A DNA stretch of 64,000 nucleotides, from the NCBI RefSeq assembly GCF_032854445.1, contig NW_027018127.1, positions 1 to 64,000 of the forward strand, read 5' to 3'. Both the position numbers and the translations under genes were made by a program. The DNA comes from Liolophura sinensis (Eukaryota > Mollusca > Polyplacophora > Chitonida > Chitonidae). The notes under the pieces are model-generated. The model searched no databases and was not told the DNA's origin. It was given only the letters and a program-made list of their open reading frames with translations. Shown piece after piece: positions 1 through 64,000 of the stretch (within the stretch, counting starts at the first letter, position 1; every line of letters starts with the position of its first letter).

Positions 1-374
1 TACCAGTCTTGTTTTTGTAATGACTCTAAAACCGTATATAACAAAATAATTATGAATAAGGTGAATTAAGCGACCAATAATTTTTTGTGTTTACTATGGG
101 TTTCTGGTACATTTATGTAATATATTTTGAGCTTTCTGTGGGGATTTTGTGCGGCAGATTCATTTTACATTCTCTTTGTATACGTCTTTTACATCTTTTA
201 CATCTGATGCATCTTGCGTCGTCTATTTATATGGATTTATTTTACATGTGATGTATTTTTCGTCCTCTGTGTATACAACTTTCTGTTACATATGGCGTAT
301 TTTGCGTCCTCTATGAGTTTGTTGTACATTTGGTGTGTTCTGTATGAGTGTGTTGTTCTGTATTAGATTGCTCT

Positions 375-700
375 GCATGTAATGCATTTTGTGTTTGCAG
401 CGGGTTTGTTCTTTATCTGGTGTATTTTGTGTCAGCGGGTTTGTTGTTCTTTTGATGTATTTTGTGTCAGCGGGTTTGTTGTTCGTCCGATGTATTTTGT
501 GTTAGCAGCGGGTTTGTTGTTCTTTTGATGTATTTTGTGTCAGCGGGTTTGTTGTTCGTCCGATGTATTTTGTGTTAGCAGCGGGTTTGTTGTTCCTTTG
601 ATGTATTTTGTGTATGTGGGCTTGATATTCGTCCGATGTATTTTGTGTTAGCAGCGGGTTTGTTCTTTTTCTAGTATATTTTGTGTCGCGCGTCAATGGC
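375..700. repeat. Minisatellite, about 36-39-bp units (75-bp double unit)
   Basis: Alternating units of the type gatgtattttgtgtcagcgg + gtttgttgttc. Related words (tattttgtgt, tgggtttctggtac at about 107) link it to the 44-bp array at 32760-34460. Open frames through it are by-products of the repeat. Confidence 0.8.
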
Positions 701-2510
701 ACAGGTCTCGTGCCTGGTATCATTCGCGCGCAAAAGGGACCGTCCTCGTCCCCTCATTTCCTGCCAGCAGGCTGCGCTCCAGATAACTACTACTGATCTA
801 TAGCGTGTAGGTCTGCTTAATATGGCCGCGAACGGTGACCTGATCCCTTCACCCCGCTCCCGGCGGGACGAAGACCCAGATAATCTCGCGCGAATGGTAC
901 CATTTTCGTGCCTCGACCTAAGGCTTATGTCCCGCTGGAAGAGAAGACGACGACAGTCACCGTTCGAGACCACGTCCAGATCGTACTTATCAAGAGCGCA
1001 GCCCTATGATCGAAATTGACGTGTTTCGCTGGGTCATTCTTAAACTTATACATTAAACTTATGAAACGGACAAACCTGTGTAGGGTTCCAAAAAAATATA
1101 GATGAACAAGGTTCTTAAATATTGTCTGAAAAGAAAATGCTCGGAAACTATGTATAAATGTCACCTAACACCACCTGTGGAATGTGTAGATATAGCTTGT
1201 GACAAAGAAAATAAATAAACTACAATAACCAACATATCAGCTTAACCCGCACAAAATCAGAACAACACACCATTAGAAAGTTTCCAAAAAGAACAACTCT
1301 CACCGACTTTAGTAATTCTTTCTTTTCCACAAATTGTGCTGTGGAAGAGCCATAGAGTAATCAGGAATTTGCCAACAATATAAAATAATTCTACTAAAAT
1401 GTTTTATCCACCAGTGCCACCAGTATGGTGTAATTTAGGTAAGGAAAGTTCAAATATAATCTTCTGAAGAGTAAGAAATTGATGTAGCTTGGTAAACAAC
1501 AATTTATTTAATATTTAGAATTATTTGCTCTCCCAAATGTATCAGTTTGGTTAGAGGACTCCGTTCATAATAGCTATACCAAAGATTCTAGCTCATGACC
1601 TTTTCCTTTAAATTTTCCATCCTCTTGCAGATTTTATCTTCATGATATATTACCATAGTTCTCGATGAGACAAGCCGAGTAATCAGCGTGCCAGCGCGGC
1701 ACAATGACCCATGAAGGCGGGGATATAGTTCATGTAATGTGAAAGCCCGCTTCTCAGCGTTAATTTAATTCAAAATGATAGGACTGATACCGTGAACACG
1801 AGTCTATCCGTTGACCTGAAAATCGTGTTCTAAAGCGTGATTTCGAATTACATGAAGAACATGACTGATACGCCCTCGGGTTGATGGGGTCGCGCCATAT
1901 TTTCTAATTCCACAGGGTTGCAATAGTTTAAAGCAAGTCTTCGGGCCACCTCATGCCAATAAGTCGTGCAGCCAGGGGTTTCCTGTGTCTCCATTACGTT
2001 AGATGATAGTTGTGCGCAGTGTTTGTGAACCAGCCTAAAACTAGACTTGATCATTTCGCGTATAGCTCGGAAGTGGGCCTGTGATGTGCATTGTAGGCTT
2101 ACATTCTTAGGACAAAGAAATGAACACAATGAAGTGATCATATTTCATTCCACACTGGAGAATAGCGAGAGAAAAACACCTTACCATTTGTTTGCGAACA
2201 TTATATGATTATGTGTTTGTCTCGTTATTAACATACATTGCAGCTGCTGGTGGAAAGATATCACATAGAACCATGGACAAGGATGAATAGATATTACATA
2301 GACACAGGAGGATATAGAAAGATGCAGGAAAAACACTATATCAAGAGGGGAATCAGTGCGGAGAAGGGGCGGTCATTCGATCAAAGTACGCGAAGACCTC
2401 AGATGAAAAATACTGACCACGAACCTCATGTGAACAATGCACACAAATACACACAAAGATTTATCATAGCTGTAGCTCAGTTGCTATCCGACGTTTTCTC
2501 ATCAATATAT
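701..2510. other. No gene seen; short GC-richer patch at 700-1010
   Basis: The patch has repeated words such as cgcgcgaatggtaccat and gtcctcgt; similar words recur at 2680-2740, so it is likely a dispersed repeat. 1020-2510 is AT-rich without convincing coding. Confidence 0.4.
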
Positions 2511-2514
2511 TTTA

Positions 2515-2675
2515 TGTTTATTTATTCTATTGGTGTCTTACGCCGAACTCAAGAATATTTGACTTATACGACGGTGGTCATCATTATGTTGGGAGAAAAC
2601 AGGACAGAGCCCGGGGGAAACCCACAACCATCCGCTGGTTGATGGCATATCTGCCCACGTGTATACAACTGGAGA
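2515..2675 (-). mobile_element. SINE family 1, partial
   Basis: Contains the minus-strand body (gggtttcccccgggctctg-type) and the aagaatatttgac / cgccgaactc tail complement. The tRNA head is missing. Confidence 0.75.
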
Positions 2676-2892
2676 GGAAAAATGTAACGCGAATGTTACC
2701 GTCCTCGTGCGACCCGCGGGACGAGATGTCCTCATCCGGCTTCCATATCAATTCTTTACTCGTCTTGTGTAATTTCTTTTTCCGTATCAATTTGCTGTTC
2801 ATTTAATGCCGATTGAATTCTGTGTGTAACTGTTGTAGCTATAGCCTATTCTCATTATACCGGTGTTTTGAAGGTATTCTGTTTGAAAGTAA

Positions 2893-3185
2893 ATGTGATA
2901 ACAAATATAAATGACACTCTCGTTTGCCACTCAGCACTGGAAGGTTAGAGCAAGGAAACAGGAGGTGGTTGGCCTCGTGGCAGTATAATGTGTCTGGGTG
3001 GCGTATAACGTGACGTATCATGTTTGGTGTCTTTAGCAGGATACTTCAATGGCTGCAGACTTTGATGGTATGAACACGCCCTGCCACAAAAACACCATGT
3101 ATGTACACATAGCTAATGACTCTTCGTCGTCATATGGTTGAAAAATTGTTCAGTTCGGCGTAAAACTCCGAGCATGTATTGTACA
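2893..3185 (+). mobile_element. SINE family 2, 5'-truncated
   Basis: Shares the body (cagtataatgtgtctgggtgg, then aatgactcttcgtcgtcat) and the tail gaaaaattgttcagttcggcg with the full-length copies; no tRNA head. Confidence 0.7.
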
Positions 3186-3773
3186 TACATATAGAAACTA
3201 ATATAAATAATTTGCACTCAACTGCTGAAATAATTTTAGGGAAAACTGGTAAATGTCATAAAATAAGGCATTCTCATATATAGCCTAGAGTTAAAAGGTA
3301 ACCCTGCTAACCATTGTAGTGTATAAATGTGTAAAAGCATAGCGAGGGATTTACCTCCCTTCCTGAGATCACGTGCAGTTCTCTGAACTAAGTGTTTTCT
3401 GTTTCAGACTGCGTAGTTTTGTGGGTGTTGTAAAGCACGGTGTATTTGTGTTGACAGGTAAGTCATGTAACATTTAGTACGTCTATTTTTATGGCGCCAT
3501 GTTTCTATCAGGTGAGGATGTGATATCGACAGTATTTAATTGGTCGAGTTTTGCTCAGATGGATACAAAGTAGACATGCGACTGGGGCGTGTCTTTACAT
3601 AGACTCTACCCTCAGCCTGTGGGTAAACCTCTAACACTGTCGATACGCAGTCAGAATATTTCCATCTCCCGGAAAACGACTAATTTTGGTTTATGTTGTT
3701 AATTGTGTCGATCTTGTCACTATAAATACAGGGCGATGGTACGTAAATTATTCATGTGAGTTTTTGAAGCTTT
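3186..3773. other. No gene seen; possible short exon at 3408-3457
   Basis: A 50-base stretch lies between tttctgtttcag and gtaagtcatg, ideal acceptor and donor. No coding support. It lies just outside the duplicated block. Confidence 0.2.
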
Positions 3774-4299
3774 GACCTTGAAAGACATTATGCAGAGTTA
3801 TGCTTAAGGTCGATTACTGGCGGTGACGTGTCGCCCGTGGCACACAAAGCCAGGACAGCCCAACCAGGGATCGCTTTTTGTTTACTTGCTTTCTTGTTTT
3901 TTGTGTTTTTTTTGTTTCTTTACACGGCTTGCCTGCCTGAACCAAATATCAAAACTTGTATTTTATAAACACCCAGATGTATATATAAGCATGAAGTGAC
4001 CACGTGTATTATTAACGCCACACACAGCAGACATTACAGGCTCCCTTAGTGATATCGGACTATGGAGGGTGTAACTTTACACAGATTAGCCCATCAGGAC
4101 AGTCATATACCCACATGCAGGACTGCTGATACAGTAGCCAGGGCTCTCTGTGTGATGCTTTAGCAAACACTAACCTACTTCTACAGCCTACAGCTTACAG
4201 GAGGGGCTTACACCAGGCTGATAGGTGTATCTGTCTAGACATGTATGTCACATTCCTGGTGTGCAGCGTCAACTAACGTTTTAAACATTGTATGTTTTA

Positions 4300-5695
4300 T
4301 CATGGCCCGAGACCTTGATCTAAGGGTGGCTTATATATATACTGATACGCAGGGACCGCTAGCCACCCTTAGCCCAAGAGCTATCTAGACCAGATTCCGG
4401 TATAATGCTTACGAAGAGCTACCCCCTCGTTCAATTCAGATGCATTCGGTCAGCGAGGCGCACATGTGCAGCAGCGGGTGACCTTTCCGTGATATCATAA
4501 CTTGAAATCTACACTAATACTAGAAGTTATCTATGCCTTCAATCAAACATGTGATAGAAAATGAATAAAGATTTAATTTTAGCTGCTTATTTGAAGTATG
4601 ACGTACCAGATGTTTTGAAAAGACAACAGATGGAGGAAATCAAGGCGATATTTTCCGATACAAGTGTATTTTGCCTTCTGCCAACTCGGTTTAGGAAAAG
4701 TTAATTTCTGTTTTACGATTTTATCCATTATAATTTATACACACCTAAATAGTGGTTACCCTCCCCCCACCTTACCCCTTACATGGTAATAAAAAAATTG
4801 TTGAGTACGACGTTAAACCCCAAGCACTCACTCACTCATTTACATGGTAATAAAAAATAATATGAAAGTTTCCGCATGTAGGGCTCTTCGCTGGCGTCGA
4901 CAACGTATTGTTTGTCTTTCTTTTTAGTTCGACGTATCCCCTACATTCCATACATTCCCCTACATTCCATCCTTTCCAGAAATTAACATTCTGACGACTT
5001 ACCATGCAACTGTTGCTTTCAACAGCAAATGGTAAAAGTCATGGCAGCAGATCGTCCTGCATGGTGTCTTTTCAGGACTTCTGGTGTACATGGCAACATT
5101 CTTCAGCAAAAAAACTATCGAGGCCTTCACGTACCGTAATGCCTGTGGTGCCCAATTTTAAATGGAGCTGATGTCGAAGGTAAACCCCCCTTTTCACTGC
5201 AAATTTAATCTGACAGTTTGCACAAACTGTGGGGTCCGTCATTTTGCGCCATGGCCTTCTGTCAAATTCAAGTCTCCTCAGTCACATGGCTTTGTGCCAG
5301 TCAGAACTAACAGCCAGCTCATCAAAACATAATGACGTAATGAAAGGTCAACCACGGATGCGCATAGGCGGGCAGCAATAACACGGTTTAGTAGGTCAGA
5401 ATGTCGACACGGCATGTGACGTAAGTCACAACTGTGAATTATCTTGGATTTACTGGTCGTAAAGGCTACAGAATGCGGAAAAACTTGGCAGAGATAGAGA
5501 GGATGACACGGTGAACGTAGTTCCCTGGAGTTTTTCCCTGTTAATGCATTTATTGGTTCATTTTGCGCGGATTTTTGTTGCGCGTAGTTTCTCTGCGCCA
5601 GGGTGTTTTTCCATACCACTATTTTATCATGGATGACTCCTCGTCTATGATCTACGCCTAACCCCATAGTAAAAGATCACATCCAAGATCCTAGG
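4300..5695. other. A-only insertion in the TRIM-A 5' flank
   Basis: In block B the flanks join directly (near 40630). About 1.4 kb with no recognisable ends or coding; holds a SINE family 2 tail. The frame at 5278-5667 on the minus strand has no family features. Confidence 0.6.
4790..4848 (+). mobile_element. SINE family 2, 3' tail only
   Basis: Reads gttgagtacgacgttaaacc followed by (actc)n, inside the A-only insertion. Confidence 0.6.
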
Positions 5696-5854
5696 CTAGT
5701 TTAATCAGCCTTGATTGCACAATATAGCAGCACTGTGGTAGTCTTTACTTCTGTGGTTCCTCACAATAACACAGTAAAACACTGAAAGCTGGAAGAGTTA
5801 GACCTGTTACAATTTGAATTCATATCAAGGTAGACATTCGCCCCGATTATCATA

Positions 5855-6010
5855 TAACGTTCAGTTCTCTTCACTACCACTGTAGTCCAGACGTTTGACC
5901 CCATTATCATGTAGGGTTAAGTTCCTTTCCGTGCCACTGTAGTTCAGACATTTGACTCCATTATCATATAGGGTCATGCCTCCTTCACTACCACCATTGT
6001 CCAGATGTTT
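5855..6010. repeat. Minisatellite, about 61-bp units, TRIM-A 5' flank
   Basis: Three degenerate units with cactaccactgtagtccaga and cattatcatatagggt. Block B keeps about two at 40765-40890. Confidence 0.65.
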
Positions 6011-6470
6011 CACCCAAATACATGTATCTTGTACCTGAAGCCCCACCCTTTCTGTTGAAGGTGTTTGCTAATTGGCTGGCCTTACCTTTAAATCAGCAGA
6101 CTCTCGTTTTCACACACCAATCTGCTATTTATGGATGGAACTGTATAAAGGTGTCATCACTGTCAAACACGTCTGGCCAAATCGTCTTGATCAGATCTTT
6201 GTCAAAAAAATGTCAGGTACATGATAAATGCTAGAATCGTCAAATGTCTAACTAAGCAGTTATTTCCTGTCAGGGAAGTGAGGCGCTCAAACTCTCATAT
6301 ATCATATGTAAAGCAATGCTTCTTCAGCAAAAGCGACAAAAAATACTGTATCCTATATGTTGTTGAAAGAGAGGAACAGGCACTGCACTGTAGATGGAGA
6401 CTGTACTGTGTTGAATTTTATATTTTCGTAAATGGGAGAACCTGTATTGGTGTCAGTCTAAGTAATTAGC

Positions 6471-6502
6471 TGGTTTTATTTCAGTGAAAAACCGAGCGTG
6501 TA
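6471..6502 (+). promoter_or_regulatory. 5' UTR splice acceptor and leader of TRIM-A
   Basis: A pyrimidine tract ending in tttcag (AG at 6483-6484) lies 18 bases before the ATG. The same arrangement is conserved in TRIM-B at 41311-41343. This implies at least one non-coding exon upstream. Its position and the promoter cannot be fixed from sequence alone. Confidence 0.55.
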
Positions 6503-7174
6503 ATGGCTGAAAGCAAGGAAAATCGTGAAGAAGTTCTCACATGCCCGATATGTGTGCAAACATTCCGGAAACCAGTAACGTTACCTTGTCAGCACAGTTT
6601 TTGCAGAGAGTGTATTGCTGTGTATGCTGACAAGTCTAAACCTGGGCAGACAGATGAGGTCACCTGTAGCACGGGGAGTGAGGGTGTTCACCAGCTGATC
6701 TCATGCCCTGTATGTCGGACACCAACCAGTCTTGGGAGAGAAGGTGTGGCTGGTCTGCCTCCCAACTTTCACCTGGCAGAAATAGTGGAGAGGTTCTCTT
6801 CTGCTGTGAAGGTTGAGGATGACATCCCATATTGTTCTCTGTGTGGTGAGGATAATCAGGCTAAAGCTGTCAAGTTTTGTACCGACTGTTGTTTACTGTA
6901 TTGTAAAGATTGTCTGGCTTCTTTTCATCCCATAATGGGGGCTATGAAGCGTCACCGGCTGATTTCGTCCCAAGAGTACCTCTCTCTGGAAACCTCACAG
7001 CGACAGACCAGTGGCAGGGATGAACAATCAACTCAGCAAGCGTCATGTCCAAGACATGGTGAGCCATTCTGCTTGTACTGTGTACGGTGCCGGCTGGTGA
7101 TCTGTGTGGGGTGTGTGATTGACCATCCGGAACATGCTGTGCGGGATATACCATCTGCAGCGGAGAATGCCAAG
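6503..7174 (+). CDS. TRIM-A exon 1 (RING, B-box1, B-box2)
   Basis: Encodes residues 1-224, phase 0. RING ligands are C14, C17, C29, H31, C34, C37, C68 and C71, with a long 30-residue gap before the last CPVC pair. B-box1 ligands are C111, C114, C126, C129, C134, C137, H142 and H151. B-box2 has C182, H185, C193, C196, C201, C204, H208 and H212. The donor is caag/gtaatg. Reading through the donor would add only 14 residues before a stop. It differs from the TRIM-B exon at roughly 49 of 672 positions (24 residues). Confidence 0.93.
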
Positions 7175-10100
7175 GTAATGCGAAAAAGACATTCGTATAT
7201 TAGTCATCAACCACAGTGAATATTCTGAGTCATTAATCGTGAAGTCAATTCCAAACATAACAATTAATGCGACATACGAAAAACTAAGAAGTTGTGTAAG
7301 TTCAAAATTACTTTGAGATCATGCAAAGAGAAGTAGTAAACAGTTTTCAATGATGTTAGAAAGACGTTCTAAGCGAATGACTTAAATCACAATTTAAATC
7401 GTGTACCGCGCTAGTATATACGTCGATAATCAATATAAATGTCATGATTTGGAACGGTATAATGACCCATAGTTTGTAATCTATAGTGAAGAATGGGGCT
7501 TTTTGTTCTGTACTGTAGTGAGTCGTTTTAAAGACGATCTTTTTAATGTAGCATTTTTTTTTCATTACAGCCAGCGGTCTTGAACAAGACTAGTGAACTG
7601 GAGAAAGTGCTACAAGAAACTAAAGAATCACTGTCAGGAGTTACGAGGCTGTACAATAAGATACAGGTTGGTAGTTTTGATGACACTTGGTCAAGTTGTG
7701 ATTTATTGCATACTTGGTGACTCATTTTTCTTATGAAAATTATAGCTACTCTCAGTGACACAGACGCGATATGCCCACCTCAGGCAACTCCAGTAGGTAC
7801 ATCATCGTCGATAATACGCTGTCATAATATCTATATTGTATATACGCACTCCACATATGTGATGGGGGCCGGCCCCGATAGCACAGTTGGTCGAACGTCC
7901 ACTTCTTGAGCGGTAGACCCTGGGTCAACTCACACCTAAGACTTTAAAAGAGGAAGTTGTAACTTCCTTTCTTGGGGTTCAGCATAAAGGCGATAGAGTA
8001 AGGACTGTTTGACCCATATCAGTATAATGGCTTGGGTGGGGCTGCTTACTTGCCTTCAGTAAGGCGTCTCAGTGAAGCAGCAATAGATAAAAGAGCGGTG
8101 AAAATCCGTCCTGCTATAAGGAGGCACATTATATGCACCCTAAGGACTCCTTGGTCATCATATGACTGAAAAATTGTGAGTACGACGTTAAACCCCAAGC
8201 ACTCACTCACTGATATGTGACGGGGCGACACCTGGGATTAATAGACGTCTCTTAATCCCAGGGTGACACTCTTGGTGTTTGAACCAACACAGCATGAAGG
8301 CTGCACCAGCTCACCCTGCTCAGAGCACCAATTGTGATATTGAACCAAGAACGTCTCTGAGTCGAAACATGTACACCGCTAGACTAAAGTGAAATCCCCT
8401 CCAGCCAGGAAGTGCATTGTAGATACAGTTGTGTGGTGCTTATATTCCACTCTGTTACACAGGCATGTATAATTTCTTGTACAGGCCTGTAATGGTGTGG
8501 ATGAGATAATAAACGTTCTTTGTGTTTGTCAGGAAACCCAGGAACTTCACACTCAAGAGGTAGAAAGGGCTTATTGTGCAGCCTTGGAAGCCTTACAAGC
8601 CTGGAAACAACAGTCCTTAGATGGCATAAAAACTCGCTATTCACAGTGGAGTGTGGAGTGTAGCGCTATACTCCAACATTTCCAGCTACATTCCCAGGAA
8701 ATGGAGAGGATGGTACAGGCTTCCAAAGATTTATTAGCCTCACTGGACGTTGAGTTTTTACAGGTAAGTCAAACATGTACAATCTCTACCATTGGTTCAG
8801 CTGCCTCAGCTCCAGTTAAATACTTCAACTAACCACACAGGACAACCTGACAATAATTTGTCACCTTCAGAGAACGTACAAAGTTTTCTTACATGTATGG
8901 GCTGTGGATATCTTGGTTCTGACCGCTCATTTGTAAACAAATGTGATCTGTATGCTGTGTAAGTGCTCAGAGGCGTCTTATTTACCATTGTCACATTTTT
9001 GAACCTGTGACCGCCCTTTTACAATGACCATAATGAACAGTGATCAGTTGTTCAAATCCATCTCATGGTGCCAGATCTATTAAAGTTTAGGCCCAGAGTT
9101 CAACTGCTTCACTTTGTTCAGTGGTTCTCTCCGGTCGCTGTCTGTTTTTCTACTCATAAGCGATAAGACTAATAAACAACATGTTTTCTCTCCACAAACG
9201 CTTTTGTCTGACTGCCGCCAAAATATTGCCGTTGACCCAGGTCTTCAAATTTGGTACATCATGTGACCTTTATGCATGAGTGTGACGTGTATATTTTACG
9301 TAACTGGTACGGCGCACTGAGTGAAACGTGCACGAGGCTGGTTTAATCAACTATAACTTTGTACAGATTGCGTCATTGCAAATTTAAATTGTGATCCATC
9401 CATTGTATTTCACAATACAATAAACGCAAATCATATTTATCTTCATGATACCTTCAACATATAAATTATATATATATTTATTTGCTTATTTATAATAAGT
9501 ATAAACACATATCTATGATGTTGTTATTGTTTTGTTATTTATCAACATATTTTGAGAAATTAATATTAAATTGAAAATGTGAACTGAAGTGTTCCATTAT
9601 TTCAACATTCGTTACCCAGTGTTTATGAATTTGATACAGAATACAACACGACGGCAAAGCATTTAACCTACACAAGTAAACCAAATAAAATTCAGTATTA
9701 AACTTTTGTTAACCTAATTTTGTGTTTCAATTATTTTTTTTTTCGTACGTAATTCAAACTTTAATTACATTTAAACAGTTGAGCTCCCCACTTTTGTTGT
9801 CGTTTTGCTGATGCCTTAGGTTTCCAGCTCCTTTAGCTCGTCAGACAGAGTTTGGAAAAACTTTTGATCTCCCCGAACTCTCGCTTCCAGCAACGAGCTA
9901 CCTTCCCGGCTCACCGTCAGTGTGGTCGCTGTTTGACACCGTGCTTCTCTCATCGAAGCCTACCTGATAACAGCATCTTAGCTGAAATATGAAAGCAGCC
10001 CTGCAGATGTGTTATTTTATAGTGCTGTATTTTATAGTCGGAATTGTTTTCGAGAAATAAACGTATTCTTTTTATTATTCTTTCCTAGTCGTGAAGCACG

Positions 10101-13100
10101 TCCATAATATTTAGCATCGCATTTTAACACCCCCTGTAAGACACATTATGGTTTCGGCGAGTATTAGGTCACGCCCCTTTAGAACGTTCGGTTGGACGAA
10201 AACAACGTGTCAGGGAAAGTGGGGGCGTTTCTTGCTGTTAATCTTTACCGCAATGGCGTTTTTGTTATAATTACGAAAACATTTTGCTGCTACCAAGGTA
10301 ATAGAATAGAAATAATGTTCGCGTCAGGGTATTCTAACGGTAGTTTTACATCAAATCAATGTGGAAGAGTTTACAAATTTTAGGTCTCAGGCTTCGTCTC
10401 CGGCCTAAAATATAAACTCTTTCACATCGATTTGATGTAAAACTACCATTAGACTACCCTGACGCGAACATTATTTTTTAATTAAAAAAGAGTACGTTGT
10501 TTGATGTTTTTCGAAATACGAATACGAACAGTAATGAAGTCCTTATCAGTGTTTGAAAACATAAATTAGCCAATGTACAAAAGGTATATAGACAACCATG
10601 TCTCAGTTGATGTCCCTCGGGCTCTGCCCAGTTTCCTCCAACCCCAATGCTGAATGCCATCATATAAGAGAAATATTTTGAACACCACGTAAAACACCAA
10701 TCAAGCAAACCATCATGTTATGGCTGTATATACTGTCCCGATTTTCATGCATCCAGATGCGTTTTTCAGCCCAAAACAGTTGATTTTAGGAAGTTCAGAC
10801 CCCTCGGCGATAAGCCATTAACACAATGGCTACTTTCACAAGCTTGTAACACACAAAATTTCACAGCGTTTACTGTGTTTGAGATATTTGTTTGTTTACG
10901 ATTTTAGTCATCATCCTTGTTTTATGCACAAGTATACTTCATTGAAGGATAAATTTTACTATAGGCTATCATTTTCATAAACATTTTGTGAAAGGGAGTA
11001 CTAAGAGAAAGACCAGAATTAAGCCATTTCTTTATTTTCCTAATATCGTTGGTTTATATCCCACTCTTTAGAAGACTTTTACCCTGGTCTTCTGATTTAT
11101 AGTCCACTATGTATCTTCTCCCCACAGCCGTTACGGTAAGGGGAGATAACTCTAGTGTATTTCACTATCATAAAACTTTTTGCCATTATACTTGTGAAAT
11201 TGACAAAGGACTGCTTCTCTTACAGAAGTACCAAATTAAATCATTATCACAACTGAGTATTTATACAACAACTAACTTCAAGTTGGTTACTGTTTTACTT
11301 GTACTCGGTGGAACAAATCATTTCATTTTCAACTAAAATTGGGTGATCGGGAAATCTCTGGAGGAAAAATTACACTGTAACAAGCTCCATAGAATTTATT
11401 ACACCGGAATTCAGAGGTGATTTTGACTATGTTATTGACTAGGGAGTGGTCTAATTGTTTAAGGGAAAAGCCAAGGGCCCCTGTGTACTATAGGGGAGCT
11501 AAGACATTTCATTTATACCTGCGTTTTTGTGACATGTTGTGGTGAAAGTATACCCCAATTCTTCCAAAATTTGGGACAGATATCAGTAGTGTTGAAAGTA
11601 GAATATTACATTTCTTAACCAGCGCTTTGGAAAAGTAAAGATATAAGTATGTTGTTGATGAGATGGTCATGTAAGAAAAAAGAAACTCAATAATTCTGCC
11701 AGGATTACATATATATTGGCTAAAATGAGCAGACCAGGTGACCCAGATTTTAGAAGAAATAGTGTAGGTAAAGAATCTTTGTTTCTGTTATCATCTTTAC
11801 ATGAATTTATATGTGTTTTCAATTCTCTTTGTTGACAGGGTTCCACGGACTTCACCAAAACGTATGTATAAATGTGTTATACCTCTCTAGGTTTGTTATA
11901 CATGTGCAAGTGACTATTGTCAGCAGATGTGTTTCTGTAACACTAAGTACCAACACTGTACTTGTCCAAAACATGACCCAGGTGTATATCTAGTGTTCAA
12001 ACAAACATTTGCTCAGACAAATGAGATCTACATCTGAGTACATCATGACATTTTAATAACTGTGTGATACACAGGTTTACTACACAATATTATTGTGTCT
12101 CTTTGTTTCCTCTCCTCCTCTCACAGAATTGATGACCAGCTGAATGAGATAAGAGCAGATCTGGAGAAACATGAGGTCAGCAGACAGAAGCTTCTAGATT
12201 CTGTACAACATGACCACGTTGTCCCTAGACAGGTGACTGTAAAAGAGACAGTGAAAGAACGTCAGGACTTAGAAGCAGCGGTCGGTGGGCAACCCCTATG
12301 TGTTACAAGTAGGTTGTTACATGTATAAAAGGTATACATTAAGGTGTGCTCAGAGGACAAAAACGACTGTAGGGTTTACATTAGTATGTGCATCAAAGAT
12401 ACAGACATAAAGTGGAGAAGGTGCACAGTTGTGTGCGTTCAAAACACGCGGTGGAGTGTGAAGAAAACAAACCGACATGAGCTGTAATGCAGCAGGGCGC
12501 ACCCAGAAAATGAACAGTATTCCAAGAGTAACAAAAGTGAGAAGAGTTTACAAAAAGCACAGATAGTGTGAGGTGTACATTAGGGTGTGAACAAAACACA
12601 AACTTAGGTCCGGCATTAATTACTGTGTCCATGTAAGTCACAAACTAATCTGAGGTATGCATTAGGGTGAGCAAAACAGATACAAACTAATGTGAGGTAT
12701 GCAATAGGGTGGGCAAAACAGATACAAACTAATGTGAGGTATGCATTAGTGTGGGCAAAAGAAAAATACAAACTAATGCGAGGTATACAGTAAGGTGTGC
12801 AGATAGGATATAAACTAATGTGAGTTATACAGTAGGGTGTGCACGGAAGACTCAAACTAATATAGAGACATAAAATAAGGTATGGTACTTGTAAAGTGTA
12901 CACTGGGCTCAGAAGTCGAAAGGAAATCAGTAGGCTGTCCTGAGAAATTAAAAGCCAATGCAAGCTACTTATAGCATGATTTGCTCAGAAATAAGAAAAA
13001 AAATAAAATAAGTGTATTCAACAATATGTTATTTTCTTCAAAAAAGGAAAGCACATTGCAGAGTGTACAGTTAGAACAGGACAGATGGTAGTGTATCCCT

Positions 13101-13872
13101 CGGTGTCTGGGTGATATTTACCTCGTGTTCAAATAAACAAGTGCACTGTTAAAACAGGACATGTGGCAATGCACGGCATGTTTGCAAATCAGCAGGTGTA
13201 CTGTTAATACAGAACAGATAACATATTGTACAACTGAGTGTCTGAGTGATATTTACCTCATGATTGTGTACAAATCAGCAGGTGTACTGTTAATACAGAC
13301 CAGATAACATAGTGTACAACTGAGTGTCTGAGTGATGTTTACCTCGTGATTGTGTACAAATCAGCAGGTGTACTGTTAATACAGAACAGATTACATAGTG
13401 TACAACTGAGTGTCTGAGAGATGTTTACCTCATGATTGTGTACAAATCAGCAGGTTTACTGTTAATACAGAACAGATTACATAGTGTACAGCTGAGTGTC
13501 TGAGTGATGTTTACCGCGTGATTGTGTACAAATCAGTAGGTGTGCTGTTAATACAGAACAGATAACATAGTGTACCACTGAGTGTCTGAGTGATGTTAAC
13601 CTCATGACTGTGTACAAATCAGGAAATATATATAGTAAATAATACATAGGTTTGTATACATGTAGGTGCGTAGGTGTACAATGCATGCACGTATAAAGAC
13701 AAAACACTGCATGGCAAGTTAGCAGAAAGACAGGAATGGTTGAGCGTGAGTGAGTGCTTGGGGTTTAACGTCGTACTCAATGGTTGAGCGTGAATGACAT
13801 AATATGAAGCTGGTATTGCATGAGAAAGTACTGAGGAAAAGGGAATAGAATGTACACCTGAAGCCAGAGCTA

Positions 13873-13965
<93 letters not shown>

Positions 13966-15236
13966 ATGTCTCTTATACCAGCTTAATATTATGCAGTTCC
14001 TCGTATCTGTTTTTGTTTATTATTATTATTATTATTAATATGAAAGGGTAGAGATTCCATGTATGTAAGCCCATATATTTATAATTGTTGATCTACATTT
14101 ATTTCATCACTTAATACACATTTTTCTTTCTTAGTCTTGAAATATTTACCTGCAGAAAATATTTACTGTGAATCCAGCAATTGATTACTACTAATAATTC
14201 TGATAGATTAAATAGTCTTTGCGGTTTTGTGGCAATGAACAGGCCTACTACAGCTTCAGAGTGAATTGTGTGTTCAAATGTGCCATAACTGACAACTAAA
14301 ACCAATGACTGGATAGAGGAAGGTATTATTCTTGTTGTAGGTGATAAGTTTCGAACAAATTAGATCACTAAAATTCTGTATTTTAACCCAGTATTTAGCC
14401 TATGTCTTAGGGCTACCCGTCATTTAGTGACGGATCCTTGTCGAAGCTCAACTCTTTCATACTGGCTGAAAAATGACAGAGATCTCTGTATAAATAAAAT
14501 TCGTGTCAGCAATATATGTCATTTTATTCCAAGAGATTGTGTTGAGAATTAAAAACACAGTATGTGTACAGGTATTTAAACCTCAGTCTTACAGCGTGTG
14601 TTTATGGTTTGCTGTTGTTTATGCTGTTTCTGTTGTGTTTTTACAGAGCCGACGCTGAGATTCACAGAGACAGACGACAGTGAGCTGAGAATCACTGACA
14701 GCGGCTGTGTGGTGAAGGGTGAGGACTTGTCCTGGGAGTGGAGGTGGTGGAGAGCTGTGACAGACGGGCGTTACCAGACGGGCAGGTACTACTGGGAGCT
14801 ACACATCACCTGTTCACATGACTGTTACAGTTACTGTTACTGTCGTGTAGGAGTCACACAGGAGAGCTGTGTCGTGAGTGAGGAGACAGACCCTGGCCGT
14901 AACTCCTGGTACATTGAGATGGACTACAGTGGTGATGAGGTCTGGTGTTGTAGTCACAGTGGTGGTGGTGAGATCAAACCTGGCTATCTACAGGACAGAC
15001 GTTACACACGACCTCATCACCTGGGTGTGTACCTGGACTGTGATGACCACACACTGACAGTCCTGGACTGTGACAACAACCAGGTAATGTACACTGACAG
15101 TGATGTTATCGTCACAGAGCCTCTCGTGCCATCGGTTGGGTTTGGTGTCTGGTTTGGATCTGTGTCTGCTCGTCTGATAACGGGTGACTCTGCAACTCTG
15201 CCTCCAGTTCTCTGTGATATGATAAGCACTTCCTGA
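6503..15236 (+). CDS. TRIM-A: RING / B-box1 / B-box2 / coiled-coil / PRY-SPRY protein (six exons, 597 aa)
   Basis: Coding exons are 6503-7174, 7571-7666, 8533-8763, 11839-11861, 12127-12308 and 14647-15236, all with GT-AG introns. They join in frame to 1794 nt ending at TGA. Domains: C3HC4 RING at about residues 14-71, B-box1 111-151, B-box2 182-212, coiled coil about 225-400, PRY-SPRY about 403-590. By family knowledge such proteins are cytosolic E3 ubiquitin ligases: the RING binds the E2, the coiled coil dimerises, and SPRY binds the target. Two B-boxes plus SPRY recall the TRIM25/finTRIM layout; orthology is not claimed. The start is the first ATG after a splice acceptor at 6481-6484, so a 5' UTR exon lies upstream. 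A near copy (TRIM-B) lies 34.8 kb downstream on the same strand. No frame break is seen. An antiviral or immune role is inferred, not shown. Confidence 0.93.
7571..7666 (+). CDS. TRIM-A exon 2 (96-nt coiled-coil exon)
   Basis: Preceded by a T-rich tract and cattacag, followed by cag/gttggt. It encodes residues 225-256, a Glu/Lys/Leu-rich helical stretch (SELEKVLQETKES and on). Exactly 96 nt, phase 0, the length of the first coiled-coil exon in vertebrate TRIM genes. One synonymous change separates it from the TRIM-B exon, so the protein is identical here. Confidence 0.93.
7868..8212 (+). mobile_element. SINE family 2, full length, TRIM-A intron 2
   Basis: tRNA-like head (ggccccgatagcacagttgg; later gggtcaactc as B box), 345 bp, 3' end gtacgacgttaaaccccaag followed by (actc)n. 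Flanked by atatgtgatgggg (7855-7867) and atatgtgacgggg (8213-8225). Shared with TRIM-B. Confidence 0.85.
8533..8763 (+). CDS. TRIM-A exon 3 (231-nt coiled-coil exon)
   Basis: Acceptor gtttgtcag, donor cag/gtaagt. Encodes residues 257-333, rich in Glu, Gln and Leu with heptad-like spacing, forming the main coiled coil. The 231-nt phase-0 size is the standard second coiled-coil exon of TRIM genes. About nine nucleotides and five residues differ from TRIM-B. Confidence 0.93.
9183..10086. other. A-specific intron 3 segment
   Basis: Lies between flanks shared with TRIM-B (aagactaataaacaac and agtcgtgaagcacgtcc), but B has unrelated sequence at this site. AT-rich; no coding or terminal repeats recognised. 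Confidence 0.6.
10311..10475 (+). repeat. Long intronic inverted repeat (hairpin), TRIM-A intron 3
   Basis: Arms 10311-10384 and 10404-10475 pair with about 66 of 74 positions matching, around a loop of about 19 bases. It would be transcribed within the TRIM-A pre-mRNA and fold into a strong stem. Could be a foldback element remnant. Confidence 0.85.
10595..10710 (+). mobile_element. SINE family 1 relic in TRIM-A intron 3
   Basis: Degenerate copy of the 3' half, ending gtaaaacaccaatcaagcaa. Shared with TRIM-B at 45245-45360, so older than the duplication. Confidence 0.6.
11839..11861 (+). CDS. TRIM-A exon 4 (23-nt micro-exon)
   Basis: The acceptor is ttgacag and the donor is gtatgt. It encodes G-S-T-D-F-T-K plus two bases of the next Thr codon. 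Vertebrate TRIM genes carry a 23-nt exon at the same place, often also reading DF. It is too short for ORF finders; it is supported by the frame it makes with exons 3 and 5 and by an identical exon in TRIM-B. Confidence 0.88.
12127..12308 (+). CDS. TRIM-A exon 5 (linker helix)
   Basis: Acceptor ctctcacag after a pyrimidine tract; donor acaa/gtaggt. It completes Thr341, encodes residues 342-401 (IDDQLNEIRADLEKH and on), and gives the first base of Lys402. Charged and helical, it bridges the coiled coil and SPRY. Choosing this donor is what restores frame into the SPRY exon; reading on would stop 17 bases later. Three residues differ from TRIM-B. Confidence 0.88.
12560..12960. repeat. 42-bp minisatellite, TRIM-A intron 5
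   Basis: Units of about 42 bp with caaactaatgtgaggtatgc and attagggtgggcaaaac. Because 42 is divisible by three, a minus-strand frame stays open; this is not a gene. Confidence 0.8.
13110..13620. repeat. 86-bp VNTR, TRIM-A intron 5
   Basis: Between five and six units of about 86 bp (caggtgtactgttaatacag, then gtgtctgagtgatgtttacc). TRIM-B has only about two. Confidence 0.8.
13738..13785 (-). mobile_element. SINE family 2 tail fragment, TRIM-A intron 5
   Basis: gtgagtgagtgcttggggtt then taacgtcgtactcaa is the reverse complement of the family 2 tail. The B counterpart is at 48218-48265 with extra gagt units. Confidence 0.6.
13877..13961. repeat. (TA)n microsatellite, TRIM-A intron 5
   Basis: About 84 bases of alternating TA, against about 30 at 48354-48384 in TRIM-B. 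Confidence 0.95.
14647..15236 (+). CDS. TRIM-A exon 6 (PRY-SPRY/B30.2)
   Basis: Acceptor tttttacag. Encodes residues 403-597 and the stop TGA. Visible SPRY landmarks: the PRY start (PTLRFTE), TGRYYWE at about 446-452 with the family-conserved Trp at W451, LGVYLDCDDHTL in the middle, and the closing GDSATLPPVL. The first half is unusually rich in Cys, Ser and Tyr. Compared with TRIM-B there are about 25 substitutions and three in-frame indels, nearly all before the LGVYLD segment. Confidence 0.93.
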
Positions 15237-17649
15237 CCATCGGGTAATTATTAATTACATCTTTTCCATCATATTATAATTTGTTGAAATACACAGTTTT
15301 GTTAAGTCTTTTTAAAAAAAAAATGAAAAAAAAATGACCAGTTTGTAGATGTTTTAGTTAATGTGAGCAGTGTGGCTAATTCAGTATGTATAGCTTGTTC
15401 TGCAAAGTGGTCAGTGATCTGTCACAAGCTTACAGCTTGGTGTAGTTATACACAGTCTGTTTCACTTGTCCTGAACATCAATGTCAGGTTTCTTCCAGAC
15501 AAAATACATGTAGATAATGGCTGGGTAGTTTTATTTTTAGTGATGGTGACTTGTAAATCAGCATAATCAGGAGTGTCACTGAGCAAAACAGGTGAGAGTT
15601 TGTACTTGACAATACGTGTAGTCAACATGTTACATGTAGTAGGATGTACATTTGTGACAAAAAACCTTGTAGAAATAAATAACCAATAGTCTGTATATAT
15701 AGAATAGTGCACTTACCACGTAACTAACCACAAAATTGGGTTACACTTTGTCAAAACAGCTCTTTTTTGGTGCACTGGTCTCTTGTACCTAACTTCGTGG
15801 AAACTTGCCGCAGTATTTCGCTCCACTGGAAAAAAAAAGGTTTTGCCTCTCACAGAACGTTAGTACCTCAATATCGGATCTAACTACCAAAAACAGGCTT
15901 TTTCCAAATAACTTTCTCAGAAAGTGGCAAAGGGTATAGAAAATTATTTTTCTTACCATGATCGGGCCAGTACGTCATAACCCATGAATGGTTTCAGATT
16001 AAATCGTAAAAACGGACCAGATCAGATTGACGTTGTTGTTGCAGCGCGTTACACAAGATAATTCTGTTTTGAATTCCGGTCGTCTCTATGTTGTCTGCAT
16101 GATGAGGTTAATCCTATGCTGAACAAGAACTGTTTTTAGGATGCCATTGTCTTGATAACATTGTCAGCTGTAAGTTTCTCCTTTCCTAAATGTTTCTCTA
16201 TTTGTCAACTTTGCTTATTCAAACTTTGGCGTTCACAACAGTTTGTCATGATCTGGACATAGTTTGAGTATGTGACATGTTTACAAGAGTAAATATTTTA
16301 AGCTGTTTATCAGATTTTTATCTTCAGTATAAACACATTGACATTTACTGGACTATTTGTGTTTATTGAATACCTCTACCACATTATTATGTAAACATCT
16401 AACATATTTTCTGTAATAAACAGTTACGTCTTAGTTACTAAACATTTTTTTATGAATAAATACCCGTTGGCATTAATCCAAACTGCAATGAAAATGTGTT
16501 TAGAAAACACTTTTTTTAGTGTGTACTGTACATCTTTAACCTTTTCAGCCGCTGAAATTTTTACTGGAATCTGTGCATACATTTATTAGGAAAATGATGC
16601 TAAAATGATTTGTTTGTGTCACTCAGTATGTAAACTTCATAAAAATGTGCCAATTATTTCTCTACACTCCGTAGTTCTCTAACAGTATTTCAGATATATG
16701 TATTGTGGATATAACCTGTTTTACTTTAAATGACTTCTATATGTAAGTGCTGTGATATGACCTGTGACATGTATTTTTGTATTCACTGTCCTCTAAGCAT
16801 TATGCCCACATTATGATATTTTCTAATTTCTAAATACATGTATATACATTGATTATGTTGCATTTTATTTAGAATATAGTTTTTTTTGCTTGCATATGCT
16901 TAGCTTGATGAAATAATTAAAGTATCATGGTTGCGAATTTGATTACCAATCCAAAAAATAAAAAGTAAATAAGTACTTGTCCGTAATATAAATTGAGATA
17001 TATATTCTACACCCTGACATATCTACTTGCAAGTTTTTCACAGCTGGCTTGTACTGTGTGTGCTGTACAGAATGGATTGATAGTTTCATTTTAGGTTTAA
17101 CCTCCAAGACCACCTTTCATCTCCAACTTGATGTGCAGCTCAAATCATGTATCCAAAGTGCTTCTGTTGTCATGTGTTACTTTGTCTGGGTGTTTTTGAG
17201 TTCCGAAACATGCATTTTCAGTAAAACACACAACAATGTGTCAGTGTAAAATCAGCTGGCAAATCATCTTTGATCTCTGAACTTTGCAAATGTGAAAGTC
17301 TGGTTTGTACCTGATTTACTTTAGGATGCAGCTTCATCCCCAGTACTGTTGCCATGACAACCTGCGGTCAAGATTATGAGGTCACTGCACCATTTCATCA
17401 GTTTCCTGTTATTTTGATGTCAGATGTTGTTGTATTCGTGTATGATTCAGTGGTATTTTGCCATTCTCTGTCTTTTGTCTTCCAACTTCTGAAACCTATG
17501 ATAATAAAAAATAAGTCATTGTGTAATGTGTAATCGTCGTTTGAATGGTTGAATTACAGTGTCAATAAAATGTAGTAATACACACTTAAATCATGCACAA
17601 TATGTAGCATTTTTACACAGTTTTACGTACACCAATTTCACAATCAACA
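15237..17649. other. 3' UTR and 3' flank of TRIM-A
   Basis: No other gene seen. About 16400-16780 is missing in block B. The 66-codon frame at 17049 is conserved as DNA but has no gene features. Confidence 0.55.
15674..15679 (+). terminator. Candidate poly(A) signal of TRIM-A
   Basis: AATAAA about 440 bases after the stop codon, conserved in TRIM-B at 50157-50162. Other AATAAA-like motifs follow further on, so the true cleavage site is uncertain. Confidence 0.35.
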
Positions 17650-18150
17650 TGATCAAGTTACCTGATGTGTATCTTGTCAGTAGTGCTGGGTGATTTCCTC
17701 TCTGTGATACTTTGTTCCTATGTTACCTGATGTGTATCTTTTGAGCTGTGATAGGTTTCCTGTCTCTCTGATACGTTGTGCGAATATTATTTGATGTGTG
17801 TATCTTCTGCTGTGATGGGTTTCCTGTCTCTATGATACCTTGTGCGAATATTATTTGATGTGTGTCTTCTCAGGTGGGGTGGGCTTCCTGACACATGGTC
17901 CACATATGACCTGATGAGTAACATCTCAGGAGAGTTGGTTTTCCCCTGTCAAATAATACCGGGTCCATACATTATACATGATGTGTAACTTCTCAGGAGA
18001 GCTGGTTTTCCCCTCTCCCTAATACCGGGTCCACACATTACCTGATGTGTGGCTTCTCAGGAGGACTGGTTTTCCTCTCTCTCTAATAACGGGTCGAAAC
18101 ATTATTTGATGTGTAACATCTCAGGAGAGATGGTTTTCACCTCTCAGGCT
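17650..18150. repeat. 65-bp array, block A 3' flank
   Basis: About eight units of 58-66 bp: cctgatgtgtatcttctcag, gtgtgatgggtttcctctct, gataccttgtccacatatta. Each unit carries a pyrimidine-rich tract ending in ctcag/g, resembling a splice acceptor. Confidence 0.85.
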
Positions 18151-18174
18151 TTCAGCATATTGGAGGCTGAGTTT

Positions 18175-18330
18175 TATAGTCGCTAATATAAATAAGGCCA
18201 AGTCCAGCTCATGCTGGCTTACTCTCCAGTCGCACATGTACTGAGAATAGTCTACCAGCAACCTGCGGATGGTCGTATCAATGAAACATTATTGAGTGCA
18301 GTGTAAAACGCCAACCAAATAAATGTGTAT
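18175..18330 (+). mobile_element. SINE family 1 relic, block A 3' flank
   Basis: Contains aagtccagctcatgctggct and ends gtaaaacgccaaccaaataa, with the central ccgggctctgcc part deleted. It directly follows the 65-bp array. Confidence 0.65.
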
Positions 18331-21300
18331 AAAGAAGGCTCCATATTAACTCTCTACCGGTGAGGTTCTAAAAGCACCAAGGCTGGGCTTCAAACTCTTG
18401 TGATGGGCAGAATCCAGCATTTTAACTCACGCCGTGACTGATAGTGCATGTACTGCCTCACTTTTGCGGGGAAGCGATGACTTAGTTAATCAACGACTCT
18501 TTCCTTGTGTAGGAAGATATGATTTCTTGATGGAATGAAGACATGATGGGCGCCAGGTGACGAGGTCTTGAGGTAAACAGCTACAAAATCAGGGAAAACG
18601 AAGTTTGCTAAGTATTAATGTTACATAGAAGTTGTGAATCAAGATATTAAGAGTTAAAGCGTGGGGAATGAAATGCATACAGCGCCCCTGGCGGTGGGTG
18701 TATGTATAACACAACACCGCAGCTCGTAAAAATCATTACTTTCAAAATTTTATCAATTAGCGCAGGGTGGGGCATAACGGACTAGCTATCTCTGGAGGAT
18801 CAGGTGCGAGTCTCGGTAGTTCCATGGGTAGTGTACAAACCATCATGTTTTAATAACCTACGTAATCTCTTATTATTAACATAGCCAGGAACTTCACAAG
18901 TCGACGATTGCGGCAGTAGGGGTAAAATGCTCCCCAGAGAATCCCGTTTTGCTCCAGACGTTCGTTTTGGTCCCATGAGATATTTTACACGTAACTATGC
19001 ACCGGCATTACGCTTTTTACTGTTTTAGTTTAAATGAGGTAAACAAACGATTTGTAACACACATCGTGTAATATTTAGAGCCAAGAATGATATAAATAAC
19101 AGCACAACAGCCATGGTAGACTTACACATACATACGGGTGTGAAAAAGGCACAAGTATCATTTTTTCACTTCTATATACAGTGTTTTCCATAAACTTTTT
19201 CAAATTTAATTAGCCGAAGAATTTTAGCTAAAAAGCATACTTGATATTAACGTGTAAGACAAAGGTTGGTAGAGAGAATTAGAAAGACTTCAACCGACAG
19301 TAAATTCAAATTGATGGTTTACAAGAGTTGCCTTCATTTACATGTACGAAATCGTACAAGTGTGAGGAAGGACACCTGAACTCCATCCCAGGCTGGAGTT
19401 GAAAAGCGTTTACTTGTCTCATTTGTGTAACTTTGGTTTTAACCCATTACTATGTAGGCCAAAATAAATGTTGAACTTTGATTACATTTTTTTTAGTTAA
19501 AAACTAAAATATATAATAAGCCCTGATATGAATTCCAATTGTGCCATGGCATTCATATATGATTCATTATTAATATGATGCATTTTGCTGAAAAAGGTAT
19601 ATTTTCAACACTCACACATATATTAAATAAAAATAAAAAGTCGGGGCAAGTAGATAATTTAAAGATATCTGTAGATACTTAAAATATGTATATCTGTCTA
19701 AATAGCAATATGCAACTGTAAATGAATTATACAAGGACCACGTGATCAGCAAGGTCAGAGGTTGCAGTACCCTAGGTGGCTATGAACTCCTTTGTTAACT
19801 GTGACAAATGCAGATATTTCAGATGCTTACCTTTTCTTTTATTTTCTTTTATCTGTACTGTTTTTTGTTAAATAAAATGTTTCTATACTGTGGTTAAGCA
19901 GCTTGCCATGCACTAATATAAAATAGAAGCGACAATGAGGACTGTTCCATAGTTTATTAGGGTTCCAATGGTTGAACACATTACACTTGTTAAGTCTTTG
20001 TTGTTCGTTTTAGTACATGCAGTGAATGTGGAAGAGTTTAAATTTTAGAACCAGAAGTCAAATTAGAATATCTGCGTCCCACGTTTATAATATTCATGAA
20101 ATGTTGTGTTTTCTTGTGGTCTTCTCGGTATTTTGGTGTATAGTTTATGACATGTTTTCAGCTTGGATAATTTTACAATTTTAATGAGGAAAATAATATA
20201 TAAAGGGCTGGAAGTTTAATTTGTTATCGTAATCTACCATTTCAGGCTCCTGTGAAAGTGTACATGATACACGCTTTATACGTTTGAACCATCATACATC
20301 ATATACGTTTATATAAATAATGGGTTTCTCCATGTTTCTTCTGATTTTGCTATGATTGTTGTTTTAAAATTGGTATCTATTCTTTAATAGGCCAGAGAGT
20401 GTTTACCTAAATTACGGTATTTAATTGATCATTTGAGGTAACGGAGAAAAATGGACGGTGACTGTGGTCCGTTTTGCCCCAGGTGGTTAATTTTCTTGTG
20501 CAACTTTGCAAGGAAAGACACCCACAAAATCTATGAGAACTAGGATAAAACTAGGCTTACCATAGATCACAGGTCATCAAAATTTTGCCCGGCCTCTTGG
20601 GAAACTATTTGTCGACATTTATCGTCCATAGTAACGTTTATGTGCTGCAAATAGCTATATCTGTCATTAGAAATGACCATAAAAACGGTACGACAGAGGG
20701 CATTAAATTTGACATAAAAGTCGGTTTTGTCCCGTGGGTCCGTTATGTCCGAAACACATGCTTATAGAACCCACGTCACTTTTCCAAAACTGACGCTATC
20801 ACAAACGATATATCATGATTAGATATTTACAGATTACAATTACAGATATATCAGAACGTTATTTAAATACACTGGTACATAATAACGGAGAAAGCTATTG
20901 GACTCATTACAAATTTGACGAGAACACATTCACGTTCGATTTCAACAACAACAACATCTACAGTTCTCATCAATAAATATCTCTTCCGTGTTATGAAGAC
21001 GACGGAAGTTAGTTTCATTTATGTTTAAAGGGACCTTACATTGAAGGGGAAATCTGTCGAGATTCGAGATTGTGACACGAGTCCTGTGTCGTCCGTCTTA
21101 AAGGATAAACGATTTTGCTGTCAACAAACTGCCTGCAGTAATAATGTTCATGTCAAGAATATGGTTCTATCCTCAATGCATTATAGCCATCTAATTGTTA
21201 CAGCTGGGGTGCCTTAACTCCTTGACTGGGACATGCATGTTTGCTGTGTTCACATGAATGGGTTGGCAGCTGGTAAATGGGGATATGCGGAGCTGTATGT

Positions 21301-21639
21301 TTTTGTAATGCTTGTTCAATTCTTGGCACAGGCTACTGTTCCTGGCTGTGAAGAATGTAGATATGTATAAAGAGATTTGGTTGTTTTTCTGTCATGCTTT
21401 GAAACTATTTTGACCTGACATTTCACAGATTTGGACAGAAGGAGAGATCATAATGGAGACTTACAACATGTGTGTACGCGCAATTTTTGAGTCGTACGTT
21501 CGAGTCTGTTGCGTCTATACACGCTAATTTCAGTGGAATTCCTACTATGCCTATGTTGTTAGGATTGGTAGCTCCCAGTCTTGAGGTTATTGAACTGAAG
21601 TTACTACTTTGAGGATTGAAACGTTTCCCTTCGCCTTTT
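18331..21639. other. Conserved non-coding flank, block A
   Basis: Closely matches 56491-58640 and 58861-59560. No coding, RNA gene or intact transposon recognised. Confidence 0.5.
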
Positions 21640-22104
21640 TCTCACGGTCAGAAAATCTAATTTGTTACCGGTTAGTTTGGTTAAGTTTGACCCTAGCAAA
21701 GAGCTAGTCTTGCAGAACGTGCATATGGACGACGATTATGTAGTGTTTTTTTATGAAGAGGTCTAAAACTGTTCAGTTTTGTTAGCAGGAGTTAAAGTTT
21801 CCCCTGATTGCAATACCGGGATCTGCTTTTTGTCTGGTAACTGCCTTCAAGACTGACGTCTATGTGCAGTTGTGGCGATCTTGATACGACTCTATTTTCT
21901 CTGCCTCATAAGAATACAATTCGTCCTGTTACCCATATGTCGTGTCTGCGTGTTCTACGTCGGTGTTTGTCTGCAACTGGGTATAATGCTAGCCTATTTT
22001 CTGGGCGTCGTTTTCAGAAGGGTGGTGCGTCGTACGCATTTCAGGCTCAGGTTCCAGGTGAAGTCATACAGATGTCAGGAGACAGGGCTAGGAGACAGGG
22101 ATAA
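21640..22104 (+). pseudogene. DIRS/integrase-like tyrosine recombinase relic, block A copy
   Basis: Same relic as at 59560-60032. The open part (21862-22104) starts MCSCGDLDTTLFSLP and holds GRRFQKGGASYAFQAQVPGEV, with the catalytic His and Arg replaced. The upstream part is out of frame near 21745. Confidence 0.6.
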
Positions 22105-22114
22105 TAGGGGGTGG

Positions 22115-22275
22115 TTGGTGGAAGGCACTTTATCTGTCCTGAAAAGAGCATTGGAAGGGATGGAAGTCGCTTTGTTTGATCTGAGAAGAGCATTGATTGG
22201 TATGGAAGCCACTTTGTCTGTCCTGGAAAGAGAATTGGGGGAATGGAAGCCGCTTTGTCTACCCTGGAAAAACCA
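22115..22275 (+). repeat. 48-bp repeat (16-codon period), block A
   Basis: Three degenerate units of ctttgtctgtcctggaaaga + gcattggaggaatggaagc. The period keeps one frame open (SVLKRALEGMEVALFDLRRA...), giving a Leu/Glu-rich 16-residue repeat. Confidence 0.6.
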
Positions 22276-22463
22276 TTAGTATGCGTATTTGTATGTTTAT
22301 ATTTACTGGCTTCTCTAACGTTTCCTTTCCAGTGTCAACATTAGACATAAGGGTTCATATATGTGAAGAGATATCCGAGCCGTACCTATGTGTATGTGTG
22401 AGACGTCAACCGAGCGAGACAAGTATACTGACTTTAATGAATACATGTACTTCTTTTAAGTCC

Positions 22464-22616
22464 CGGCCGTACGTGGGAAGGTCTGACAGCAACCTGCGGA
22501 TGGTCGTGGGTTTCCCCCGGGCTCTGCCCGGTTTCCACCCACCATAATGCTGGCCGCCGTATAAGTGAAATATTCTTGAGTACGGCGTAAAACACCAATC
22601 AAAAAAAAAAAAAAAA
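22464..22616 (+). mobile_element. SINE family 1, 5'-truncated, with exact target duplication
   Basis: Starts cggccgtacgtgggaaggtc and ends gtaaaacaccaatc plus an A tail. Flanked by perfect 12-bp copies of tcttttaagtcc (22452-22463 and 22617-22628). Block B has the uninterrupted site near 61550. Confidence 0.93.
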
Positions 22617-23224
22617 TCTTTTAAGTCCACCTAACAGAGCCTTGCGTTATGAAGTTTATTTTCGCTATATGGTGAGTTACAATGGATGCCCACTATGAAA
22701 GAAAAAATCTGCCAAACTGTGTGCCCAATACCACTTTATGTAATGAATAATGTTATTAGTTTTAGAAGAAGCCTTCAGGTATAATATGCCTGTTTGTACA
22801 TGTATATAATGGCCGTTTTTTTGGAGAGCTTTCTAGGATGTCTTCGCTTTGACGTTGTCAAGTCTGACCGCTTGTTATAAAGCCAGGAGGGTAAACAGAG
22901 CAAGAAATATTTTTTCTTTGGTTTGCCCAGAGGTGCTATTTATCACAAAGATAGACTAATTTCCAACAGCTTTTCTCAAAGAGCTTGTACATTAGTTCGA
23001 TGTTTCCATGGTAGTAACAATCAACATGGCCGACACGTAGGCACATGTGGAATATTACCTTGGACTGCTGTTTTGTAACGATGGTTAAAAGTGCGTCTCT
23101 GGATGACCGCTTATCTGGGTGAGTACCGCAACTTCAGCATTTTGTGTCATGATCATGGAGGGTTCTATTATTCCAGCTCCCTCGCTGGCTGATTTCTTCA
23201 ATTCAATTCACTTCATTCATTCAT

Positions 23225-24300
23225 TTTATTAGCTTACAAGGAATAAAATAGAAAAAGAAAGAAAAACAATGATACATCTGGATAATCAACAAGAAAAGGG
23301 ACATTCCATCTACAACAAAATTTGTTAAATTACTCAGTTCTCCTTTAACGGTGGGTTGGAGACGGTATCTTGGTTTATATACACCTGGCTTTAGACAAAT
23401 ATGTTTCGGGATTGGGCGTAACTTTAATTGTTTTGAATTTGGGCATTCCATTATGAAATGGTATTTATTGCCAACACTGCCAGTATCACACTTTGTAAAT
23501 CAATGATCATTTCTATTTTTATTGTATTAAAGACCTGTCTCTATGGGGAGTCCATAGTTACTTGTGGTAAATGTAGCAAGACCTTTGCAGGTGTATGGAT
23601 TTAACACTGACATATATAGTCCACATGTAATATTCATATTTCTATTTCCGTATGTAACCAAATCCAGATTCACACAAGACATTTTCGACCAATGATAACG
23701 ATATAAAATGACACACACTGGGTAAGGAGTACCTCCCTTGATAGCTAAAGGTGGCGAAAATATAAACCCCACATAAAGTTCTCATGAAAGTATGCCAAAA
23801 GCTAGTCGTAAATTTATATACTATCAACATAAGTTCTTCACTAGTTCTAATGTACTGAGTTATTACAATCAAAAAATAATCTGTTCAATTTAACAAGAAG
23901 TCTGAGTGATGTTAGATTGCATTCTCTTATTATAGCACAGCATTGTGTAATATTTAACACAGTACTCGGTTTGTCTTATACAATCGTTATGTTGAATTAA
24001 TAGACAATTTGTGTTATATTTAAAGGCAGAGAAAACAAAGAAAGTTCAGATGAAAGCGTGCCAAAACTTAGTCGTAAATGTGGTCTTCAATATCTTTTCG
24101 ATTCTTTTTTTAAAGAGAAAGACACCTGAAAATGATTCTTGTATGGTGAGTATTTGGGGCCACTTTTTGGTAGATATAGTGTTTGTGTAATAATGCTATA
24201 AACCAGGAAGTAAGACATGTTTAATGATATATTTGCCCTAGAATTTGGTCTTTTCGGCGAATAAACGTGGTCAGAATGGATTTTGATCATATTTGTAAGT
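23225..24300 (-). pseudogene. LINE relic 2, 3' part (block A)
   Basis: About 23800-24300 repeats the sequence of 25800-26190 in the same orientation. It then jumps to a LINE C-terminal segment: on the minus strand VGNKYHFIMECPNSKQLKL (about 23440-23490), the YHFIxECP zinc-knuckle-like tail of LINE ORF2, then GELSNLTNFV to about 23290. The reverse-transcriptase core seen in relic 1 is missing. Stops and shifts are present. Confidence 0.65.
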
Positions 24301-25259
24301 TAAATATATTCATAAATATTATCATAATTCAAATTAAATACCTATGTTTGAATATAAACAACAAAATTTAAAAATTACAAATCCTTCTTTATAATATCAT
24401 TATGCAACAATGATAAATAGCCAAATGTGATCCCAAAGACTTAGCATACAAAATATTTTCATATACCCTTTTCTTGTAAAAAAAATTCCCCCAAAATTTA
24501 AAGGCCATATTTGCAAATAAGTTTTAACGTTCTTTCATGTGAATTAGGTATCAATTTTACATTTTGTTCTCCTTTGAAGGAAAATACCTCTATAAATCGA
24601 AGTAGTTTTCACTAAATAGACCACTTAAAAGAATGTAAAAATATGTTTTCATTTTTTTTTATATATTTTTGCGTAAAGAGTTGAAGGCGTTCAAACATTC
24701 GAATTCTGAGGGGGAGCTTTTTGGACCATACTATCAGAGTTTAGGAACTCTTAAGTCACACGAAGTGAAAAAGTCCGAAAGAATAAATGAAAGAATTTTT
24801 ACGCATAATTTCCATTTGTCTTTGTGATGAACCATACCTCATATTTTAGTTTCTTTAAGTATGACATCTTACTTCCTCGTCCTTCCGCAGTTCGTTATTA
24901 AACAAGCAACCTTGCGCTCGTAAAGTCGAATATACGATGGAAAGACACCAAGTTTCCTATAAATAGTATAGTTTGCAGTTCAAGATTTTAAATTGATAAT
25001 TTATTCAGAAAAACCTTCGATTAAGATTAAAGATTTCAATCCACAAACTTTACAGCCTTGAAAAAGATTAGTTGGATAGTCTTATTAAAGAGGTAATTTG
25101 TAGATCAATAAAAATCGATAAAGAAGTTTTCATGTAAGAGCTTTTGACACCTGGATAATTAGCTGTTTCCCGGTATTAATGTATCATCCAGTATTCTTAA
25201 TTACAGTACCGGGATCCACAACATCTTTCCATATCTACATACATCCTAATGCCGAGCGT
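24300..25259. other. AT-rich flank between the LINE relics, block A
   Basis: No coding seen. About 24380-24590 is absent from block B. Confidence 0.5.
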
Positions 25260-26190
25260 GACAAAATAAAATCGTCCAGATCTTCAGATTTACAGAAAAC
25301 AATATCGGTGATAATTTGTCACCTTGTCCGACGCCGACTTGGCAAATAAAATAATTGCTTCTGTCTTTTTTTTCATCTGATATGCAGCGTTTAATTGAGC
25401 AATACATGTTTATGATCAGTCAAACATTTCGCATTTGCATAGTTTATCTCACAATCCATCTCTCTAAACTTCATCAAATGCTTCCGAAAATCAATAAATG
25501 TACATGTAACTTTTCTTGTAACTAAGAAAAAAAATTATCATAATGTTTAAAACAAAATATTGTCCAAAGTAGAGTATTTTTTTCTGAAGCTACACCGTGC
25601 CTCTAAAAATATTGTGAACCTTTTATAAAATAGACAGAGTATTTTAATAATAATTGCAGTAGACATACAACCCATACAGCTTAAAACTATTACAGGATGA
25701 TAATTATGTGGATCAGCTAGGTCGCCCTTGTTTTTATAAATCGGTCTGACAATCCCTATTATCCAACTTTCAGATATAACACCGGTAACAAACATATAAT
25801 AAAATGACATAATTTCTTGACTAGTTCTAATGCAATGAGTTTTTACAGTCAAAAATAATCTGTTAATCTGAGTGATGCTAGAATGTATTCTATTATTATC
25901 GCACAGCATTCGGTAATATTTAACATAACATTTTTTTTGTCTGATAGAATCGTTATGTTGTGTTAATAAACCATTTATGTTATATTTAAAGCCGGAGAAA
26001 ACAAAAAAGTTCGGATGAAAGCGTGCCAAAGGTTTGTCGTAAATGTCTTCTTCAATATATTTTTCCATTTCTTTTTCAAGAGAGACTGACATTTAAAAAT
26101 ATTTTTGTATGGTGGGTATTTGGGATCAACATTCGGTATATATAGTGTCAGTATGATAATGTTATAAATGGGAATGTAACACATGTTTAG
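25260..26190 (-). pseudogene. Non-LTR retrotransposon (LINE) reverse-transcriptase relic 1
   Basis: On the minus strand, 25547-26092 encodes 181 aa. It includes ISESWIIGIVRPIYKNKGD followed by DPHNYHPVIVLSC, the entry motif of LINE reverse transcriptases (PxWxxgxixPixKkgd..NYRPI). Further 3', at about 25290-25360, the minus strand reads QVGVGQGDKLSPILFS, matching the GVRQGDxLSPxLF block. Frames are broken between these motifs and no YADD box was found. Confidence 0.7.
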
Positions 26191-26549
26191 TAAAAATATA
26201 TTTGCACCAGAATTTGGTATTTTGGTCTACCAAATGTGTTCAACCCGGATTTAATCATATTGATATGTTCAAAATATTCACAAATATTATCATAATTCAG
26301 ATTGAATGCATATGTTTGTATAAACAGAAAATAATTGACATTCCAAAGAATTCATTAGACATGCATCACATCATTATTTAGAACATTATTATGCAACAAC
26401 GCTAAATACCAAAAGATGGTACTAAACATCCACTAGATAATAAACATATTTGTATTGCAGAGTAAGTTTACAAATTTATAACCTCAGTTATTCCCTCTAC
26501 CGAGCTGTTCTGAAAATATCTGCCTTTCGACACCTAAACTGTTTAGGAA

Positions 26550-27300
26550 CTACGGCGCTAACACAAAAGATGCATTATTACTATCTAACTCAGTATTATC
26601 AGTCAACAAGTCCTCTGTTTCAATGTAGTCACTTATCATAGCAAATATATAGCGAAAGTTGGAATCTCCCATCAACCACATTCGTTTAAAGCTAGGTCCG
26701 GTGCGTGTGATGTCATCTTGTAGTTCTTTAAAACAATGTTCGGCATTGTCCGATCTTATAAGAACTCCAATGGCAGATTGTCCACTTTTTGGGCCTGATG
26801 GTTTTGGTAACATAACATAATCTGAGATAGATATTATATCAGTGTCTCTTAATCGTGTTCCCAACATGGCGAAATGACCCCCGGACTTCTCAACTATGCG
26901 GTCGCTGTGAGATCAAGTCCAGCTCACGCTGGCTTCCTCTCTGATCGTAAGTGGAAAGGTCTGGCATCAACACGCGAATCGCACCGAGTTCTGCCTGGTT
27001 TCCTCCCACCATTATGCTGGCCGCCGTTGTATAAGTGAAAATTCTGCAGTATGGCGTAAAACACCAAACAAATAAATAAACGGCTTAATCGTGTTTTAGT
27101 AATAAAAACATCACCAGACTGGCGGATAAATAAGCCAGGTGCCAGTAACTTAGACGTCAATCCCAACACATTATCTGTTCAGACTTTAAAATCTTTCAGC
27201 TTACAGCCATCATCACAGGTTAGAGTAAAAGTATATGCACCACTCAGGTCATCCTCTACAAGGACTCTGTAGGAAGACCTGCGTCGGGTCATGTCAAAGA
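26550..27300 (-). pseudogene. Unidentified broken coding fragment split by a SINE
   Basis: Two minus-strand stretches read as good protein: about 27096-27300 (SYRVLVEDDLSGAYTFTLTC, one stop, then TDNVLGLTSKLLAPGLFI) and 26550-26859 (ISISDYVMLPKPSGPKSGQS to FKRMWLMGDSNFRYIFA). A SINE with a 12-bp target duplication separates them, and removing it keeps the frame. The beta-rich first part and the GDSNFR motif loosely recall NXPE/PC-esterase-type proteins, but I cannot confirm this. It could also be part of an unknown transposon. Confidence 0.4.
26860..27083 (+). mobile_element. SINE family 1 inserted in a coding-like sequence
   Basis: Body from gcggtcgctgtgagatcaag to aaacaccaaacaaataaata. Perfect 12-bp direct repeats cttaatcgtgtt at 26848-26859 and 27084-27095. 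The head (26860-26900) is degenerate. Confidence 0.9.
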
Positions 27301-27324
27301 TTTAAAAATAGTACTTACATCTGC

Positions 27325-27590
27325 TGCCTTGCCAACTGTTCAGCACTGAAAGGTTGGAGAAAAGTAGCAGGAGTGGTTGGCCTGGTGTCAGTATAATGTG
27401 ACTGGGTGGGGTGTCATATCTGGTGTCTTCGGCATGACACTTCAGTGACGACAGCCCTTTGGCGGCATGAACTCGCCCTGCAACAAGAAGACACAATATA
27501 TGTACACACACCTAATGACTGCTCGTCGTCCTAGGACTGAAAAATTGTTAAGTACCACGTTAAATTCTGAGCATACATAAATACATATTA
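27325..27590 (+). mobile_element. SINE family 2, 5'-truncated
   Basis: Contains cagtataatgtgactgggtgg, then aatgactgctcgtcgtcc, and ends gaaaaattgttaagtaccacg. It lies next to the unidentified coding fragment. Confidence 0.7.
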
Positions 27591-29334
27591 AAAGTATTGT
27601 GTGTCGTTGTCAACATCCATCTGGAGATGGGCAGCAACGGTAAACTGGTTGAGACGGGACAGGCAAAACAGGCATTGCCGAAAATGTTCTGCTGAACAGG
27701 TAGTGCTGAACAGCTACTTCTGAACAGGCATTGTTGAACCATTGTGCAAATGGTTGTCAATATAAAGCTTATAAAAAATAAAAGGCAGGCTAAGTGGCCC
27801 TGCTGTTCGATCTGTCTCATGATCGGGTCGAGGTGTTAGTTTATTATTTCCATTGGATAGTGCTTATTAATGCTGAAATAGTTATCCAACCAACATTCCT
27901 CGATCAAACTTTTGTCGCAAAATTTTACGGCTTTTAAGTTTTTAAAGTTTTGCAACGATTGGCCTAGTACTATACTCCACTTCTTTTAGAGAGTCCCTAT
28001 ATTCAACTGTCTGTAAAATTATTCATACTCGGTACGAAATTTGCTTTCAGTCAGTGACACGTAACAACCAAAGCTCTACACATGGATATGTTTTAAGTTC
28101 ATATTCTTGCTACGAAAATGAAGGTAAAACACTTTTTCTAATTTATACTGTTAAAGTTCATCAGCTCGGCTTCGACGGCAAGAACCAATTGCCACGAGTG
28201 ACGTCATAATTATTCAAAAACCAGTGGCACACTGGGTATTGGGTGGAGTCCAACATGTTTTGAAGGAGGGTAACACTGCTATCCAGTTTTCCGTAAGCCC
28301 TGTTTCTGACCATATTTGAAATCGTTCGCAAGTGTTTATACAATATAGCCTTAATAAATGAATTTTACTTTATCTCTTGTAGTATATGATCTCATGGCAG
28401 TATAGTTTTAGAGATGGATTTCAGTAAATTAAAGCGATCCTGTTATTTGCAGAGACAGTAGTGCTGGCTGTGTTATTGTAGGGTTTTTTTTCTAACCGCT
28501 GGTTGATGCAGCCATTGTAAAACCAATTGCTCTCCACACCCATTGTTCAGCATGTAACTTGTTTTTGAATAATTGTGATCTGAGGCAATGCGTTCTTGCC
28601 GCCGAAACTTAGCTGATAGAGTTTAACATTATCAATTAGAAAAAGTATTCCAACTGCAATTTCTTTGTAAAAACACTGGACGTCCAACTTCACAATATGT
28701 AGAGTTCGGGTTGTTACACTGACTAAAGGCAAATTTCGATTTTATAGACAGCTGAATATAGGCAACTCTCTCAAAGATATAGACTATAGGTCTCCAGGTT
28801 TTCCTGGTCTCATCAAGTCCATGGCTACGTGATTGTGTACTAGTATCAAGCTCTTTTACACTGTCTGCCACATACCCACTTCTATCTATGTCACTTCAAG
28901 ATCGACATCTCACCTTCTCTATCGATGAACCGTTTTTCCAGACGGTCTGAAAGCTTTCATCCTGCCCTACAGCCTGTCGCCATCAGGTTCAGGGCAGAGG
29001 TTATTCTGCATAGGTGTCATGAAAATGAAAAATAAATAAATAAATGAAAAACGGCTAAAGAGAAACAAAGACAATGACCAATAAAATACTAGTTTTTAAC
29101 TCCAACTGTTTTCCACACAGAGTTATAATTCTTGGTGGATATACCTATACACAATTGACGACGTGTAGCAACTCACGCTTGTACATTTTGGCGGTTGTCA
29201 TGGTAGCCCCTTACGTATCATCCACACCCATGAAGATTCCCCTCATCGGTTATACTCACCACAATGTTGCTGGTAATCCTCTATACATTTTTAACAAATG
29301 CATTTGTTGGGGCGTATGTTGTGTTCACCTGAGC
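27591..29334. other. No gene seen between SINE and the TRIM-flank remnant
   Basis: AT-rich, stops in all frames; no SPRY-like sequence found upstream of the 3'-flank remnant. Confidence 0.45.
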
Positions 29335-29830
29335 TCTTGTTAGTGATGGTGGCATGTAAATCAACATAATCGGGAGTGTCACTGAGCTAAAGAGATCACC
29401 ATTTATACATGAAAATACATATAGTGAAGATGGAGCACCTGTGACATCGATAGGGTATTTTTTGGTTCAGAATCCCGATATCTAAAATCAGCTAGCGAAT
29501 CATCTTTGATTTCTGAACTTGTACCTGATTTACATTAAGAAGTGGCTTTATATCACCAGTGCTGTAGCTATAATAATCTCTGATCAAGATTACGTGTTGT
29601 ACACAAGTGCACTGTTCTGTTTCAACTGCTTGCTGTTATTTTGAATTCAGATGTTGTTGTATTCATATATGACTGACTCGGTGATATTTTGCCCATTGTT
29701 TGTCCTTTGTGTTCGAACTTCTGAAACACAGGCTCATTAAATGATTGTGTAGTAATTCTTTATAGTGTCTTAAAACAATGCACCCTATATAGCAGTTTTA
29801 CCTTTACCAGTTTCACATTTAACTAGTTCA
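29335..29830 (+). repeat. Diverged remnant of TRIM-gene 3' flank
   Basis: 29343-29420 (gatggtggcatgtaaatcaa, gggagtgtcactgagc) matches 15541-15600. 29480-29760 (aaaatcagctagcgaatcat, gatttctgaacttgtacctg, cagatgttgttgtattcat) matches 17250-17450. The gap between them is deleted. Identity is clearly lower than between blocks A and B, so this is an older copy. Confidence 0.75.
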
Positions 29831-29834
29831 AGTT

Positions 29835-31660
29835 ACCTAATGGGTATCTTCTTAGTAGTGCTGGCTCAACTCTCTGTTTGATATCTGATAATAATATTCC
29901 CTAGTGTATCTTCTCAAGTGTGATGAGTTTCCTCTTTGTGTGATACTTGGTCCACATATTACCTAATGTGTCTTCTCAGGTGTGCCGTGTTTCTTCTTTG
30001 TCTGATGGTCGGTCGACAAATTACCTGATGTGTATCTTCTCAGGTGTGCGGTGTTTCATCTCTGTCATATAACTGGTGCACATATTAACTGATGTGTAAC
30101 TTTTCAGGTGCGGTGGGTTTCCTTTGCCTGATACCTCGTCCACACATTACCTGATGCGTATCCTCTCAGTTCTAAAGGGTTTACACTCTATCTGAAATTT
30201 TGTCTACATATTCCCTTAAAGCAGTTTTACTTATACCAATTTCAGATTTAACTAGTTCAAGTTACCTGGTGGGTATATACACGTATATTCAGGGTATATT
30301 CAAGTGTGCCGTATTTCCGCCTTGCCTGATACTTGGTCCACATATTCCCTTATGCGTAACTTCTAAGGTGTAGTTTATTTCTTCTCTGTGTTTGATACCT
30401 TGTCAATGTATAACCGGATGTGTATTTTCTCAGTTGTTATGGATTTCCTCCCTGTCTAATACTCCGTCCACATATTACCTGATGTGTATCTTCTTAGGTG
30501 TGACGTGTTTCCTGATTGTCTGATACCTGTTTAAATATTCTATAATGCGTTTTTTCTCAGCTGTGGTGGGTTTCCTCTGTCTGATACTTGATCCACATAT
30601 TCCGTAATATGTAACTTCTCAGCTATGGTGGTTTCCTCTGTCTGATATTTGGTCCACCTATTCCGTAATATGTAACTTCTCAGCTGTGCTGTGTTTCCTC
30701 TGTGTCTAATACCTTGTCCATCCATTTCCTGATGTGTATCTTCTCACCTATGTGTGTTTTTTCTCTGGCAACTGGCATGAATATTCTCTAATGTGTATCT
30801 TCTCAGGTATAAAGTGTGTTTCCTACCTATCAGATAACTTGTCCATCTATTACCTGATGTGTACCTTCTAAGTTGTAGTGGGTCTCCTCTCTGTCTGATG
30901 CCTTGTCCATATATTCCCGGATGTTCTTGTTCTCACCTGTGGTGGGTTTCCTCTCTGTCTGACACTTGGTCCTCACAGTACATAATGTGCAACTTTTTTC
31001 CTGAAAACTGGTTTGGTCTCCCACTAATACAAGGTCCAGACATTACATAATGTGTGACTTCTTACGAGAGCTGGGTTTTCCTGTCTGTCTCTGATATCTG
31101 GTTCTCACATTACCTAATGATTAACCTATCAGGAGAGATGGTTTTCCTCTCAGATGTGATCCACACATTACATGATGTGTAACTTCTCAGGAGAGTTTTT
31201 TTCGTCTATCTAATACGGGGTCCTCACATTACATTTTCTTCTTGGTGTCTTCCAACGTGTGCTGTGTTTCCTCTCTGGCTGTCACCTGATCCACATATTA
31301 CAGGGTATTCATCTTTTCTGGTGTGGTGCGTTTCCTCTCTGTCTGATACCTGGACTACATATGACCTGATATGTATCTTCTCAGGTGAGGGCAGTTTCTT
31401 TTCTCTCTCTTTTCGGGCCCACATATTATACAATGTGTATCTTCTGGGGTATGCTTTGTTTCCACTCCGTCTAATTCCTCACATATTGCTTTGTACATTT
31501 TCTCACGTGTGCTGGTTTCCTCTCTGCCCATTGCGTGGTCAACATATTACCTGATGTGTACTGTCTGACGTGTGTTGGGTTTCCTCTCTGCCCTGGGGCC
31601 TGATCCACAAAGTACCATGTGTATTTTCTCAGGTGTGGTGGATATCCCCTGTGTATAATA
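29835..31660. repeat. 65-bp array, expanded third copy
   Basis: Roughly 28 units of the array found downstream of both TRIM genes, continuing straight on from the diverged 3'-flank remnant. A family 1 SINE ends it. Confidence 0.85.
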
Positions 31661-31905
31661 TTTATTTACTTACTCAAGAATATTTCACTTATTCGATGGC
31701 GACCAGCATTATGGTGGGTGGAAACCGGGCACAGCCCGGGGGGAAACCCACGACCATCCACAGGTTGCTGGCAAACCTTCCCACTTAAGGCCGGAGAGTA
31801 AGCCAGCATGCGTTGGACTTGAACTCACAGCGACCACATTGGTGAGAGACTCCTAGGTCATTACGCTGCACTAGCGCGCTAACCATCTGAGCCACGAGGG
31901 CCCCT
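31661..31905 (-). mobile_element. tRNA-derived SINE, family 1, nearly full length
   Basis: On the minus strand it begins ggccctcgtggctcagatgg (A-box-like) and has gagttcaagtcc (B-box-like), then a conserved body and a 3' end in aagaatatttcac complement and (taaa)n. Flanked by ctgtgtataata (31649-31660) and ctgtgtttaata (31906-31917), a 12-bp target duplication with one mismatch. Inserted inside the 65-bp array. Confidence 0.85.
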
Positions 31906-31917
31906 CTGTGTTTAATA

Positions 31918-32759
31918 CGTGGTATATGTCAACAATTCGTTGCATTATCCCGTATGTTAAACTCCAGGCGAGGAAGATATCACTTTCCCTTATAATGTTC
32001 TAGGCGTGACCAGAACGAGGACTAACCCTGGATCCACCGCCCCTGAAGAGGAAGAAATGTGGCAACTGTCATCATTTTAGCACGAACACATATTGTAGCC
32101 TGAAGTAAACACTAAGGTAATGTGTAAACTGTTGGTCATCAACAACAAAATGATCTCCATAAAAAAGTAAAGACGTTTTCAGCTAATCAACCTAGACGCT
32201 GTTATCCATGTATTTGTGGTATGACTTACTGCCTTATAACTACCAGCTTCCAAATGTCATTTAAACATGTTAATGTTTAGGTAAATGGTAAATTGCCTGA
32301 GACTTTCTTGGTGGCAGAAATCAAACAGACAATAACTGTGGGCCAATATGCAAACTTTTAAAACCTGTTTGTTAAAGAAAAAAATACTGTAACACCGCCA
32401 TACTGTATCATCATTAGAAAGGCGGTTTTATGACAGAAGATAAAAAAGCATCTATATGGGTGAAGAGAAACAAATTAATCTAAATCTAAGAGTAAACTTA
32501 AATATTAAAAATGTTTAAAATCGAATATATCTTTCCTGCTTTGTCAGTGATTGATACTTCATATTTAAAGACTTTATGTGATTAGCTCATAACACTAAGT
32601 ACAAAATTAAATTTATTGGCGGAAGCCTATACTAGAGGAAACTGAGTAACTGCGCACGTTAGACTGTTATAGATACGTGCATTACATCATCACACCAATA
32701 CAAATGACTATGTGACTGTGACAATAGTAATACGCAGTAATACAACAAACAATTGTACT
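31918..32759. other. No gene seen between the two minisatellites
   Basis: AT-rich, no long frame or recognised repeat. Confidence 0.45.
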
Positions 32760-34460
32760 TTCTTGTACATGTAAGTTGGATGTGTTTTGTGTTCACTGTG
32801 GGTTTCTTGTACATGTAAGATGGATGTGTTTTAGGTTGACTATGGGGATTTTGTACATGCAAGTTGCGTGTGTTTTGTGTTCACTGTGGGTTTCTTGTAC
32901 ATGTAAGTTGGATCTGTGTTGTATTCACTGTGACTTTCTTGTACATGTCAGTTGGATGTGTTTTGTGTTCACTGTGGGTTTCTTGTACATGTGTGTCAGA
33001 TGTGTTTTGTGTTCATTGTGGGTTTCTTGTACATGTATTTTGTGATTACTGTGGGTTTCTTGTGTATGTGTGTCAGATGTGTTTTGTGTTCGCTGTGGGT
33101 TTATTGTGCATGTAAGTTGGATGTGTTTTGTGTTCACTTTGAGGTATTTGTACATGTAATTTTTTTTCCAGTCTGTCTAACACGGGATCCTCACATTACA
33201 TGTTCTTCTTGTTATCTTGGAATGTGTACTGGGTTTCTGTTTGGACTGTCGCTTGATCAACACATTACACAGTATATATCTTCTCTGGTGTGGTGCGTTT
33301 CCTGTCTCTCTGATACCGTGTTTTGTGTTTACTGTGGGTTTCTTGTACATGTGTGTCCGATGTGTTTTGTGTTTACTGTGGGTTTCTTGTACATGTGTGT
33401 CCGATGTGTTTTGTGTTCACTGTGGGTTTCTTGTACATGTAAGTCTGATGTGTTTGTGTTTACTGTGGGTTTCTTGTACATGTGTTTTGTGTTCACTGTG
33501 GGTTTCTGGTACAGGTAATTTGCATGTGTTTTGTGTTCACTGTGGGTTTCTTGTACATGTATTTTGTGTTCACTGTGGGTTGCTTGTACAAGTAAGTTGG
33601 ATGTGCTTTGCGTTCACTGTGGGTTTCTTGTACATGTAAGTTAGATGTGTTTTGTTTTCACTGTGGGTTTCTTGTACATGTAAGTTGGGAGTGTTTTGTG
33701 TTTACTATGAGGTATTTGTACATGTAATTTTTTTCCCAGTCTGTCTACCATGGGATCCTCACATTACATGTTCTTCTTGTTATCTTGGAATGTGTACTGG
33801 GTTTCTGTTTGGACTGTCGCCTGATGCACACATTACACAGTATTCATCTTCTCTGGTGTGTTGCGTTTCCTGTCTGTCTGATACCGTATTTTGTGTTTAC
33901 TGTGGGTTTCTTGTACATGTGTGTCCGATGTGTTTTGTGTTCACTGTGGGTTTCTTGTACATGTGTTTTGTGTTCACTGTGGGTTTCTTGTACGTGCAAG
34001 TTGCATGTGTTTTGTGTTCACTGTGGGTTTCTTTTACATGTGTGTCAGATGTGTTTTGTGTTCACTTTGGGTTTTTTGTAGCTGTGTTTTGTGTTCAGTG
34101 TGGGTTTCTTGTACATGTGTTTTGTGTTCACTGTGGGTTTCTTGTACATGTGTGTCAGATGTGTTTTGTGTTCACTGTGGGTTTCTTGTACATGCAAGTT
34201 GGATGTGTTTTATTTTCACTGTGGTGTTTTTGTACATGTAAGTTGGATGTGTTTTGTATCCACTATGGGTTTCTTGTGCATGTAAGTTGGATGTGTTTTG
34301 TGTTAAGTATGGGGTTTTTGTACATGTAAGTTGGATGTGTTTTGTGTTAACTGTGGATTTCTTGTACATGTCAGTTGGATGTTATTTGTGTTCACTATGA
34401 GTTTCTTGTACATGTAAGTTGGATGTGTTTTGTGTTAACTATGGGTTTATCGTGTGGCCC
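32760..34460. repeat. 44-bp minisatellite with higher-order structure
   Basis: Units of about 44 bp (ttcttgtacatgtaagttgg, atgtgttttgtgttcactgt, gggt) and shorter variants of about 30 bp. Two inserts of 65-bp-type sequence (about 33165-33310 and 33730-33885) repeat with a spacing of about 567 bp. Frames of up to 225 codons run through it on both strands because the unit lacks stops; their Cys/Phe/Val-only composition marks them as spurious. Confidence 0.9.
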
Positions 34461-34881
34461 ATGGGGAGGCAGAAATAAATCCGTAACACCAGTGTTCAAG
34501 ATGCGACTTTCAGTTCTTTAATGGGAATAATTTGGATGTAGGCTGAATGTTCTTCAAAGATATTCGCAGTTTCACATTTGTATATTAAAACTGACAACGG
34601 AAGGGCAAAGGGCACAGAACAGGGTAGCTGTCTCCCTGAAACAACAAAGACACCAGCATTACCACTGACATCATATAAAACAATGTATCCATTTTGTAGT
34701 ATTAAGTACATTGGCCTGGTTTCCTGAAAGCAACCAGAATGGGTTGGAATGTCAATAATTCCCCGAACAAATTGCCTAAAGCATTAATACATAATATGGG
34801 TAAGTAACATAAGAAAGAAATCATTGTGGAGATTTTTAGTGTATTTTAAGGAATGCCGGGTAATGTTTATTTTAATATTAG

Positions 34882-35189
34882 GCGAATGCCCATGCTATAT
34901 AAGGCTAATGCCCCTGCTATATAAAGCGAATGTCCATGCTATATAAGGCTAATGCCCCTGCTATATAAAGCGAATGTCCATGCTTTGTCAGGCGAATGTC
35001 CATGCTATATAAAGCGAATGTCCATGCTATATAAGGCGAATGTCCATGCTATATAAGGCGAATGCCCATGCTATATAAGGCGAATGACCATGCTATATAC
35101 GGCGAATGTCCATGCTATATAAGGCGAATAACCATGCTATATAAGGCGAATGACCATACTATATAAGGCGAATGTACATGCTTTGCATT
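34882..35189. repeat. 22-bp tandem array with TATA-like boxes
   Basis: Fourteen consecutive 22-bp units, consensus gcgaatgtccatgctatata + ag. Most contain ctatataagg, which resembles both a TATA box and a CArg-type box. Confidence 0.9.
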
Positions 35190-36271
35190 CCGCCACTAAC
35201 CTCAGCCCAGGATGACATAAAATTAAATTCACGTAAATGCCCATGCAAACAACATCTCCTTCCCCTATCCCATCCGCCAACACTAAGAAAACATTAGATG
35301 ACAATTGGCAAGCGTTTTTCACCTCCAAGACACACAGACAAGACGATTGGGGACAGTTTCTGGAAACAACGGAGGCCTATCTCAGATATATTTTTTCACA
35401 CATAAACGCAAACCAAAAATGCAACACATTAAAACAATACACACTATAAACTGTTTAGGACATACAACATGTGACGTCTAAAAAATTGCATTTAACATCA
35501 ATGCGTTTTTTTTTTACCTAATTCTGCTTAAGCCAAGGTGATAAGGGGCGTGCAAATTACTACTTTTTATGCATTTACATGAACAGTTAGAATAAAACCC
35601 TGACTGAAGTAAATTGACAAGAGGCCGTATTTCACCGGTTACGTGAGACCACTTGCCAGCTATCACACTGTCATCGTTGCTCTGGTCTGACTCTCTATGC
35701 TGCACGTCTTTTATTATATTCTAAATACTTGTCGCTGACACACACTTTCATTTGGACTGTAAACTTCTACTTTGCTATGTAATAGGTACAAATGATATTG
35801 CCCCCTGCCCTTGGATCTGTTGACTTACATGTGAAGTTGCAATACAAAGTACAATAGTTGTTCAGCGCAATGGTTGTTTTCAAGAAAGTCAGAAACTTGG
35901 GTTGGAGGCGAGTGGTTTAAAGCAGTGGTTTTCCTGGTTGACGAGTAAATGTAATTGCTGTAGCTTGAAGTCGTCAAGATTGTTACAAGGTCCAGCAGAG
36001 GTAACCTATGATTTGTACATGCCAGATATGCAGGTTCAGAGCAAGAACGGAGAGAATAGGGTCATGATTGGCAAGTAGACCCCGTTACCCCTGATTGTTC
36101 TTCTTGGGCAATTTACAGGTACATTCTAGTAGGCATTTTCCTTACTTTTTTCACATAGACTGCATATTACCCTTCATTGCATGCAGGCAACCTCCTCCCA
36201 CTCTCCAGCAACACCTCTAGAAAGAGCACGGAGGCCTGTTATATCAACAGAATTAAACGGAAAAACAAACA
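35190..36271. other. No gene seen
   Basis: A 70-codon frame at 35237-35449 starts with a Ser/Pro-rich stretch but has no recognised features. Confidence 0.4.
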
Positions 36272-36586
36272 ATGGTGACAATCACTAAAATAAAAGTTGG
36301 GCGATTATATAACTCACATTTTATGTTTTCAGTTCTAGACATGGGGAAAACCTCAAGAAGAACGCCGTATAGATTCAACTTACCAAGAGGAAAAAATTCC
36401 ACAAAGTTTAAACGCAGGCAACACCCGGAAATACCAGCCACTGAAGTTCAGTCTTTGATTGATCTGGTGTCCAAACACAAACCCATGCAATATGCATGCT
36501 ATTCTGAAGAGCATATAATCCCACCAAAATTTGCATTCAGAAAGGCACAACCCTTAGAATTAGAAATGGGGGGTTTCGTGCCATAA
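36272..36586 (+). pseudogene. Basic ORF upstream of the Mutator-like relic
   Basis: 104 codons; the core from VLDMGKTSRRTPYRFN onward is rich in Lys, Arg and Pro. It sits 0.27 kb before the transposase relic on the same strand, so it may be the N-terminal part of that element. I do not recognise it on its own. The stretch 36587-36850 between the two has stops in all plus frames that I followed. Confidence 0.3.
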
Positions 36587-36849
36587 GCTTGTCTAGCCTG
36601 CCTGCTGAAATAGGCCGACTAATGTCTGCATTCCTGACCATGTCATCAGGCAATGGTTGTTGACAAATCTGGAAAGAGCCCTTTAAAATTTCTGGGTGAA
36701 GGACGTAGATATGGAATATGGGAATACCGGCAATAACTGACAAGACCTTCTCTTTAATCGGACAACATGTGGGCCAGTGGTGGAAGGCAAGTTTAGATGT
36801 TGATTTACAGAAAATGGGAGAGAAGAACGGGAGCTGACAATAGACTGGG

Positions 36850-38340
36850 AGGGGGGTGTTCCACAAAGGTATTCCAGAAATAACAGTTATTGTCGATGGT
36901 GGGTGTTCGACATACCTACAACGCTCTTGGAGGCGTGGCTGTTGTAATTGTCGCAGCCACCAAGAAGCTGTTGAATGATGGAGTAAAGATTAAGTACTAT
37001 GCTGTTTGTGTCCAGAGTGACATCCAGGGCAAAAAGTCTGTGTCTTACAAATGTTTTCAAAACTGGTCTAAAAGCTCCAAAGTATGGAGGCGGACATAAT
37101 ACTGGAAGCATTCAACACTTGCGAAGAAAGGTATGGTTTACGCTACCTAAAGGTTATGGGGGACGGCGACTCCTCTGTGAACGCATCTCTGGTAACACAC
37201 GGGCCGTACTCGTGCCGAGTCCTGGCCAAACTAGAATGTGCTAATCATCCATATAAGTGTCCGCGAAGCAACCTGCAACAACTATGTGATAAAGTCCCAA
37301 ATCTGAAGAAGCGCAATGGTCTGACCCAGCAAAAAAAAAAGAGTCCGTCTAGTTGCTTACATCCGTTATGCCATTCGAATGAGAAGTGTGCAACAAGACA
37401 AATCACAAGCTGCCAACAATCTGAGGACCGACATCAAATCGTCACTGTGGCAAGCTTTTGGACACCATGACAAATGTGATGATTACATATGTCGCAACAC
37501 GAAAGCCCCACGACAAAGATGTTAACAACGGGGCCGATAGTCATCGAGAGGAAAAAGACGTTGACGCCGTTATTTCAAACCAGGCCACGTACTGGATGGA
37601 CATCACATCTACTGATCTACAAGATGCTGCCAGCTCCTATAATGTCAGCAAAACATGTATTTTTCCAGCCATTGGAGTATCTCGACTGCTCAACCGTTGT
37701 GCCAATAAAGCTGGGAGTCCTTTAACAAACTTGATCAATAATATTTGCGACAGCTGGAGGAGTATTCGAGGTAAATTTGATGGAGGAAAGTAGGTTAACC
37801 TTTGCCAAAGGGGTTCCTGGACGCAAGATGCTATTGCGCTGCCCTATGTTCCATTTTAGGCGCACAATAGCACCACGTGTAGAGAAAAAGAGAAAAAGGA
37901 AACGAGATCAGTCTAAGGCATCGAAGGTCCGAGTTGATGTGCAGAGACGAGCCCGAGAGAGCAAGCGATGCCGACAGCTAGAGAGCAAGGCAAAACAAGC
38001 CAAGATGTCTGATGGTCCCGAGAGCGTGCGTGTCGAAGACGACCTATCCAACGGCAGTTTAGAAAGGCAATGTTCGAGATTTTATGCTCAACATGTGAAA
38101 ATAACCAAGGAGACAGCGGGACGCATCGAAAGACAGTCACGGGACCAGAAGTCCAGTGGAGTTTGTCATGCTGAGAGGCGAAATTGGCTCATCTCCTCGA
38201 ATTTTAAGACCATCATAGCCAGAACGCCAACATCATCCTTAGTTCCCATCATTCAGCCAATGTTATATACCACGTTCCACGGAAACGTATATACGGACTG
38301 CGGTTTGCACCAGGAGGGAAACACTATCAGCGAATAGAAG
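36850..38340 (+). pseudogene. Mutator-like transposase, broken
   Basis: Pieces in several frames keep the order of metazoan Mutator-like transposases. GIPEITVIVDGG lies near 36870, and HTYNALGGVAVVI..TKKLL at about 36900. Then MEADIILEAFNTCEERYGLRY from 37084, with the catalytic-type GDGDSSV and a LECANH Cys/His pair, followed by a basic RLVAYIRYAIRMRS segment near 37345. The KFDGGK..NLCQRGS motif lies near 37775, and a very basic tail follows. At least three frame changes and a stop (TAG at 37791) break it. Family placement is by memory of the motifs. A possible N-terminal part lies at 36326-36586. Confidence 0.6.
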
Positions 38341-40047
38341 GAATTCAAGGCTTATTAGGGTAATACTGTCCAAGTTTATCCCTCTGGCCTGGTTGTAAAC
38401 ACATCTTTCCCCTTCGTAACCTGTAGCCCTGAAGACAACGTCAGGGGGGAAGATTCAGACGCGCACGGCCTTGTAGAAGTCAAAAATCTTGTGCACAAGA
38501 AGACCCTCACGCTTTCTGATGCAGCAATGAAAATAAAGTCTTTCTGTCTGCAGTGAGACGGAACGAATTTATCACTGAAGAAGACGCACGCTTATTATTT
38601 CCAGCGCCAGTGGCAGATGGCAATAAGCGGTAGACTGTGGGTAGATTTTCTGGTGAGGATTACAAATCCACACGGATGCCATGTCCAAAGAATTAAGAAA
38701 GATGACGTTCTGTGGGTGAATTGTGCCTGGTATGCGTGACAACATTCTGGGCTTGGTATGTTAACAATATGCAGACTGCAGCACGCTTTTACAACTTGCT
38801 CAGCACACGGCACCAATTAATCCTGACTTCAGCCTACATTTCCCAGTTTTCCATTTCCCAGCACCCCAGTAGGACCCGAGCACCGCACAGGCCCATTTTG
38901 TTCCATACGTATCCCTCGAGGTTTATTTCTGTATTTTTTACGCACACTTATTACTGAACAACCGGTCCTTTATGATGAGTTAATTGCGACTGTTTGCTGC
39001 TCGTCTATAAACCCTCTATTAAAAGTGTTTAGCACTGTGAAGAATTGTTTCCGCTCTATCACACACACCTGTATAAGTGGCTGTAAATAAATTCTATGCG
39101 TAGACATACTAACATAGTTTATCGATCCTAAAGTGAACAAACGAAGTCAAGAATTGCATATGCTTTACACGTCTTAATGTCTGACCACTACAAATCAAGC
39201 TGATAGAAGTTATTTTTCGAAATCTGCAGGGCACGTTCATTGGTTTGCCGCTTATCGTGAAAAAGACGGAAAAAGCACCACAAAAATACATAATGATCTC
39301 TGGTCCATTTCCTTTCAGAATGCCAGGTTGTATCAACTTCAAAGTAACGACGAGCCTAAACCATCAGCAAGTGGAGAAATGGCCAAGCCCATCACTTTGA
39401 GGCCACCAATGCACAACGCTACAACAAGTACGGTGAAAGGCTAAATATAATTACCCTACAGCTTCATCACTACATAACGTTCCTGTTTCCTATACCGTTA
39501 CAAAATATCAAAGTGAAACAATACGATCTCTTCCCCTTTCAGGAATATTCCTTTCTGGTATCCATTGAATATGGGTCACGACGTGTTTTACATTGAGCAG
39601 TGGCCGCTGGAAAGCTGGTATGACGAGACTACTTTGTGTTGGTATCGGAAGAAGTTCTCACTGCCAGTTGCGGTGAATTTGTGCATACGAAAACAAGGTA
39701 GTCGGACTTCGTGTATTGGGCTCTGCAAGAACTGTGTTACAGATATTTTATCAACTGTGTATACATCGAGACTCCGTGCGTTACCTCTAGTTGAAAGATA
39801 TCAGAAATTCGACCTTTTCGGTGAGTTTTACTTGTTCCTAAATTGTATATCTGTAGAACAGCAAAACGGACTTATACAGTCCCCAGATTTCAACACTATT
39901 TATAACTATGCTTTCATAATCTCTACATTTCATTCTGTCCAAATGTGAGCTATGTAGTTGTCATGTTTGCGGAGGAGTCCAATTTTTAGAAAGTACTACC
40001 TTAGCTGGCAGCCATTTTGGCCTGCCAACATTCAGTCGTAGGTCGCT
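38341..40047. other. No gene seen upstream of block B
   Basis: A frame at 39565-39948 (127 codons) matches nothing I recognise; it could be a chance frame. Confidence 0.4.
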
Positions 40048-40764
40048 GACCCTGAAAGGCATTATGCAGAGTTATGCTAAAGATCGATTACTGGCGGTGA
40101 CGTGTCGCCCGTGGTATACAAAGCCGGGACAACCCAACCAGGGATTGCTATTTATTTACTTGCTTACTTGCTTGTTTACTTTGTTTACAAAGCTGGCCTG
40201 CCTGAACCACATATAAAAGCTTGCATGTAAGCGACCTTCCTGTAATTATGTATATTTTATAAACACCCAGATGTATATAGAAGCATGAAGTGACTACATG
40301 TATTATTAACGCCACACACAGCAGACATTACAGGCTCCCTTAGTGATATCCGACAATGGAGGGTGTAACTTGACACAGCTTAGCCCTTCAGGACAGCCAT
40401 ATACCCACATGCAGGACTGCTGATACATTAGCCAGGGCTGTCTGTGTGATCCTTCAGCAAACACTAACCTACTTCTACAGCCTACCGCTTAAATGTCTCT
40501 TTTCCAGGCTCATAGGTTGTCTTTATGTTGTCCGGTTACCATGACAGCAGCCCTGTATCTGTTTAGATATGTATGTCACATTTCTGGTGCGCAGCGAGGT
40601 CAGCACTTACGGTTTAAACATTGTGTGTTTTCTGAGTCTTAATCACACAATACAGCAGCATTATTGTAGTCTGTCGTTTTTCACAATAACACGATAAAAC
40701 ACTGGAAGAGTTTTGACCTGTCACAATTTTCCCTGATAGAGAAACTTTGGACAATCAACGCGAT

Positions 40765-40890
40765 TACCATATAATGTCCAGTTCTCATCAGCACCCCTGT
40801 AGTCCAAACGTTTCACTCGATTATCATTGAGGGTCATGCCTCCTTCACTACCACTGTAGTCGAAACGTGTGACTCGATTATCTTATACCT
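40765..40890. repeat. Minisatellite, about 61-bp units, TRIM-B 5' flank
   Basis: Counterpart of 5855-6010, about two units. Confidence 0.6.
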
Positions 40891-41310
40891 GAAGTCCCAA
40901 CATTTCTGTTGAAGGTAGTTTTACCTTTAAATCAACAGACTTGTTTTCACACACCAATCTGCTATTCCTGGATGGAGCTGTATAAAGGTGTCATCACTGT
41001 CAAACACATCTGGCCAATTTGGCTTGACCAGATGTTTGTCAAGGAAATGTCAGTTACATGACAAATGCTAGAATCATCAGATGTCCAGCTAAACAGTTAT
41101 TTCCTGTCAGGGAAGCGAGGCGCACTATCCCTCATATAACACATGTATAGCAATGCTTCTTCAGCAATAGCAACAAATATTACTGTACCCCATATATTGT
41201 TGGAAGAGAGGAACAGGCACTGCACTGTAGATGGAGACTGTGTACTGTGTTGAAATTTGGATATTTTCGTAAATGGGAAGTCCTGTATTGGTATCAGCCT
41301 TAATAATTAG

Positions 41311-41343
41311 CTGGTTATATTTCAGTGAAAAACTGATCGTGTA
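41311..41343 (+). promoter_or_regulatory. 5' UTR splice acceptor and leader of TRIM-B
   Basis: Pyrimidine-rich stretch and ttcag ending at 41325, 18 bases before the ATG, as in TRIM-A. Confidence 0.5.
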
Positions 41344-42015
41344 ATGGCTGAAAGCAAGGAAAATCGTGAAGAGGTTTTTGCATGCCCGATATGTGTGCAA
41401 ACATTCCGGAAACCAGTAACGTTACCTTGTCAGCACAGTTTTTGCAAGGAGTGCATTAGTGTGTATGCTGACAAGTCTAAACCTGAACAGACAGATGAGG
41501 TCTCCTGTAGCATGGGGAGTGAGGGTGTTCACCAGCTGATCTCATGCCCTGTATGTCGGACACCAACCAGTCTGGGGAGAGAAGGTGTGGCTGGTCTGCC
41601 CCCCAACTTTCATCTGACGGAGATAGTGGAGAGGTTCTCTTCTGCTGTGAAGGTTGACGATGACATCCTATATTGTTCCCTGTGTGAGGATGATAATCAG
41701 GCTAAAGCTGTCAAGTTTTGTACCGACTGTTGTTTACTGTATTGTAAAGACTGTCTGGCTTCTTGTCATCCCATGAGAGGCGCTATTAAACGTCACCGGC
41801 TGATTTCGTCTTTGGAGTACCTCTCACAGGAAACCCCACAGCGACAGACCAGCGGCTGGGATGAACAATCAACTCAGCAAGCGTCATGTGCGAGACATGG
41901 TGAGCCATTCTGCTTGTACTGTGTACGGTGCCGGCTGGTGATCTGTATGGGGTGTGTGGTTGACCATCCTGAACATGCAGTGCGGGATATACCATCTGCA
42001 GCGCAGAATGCCAAG
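41344..42015 (+). CDS. TRIM-B exon 1 (RING, B-box1, B-box2)
   Basis: Residues 1-224, phase 0, donor caag/gtaatg. All zinc ligands match TRIM-A in position. Replacements cluster around residues 12-13, 35-57, 105-116, 141-148 and 157-172, mostly between ligands. One change adds a Cys next to a B-box1 ligand (F141C). Confidence 0.92.
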
Positions 42016-45000
42016 GTAATGCGAAAAAGACATTCGTATATTAGTCAACAACCACAGTGAATATTCTGAGTCAATAATCGTGAAGTCAATTCCAAACATA
42101 ACGATTAATACGACATACGAAAAACTAAGAAGTTGTGTAAGTTCAAAATTACTTTGAGATCATGCAAAGAGAAGTAGTAAACAGTTTTCAATGATGTTAG
42201 AAAGACGCAAGGATGTTCTAAGCGAATGACTTAAATCACAATATAAATCGTGTACCGCGCTAGTATATAGGTCGATAATCAATATAAATGTCATGATTTT
42301 GAATGGTATAATGACCCATAGTTTGTAATCTATAGTGAAGAATGGGGCTTTTTGTCCTGTACTGTAGTGAGTCGTTTTTAAAGACGAACTTTTTAATGTA
42401 GCATTTTTTCCATTACAGCCAGCGGTCTTGAACAAGACTAGTGAACTGGAGAAAGTGCTACAAGAAACTAAAGAATCACTGTCAGGAGTTACGAGGTTGT
42501 ACAATAAGATACAGGTGGGTAGTTTTGATGACACTTTGTCATCTTGGTGATTTATTGCATACTTGGTGACTCATTTTTCTTATGAAAATTATAGCTACTC
42601 TCAGTGACACAGACGCGATATGCCCACCTCAGGCAACTCCAGTAGGTACATCATCGTCGATTATACGCTGTCATAATATCTATATTGTATATACGCACTC
42701 CACATATGTGATGGGGATCGGCCCCGATAGCACAGTTGGTCGAACGTCCACTTCTTGAGCAGTAGACCCTGGGTCAACTCACACCTAAGACTTTAAAAGA
42801 GGAAGTTGTAACTTCCTTTCTTGGGGTTCAGCATGAAGGCGATAGAGTAAGGACTGTTTGACCTGTATCAGTATAATGGCTTGGGTGGGGCTGCTTACTT
42901 GCCTTCGGTAAGGCGTCTCAGTGAAGCAGCAATAGATAAAAGAGCGGTGAAAATTCGTCCTGCAATAAAGAGGTACATTACATGCACCCTAAGGATTCCT
43001 CCGTCATCATATGACTGAAAAATTGTAAAGCACGACGTTAAACCCAAAGCGCTCACTCAGTGGTCTGTGATGGGGCAACACCTGGGATTAATAGACGTCT
43101 CTTAATCCCAGGGTGACACTCTTGGTGTTTGAACCAAACCACTGGTGATCTCCACAGCATAAAGGCTGCACCATCTCACCCTGCCTGGATGGTCTGGATG
43201 AGATAATAAACGTTCCTTTTGTTTGTCAGGAAACCCAGGAACTTCACACTCAAGAGGTAGAAAGGGCTTATTGTGAAGCCTTGGAAGCCTTACAAGCCTG
43301 GAAACAACAGTCCTTAGATGGCATAAAAACACGCTATTCACAGTGGGGTGTGGAGTGTAGCGCTATACTCAAACATTTCCAGCTACATTCCCAGGAAATG
43401 GAAAGGATGGTACAGGCTTCTAAAGATTTATTAGCCTCAATGGACATCGAGTTTTTACAGGTAAGTCAAACATGTACAATCTCTACCATTGGTTCAGCTG
43501 CCTCAGCTCCAGTTAAATACTTCAACCAACCACACAGGACAACCTGACAATAATTTGTCACCTTCAGAGAACGTACAAAGTTTTCTTACATGTATGGGCT
43601 GTGGATATCTTGGTTCTGACCGCTCATTTGTAAACAAATGTGATCTATATGCTGTGTAAGTACTCAGAGGCGTCTTATTTACCATTGTGACATTTTGAAC
43701 CTGTGACCGCCCTTTTACAATGACCATAATGAACAGTGATCAGGTGTTCAAATCCATCTCATGGTGCCAGATCTATTAAAGTTTAGGCCCAGAGTTCAAC
43801 TGCTTCACTTTGTTCAGTGGCTCTCTCCGGTCGCTGTCTGTTTTTCTACTCATAAGCGATAAGACTAATAAACAACTCCAGAATTCTATCTATGTAATAT
43901 TCTATTACCCTTCGATTCCTTTTTATTACATACAACGCACTGCTTGGCAAGTGCACATTATCTTAGATACCCCCCATCATGAGACAGAAGCGTTTGACGT
44001 CTGGACGGTTCTATTGTAGTTCTATGGGTGGATAGAGGTTGTTGTGTACATTAAATAAAGCAGACGACAAATATAAACAAAGAAACAAAATGGATGTTTT
44101 TTCAGTCGGAGCGAACGTTTATTTTAAAGAAGAAAAGTATCAGGTTACAGATAATTTAAAGCCCATTGGGACGTTTGAATGCTACACAATAAGAGATAAT
44201 AATGCTTTTACAAAAATTTTTTTTTTCACATACGGACCTGATAATTCTTCTTGCGAGTTTTCTTTCACCGGCCTCTCCTAAACGTCCCAGTTGACCACAA
44301 CCCATATGGCAATGGCAATCAACCAATGGATCTAAAAAAGATCAGATCCATGATGTCTGATATTTCCCGCGATGCAAAACTTAGCCACCGGTACACGAAT
44401 CACTGCGTCCAGGCTACGACAGCCACAGTACTTGCTGATGACGGGGTTTCTGTGATGGACGTTATGTCTGTGACAGGCCACCGCAATGAATCCAGTGTAC
44501 GGAGTTATGTCACCAAACCGTCCGTTTCAAAACGCTGTGAAATCAGCATTATCCTGCATGCTTCAAGTGTGTTATCAGAAAATGGTGAAAGTGAAAATGC
44601 CGTTGAGTGAAAATACTCCCATGTCAGTCACGCCACTCTCAGTGCAAATGCCCGACGCTGTCGACTATAATGTTACACGTAACAGTAGCAATACCATCCA
44701 ATACTAGTCGTGAAGCACGTCCGTAATATATTTAATATAATATATTTAAATATTTAATATTTAGCATCGCATTTTAACACCCCATGTAAAACACATTATG
44801 GTTTCGGCGAGTATTAGGTCACGCCCCTTTAGAACGTTCGGTTGGACGAAAACAACGTGTCAGGGAAAGTGGGGGCGTTTCTTGCTGTTAATCTATACCA
44901 CAATGGGGTTTTTGTTATAATTACGAAAACAATTTGCTGCTACCAAGGTAATAGAATAGAAATAATGTTCGCGTCAGGGTATTCTAACGGTAGTTTTACA

Positions 45001-48000
45001 TCAAATCAATGTGGAAGAGTTTACAAATTTTAGGTCTCAGGCTTCGTCTCCGGCCTAAAATATAAACTCTTTCACATCGATTTGATGTAAAACTACCATT
45101 AGACTACCCTGACGCGAACATTATTTTTTAATTAAAAAAGAGTACGTTGTTTGATGTTTTTCGAAATACGAATACGAACAGTAATGAAGTCCTTATCAGT
45201 GTTTGAAAACATAAATTAGCCAATGTACAAAAGGTATATAGACAACCATGTCTCAGTTGATGTCCCTCGGGCTCTGCCCAGTTTCCTCCAACCCCAATGC
45301 TGAATGCCATCATATAAGAGAAATATTTTGAACACCATGTAAAACACCAATCAAGCAAACCATCATGTTATGGCTGTATATACTGTCCTGATTTTCATTC
45401 ATCCAGATGCGTTTTTCAGCCCAAAACAGTTGATTTTAGGAAGTTCAGACCCATAGGCGATAAGCCATTAACACAATGGCTACTTTCACAAGCTTGTAAC
45501 ACACAAAATTTCACAGCGTTTACTGTGTTTGAGATATTTGTTTGTTTGCGATTTTAGTCATCATCTTTGTTTTATGCACAAGTATACTTCATTGAAGGAT
45601 AAATTTTACTATAGGCTATCATTTTCATAAACATTTTGTGAAAGGGAGTACTAAGAGAAAGACCAGAATTAAGCCATTTCTTCATTTTCCTGATATCATT
45701 GGTTTATATCCCTCTCTTTAGAAGACTTTTACTCTGGTCTTCTGATTTATATATAGTCCACTATGTATCTTCTCCCTATAGCCGTTACGGTAAGGGGAGA
45801 TAACTCTAGTGTATTTCACTATCATAAAACTTTTTGCCATTATACTTGTGAAATTGACAAAGGATTGCTTCTCTTACAGAAGTACCAAATTAAATCATTA
45901 TCACAACTGAGTATTTATACAACAACTAACTTCAAGTTGGTTACTGTTTTACTTGTACTCGGTGGAACAAATCGTTTCATTTTCAACTAAAATTGGGTGA
46001 TCGGGAAATCTTTGGAGGAAAAATTGCACTGTAACAAGCTCCACAGAATTTATTACACCGGAATTTAGAGCTGATTTTGACAATGTTATTGACTAGGGAG
46101 TGGTCTAATTGTTTAAGGGAAGAGCCAAGGGCCCCTGTGTACTATAGGGGAGCTAAGACATTTCATTTATACCTGCGTTTTTGTGACATGTTGTGGTGAA
46201 AGTATACCCCAATTCTTCCAAAATTTGGGACAGATATCAGTAGTGTTGAAAGTAGAATATTACATTTCTTAACCAGCGCTTTGGAAAAGGAAAGATATAA
46301 GTATGTTGTTGATGAGATGGTCATGTAAGAAAAAAGGAACTCAATAATTCTGCCAGGATTACATATATATTGGCTAAAATGAACAGACCAGGTGACCCAG
46401 ATTTTAGAAGATATAGTGTAGGTAAAGAATCTTTGTTTCTGTTATCATCTTTACATGAATTTATATGTGTTTTCAATTCTGTTTGTTGACAGGGTTCCAC
46501 GGACTTCACCAAAACGTATGTATAAATGTGTTATACCTCTCTAGGTTTGTTATACATGTGCAAGTGACTATTGTCAGCAGATGTGTTTCTGTAACACTGA
46601 GTACCAACACTGTACTTGTCCAAAACATGACCCAGGTGTATATCTAGTGTTCAAACAAACATTTGCTCAGACAAATCAGATCTACATCTGAGTACATCAT
46701 GACATTTTCATAACTGTGTGATACACAGGTTTACCACACAACTGTGTCTCTTTTTTTTCTCTCCTCCTCTCACAGAATTGATGACCAGCTGAATGAGATA
46801 AGAGCAGATCTGGAGAAACATGAGGTCAGCAGACAGAAGCTTCTAGATTCTGTACAACATGACCACGTTGTCCCTAGACAGGTGATTGTAAAAGAGACAG
46901 TGGAAGAACGTCAGGACTTAGAAGCAGCGGTCGGCAGGCAACCCCTATGTGTTACAAGTAGGTTGTTATATGTATAAAAGGTATACATTAAGGTGTGCTC
47001 AGAGGACAAAAACGACTGTAGGGTTTACATTAGTATGTGCATCAAAGATACAGACATAAAGTGGAGAAGGTGCACAGTTGTGTGCGTTCAAAACACGCGG
47101 TAGAGTGTGAAGAAAACAAACTGACATGAACTGTAATGCAGCAGGGCGCACCCAGAAAATAAACAGTATTCCAAGAGTAACAAAAGTGAGAAGAGTTTAC
47201 AAAAAGCACAGATAGTGTGAGGTGTACATTAGGGTGTGAACAAAACACAAACTTAGGTCCGGCATTAATTACTGTGTCCACGTAAGACACAAACTAATCT
47301 GAGGTATGCATTAGGGTGAACAAAAAAGATACAAACTAATGTGAGGTATGCAATAGGGTGGGCAGAACAGATACAAATTAATGTGAGGTATCCAATAGGG
47401 TGGGCAAAACAGATACAAACTAATGTGAGGTATGCATTAGTGTGGGCAAAAGAAAAATACAAACTAATGCGAGGTATACAGTAAGGTGTGCAGATAGGAT
47501 ATAAACTAATGTGAGTTATACAGTAGGGTGTGCACGGAAGACACAAACTAATATAGAGACATAAAATAAGGTGTGGTACTTGTAAAGTGTACACTGGGCT
47601 CAGAAGTCGAAAGGAAATCAGTGGGCTGTCCTGAGAAATTAAAAGACAATGCAAGCTACTTATAGCATGGTTTCCTCAGAAATAAGAAAAAAAATAAAAT
47701 AAGTGTATTCAACAATGTTATTTTCTTCAAAAAAGGAAAGCACATTGCAGAGTGTACAGTTAGAACAGGACAGATGGTAGTGTATCCCTCGGTGTCTGGG
47801 TGATATTTACCTCGTGTTCAAATAAACAAGTGCACTGTTAAAACAGGACACGTGGCAAGGCACGGCATGTTTGCAAATCAGCAGGTGTACTGTTAATACA
47901 GAGCAGATTACATAGTGTACCCCTGAGTGTCTGAGTGATGTTTATCTCATGATTGTGTACAAATCAGTAGGTGTACTGTTAGAAAAGGACAGATAACATA

Positions 48001-48352
48001 ATGTAGCCCTCAGTGAAATAAAAAGAAAGTAACTCGGAATATTGAAGTCATAATATTAGTCTGTATTTCTGTCACTATGTTTGTGGCATCATCAGGAAAT
48101 ATATATAGTAAATAATACATAGGTTTGTATACATGTAGGTGCGTAGGTGTACAATGCATGCACGTATAAAGACAAAACACTGTATGGCAAGTTAGCAGAA
48201 AGACAGGAATGGTTGAGTGTGAGTGAGTGAGTGAGTGCTTGGGGTTTAACGTCGTACTCAATGGTTGAGCGTGAATGACATAATATGAAGCTGGTATTGC
48301 ATGAGAAAGTACTGAGGAAAACGGAATAGAATGTACAGCTGAAGAGACAGAG

Positions 48353-48387
<35 letters not shown>

Positions 48388-49717
48388 ATGTCTCTTATAC
48401 CAGCTTAATATTATGCAGTTCCTCGTATCTGTTTTTGTTTATTATTATTATTATTAATATGAAAGGGTAGAGATTCCATGTATGTAAGCCCATATATTTA
48501 TAATTGTTGATCTACATTTATTTCATCACTTAATATACATTTTTCTTTCTTAGTCTTGAAAAATTTAACTGCAGAAAATATTTACTGTGAATCCAGCAAT
48601 TGATTACTCCTAATAATTCTGATAGATTAAATAGTCTTTGCGGTTTTGTGGCAATGAAAGTCACTGGGTAAGTTATTTGTGATGAGTTACCTCCCTTACT
48701 ACACAAACGGCTTCGGTACTCCACGAACGACAACAGGCCTACTACAGCTTCAGATTGAATTGTGTGTTCAAATGTGCCATAACTGACAACTAAAACCAAT
48801 GACTGGATAGAGGAAGGTATTATTCTCGTTGTAGGTGATAAGTTTCGAACAAATTAGATCACTAAAAGTCTGTATTTTAACCCAGTATTTAGCCTATGTC
48901 TTAGGGCTACCCGTCATTTAGTGACGGATCCTTGTCGAAGTTCAACTCTTTCATACTGGCTGAAAATGACAGAGATCTGTGTATAAATAAAATTCGTGTC
49001 AGCAATATATGTCATTTTATTCCAAGAAATTGTGTTGAGAATTAAAAATACAGTATGTGTACATGTATTTAAACTTCAGTCTTACAGCGTGTGTTTATGG
49101 TTTGCTGTTGTTTATGCTGCTTCTGTTGTGTGTTTGCAGAGCCGACGCTGAGATTCACAGAGACAGACAACAGTGGGCTGACAATCACTGACAGCGGCTC
49201 TGTGGTAAAGGCTGAGGACTTGTCCTGGGGGTGGAGGAGAGCTGTGACAGACGGGCATTACCAGACGGGCAGGTACTACTGCGAGATACACACCACCTGT
49301 TCACCTGGCTGTTACTGTCATGTAGGAGTGACACAGGAGAGCTGTGGTGTGAGTGGGAAGACAGACCCTGGGCGTAACTCCTGGTACATTGAGATGGTGT
49401 ACAGTGGTGATAAGGTCAGGTGTTTTAGTCACAGTGGTGGTGGTGAGATCAAACCTGGCTATCTACAGTACAGACGTTACACACGACCTCATCACCTGGG
49501 TGTGTACCTGGACTGTGATGACCACACACTGACAGTCCTGGACTGTGACAACAACCAGGTAATGTACACTGTCAGTGATGTTATCGTCACAGAGCCTCTC
49601 GTGCCATGGGTTGAGTTTGGTGTCTGGTTTGGATCTGGATCTGTGTCTGCTCGTCTGATAACGGGTGACTCTGCAACTCTGCCTCCAGTTCTCTGTGATA
49701 TGATAAGCACTTCCTGA
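41344..49717 (+). CDS. TRIM-B: RING / B-box1 / B-box2 / coiled-coil / PRY-SPRY protein (six exons, 593 aa)
   Basis: Coding exons are 41344-42015, 42419-42514, 43230-43460, 46493-46515, 46776-46957 and 49140-49717: 1782 nt, in frame to TGA. Same architecture and splice sites as TRIM-A, of which it is a tandem duplicate. All RING, B-box1 and B-box2 ligands are kept. Differences concentrate in exon 1 (24 residues) and SPRY (about 25 residues plus three indels). The most striking is loss of the SPRY-conserved Trp in the YYWE motif, here YYCE (C449). No stop or frameshift is seen, so I call it functional, perhaps with altered target binding. Its introns hold a SINE, a Crypton-like fragment, a hairpin and VNTRs. 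A hAT element and a Harbinger derivative lie 3' of it. Ligase activity is inferred from family membership. Confidence 0.92.
42419..42514 (+). CDS. TRIM-B exon 2 (96-nt coiled-coil exon)
   Basis: Acceptor ccattacag, donor cag/gtgggt. The protein sequence is identical to the TRIM-A exon. Confidence 0.92.
42717..43061 (+). mobile_element. SINE family 2, full length, TRIM-B intron 2
   Basis: Counterpart of 7868-8212. The right target duplication is partly mutated (tctgtgatgggg). Inserted before the segmental duplication. Confidence 0.85.
43230..43460 (+). CDS. TRIM-B exon 3 (231-nt coiled-coil exon)
   Basis: Acceptor gtttgtcag, donor cag/gtaagt. Residues 257-333, phase 0. Five residue changes from TRIM-A, all compatible with a helix. 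Confidence 0.92.
44236..44610 (+). pseudogene. Crypton-like tyrosine recombinase fragment in TRIM-B intron 3
   Basis: The frame reads DHNPYGNGNQPMDLKKI, then YTNHCVQATTATVL and VTGHRNESSVRSYV. That order (N-P-x-G, NHxxRATT, tGHR, SY) matches the C-terminal catalytic part of Crypton-type eukaryotic tyrosine recombinases. The Arg expected in the HxxR box is Gln here (HCVQ), so this copy is probably dead. The 5' part of the domain is missing or in another frame (44090-44281, unrecognised). The surrounding 0.83 kb is absent from TRIM-A. It is intronic, same strand as the gene. Confidence 0.65.
44961..45125 (+). repeat. Long intronic inverted repeat (hairpin), TRIM-B intron 3
   Basis: Same hairpin as in TRIM-A (arms 44961-45034 and 45054-45125), with no difference seen across arms and loop. 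Confidence 0.85.
45245..45360 (+). mobile_element. SINE family 1 relic in TRIM-B intron 3
   Basis: Counterpart of the copy at 10595-10710. Confidence 0.6.
46493..46515 (+). CDS. TRIM-B exon 4 (23-nt micro-exon)
   Basis: Same 23 bases as TRIM-A exon 4 (GSTDFTK), with acceptor ttgacag and donor gtatgt. Confidence 0.88.
46776..46957 (+). CDS. TRIM-B exon 5 (linker helix)
   Basis: Acceptor ctctcacag, donor acaa/gtaggt. 182 nt like TRIM-A exon 5. Three replacements in the second half of the exon. Confidence 0.88.
47215..47650. repeat. 42-bp minisatellite, TRIM-B intron 5
   Basis: As in TRIM-A, with one extra unit of about 42 bp (near 47365-47405). Confidence 0.8.
47795..48012. repeat. 86-bp VNTR, TRIM-B intron 5 (short allele)
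   Basis: About two units of the repeat seen at 13110-13620, followed by B-specific sequence to about 48090. Confidence 0.75.
48218..48265 (-). mobile_element. SINE family 2 tail fragment, TRIM-B intron 5
   Basis: Counterpart of 13738-13785; longer (gagt)n run. Confidence 0.6.
48354..48384. repeat. (TA)n microsatellite, TRIM-B intron 5
   Basis: Short version of 13877-13961. Confidence 0.95.
49140..49717 (+). CDS. TRIM-B exon 6 (PRY-SPRY/B30.2)
   Basis: Acceptor tgtttgcag; residues 403-593 and TGA. Relative to TRIM-A it lacks two residues in the WEWRWW stretch and four in the Cys/Tyr loop after motif 1, and gains Gly-Ser near the C-terminal FGS. The motif-1 Trp codon TGG is TGC (49280-49282). 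The second half is nearly unchanged. Confidence 0.92.
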
Positions 49718-50477
49718 CCATCGGGTAATTATTCATTACATCTTTTCCATCATATTATAATTTGTTGAAATACACTGTTTGGTTAAGTCTTTTTTAAAAA
49801 AAGAAGAAAAAAAAAAATGACCAGTTTGTAGATGTTTTAGTTAATGTGAGCAGTGTGGCTAATTCAGTATGTATAGCTTGTTCTGCAAAGTGGTCATTGA
49901 TCTGTCACAAGCTTACAGCTTGGTGTAGTTATACACAGTCTGTTTCACTTGTCCTGAACATCAATGTCAGGTTTCTTTCAGACAAAATACATGTAGATAA
50001 TGACTGGGTAGTTTTATTTTGAGTGATGGTGACTTGTAAATCAGCATAATCAGGAGTGTCACTGAGCAAAACAGGTCAGAGTTTGTACTTGACAATACGT
50101 ATAGTCAACATGTTACATGTAGTAGGATGTACATTTGTGACAAAAAACCTTGTAGAAATAAATAACCAATAGTCTGTATATATAGAATAGTGCACTTACC
50201 ACGTAACTAACCACAAAATTGGGTTACACTTTGTCAAAACTGCTCTTTTTTGGTGCACTGGTCTCTTGTACCTAACTTCGTGGAAACTTGCCGCAGTATT
50301 TCGCCCCACTGAAAAAAAAATGTTTTGCCTCTCACAGAACGCGAGTACCTCAATATCGGATCTAACTACCAAAAACAGCCTTTTTCCAAATACCTTTTTC
50401 AGAAAGTGGCTAAGGGTATAGAAAATTATTTTTCTTACCATGATCGGGCCAGCACGTCATAACCCATGAATGGTTTA
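49718..50477. other. 3' UTR and flank of TRIM-B up to the Harbinger derivative
   Basis: Close match to 15237-15993; includes the candidate poly(A) signal. Confidence 0.6.
50157..50162 (+). terminator. Candidate poly(A) signal of TRIM-B
   Basis: AATAAA about 440 bases after the stop, at the same place as in TRIM-A. Confidence 0.35.
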
Positions 50478-51120
50478 AAGCTGAGATTCCATATACGCGG
50501 TATGCGGTTTGCGGTATACGGCACGCGGTACGCGGATACGGCATGCGGTATGCGTTTCTCTGATTCCATTTATGCGGTAACCTATGCGTTTTCTTTCATT
50601 CATGGTGCGTTTTAATCAGAGCAAACATGTCGCATTCCTCCATTTCACGACGTGTGGCTTTAGAGCAAGATTCAGACCTTGCCATAATAGCAATGTCATA
50701 TAAGTTGTTGCAACTAAAGAAGCGTAAAAAGAGAAAACACCGATGGTGGGTCCACAGTATTTTGCGGCAAAGAGCTCAGCAGGGAGGTTTCCATAAGTTG
50801 GTCTCGGAATTGCAGCTGGATGGAGAAAAATTCCAACAATACTTTCGTCTAACCAGAGAACAATTTAAACAAGTTCCCACCACGTGTCGGGGTAACACCC
50901 CACCAGTGACGTCATTTCTTGGGATACCCTGTCCGGTTTTGAAAACGCATACCGCACCGATCGCTACATGGTGCGATTGATTTTGCCGTATACGTTTCCG
51001 CATGAAAAAACGGATCCGCGACCGTACCTTTGGAATCATTGCAACTTATTTTAACTATTTCGATTTTTTACCGCATACCGCGTACCGTATACCGCTACCG
51101 CATGTAAGGAATCTCAGCTT
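50478..51120 (+). mobile_element. PIF/Harbinger-type element, internally deleted (643 bp)
   Basis: Perfect 13-bp terminal inverted repeats (aagctgagattcc / ggaatctcagctt). Both ends carry subterminal repeats rich in gcggtatgcgg-type words. Block A has the empty site (tggtttcagatt, about 15990). The exact target duplication cannot be resolved; an extra A sits at the left junction. The inside holds a transposase fragment. Confidence 0.82.
50627..50905 (+). pseudogene. Harbinger transposase N-terminal fragment
   Basis: Starts MSHSSISRR, then a Lys/Arg-rich patch and RWWVHSILRQRAQQG..FHKL followed by LDGEKFQQYFRL. I recognise this as the N-terminal signature of PIF/Harbinger (HARBI1-like) transposases. 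The frame then loses similarity near REQFKQV, and the DDE catalytic domain is missing. Remaining bases up to the 3' inverted repeat resemble a terminal region. This is a deletion derivative that cannot encode an active enzyme. Confidence 0.75.
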
Positions 51121-51718
51121 CAGATTAAATCGTAAAAACGGACCAGATCAGATTGACGTTGTTGTTGCAGCGCGTTGCACAAGATAATTCTGTTTTGAAT
51201 TCCGGTCGACTATGTGTTGTCTGCATGATGAGGTTAATCCTATGCTGAACAAGAACTGTTTTAGGATGCCATTATCTTGAAAACATTGTCAGCTGTAAGT
51301 TTCTCCTTTCCTAAATGTTTCTCTATTTGTCAACTTTGCTTATTCAAACTTTGGCGTTCACAACAGTTTGTCATGATCTGGGCATAGTTTGAGTATGTGA
51401 CATGTTTACAAGAGTAAATATTTGAAGCTGTTTATCAGATTTTTATCTTCAGTATAAACACATTGACATTTACTGGACTATTTGTGTTTATTAAATACCT
51501 CAACCACATTACTATGTAAACATCTAACATATATAACATATTATTATATTCACTGTCCTCTAAGGATTATGCCCACATTATGATATTTTTTAATTTCTAA
51601 ATACATGTATATACATTGATTATGTTGCATTTTATTTAGAATATAGTTTTTTTTTGATTGCATGTGCTTAGCTTGATGAAATAATTAAAGTATCATTGTT
51701 GCGAATTTGATTACCAAC

Positions 51719-54700
51719 TGGGGCTATTCTAGGTCCAAAGTTTGGGCACCCTTGGGCCGAGCGTAGCGAGGCGTTGCCTATTAGCCGGGGGTCTGGTGGC
51801 CGCAGGCCCCCAGCCGCTAGATTTTTTCGACGCCCAGAAATGCATTCTAGGCCATATTAAGCACTTTGATAGATGTTATGAAAAGCACTCTCAGGTATTT
51901 TAAACAGCTTAAAATATTAGTTAATACTATCCACACATTTATATTTTACATCTATTTATATATGTTTTAATAATATAACGATATACGTCTCTGTTGTAGG
52001 CCTACGAACTGGGACTGACCCTGAGTTTTAGATGTGACATACATACATGTGACAAATAATGAAACAGTGCATTTTGTCGCAGACCCTCGGGTTTTAATTT
52101 ATAACACATACCATCACATATATGTCAGCAGGTTTGTTGTTGTAAATAAACAAGTGCATGCACAATGTACCTTGACTTTCACCCAAGCACTGCTTTGAGT
52201 TCATTTACTTGCTCATTATAGTAAACATTCTATTTCTTATGTATTGACTTGATAACTATCAGTATGTCAGACATGCACATAATAGATACATTCAGAACCA
52301 TAATGTGCAAAAAGTCTCAAACAAATTGTGTATTAACTCACCAAGTTCATCTTTTCAAATGAAAATTAGCACATTATGATTCAGCAAGGCAGGATCCTAC
52401 GATCTTTCACTGAAGCCCATTTCTCCGCTATTCTTTTCACGTATGATTCTGAAAGGCTGTCAGGGCCATTCAGGTTTATTCTCATGAAACGATCCAAGCT
52501 TGTTTGGTTGAGTGAGGCTCTCAGTGAGCTGCAAATGAGGTTCATGGCAGAAAAACCTCTTTCTACGTTTGCTGTGGAAGGCGGGATTAGTAGTGCCAAT
52601 TCAAACAATTTCATACAGTGCTTTGTGGTAGTTAAGCTCCCAGAAGCACACATTTGCTGATAAACTGAGGCAGATTCCACGGGATGACTGTCAATGTAGT
52701 CACTGGTGTCCATCTTTTTGATTTTCTTGTCTCGGACCATCTTAGCAACTTCTGTCCTGAAATCGTAGCAACAAGTTTCGTAAGCCTGATCAAATTCTTG
52801 TAGAAAATCTGACCTCTCTCCAATTGCTTCCTGCCTATTAATTAAAGGATAGGAAGTGTTTGTTTCACCCCCGTGAGTATCCAACTGTGTGTCACCATAA
52901 AACTCAGTGAGAGCATCCAAGTGAGCAAGCCTGTCACTAACTTGAGGCTTGAGTGAAGGATTAAACACATCAAAATGTTTTAACACAGGGTTGTTGATTG
53001 ATATGGCATCCTCCAATTCTTGTAGAAGACTGTGCAAAAATGGTCTTGCTACAGTTTGTTTGAATTGTTCCACAGTTTCTGTAACAGACTGATCGTGATC
53101 AAGAAAGCTGTCTTCTCGTCTGAGGCGTCTCCCCATCTCTGCTCTTGTCTTGTTCTTTTCCACAAATTTTCTTGCTTGTGAAAAGTATTTGCCTAGATCC
53201 AAATTTGCAGAAAGCTCTGAAATAGCTAATTTCAGTTTTTGAAATCTTGCCGGAATAGATGTGAAATCCAGGTTCTTTCTCTGAAGAAACTTAGAGAACT
53301 GATTTACGGCGATCAGCACGTCGGCGAGTAAAACTGCCATCAAGCACACTTCAATAAGCTGATCTCTACAGCCCTTTACTTCAGGTTCGCCTCGATTAGC
53401 GAACAGAGTGTCAAGAGAATCCAGCAAACAGTCCCAGCGTGACAATATCCTCACACATGCTTCTCCGTGACTCAGCCACCGTGTTGTGCAAGCCTTCAAA
53501 ATTTTAACAGGCGTGAGGCCTTCAACAGCCTGTGCTTCTTCAAAAACGGCGAACTTGATAGTTGAGTGTTTGAAAAGTTTCCAAACTGTGAGCAATACTT
53601 TGTCCAGCTGCTGAAGTAATGGGAATTTCTTCATTAAGTGTACGAATACTAAAGCCAGTTTGTGATTTCTGCAATTCTGGTATATTGCGTGAGGGGATAT
53701 GTGCCTAATTCTTCTCTGAAGTCCGTTTTTTTCACCAGACATTGTGTTTGTTCCATCAAACCCAGTAAATCGAATTTCTTTCGGTTCAAGTCCTTTCTGT
53801 TTTAAAACGCCCATCACCTCAGTGAAAAGCGACCCAGCTGTTTTATCAGCCTTGATTTGAACAATTGATAAATATTCTTCACTAACCTTGTGTGTTATTC
53901 TGTCCACGTACCTGATGAAGATGGTGAGTTGTTCTCGATCTTTTTCATCTGTGCTTTCGTCTGCTAAGATGGTAAAGCCAGAGCAACAGGCCAGCTTATC
54001 GAGAAGATCTGTCTCTAAACAACAGTTTATCGCACACAGAAATTCCTCAACGCTTGTAGATGACAAGTATGTGGCGTTTTTAGCACTAGATTGGCAATGC
54101 CATCGTAAGCCTTCCTCTCCCAAATTTGCAATAAAATTCACAAATTCTTGAAAGTTCTGTTTTACTGCCCACTTTTTCTTAGCAATGAAGTATGTTGATT
54201 TTATCAATTTTTCGACTACTCTCTGATTTCGGGCTTGTTCTGTTTGTTTTTGTTTTGCCAAAGAACTCGTTATCTGCTGTGTTATATTTCCCTTGGAAAC
54301 CATGGCTTGTATAGCTCTTTTCTGAGTAATGGCATTCTGGTGTTTACTGCCACGGCTGTGATTTTCTAAAACCCTTTTTGGATGGCCTTCTAGTTTAACT
54401 GCTTTATTTTTCCATGTCTCGTCACCTGTTACAGCATATTCCTCACATAATTTGCACTTCCAACCTTGTTGGTCATGACTGTAATAAAGCCAAGAAAACA
54501 TTTTTTCCCACTGGGCCCGTGATTGACCGTCCCTGTTTGTTCGTCCGTCAAATCTTTTGCCCTCCGTTGTGCTATAGTCTAAAGGCTCGGTTTGTTCTGG
54601 TGTTGAAGGCCTATCGCTGTCACATTTTCCTGTATATTTTCCAAGTTTTCTTGGGTGTGAAGTTTAGAAGTGCTTGGTGTTTCGCTGGTGCTTGCCGACG

Positions 54701-55075
54701 CCGGTTCGGGGCTAGGGGATATCAGCACGCCCGACTCCGGCACCTCTGGCTCTGCAGCACTTCCCTCACTATCGATGCCGTCACGTGTTTCATTTGCTTC
54801 TGAAATCCTTGCCTTTTTTCGACCACTACCGCCAAAAAAATCTGTCTTTGCAGAGATTTAAACAATACATCACGCTAGCTACCGATTGTGATTGTAATGG
54901 CCTATTTAAGGGTGTTTTGATGTCGTTTTGTTTCCTACTGTTTAGACCGATTCATACAAGCAGTGAAGTTCATTTTTCCGCGAATATTGTTTTTCTTTGT
55001 CACTCGTTTGGGCGCCCAAACTGGCGACGCCCAAACCCGTTATATCGGGTTCAAAATCGGCCTAGATCAGCTCTA
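51719..55075 (-). mobile_element. hAT DNA transposon, near complete
   Basis: Sequence absent from block A, where ttaccaatcc is uninterrupted (about 16941-16952). The left end (tggggctattctaggtcc) and the reverse complement of the right end (tagagctgatctaggcc) form an imperfect terminal inverted repeat. The right end fits the hAT YARNG consensus; the left has one mismatch. Flanks share accaa on both sides, consistent with a decayed 8-bp target duplication. The transposase is on the minus strand. It lies about 2 kb downstream of the TRIM-B stop. Confidence 0.85.
52381..54501 (-). CDS. hAT-family transposase (706 aa from first ATG)
   Basis: Uninterrupted reading frame. N-terminal zinc finger: C16, C19, H48, H54 (BED/TTF-like). 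RNase-H-fold catalytic core: D181 in LADEST, D249 in GFDGTNTMSG, the hAT C-H pair in QNCRNH (277-280), then TRWLSH (341-346). The last acid is E647 in NVERGFSAMN, within the C-terminal hAT dimerisation region. All three catalytic acids are present. The frame stays open 5' of the ATG to a stop at 54664-54666 and reads like transposase there, so the annotated ATG is probably not the original start. A neighbouring frame is open further 5', suggesting a frameshift or intron at the N-terminus. It resembles hAT relatives of the ZBED/KIAA1586 type. It acts, if expressed, in cut-and-paste of its own element; it is not a host gene. Confidence 0.88.
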   Translation of the reverse strand: MFSWLYYSHDQQGWKCKLCEEYAVTGDETWKNKAVKLEGHPKRVLENHSRGSKHQNAITQKRAIQAMVSKGNITQQITSSLAKQKQTEQARNQRVVEKLIKSTYFIAKKKWAVKQNFQEFVNFIANLGEEGLRWHCQSSAKNATYLSSTSVEEFLCAINCCLETDLLDKLACCSGFTILADESTDEKDREQLTIFIRYVDRITHKVSEEYLSIVQIKADKTAGSLFTEVMGVLKQKGLEPKEIRFTGFDGTNTMSGEKNGLQRRIRHISPHAIYQNCRNHKLALVFVHLMKKFPLLQQLDKVLLTVWKLFKHSTIKFAVFEEAQAVEGLTPVKILKACTTRWLSHGEACVRILSRWDCLLDSLDTLFANRGEPEVKGCRDQLIEVCLMAVLLADVLIAVNQFSKFLQRKNLDFTSIPARFQKLKLAISELSANLDLGKYFSQARKFVEKNKTRAEMGRRLRREDSFLDHDQSVTETVEQFKQTVARPFLHSLLQELEDAISINNPVLKHFDVFNPSLKPQVSDRLAHLDALTEFYGDTQLDTHGGETNTSYPLINRQEAIGERSDFLQEFDQAYETCCYDFRTEVAKMVRDKKIKKMDTSDYIDSHPVESASVYQQMCASGSLTTTKHCMKLFELALLIPPSTANVERGFSAMNLICSSLRASLNQTSLDRFMRINLNGPDSLSESYVKRIAEKWASVKDRRILPC

Positions 55076-55779
55076 GACCAATCAAATAAATAAAAAGCAA
55101 ATAAGTACTTGTCCGTAATATAAATTGAGATATATATTCTACACCCTGACATATCTACTTGCAAGTTTTTCACAGCTGGCTTGTACTGTGTGTGCTGTAC
55201 AGAATGGATTGATAGTTTCATTTTAGGTTTAACCTCCAAGACCACCTTTCATCTCCAACTTGATGTGCAGCTCAAATCATGTATCCAAAGTGCTTCTTTT
55301 GTCATATGTGACTTTGTCTGGGTGTTTTTGAGTTCCCATACATGTATTTTCAGTAAAACACACAACAAAGTGTCAATGTAAAATCAGCTGGCAAATCATC
55401 TTTGATCTCTGAACTTTGCAAATGTGAAAGTCTGGCTTGTACCTGATTTACTTTAGGATGCAGCTTCATCCCCAGTACTGTTGCTATGACAACCTGTGGT
55501 CAAGATTATGAGGTCACTGCACCATTTCATCAGTTTCCTGTTATTTTGATGTCAGATGTTGTTGTATTCGTGTATGATTCAGTGGCATTCTCTGTCTTTT
55601 GTCTTCCAACTTCTGAAACATACGATAATAAAAAATAAGTGATTGTGTAAATTGTAATCGTCGTTTGGATGCTTAATTACAGTGTCAATGAAATGTAGTA
55701 ATACACACTTAAATCATGCACAATATGTAGCATTTTTACACAGTTTTACGTACACCAATTTCACAATCAACATGTTCAA
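55076..55779. other. 3' flank of TRIM-B after the hAT element
   Basis: Matches 16952-17650 of block A; no gene seen. Confidence 0.55.
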
Positions 55780-56320
55780 GTTACCTGATGTGTATTTTCT
55801 CGGTAGTGCTGGGTTTCCTCTCATTTTACCTGATGTGTATCTTGTCAGTAGTGCTGGGTGGTTTCCTCTCTGTGATACCTTGTTCCTATGTTACCTGATA
55901 TGTATCTTTTGAGCTGTGATAGGTTTCCTGTCTCTCTGATACGTTGTGCGATTATTATTTAATGTGTGTATCTTCTACTGTGATGGGTTTCCTGTCTCTA
56001 TGATACCTTGTGCGAATATTATTTGATGTGTGTCTTCTCAGGTGGGGTGGGCTTCCTGACACTTGGTCCACATATGACCTGATGAGTAACATCTCAGGAG
56101 AGTTGGTTTTCCCCTGTCTAATAATACCGGGTCCATACATTATACATGATGTGTAACTTCTCAGGAGAACTGGTTTTCCCCTCTCCCTAATACCGGGTCC
56201 ACACATTACCTGATGTGTGACTTCTCAGGAGGACTGGTTTTCCTCTCTCTCTAATAACGGGTCGAAACATTATTTGATGTGTAACATCTCAGGAGAGGTG
56301 GTTTTCACCTCTCAGGCTTT
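55780..56320. repeat. 65-bp array, block B 3' flank
   Basis: Counterpart of 17650-18150 with about one extra unit near 55790-55850. Confidence 0.85.
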
Positions 56321-56334
56321 CAGCATATTGGAGG

Positions 56335-56490
56335 CTGAGTTTTATAGTCGCTAATATAAATAAGGCCAAGTCCAGCTCATGCTGGCTTCATCTCCGGTCG
56401 CACGTGTACTGAGAATGGTCTAACAGCAACCTGCGGATGGTCGTATCAATGAAACATTATTGAGTGCGGTGTAAAACGCCAACCAAATAA
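56335..56490 (+). mobile_element. SINE family 1 relic, block B 3' flank
   Basis: Counterpart of 18175-18330, with the same central deletion. Confidence 0.65.
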
Positions 56491-58639
56491 ATGTGTATAA
56501 AGAAGGCTCCCTATTAACTCTCTACCGGTGAGGTTCTAAAAGCACCAAGGCTGGGCTTCAAACTCTTGTGACGGGCAGGATCCAGCATTTTAACTCACGC
56601 CGTGACTGATAGAGCATGTACTGCCTCACTTTTGCGGGGAAGCGATGACTTAGTTAATCAACGACTCTTTCCTTGTGTAGGATGATATGATTTGTTGATG
56701 GAATGAAAACACAACGACGTGATGAGCGCCAGGTGACGAGGTGTTGAGGTAAACAGCTACAAAATCAGGGAAAACGAAGTTCGCTAAGTATTAATGTTAC
56801 ATAGAAGCTGTGAATCAAGATATTAAGAGTTAAAGCGTGGGGAATGAAATGCATACAGCGCCCCTGGCGGTGGGTGTATGTATAACACAACACCGCAGCT
56901 CGTAAAAATCATTACTTTCAATTAGCACAGGGTGGGGCATAACGGACTAGCTATCTCTGGAGGATCAGGTGCGAGTCTCGGTAGTTCCATGGGTAGTGTA
57001 CAAACCATCATGTTTTAATAACCTACGTAAACTCTCATTATTAACATAGCCAGGAACTTCACAAGTCGACGATTGCGGCAGTAGGGGTAAAATGCTCCCC
57101 AGAGAATCCCGTTTTGCTCCAGACGTTCGTTTTGGTCCCATGAGATATTTTACACGTAACTATGCACCGGCATTACGCTTTTTACTGTTTTAGTTTAAAT
57201 GAGGTAAACAAACGATTTGTAACACACATCGTGTAATATTTAGAGCCAAGAATGATATAAATAACTGCACAACAGCTATGGTAGACTTACACATACATAC
57301 GGGTGTGAAAAAGGCACAAGTATCATTTTTTCACTTCTATATACAGTCTTTTCCATAAACTTTTTCAAATTTAATTAGCCGAAGAATTTTAGCTAAAAAG
57401 CATACTTGATATTAACGTGTAAGACAAAGGTTGTTAGAGAGAATTAGAAAGACTTCAACCGACAGTAAATTCAAATTGTTGGTTTACAAGAGTTGCCTTC
57501 ATTTACATGTACGAAATCGTACAAGTGTGAGGAAGGACACCTGAACTCCATCCCAGGCTGGAGTTGAAAAGCGTTTACTTGTCTCATTTGTGTAACTTTG
57601 GTTTTAACCCATTACTATGTAGGCCAAAATAAAGGTTGAACTTTGATTACATTTTTTTTTAGTTAAAAACTAAAATATATAATAAGCCCTGATATGAATT
57701 CCAATTGTGCCATGGCATTCATATATAATTCATTATTAATATGATGCATTTTGCTGAAAAAGGTATATTTTCAACACTCACACATATATTAAATAAAAAT
57801 AAAAAGTCGGGGCAAGCAGATAATTTAAAGATATCTGTAGATACTTAAAATATGTATATCTGTCTAAATAGCAATATGCAACTGTAAATGAATTATACAA
57901 GGACCACGTGATCAGCAAGGTCAGAGGTTGCAGTACCCTAGGTGGCTATGAACTCCTTTGTTAACTGTGACAAATGCAGATATTTCAGATACTTACCTTT
58001 TCTTTTATTTTCTTTTATCTGTACTGGTTTTTGTTAAATAAAATGTTTCTATACTGTGGTTAAGCAGCTTGCTATGCACTAATATAAAATAGAAGCGATA
58101 AATGAGGACTGTTCCATAGTTTATTAGGGTTCCAATGGTTGAAGACATTACACTTGTTAAGTCATTGTTGTTCGTTTTAGTACATGCAGTGAATGTGGAA
58201 GAGTTTAAATTTTAGAACCAGAGGTCAAATTAGAATATCTGCGTCCCACGTTTAAAATATTCATGAAATGTTGTGTTTTCTTGTGGTCTTCTCGGTATTT
58301 TGGTGTATAGTTTATGACATGTTTTCAGCTTGGATAATTTTACAATTTTAATGAGGAAAATAATATATAAAGGGCTGGAAGTTTAATTTGCTATCGTAAT
58401 CTACCATTTCAGGCTCCTGTGAAAGTGTACATGATACACGCTTTATACGTTTGAACCATCATACATCATATACGTTTATATAAATAATGGGTTTCTCCAT
58501 TTTTCTTCTGATTTGCTATGATTGTTGTTTTAAAATTGGTATTTAATCTTTAATAGGCCAGAGAGTGTTTGCCTAAATTACGATATTTAATTGAGCATGT
58601 GACGTAACGTGGCAAAGTGGACCGTGGATCGGGGCAAAA
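56491..58639. other. Conserved non-coding flank, block B
   Basis: Counterpart of 18331-20450; no gene seen. Confidence 0.5.
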
Positions 58640-58860
58640 CAGACTTCTGTGCCTTTTTGACACTTCCCACTGTGGTCCGTTTTGCCCCTACCCACTGTGA
58701 TCCGTTTTGCCCCTACCCACTGTGCTTGCCTCTTCCCACTGTAGTCCGTTTTGTTCGTTCCCACTGTGGTCCGTTTTGCCCCTTCCCATTGTAGTCTGTT
58801 TTGCTCGTTCCCAGTGATCCGTTTTGCCCCTTCCCACTGTCATCCGTTTTGCCCCAATAG
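58640..58860. repeat. 25-bp minisatellite, B-only expansion
   Basis: About eight units of cccactgtggtccgttttgc + ccctt. Block A has a single unit (about 20460-20480). Confidence 0.85.
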
Positions 58861-59559
58861 TTCATTTTCTTTAAATTGACACCTTTAAAAAGAAGCGTCC
58901 TGGTCTTTTCTTTTAGCTTGATGAAATGGTCGTGAAAACTAGTGCAACTTTGCATTGAAAGACACCCACAAAATCTGTGAGCACTAGGGTTAAAAAAGGT
59001 ATAAATCAAAAGTGATCCTGCTAACACTAGCTGCATGGAGTGTAGTGTATTACCTGGTGGGGGCGGAGGTATTAACCCAGAAAAGTGGACGACGAAATAT
59101 GTGCTTATAGACCTCAGGTCACTTTCGATTTCAACAACAACATGTACAGCTCTCATCAATACATGCCTCTCATATAAATTTACGCAGTTCCGTGTTATAA
59201 AGACGACGGAAGTTAGTTTCATTTATGTTTAAAGTCACCTCACGTTGGAGGGGGAATCTCTGGAGATCGAGCCCATGACACGAGTCCTGTGTCGTCCGTC
59301 TTATAGGATAAACTATTTTGCTGTCAACAAACTGCATGCAGTGATAGTGTTCACGTCGAGAACATATAGTTCTATTTTGACCTGACATTTCATAGATTTG
59401 CACAGTGGGAGAGATCATAATGGAGACTTATAACATGTGTCTACGCGCACTTTTGAGTCGTATGTTCGAGTCTGTTGCGTCTATACATAATTATTCCATT
59501 GTTAGCGTTGGTAGCTCCCAGTCTTGAGGTTATTGAACGAAGTTACTACTTCGAGGATT

Positions 59560-60032
59560 GAAACGTTTCTCTGCGTCTTTTTCTCATGGTGAGAAAATCG
59601 AATTTGGTACCGGTAAGTTTGACCCTAGCAAAGCGCTAGTCTTGCAGAACTATGGGTGACGATTATGTAATGTTTTTTATGAAGAGTTCTAAAGCTATTC
59701 AGTTTTGTCAGCGGGAGTTAAGGTTTCCTCTGGTTGCAATACCGGGATCTGCTTTATGTCTGGTAACTGCCTTCAGGAATATTAGGTCTATGTACAGTTG
59801 TGGTGATCCTGATATGGCTCTGTTTTCTCTGCCTCATAAGAATACAATTCGTCCTGTTACGCGTATGTCGTGTCTGTGTGTTCTACGTCGGTGTTTGTCT
59901 GCAACAGGATGTAATGCTAGCCCATTTTCTAGGCATAGTTTTTGGAGGGGTGGTGCGTCGTACGCATTTCAGGCTCAGGTTCCAGGTGAAGTCATACAGA
60001 TGTCAGTAGACAGGGCTAGCAGACAGGGCTAA
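59560..60032 (+). pseudogene. DIRS/integrase-like tyrosine recombinase relic, block B copy
   Basis: From 59652 the frame runs to 60032. It contains a region like SKAIQFCQREL..FPLVAIPGSALCLVTA, then MALFSLP, and the catalytic box RHSFWRGGASYAFQAQVPGEVIQ. This matches the HSFRRGGA..AF..GVP..LI box of DIRS-like tyrosine recombinases. The second Arg of HSFRRGG is Trp here, and the sequence ends before the terminal Tyr. The block A counterpart is frameshifted. This is a broken mobile-element remnant, not a host gene. Confidence 0.65.
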
Positions 60033-61140
60033 TGCTTAGAAATGTTACTTAGAAGTGGATGTAAATGGTCGCAGGATAGTGTCCAAGCGCATAAGAGACC
60101 TGGTCTTGTTTGAGAAGGCATAATACGTGGTGATGGTGCAGTTGGTGTCGCACTCTACATGTAATTCTTCTTTTGACCTATTTGTTATCTTAGATGTTCG
60201 CGGGTTTCCCCCGGGCTCTGCCCTGTTTCCATCCACCATAATGCTGACAGCCGTTGTATAAGTAAGATATTCTTGAGTGCGTCGTAAAACACCAATCAAA
60301 ATAATAAATAAATATTTATTTTCTCATAATGGAAAGGGGCCGCGTTTCCTTCCTTTCGTCAATGTAGATGTGTTTCATTTTTTTTTTTTTGTCTTCTGTT
60401 TTGTTGGTTGTTACCTTGGTCCTGACTGGATTCCTTTGGGGTTGTTCTTTCGTGTATAATAATATGTATTGTAATGACAGGGTCTATGTGGAATATTATC
60501 TTGTCTTTGTACCAGTGTAACTACATGCATGTGTGTATGTTAGATATCACAATTGGGTATCGCTGTCTACATTTCCAGCTGTTTTCATTCCCCCATTTGT
60601 AGTCCATGTGTATATGCGTGCATCAAGTCATTTGTAGAGTTTCTAAGTACATTAAAGTTCATACTGCCTTATATTCAACCCGGTGTTAGAGGCAGTTTCA
60701 AGAAATACACCGTGTCGTTACAAAGAATCAAGTTAAGATCTTACCAAAGATCGACATAAAGTTAGTAAAACAGATCATATCCCTAAATATCAAAAGCCTT
60801 TTATAATATCGTTGTGTGTTCAATTTGTTGACTATGTTCCCGATATTTTTAGGTCATAAAACAAACTTCTGTCAACAAGAGTCGTTTTGGAAATCGGCGA
60901 GTTTTTAGCATAACCATAAACGACAATGGTAAATACTGGCTTTAGCATTTAACGGGCCTTGGTGGCTTCACGGCGGTCATTGGCGTACCAGGGTATAATT
61001 TTGGATTTGTCGACGTCTTACGAATAGTTCTTTCTACAGTTGATAAAATAACTTTGCATGATCTGAGGATAGCATTGTATGATACGCAAGTCACATTATC
61101 TGACGGGCCAACAGGATGGTGGGGGGGGGGGGGGGGAGGT
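60033..61140. other. B-only segment with SINE and poly-G run
   Basis: No counterpart in block A, where the flanks meet near 22105. Only the SINE fragment (60190-60314) and the G run (61121-61136) are recognisable. Confidence 0.5.
60190..60314 (+). mobile_element. SINE family 1, 5'-truncated, B-only
   Basis: Starts at cgcgggtttcccccgggc and ends gtaaaacaccaatcaaaataataaataaat. Lies in the 1.1-kb stretch of block B with no counterpart in A. Confidence 0.75.
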
Positions 61141-61149
61141 GAAGGTGGG

Positions 61150-61315
61150 GGGAGGGCTGGAAGTCACTTTATCTGTCATGGAAAGAGCATTGGAGGAGGT
61201 GGAAGCCGCTTTGTTTGATCTGAGAAGAGCATTGATTGGTATGGAAACCACTTTGTCTGTCCTGGAGAGAGCGTTGGGTGAATTGAAGCCGCTTTGTCTA
61301 ACCTGGAAAGCGTAT
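61150..61315 (+). repeat. 48-bp repeat (16-codon period), block B
   Basis: Counterpart of 22115-22275, also open (SVMERALEEVEAALFDLRRA...). Preceded by a run of 16 G at 61121-61136. Confidence 0.6.
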
Positions 61316-62159
61316 TTGCATGTTTGTACTTACTGGCTTCTCTAACGTTTCATTTTCAGTGTCAACTTTAGACATAAGGGTTCATATATGTGAAGAGATA
61401 TCCGAGCCGTACCTTATATAACATTCAATTGACTTGCGCGGGTCTAGTCTCAAGATTCAGAAAGGAGATAGAGTAGCTACCCCACGATCAATGTGTGAGA
61501 CGTCAACCGAGCGAGACAAGTATATTGACTTTAATGAATACATGTACTTCTTTTAAGTCCACCTAACAGAGCCTTGTGTTATGAAGTTTATTTTCGCTAT
61601 ATGGTGAGTTACAATGGATGCCCACTATGAGAGAAAAAATCTGCCAAACAGTGTGCCCAATACCACTATATGTAACAAATAATTTTATTAGTTTCAGAAG
61701 AAGCCTTCAGGTATAATATGCCTGTTTGTACGTGTATATAATGGCAGTTTATTTGAAGAGTCTTCTAGGATGTCATCGCTTTCACGTTGTCAAGTCTGAC
61801 CGCTTGTTATAAAGCTAGGAGGGTAAACAGAGCAAGAAATATTTTTTCTTTGGTTTGCCCAAATGTGCTATTTATCACAAATAATAACTAATTTCCAGCG
61901 GCTTTTCTCAAAGAGCTTGTACATTAGTTTGATGTTTCCATGGTAGTAACAATCAACATGGTCGACACGTAGGCACATGTGAAATATTTACCTTGGACTG
62001 CTGTTTTGTAACGATGGTTAAAAACGCGTCTCTGGATGACCGTTTATCTGGGTGAGTACCGCAACTTCAGCATTTTGTGTCATGATCATGGAGGGTTCTA
62101 TTATTCCAGCTTCTTCGCTGGCTGATTTCTTTAATTCAATTCACTTCATTCATTCATTT

Positions 62160-63230
62160 TATTAGCTTACAAGGAATAAAATAGAAAAAGAAAGAAAAAC
62201 AATGATACATCTGGATAATCAACAAGAAAAGGGACATTCCATCAACAACAAAATTTGCTAAATTACTCAGTTCTCTCTTAACGGTGGGTTGGAGACGGTA
62301 TCTTACTTTATATACACCTGGCTTTAGAAAAATATGTTTCCAAGATTGGACGTAACTTTCAATGTTTTGAATTTGGGCATTCCATTATGAAATGGTACTC
62401 ATTACCAACACTTCTAGTATCACACTTCGTAAATCAACGATCATTTCTGTTGTATTGTACCAACGACCTGCCTCTATGGGGAGTCTATTGTTACTTGTGG
62501 TAAATGTAGCAAGACCTTTCCAAGTCTTTGGATTTAACACTGACATATATAGTTCATATGTAATATCCATACTTCTGATTCCATATGTAACCTAGTCCAG
62601 ATTCACACAAGACATTTTCGACCAATGATAACGACATAAAATGACACACACTGGGTAAGGAGTACCTCCCTTGGTAGCTAAAGGTGGAGAAAATATAAAC
62701 CCCACATAAAGTTCTCATGAAAGTGTGCCAAAAGCTAGTCGTAAATTCATATACTGGCAACATAAGTTCTTCACTAGTTCTAATGTACTGAGCTATTACA
62801 ATCAAAAAATAATCTGTTCAATTTAAGAAGAAGTCTGAGTGATGCTAGATTGCATTCTCTTATTATAGCACAGCATTGTGTAATATTTAACATAGTACTC
62901 GGTTTGTCTTATACAATCGTTATGTTGAATTAATAGACAATTTGTGTTATATTTAAAGGCAGAGAAAACAAAGAAAGTTCAGATGAAAGCGTGCCAAAAC
63001 TTAGTCGTAAATGTGGTCTTCAATATTTTTTCGATTCTTTTTTTTTAAAGAGAAAGACACGTGAAAATGATTCTTGTATGGTGAGTATTTGGGGCCACTT
63101 TTTGGTAGATATAGTCTTTGTTTAATAATGGTATAAACCAGGAAGTAAGACATGTTTAATGATACATGTATATTTGCCCTAGAATTTGGTCTTTTCGGCG
63201 AATAAACGTGGTCAGAATGGATTTTTATCA
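62160..63230 (-). pseudogene. LINE relic 2, 3' part (block B)
   Basis: Duplicate of 23225-24300 carried along with block B. Same internal junction, so the deletion predates the duplication. Confidence 0.65.
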
Positions 63231-64000
63231 TATTTGTAAGTTAAATATATTCATAAATATTATCACAATTCAAATTAAATACCTATGTTTGAATATAAAC
63301 GACAAAATTTAAAATTCCTCTATAAATCGAAGTAGTTTTCACTAAATAGACCACTTAAAAGAATGTAAAAATATATTTTCATTTTTTTTTTATATTTTTG
63401 TGTAAAGAGTTAAAGGCGTTCAAACATTCGAATTCTTAGGGGAGCTTTTTGGACCATACTATCAGAGTTTTGGAACTCTTACGTCACAGGAAGTGAAAAA
63501 ATCTGAAAGAATAAATGAAAGAATTTTTACGCATAATTTTCATTTGTCTTTGTGATCAACCATACTTCATATTTTAGTTTCTTTAAGTATGACATCTTAC
63601 TTCCTCGTCCTTCCGCAGTTCGTAATTAAACAAGCAACCTTGCGCTCGTAAAGTCGGATATACGATGGAAAGACACCAAGTTTCCTGTAAATAGTATAGT
63701 TTGCAGTTCAAGATTTTAAATTGATAATTTATTCAGAAAAACCTTCGATTAAGATTAAAGATTTCAATCCACAAACTTTACAGCCTTGAAAAAGATTAGT
63801 TGGATAGTCTTATTAAAGAGGTAATTTGTAGATCAATAAAAATCGATAAAGAAGTGTTCATGTAAGAGCTTTTGACACCTGGTTAATTAGCTGTTTCCCG
63901 GTATTAATGTATTATCCAGTATTCTTAATTACAGTACCGGGATCCACAACATCTTTCTATATCTACATACATCCTAATGCCGAGCGTGACAAAATAAAAT
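63231..64000. other. AT-rich flank at the window end, block B
   Basis: Matches 24300-25270, less about 200 bases. The duplication continues past the window. Confidence 0.6.

Follow-up and report, generated by a model that had tools for sequence, protein, structure and literature searches.

A TRIM-like gene family of the chiton Liolophura sinensis with a probable chimera at exon 1 and a hypervariable, probably exchanged SPRY exon

Introns are more conserved than exons in the MHC class I/II and venom gene families, where the excess of exon over intron divergence between duplicates goes together with diversifying selection and gene conversion; the proteins concerned are unrelated to those described here. 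Two fish systems are also comparable. Zebrafish NLR-B30.2 genes form a large family, the majority of it on one chromosome arm, in which gene conversion differs between the NACHT and B30.2 parts, dN/dS of B30.2 is high, and conversion of sub-exon length has been proposed to recombine variants (Howe et al. 2016, PMC4852459). In the teleost finTRIM genes, site models with a recombination point within B30.2 show that this domain is positively selected, mostly at variable loops, and that three sites immediately upstream of the RING are also selected (van der Aa et al. 2009, PMC2657112). Searches of the open-access literature listed nothing of such a kind for TRIM genes of a chiton or another mollusc and, since the pair of processes is described in zebrafish, what we present here is, as far as these sources describe it, a known mode (fish NLR-B30.2, finTRIM) in a new lineage and in a different gene combination.

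Going by the same sources, the chiton family resembles zebrafish NLR-B30.2 in being large, in lying mostly on one contig and in the pairing of apparent conversion with high dN/dS in the recognition exon; it differs in the partner domain, which is NACHT in the fish and RING/B-box in the mollusc. With finTRIM it shares a TRIM-type organization and a SPRY/B30.2 domain under positive selection, but in the chiton genes linkage between SPRY sites is close to equilibrium, dN/dS over the whole of exon 1 is about 0.3, and a Pfam search of the SPRY-exon proteins gave no PRY match.

The window, that is, the whole stretch of 64,000 bases analyzed here, comprises positions 1–64000 of a contig designated C188, and the genome searched with it has 609,464,459 bases in 632 contigs. 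The window contains two tandem units, at about 5903–25272 (copy A) and 40763–64000 (copy B), and a third unit continues past it on the contig (matches at C188:64441-66500). C188 and a further contig, C76, are unplaced. Each unit has one RING/B-box exon and one SPRY exon, which we paired into one putative gene by position and strand only:

5990–7016, + strand: copy A, tract of old ancestry relative to copy B (5' flank and most of exon 1), from the change-point fit and segment table
6503–7174, + strand: exon 1 of copy A, encoding a RING and two B-box-like zinc domains, from Pfam, with a donor GT directly after
7571–7666, + strand: copy A exon 2, 96 bp, predicted from splice signals and an open frame
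8533–8763, + strand: copy A exon 3, 231 bp, at the TRIM coiled-coil position, predicted with paralogue alignment
14647–15236, + strand: copy A SPRY exon, the hypervariable cassette (Pfam SPRY 3.5e-7)
41344–42015, + strand: copy B exon 1, from Pfam and alignment
42419–42514, + strand: copy B exon 2, predicted
43230–43460, + strand: copy B exon 3, predicted, its 3' border taken from the alignment to A
49140–49717, + strand: copy B SPRY exon (Pfam SPRY 2.2e-5, 25.0 bits)

For exon 3 of copy A, an acceptor AG at 8484 that is lost in several paralogues was rejected, and the acceptor was set at 8532. Comparison with two paralogues revealed no clear small exons 4 and 5, mostly intron repeats. Some divergence tables used shifted borders (exon 1 to 7175, exon 2 at 7573–7668, exon 3 at 8486–8763).

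Exon 1 of copy A matches zf-RING_UBOX (PF13445; 6.9e-11), zf-B_box (1.5e-8) and ANCHR-like_BBOX (1.3e-7); the RING of copy B matches PF13445 at 2.5e-10, and the B-box zinc fingers PF00643 and PF22586 are above cut-off in both copies. The SPRY domain (PF00622) scores 30.8 bits in A, above the curated cut-off of 26.3, and slightly under this cut-off in B. Profile matches of the SPRY exon in the PDB, to TRIM21 and other SPRY proteins, are weak (best E 2.4e-4), and TRIM21, unlike the chiton family, is a single gene. Exon 3 has an open frame with no Pfam match at the coiled-coil position. At E 1e-3 the proteins of the SPRY exons had no PRY match, and a genome search with PF13765 was silent, as were its controls. 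NACHT is absent from the Pfam matches of the upstream exon, which is RING/B-box, and the genes therefore fall outside NLR-B30.2.

Exon 1 has at least 158 matches in the genome and the SPRY exon has 126, counts that take in fragments and distant families; among the matches listed the strong ones lie mostly on C2. We aligned 60 exon-1 and 60 SPRY sequences, A and B included, hand-picked as near full length; 57 genes with both exons yielded 1,596 gene pairs, where the pairing of the exon 1 at C76:34k with the SPRY exon at C76:20.6k is doubtful. Gapped codons were left out pairwise, so the counts do not include differences in length within the first hypervariable stretch. All but one of the SPRY exons (59/60) are in frame without a stop; frameshifts or stops occur in 7/60 first exons, and both C76 exon-1 copies are frameshifted. 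A and B are best explained as belonging to a TRIM-like (RING/B-box/SPRY) family that numbers about 60 genes or more and is located mostly on C2, a contig of chromosome length.

The original prediction was that the coding exons of A and B diverge more than their introns, and its counts by eye agree well with the alignment: 49 differences in 224 codons (49/673 columns) for about 49/672 in exon 1; 29/572 plus three indels, of 6, 12 and 6 bases, for about 31 substitutions and three indels in about 580 in the SPRY exon; 11/393 (2.8%) for about 3% in intron 1; and 1/96 for the one change in exon 2. Intron 5 differs at 12/396 (3.0%) and the 3'UTR at 14/384 (3.6%). The proposed excess of exons over introns holds when exon 1 is compared with intron 1 (Fisher p = 0.002) but falls short for the SPRY exon against its flanks, where A and B alone give p = 0.13 and the excess is thus suggestive only; dN/dS of this exon in the same pair is 1.7 (N vs S p = 0.26). 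Once other paralogues are added, the SPRY excess turns strong. High divergence also occurs in the 5' non-coding flank of exon 1 (45/393, 11.5%), above exon 1 itself, and in a patch of intron 2 (20/240, 8.3%), and it is low at the end of the SPRY exon (2/110 and 2/136), so the tracts of high divergence ignore exon borders.

Exon 1 is under purifying selection: between A and B, dN is 0.052 and dS 0.161 (NG86; dN/dS 0.33, N vs S p = 0.0002), and dN/dS exceeds 1 in only 6 of the 1,596 gene pairs. Its synonymous sites are indistinguishable from the upstream flank (0.115; p = 0.32) and far more divergent than intron 1 (0.028; p = 1e-6). Given the low dN/dS and the equally divergent flank, we reject diversifying selection on exon 1. 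A change-point fit over 5990–9178 places one border, at 7017, inside exon 1, with 107/1004 differences before it and 71/1991 after. The head of copy B (exon 1 and its flank) is 97% identical to C76:34k, whereas the other near-full-length matches, among the matches listed, reach at most 90%; B and C76:34k form a clade, supported at 0.999 by exon 1 and at 1.0 by the flank, and intron 1 joins B to C2:3878k (0.77). The head of copy A is nearest to C2:3822k, 3878k, 3789k and C76:112k, the last of which has an A-type head and further on, in late intron 2 and in exon 3, is closer to B. Among 40 scored of 103 candidates in the same genome, none is a close donor for the head of B. The equally old flank, the border at 7017 and the head shared with C76:34k support the view that copy B, like one other copy, joins a head of older lineage to a recently shared body and is a chimera made by recombination or conversion; the old head lineage and its 5' flank would have been joined to the recent intron 1–intron 2 body of the local cluster. 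The earlier alternatives of diversifying selection or conversion separate at exon 1, where selection fails and the same three observations speak for recombination or conversion. Because selection is rejected there and recombination with an older lineage is supported, the suggested pressure on the E2-facing RING/B-box lacks support.

Mosaics could also be mis-joins, if C188 and C76 were alternative haplotypes of C2:3.79–3.89 Mb. The spacer of C188 is 89–97% identical to C76 and to C2:3.81–3.87 Mb, the frameshifts in both C76 exon-1 copies point the same way, and the animal, if this is the published genome, is heterozygous (1.24%) and was sequenced at 14x HiFi coverage (PMC11068029). We nevertheless consider an assembly or haplotype artefact improbable, since A and B lie on the same contig and the SPRY pattern described below extends across dozens of genes on C2, plus C4 and C12.

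In the SPRY exon, the relation between the two classes of sites is reversed. All 36 close pairs having two SPRY exons show dN/dS of 1.3–4.5, with dN of 0.06–0.11 and dS of 0.02–0.07, the latter similar to introns. In 17 disjoint pairs with flank divergence below 5%, differences amount to 490/7128 (0.069) at N sites, 76/2337 (0.032) at S sites and 312/12835 (0.024) in the flanks (N>S p = 7e-12; N>flank p = 2e-50); in 30 disjoint pairs, pN is 0.084, pS 0.048 and the flank 0.068. Over the whole set, dN/dS is above 1 in 1,542/1,596 pairs, which are non-independent (dS is zero in two). Taken by themselves, the close pairs, with dS near flank divergence, would fit point mutation and positive selection alone, both exons being fast and nothing being exchanged between copies. 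That account has little probability in our view: dN/dS of exon 1 is 0.33 and its flank is equally old, and the divergence of SPRY exons does not follow the age of the gene pair. Across bins of exon-1 dS from 0.013 to 0.61 (57 genes), median SPRY dS ranges from 0.028 to 0.053 and dN from 0.076 to 0.112, the medians being about 0.05 and 0.10, respectively, at exon-1 dS of 0.13 and 0.5 alike, and SPRY dS is flat against exon-1 dS (rho 0.04). Further, SPRY pN is 0.004 at flank divergence below 1% (3 pairs) and 0.084 at 1–2% (2 pairs), from where it climbs slowly to 0.12; such a jump is unlike steady mutation. SPRY dS does climb as the adjacent intron 5 diverges (rho 0.32, up to 0.11–0.135), a trend caused mostly by three outlier genes, without which rho is 0.12 and dS 0.037–0.053.

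The uniformity extends across contigs. Between contigs, unplaced ones included, SPRY dN is 0.100 and dS 0.047 (491 pairs), and within contigs 0.106 and 0.052 (1279 pairs). The gene C12_3854, on another large contig, has a SPRY dS of 0.041 to copy A with flanks 24–35% apart, and a median dS of 0.050 to 59 other SPRY exons with flanks 25–36% apart. Low SPRY dS might instead reflect synonymous constraint (RNA structure, codon use) rather than homogenization, with the hypervariable residues alone saturating, and conserved SPRY codons do show very low synonymous change. In close pairs, however, SPRY pS (0.032) is not below the flank (0.024), so the synonymous sites are not slow and fail to diverge only in old pairs; nor is GC3 unusual (0.553 in the SPRY exon, 0.476 in exon 1). 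We regard constraint of this kind as highly improbable, and favor exchange between copies.

Linkage is almost absent at distances above 15 bp and trees are discordant, in the manner that such exchange would produce. Mean r2 of SPRY sites is 0.029 (0.134 within 5 bp, 0.024–0.028 beyond 15 bp); the corresponding means for exon 1 and the 3'UTR are 0.092 and 0.152. The four-gamete fraction is 0.54 for the SPRY exon compared with 0.35 for exon 1, and SPRY r2 shows no significant trend with distance (57/300 permutations). Pairwise distances in exon 1 correlate with those in its flank (0.81), those in the SPRY exon with intron 5 (rho 0.42), and exon 1 with the SPRY exon at only 0.09 (reached by 5/500 permutations). 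Exon 1 has 28 strong splits, of which the upstream-flank tree shares 15, the intron 1 tree 13, the intron 5 tree 7, and the SPRY and 3'UTR trees 3 each, which indicates that the whole 3' end has a separate history. The ratio of divergence between far and near pairs (150 sampled far pairs) is 1.0–1.6 inside the SPRY exon, 1.1–4.8 in its flanks and about 3–11 in the exon 1 region; it is near 1 directly before the SPRY exon and in part of the 3'UTR. Judged by the flank ratios, the intron 5 correlation and the discordant 3'UTR, exchange would be centered on the SPRY exon and not limited to it. A run-length test of the SPRY exon (200 far pairs) was significant for far pairs (0/200) and not for near pairs (17/200), and exon 1 was significant too. 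The SPRY exons of C2_2916 and C2_16 (pN 0.014, pS 0.015; flanks 13/379 and 26/369) are likely the products of a recent exchange, and no close donor for the variable SPRY part of B was found among 40 scored of 92 candidates in the same genome. Repeated mutation at hypervariable codons can likewise break linkage and, since it could contribute, we put forward family-wide exchange of the SPRY cassette as likely rather than proven.

Amino-acid heterozygosity reaches 0.6 or more in fourteen SPRY codons, mapped here on copy A:

14733–14750, + strand: hypervariable stretch 1, length-variable, directly 5' of the conserved RAVTDGRYQTGRYYWE core (codon map)
14838–14846, + strand: hypervariable codons 14838 and 14844, alternating (codon map)
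14883–14885, + strand: hypervariable codon (codon map)
14916–14924, + strand: hypervariable codons 14916 and 14922, aligned to the W-x-W pair of TRIM21 (codon map, HMMER)
14943–14945, + strand: hypervariable codon (codon map)
14994–14996, + strand: hypervariable codon (codon map)
15138–15152, + strand: hypervariable alternating codons 15138, 15144 and 15150 (codon map)

Codon 15132 is variable too, slightly under the 0.6 line. Variability is periodic, with r = 0.43 at lag 2 and 0.25 at lag 4 (0/500 permutations each), 0.00 at lag 1 and near zero at lag 3; such an alternation of residues fits beta-strands that expose a single face. HMMER aligns residues 90 and 92 of the SPRY exon of A to the W-x-W of a TRIM21 chain in the PDB, which we take to be the mouse protein. 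By their spacing, the two residues would correspond to W381 and W383 of TRIM21, which in the human protein are among the key Fc-contact residues (PMC6722209). A ColabFold model of A and B had a mean pLDDT of 44, too poor for a fold search; its low-confidence strands 63–68, 86–93, 98–103 and 162–167 contain several hypervariable residues and were given no weight.

Based on these observations, we propose that short ectopic exchanges, by gene conversion and unequal recombination, operate across the TRIM-like family, and that parts of A and B differ in ancestry because of them. The SPRY cassette and adjoining DNA would be swapped family-wide, even between large contigs, which would keep its synonymous sites alike (dS about 0.05) at any age of the gene pair, while diversifying selection would maintain dN of about 0.10 at alternating residues of a putative ligand-binding face. 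Exchange and selection together would make the SPRY exon look more divergent than introns in close pairs and less so in distant ones. We accordingly read the SPRY exon as a case of family-wide cassette exchange combined with diversifying selection on the recognition face, and here, at family level, both alternatives of the original prediction find support (dN/dS about 2; ancestry largely uncoupled from the 5' half). Overall, we consider the explanation as a whole, a chimeric exon 1 plus SPRY exchange with diversifying selection, to be probable. The exchange would presumably be gene conversion in the germline, and the selective agent may be pathogen recognition by the SPRY face. Exon-above-intron divergence thus had two separate causes within a single gene pair, which calls for caution in reading it.

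If correct, this explanation implies that a lophotrochozoan independently reached the scheme of fish, in which a fixed RING/B-box effector is combined with an interchangeable pool of hypervariable SPRY domains, giving a large innate recognition repertoire by exon swapping, of which the best-known examples are otherwise in fish. The genome's dozens of intact SPRY exons, with a codon-level map of hypervariability, would also provide a clean system for studying the ligands of molluscan SPRY receptors and the joint making of a germline repertoire by conversion and selection. A more far-reaching possibility, which we think very improbable, is that a dedicated, exon-centered diversification process, germline and perhaps somatic, acts on the SPRY exon and continually shuffles recognition residues among about 60 intracellular E3-ligase receptors; it would then be a functional analogue of gene-conversion diversification in bird antibodies.

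At the hypervariable codons, heterozygosity is 0.465, 0.445 and 0.079 at the first, second and third positions, respectively. The quiet third positions were not taken as evidence of mutational targeting, since variable codons of exon 1 share the low third-position transversion rate (0.077 against 0.074). The base C is scarce at the hypervariable codons, at 4.9% compared with 20.7% in conserved codons.

Comparison of the two tandem TRIM-like copies, A and B, identified two segments of unit B that accompany breaks in their similarity, as follows:

51717-55077, roughly 3.4 kb of inserted DNA present only in unit B (A versus B comparison)
44245-44610, open frame in a B intron with a tyrosine-recombinase domain (PF00589, 7.3e-7)

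The empty site of the insert lies at 16945-16949 in A, and its minus strand carries a 760-aa open frame matching DUF4371 (PF14291, 1.4e-9). The insert is transposon-like, and its arrival probably postdates the A/B duplication. The recombinase frame lies within a stretch of the B intron, 43877-44754, that is unrelated in sequence to the corresponding stretch of the A intron, 9181-10104. Repeat arrays also lie within the TRIM intron at 12330-12884 and 13058-13630, and recur within introns of both distant paralogues compared (n = 2). A large degenerate minisatellite array at 32759-34455 contains long open frames.

Exon 1, encoding the RING/B-box, is intact in B, whose head is shared with the copy at 34k on contig C76, whereas both exon-1 copies of C76 (34k and 112k) are frameshifted; these frameshifts could be assembly errors in that unplaced contig. 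Elsewhere in the genome, a 10-kb stretch (G000:C3:25382897-25392815) holds at least 27 partial exon-1 matches among the matches listed, many of them RING-sized and several spaced 583–586 bp apart; on the pattern of these matches, it is a tandem array of exon-1 fragments.

In the SPRY exon, the hypervariable codons seldom have C at their first two positions (4.9%, versus 20.7% in conserved codons).
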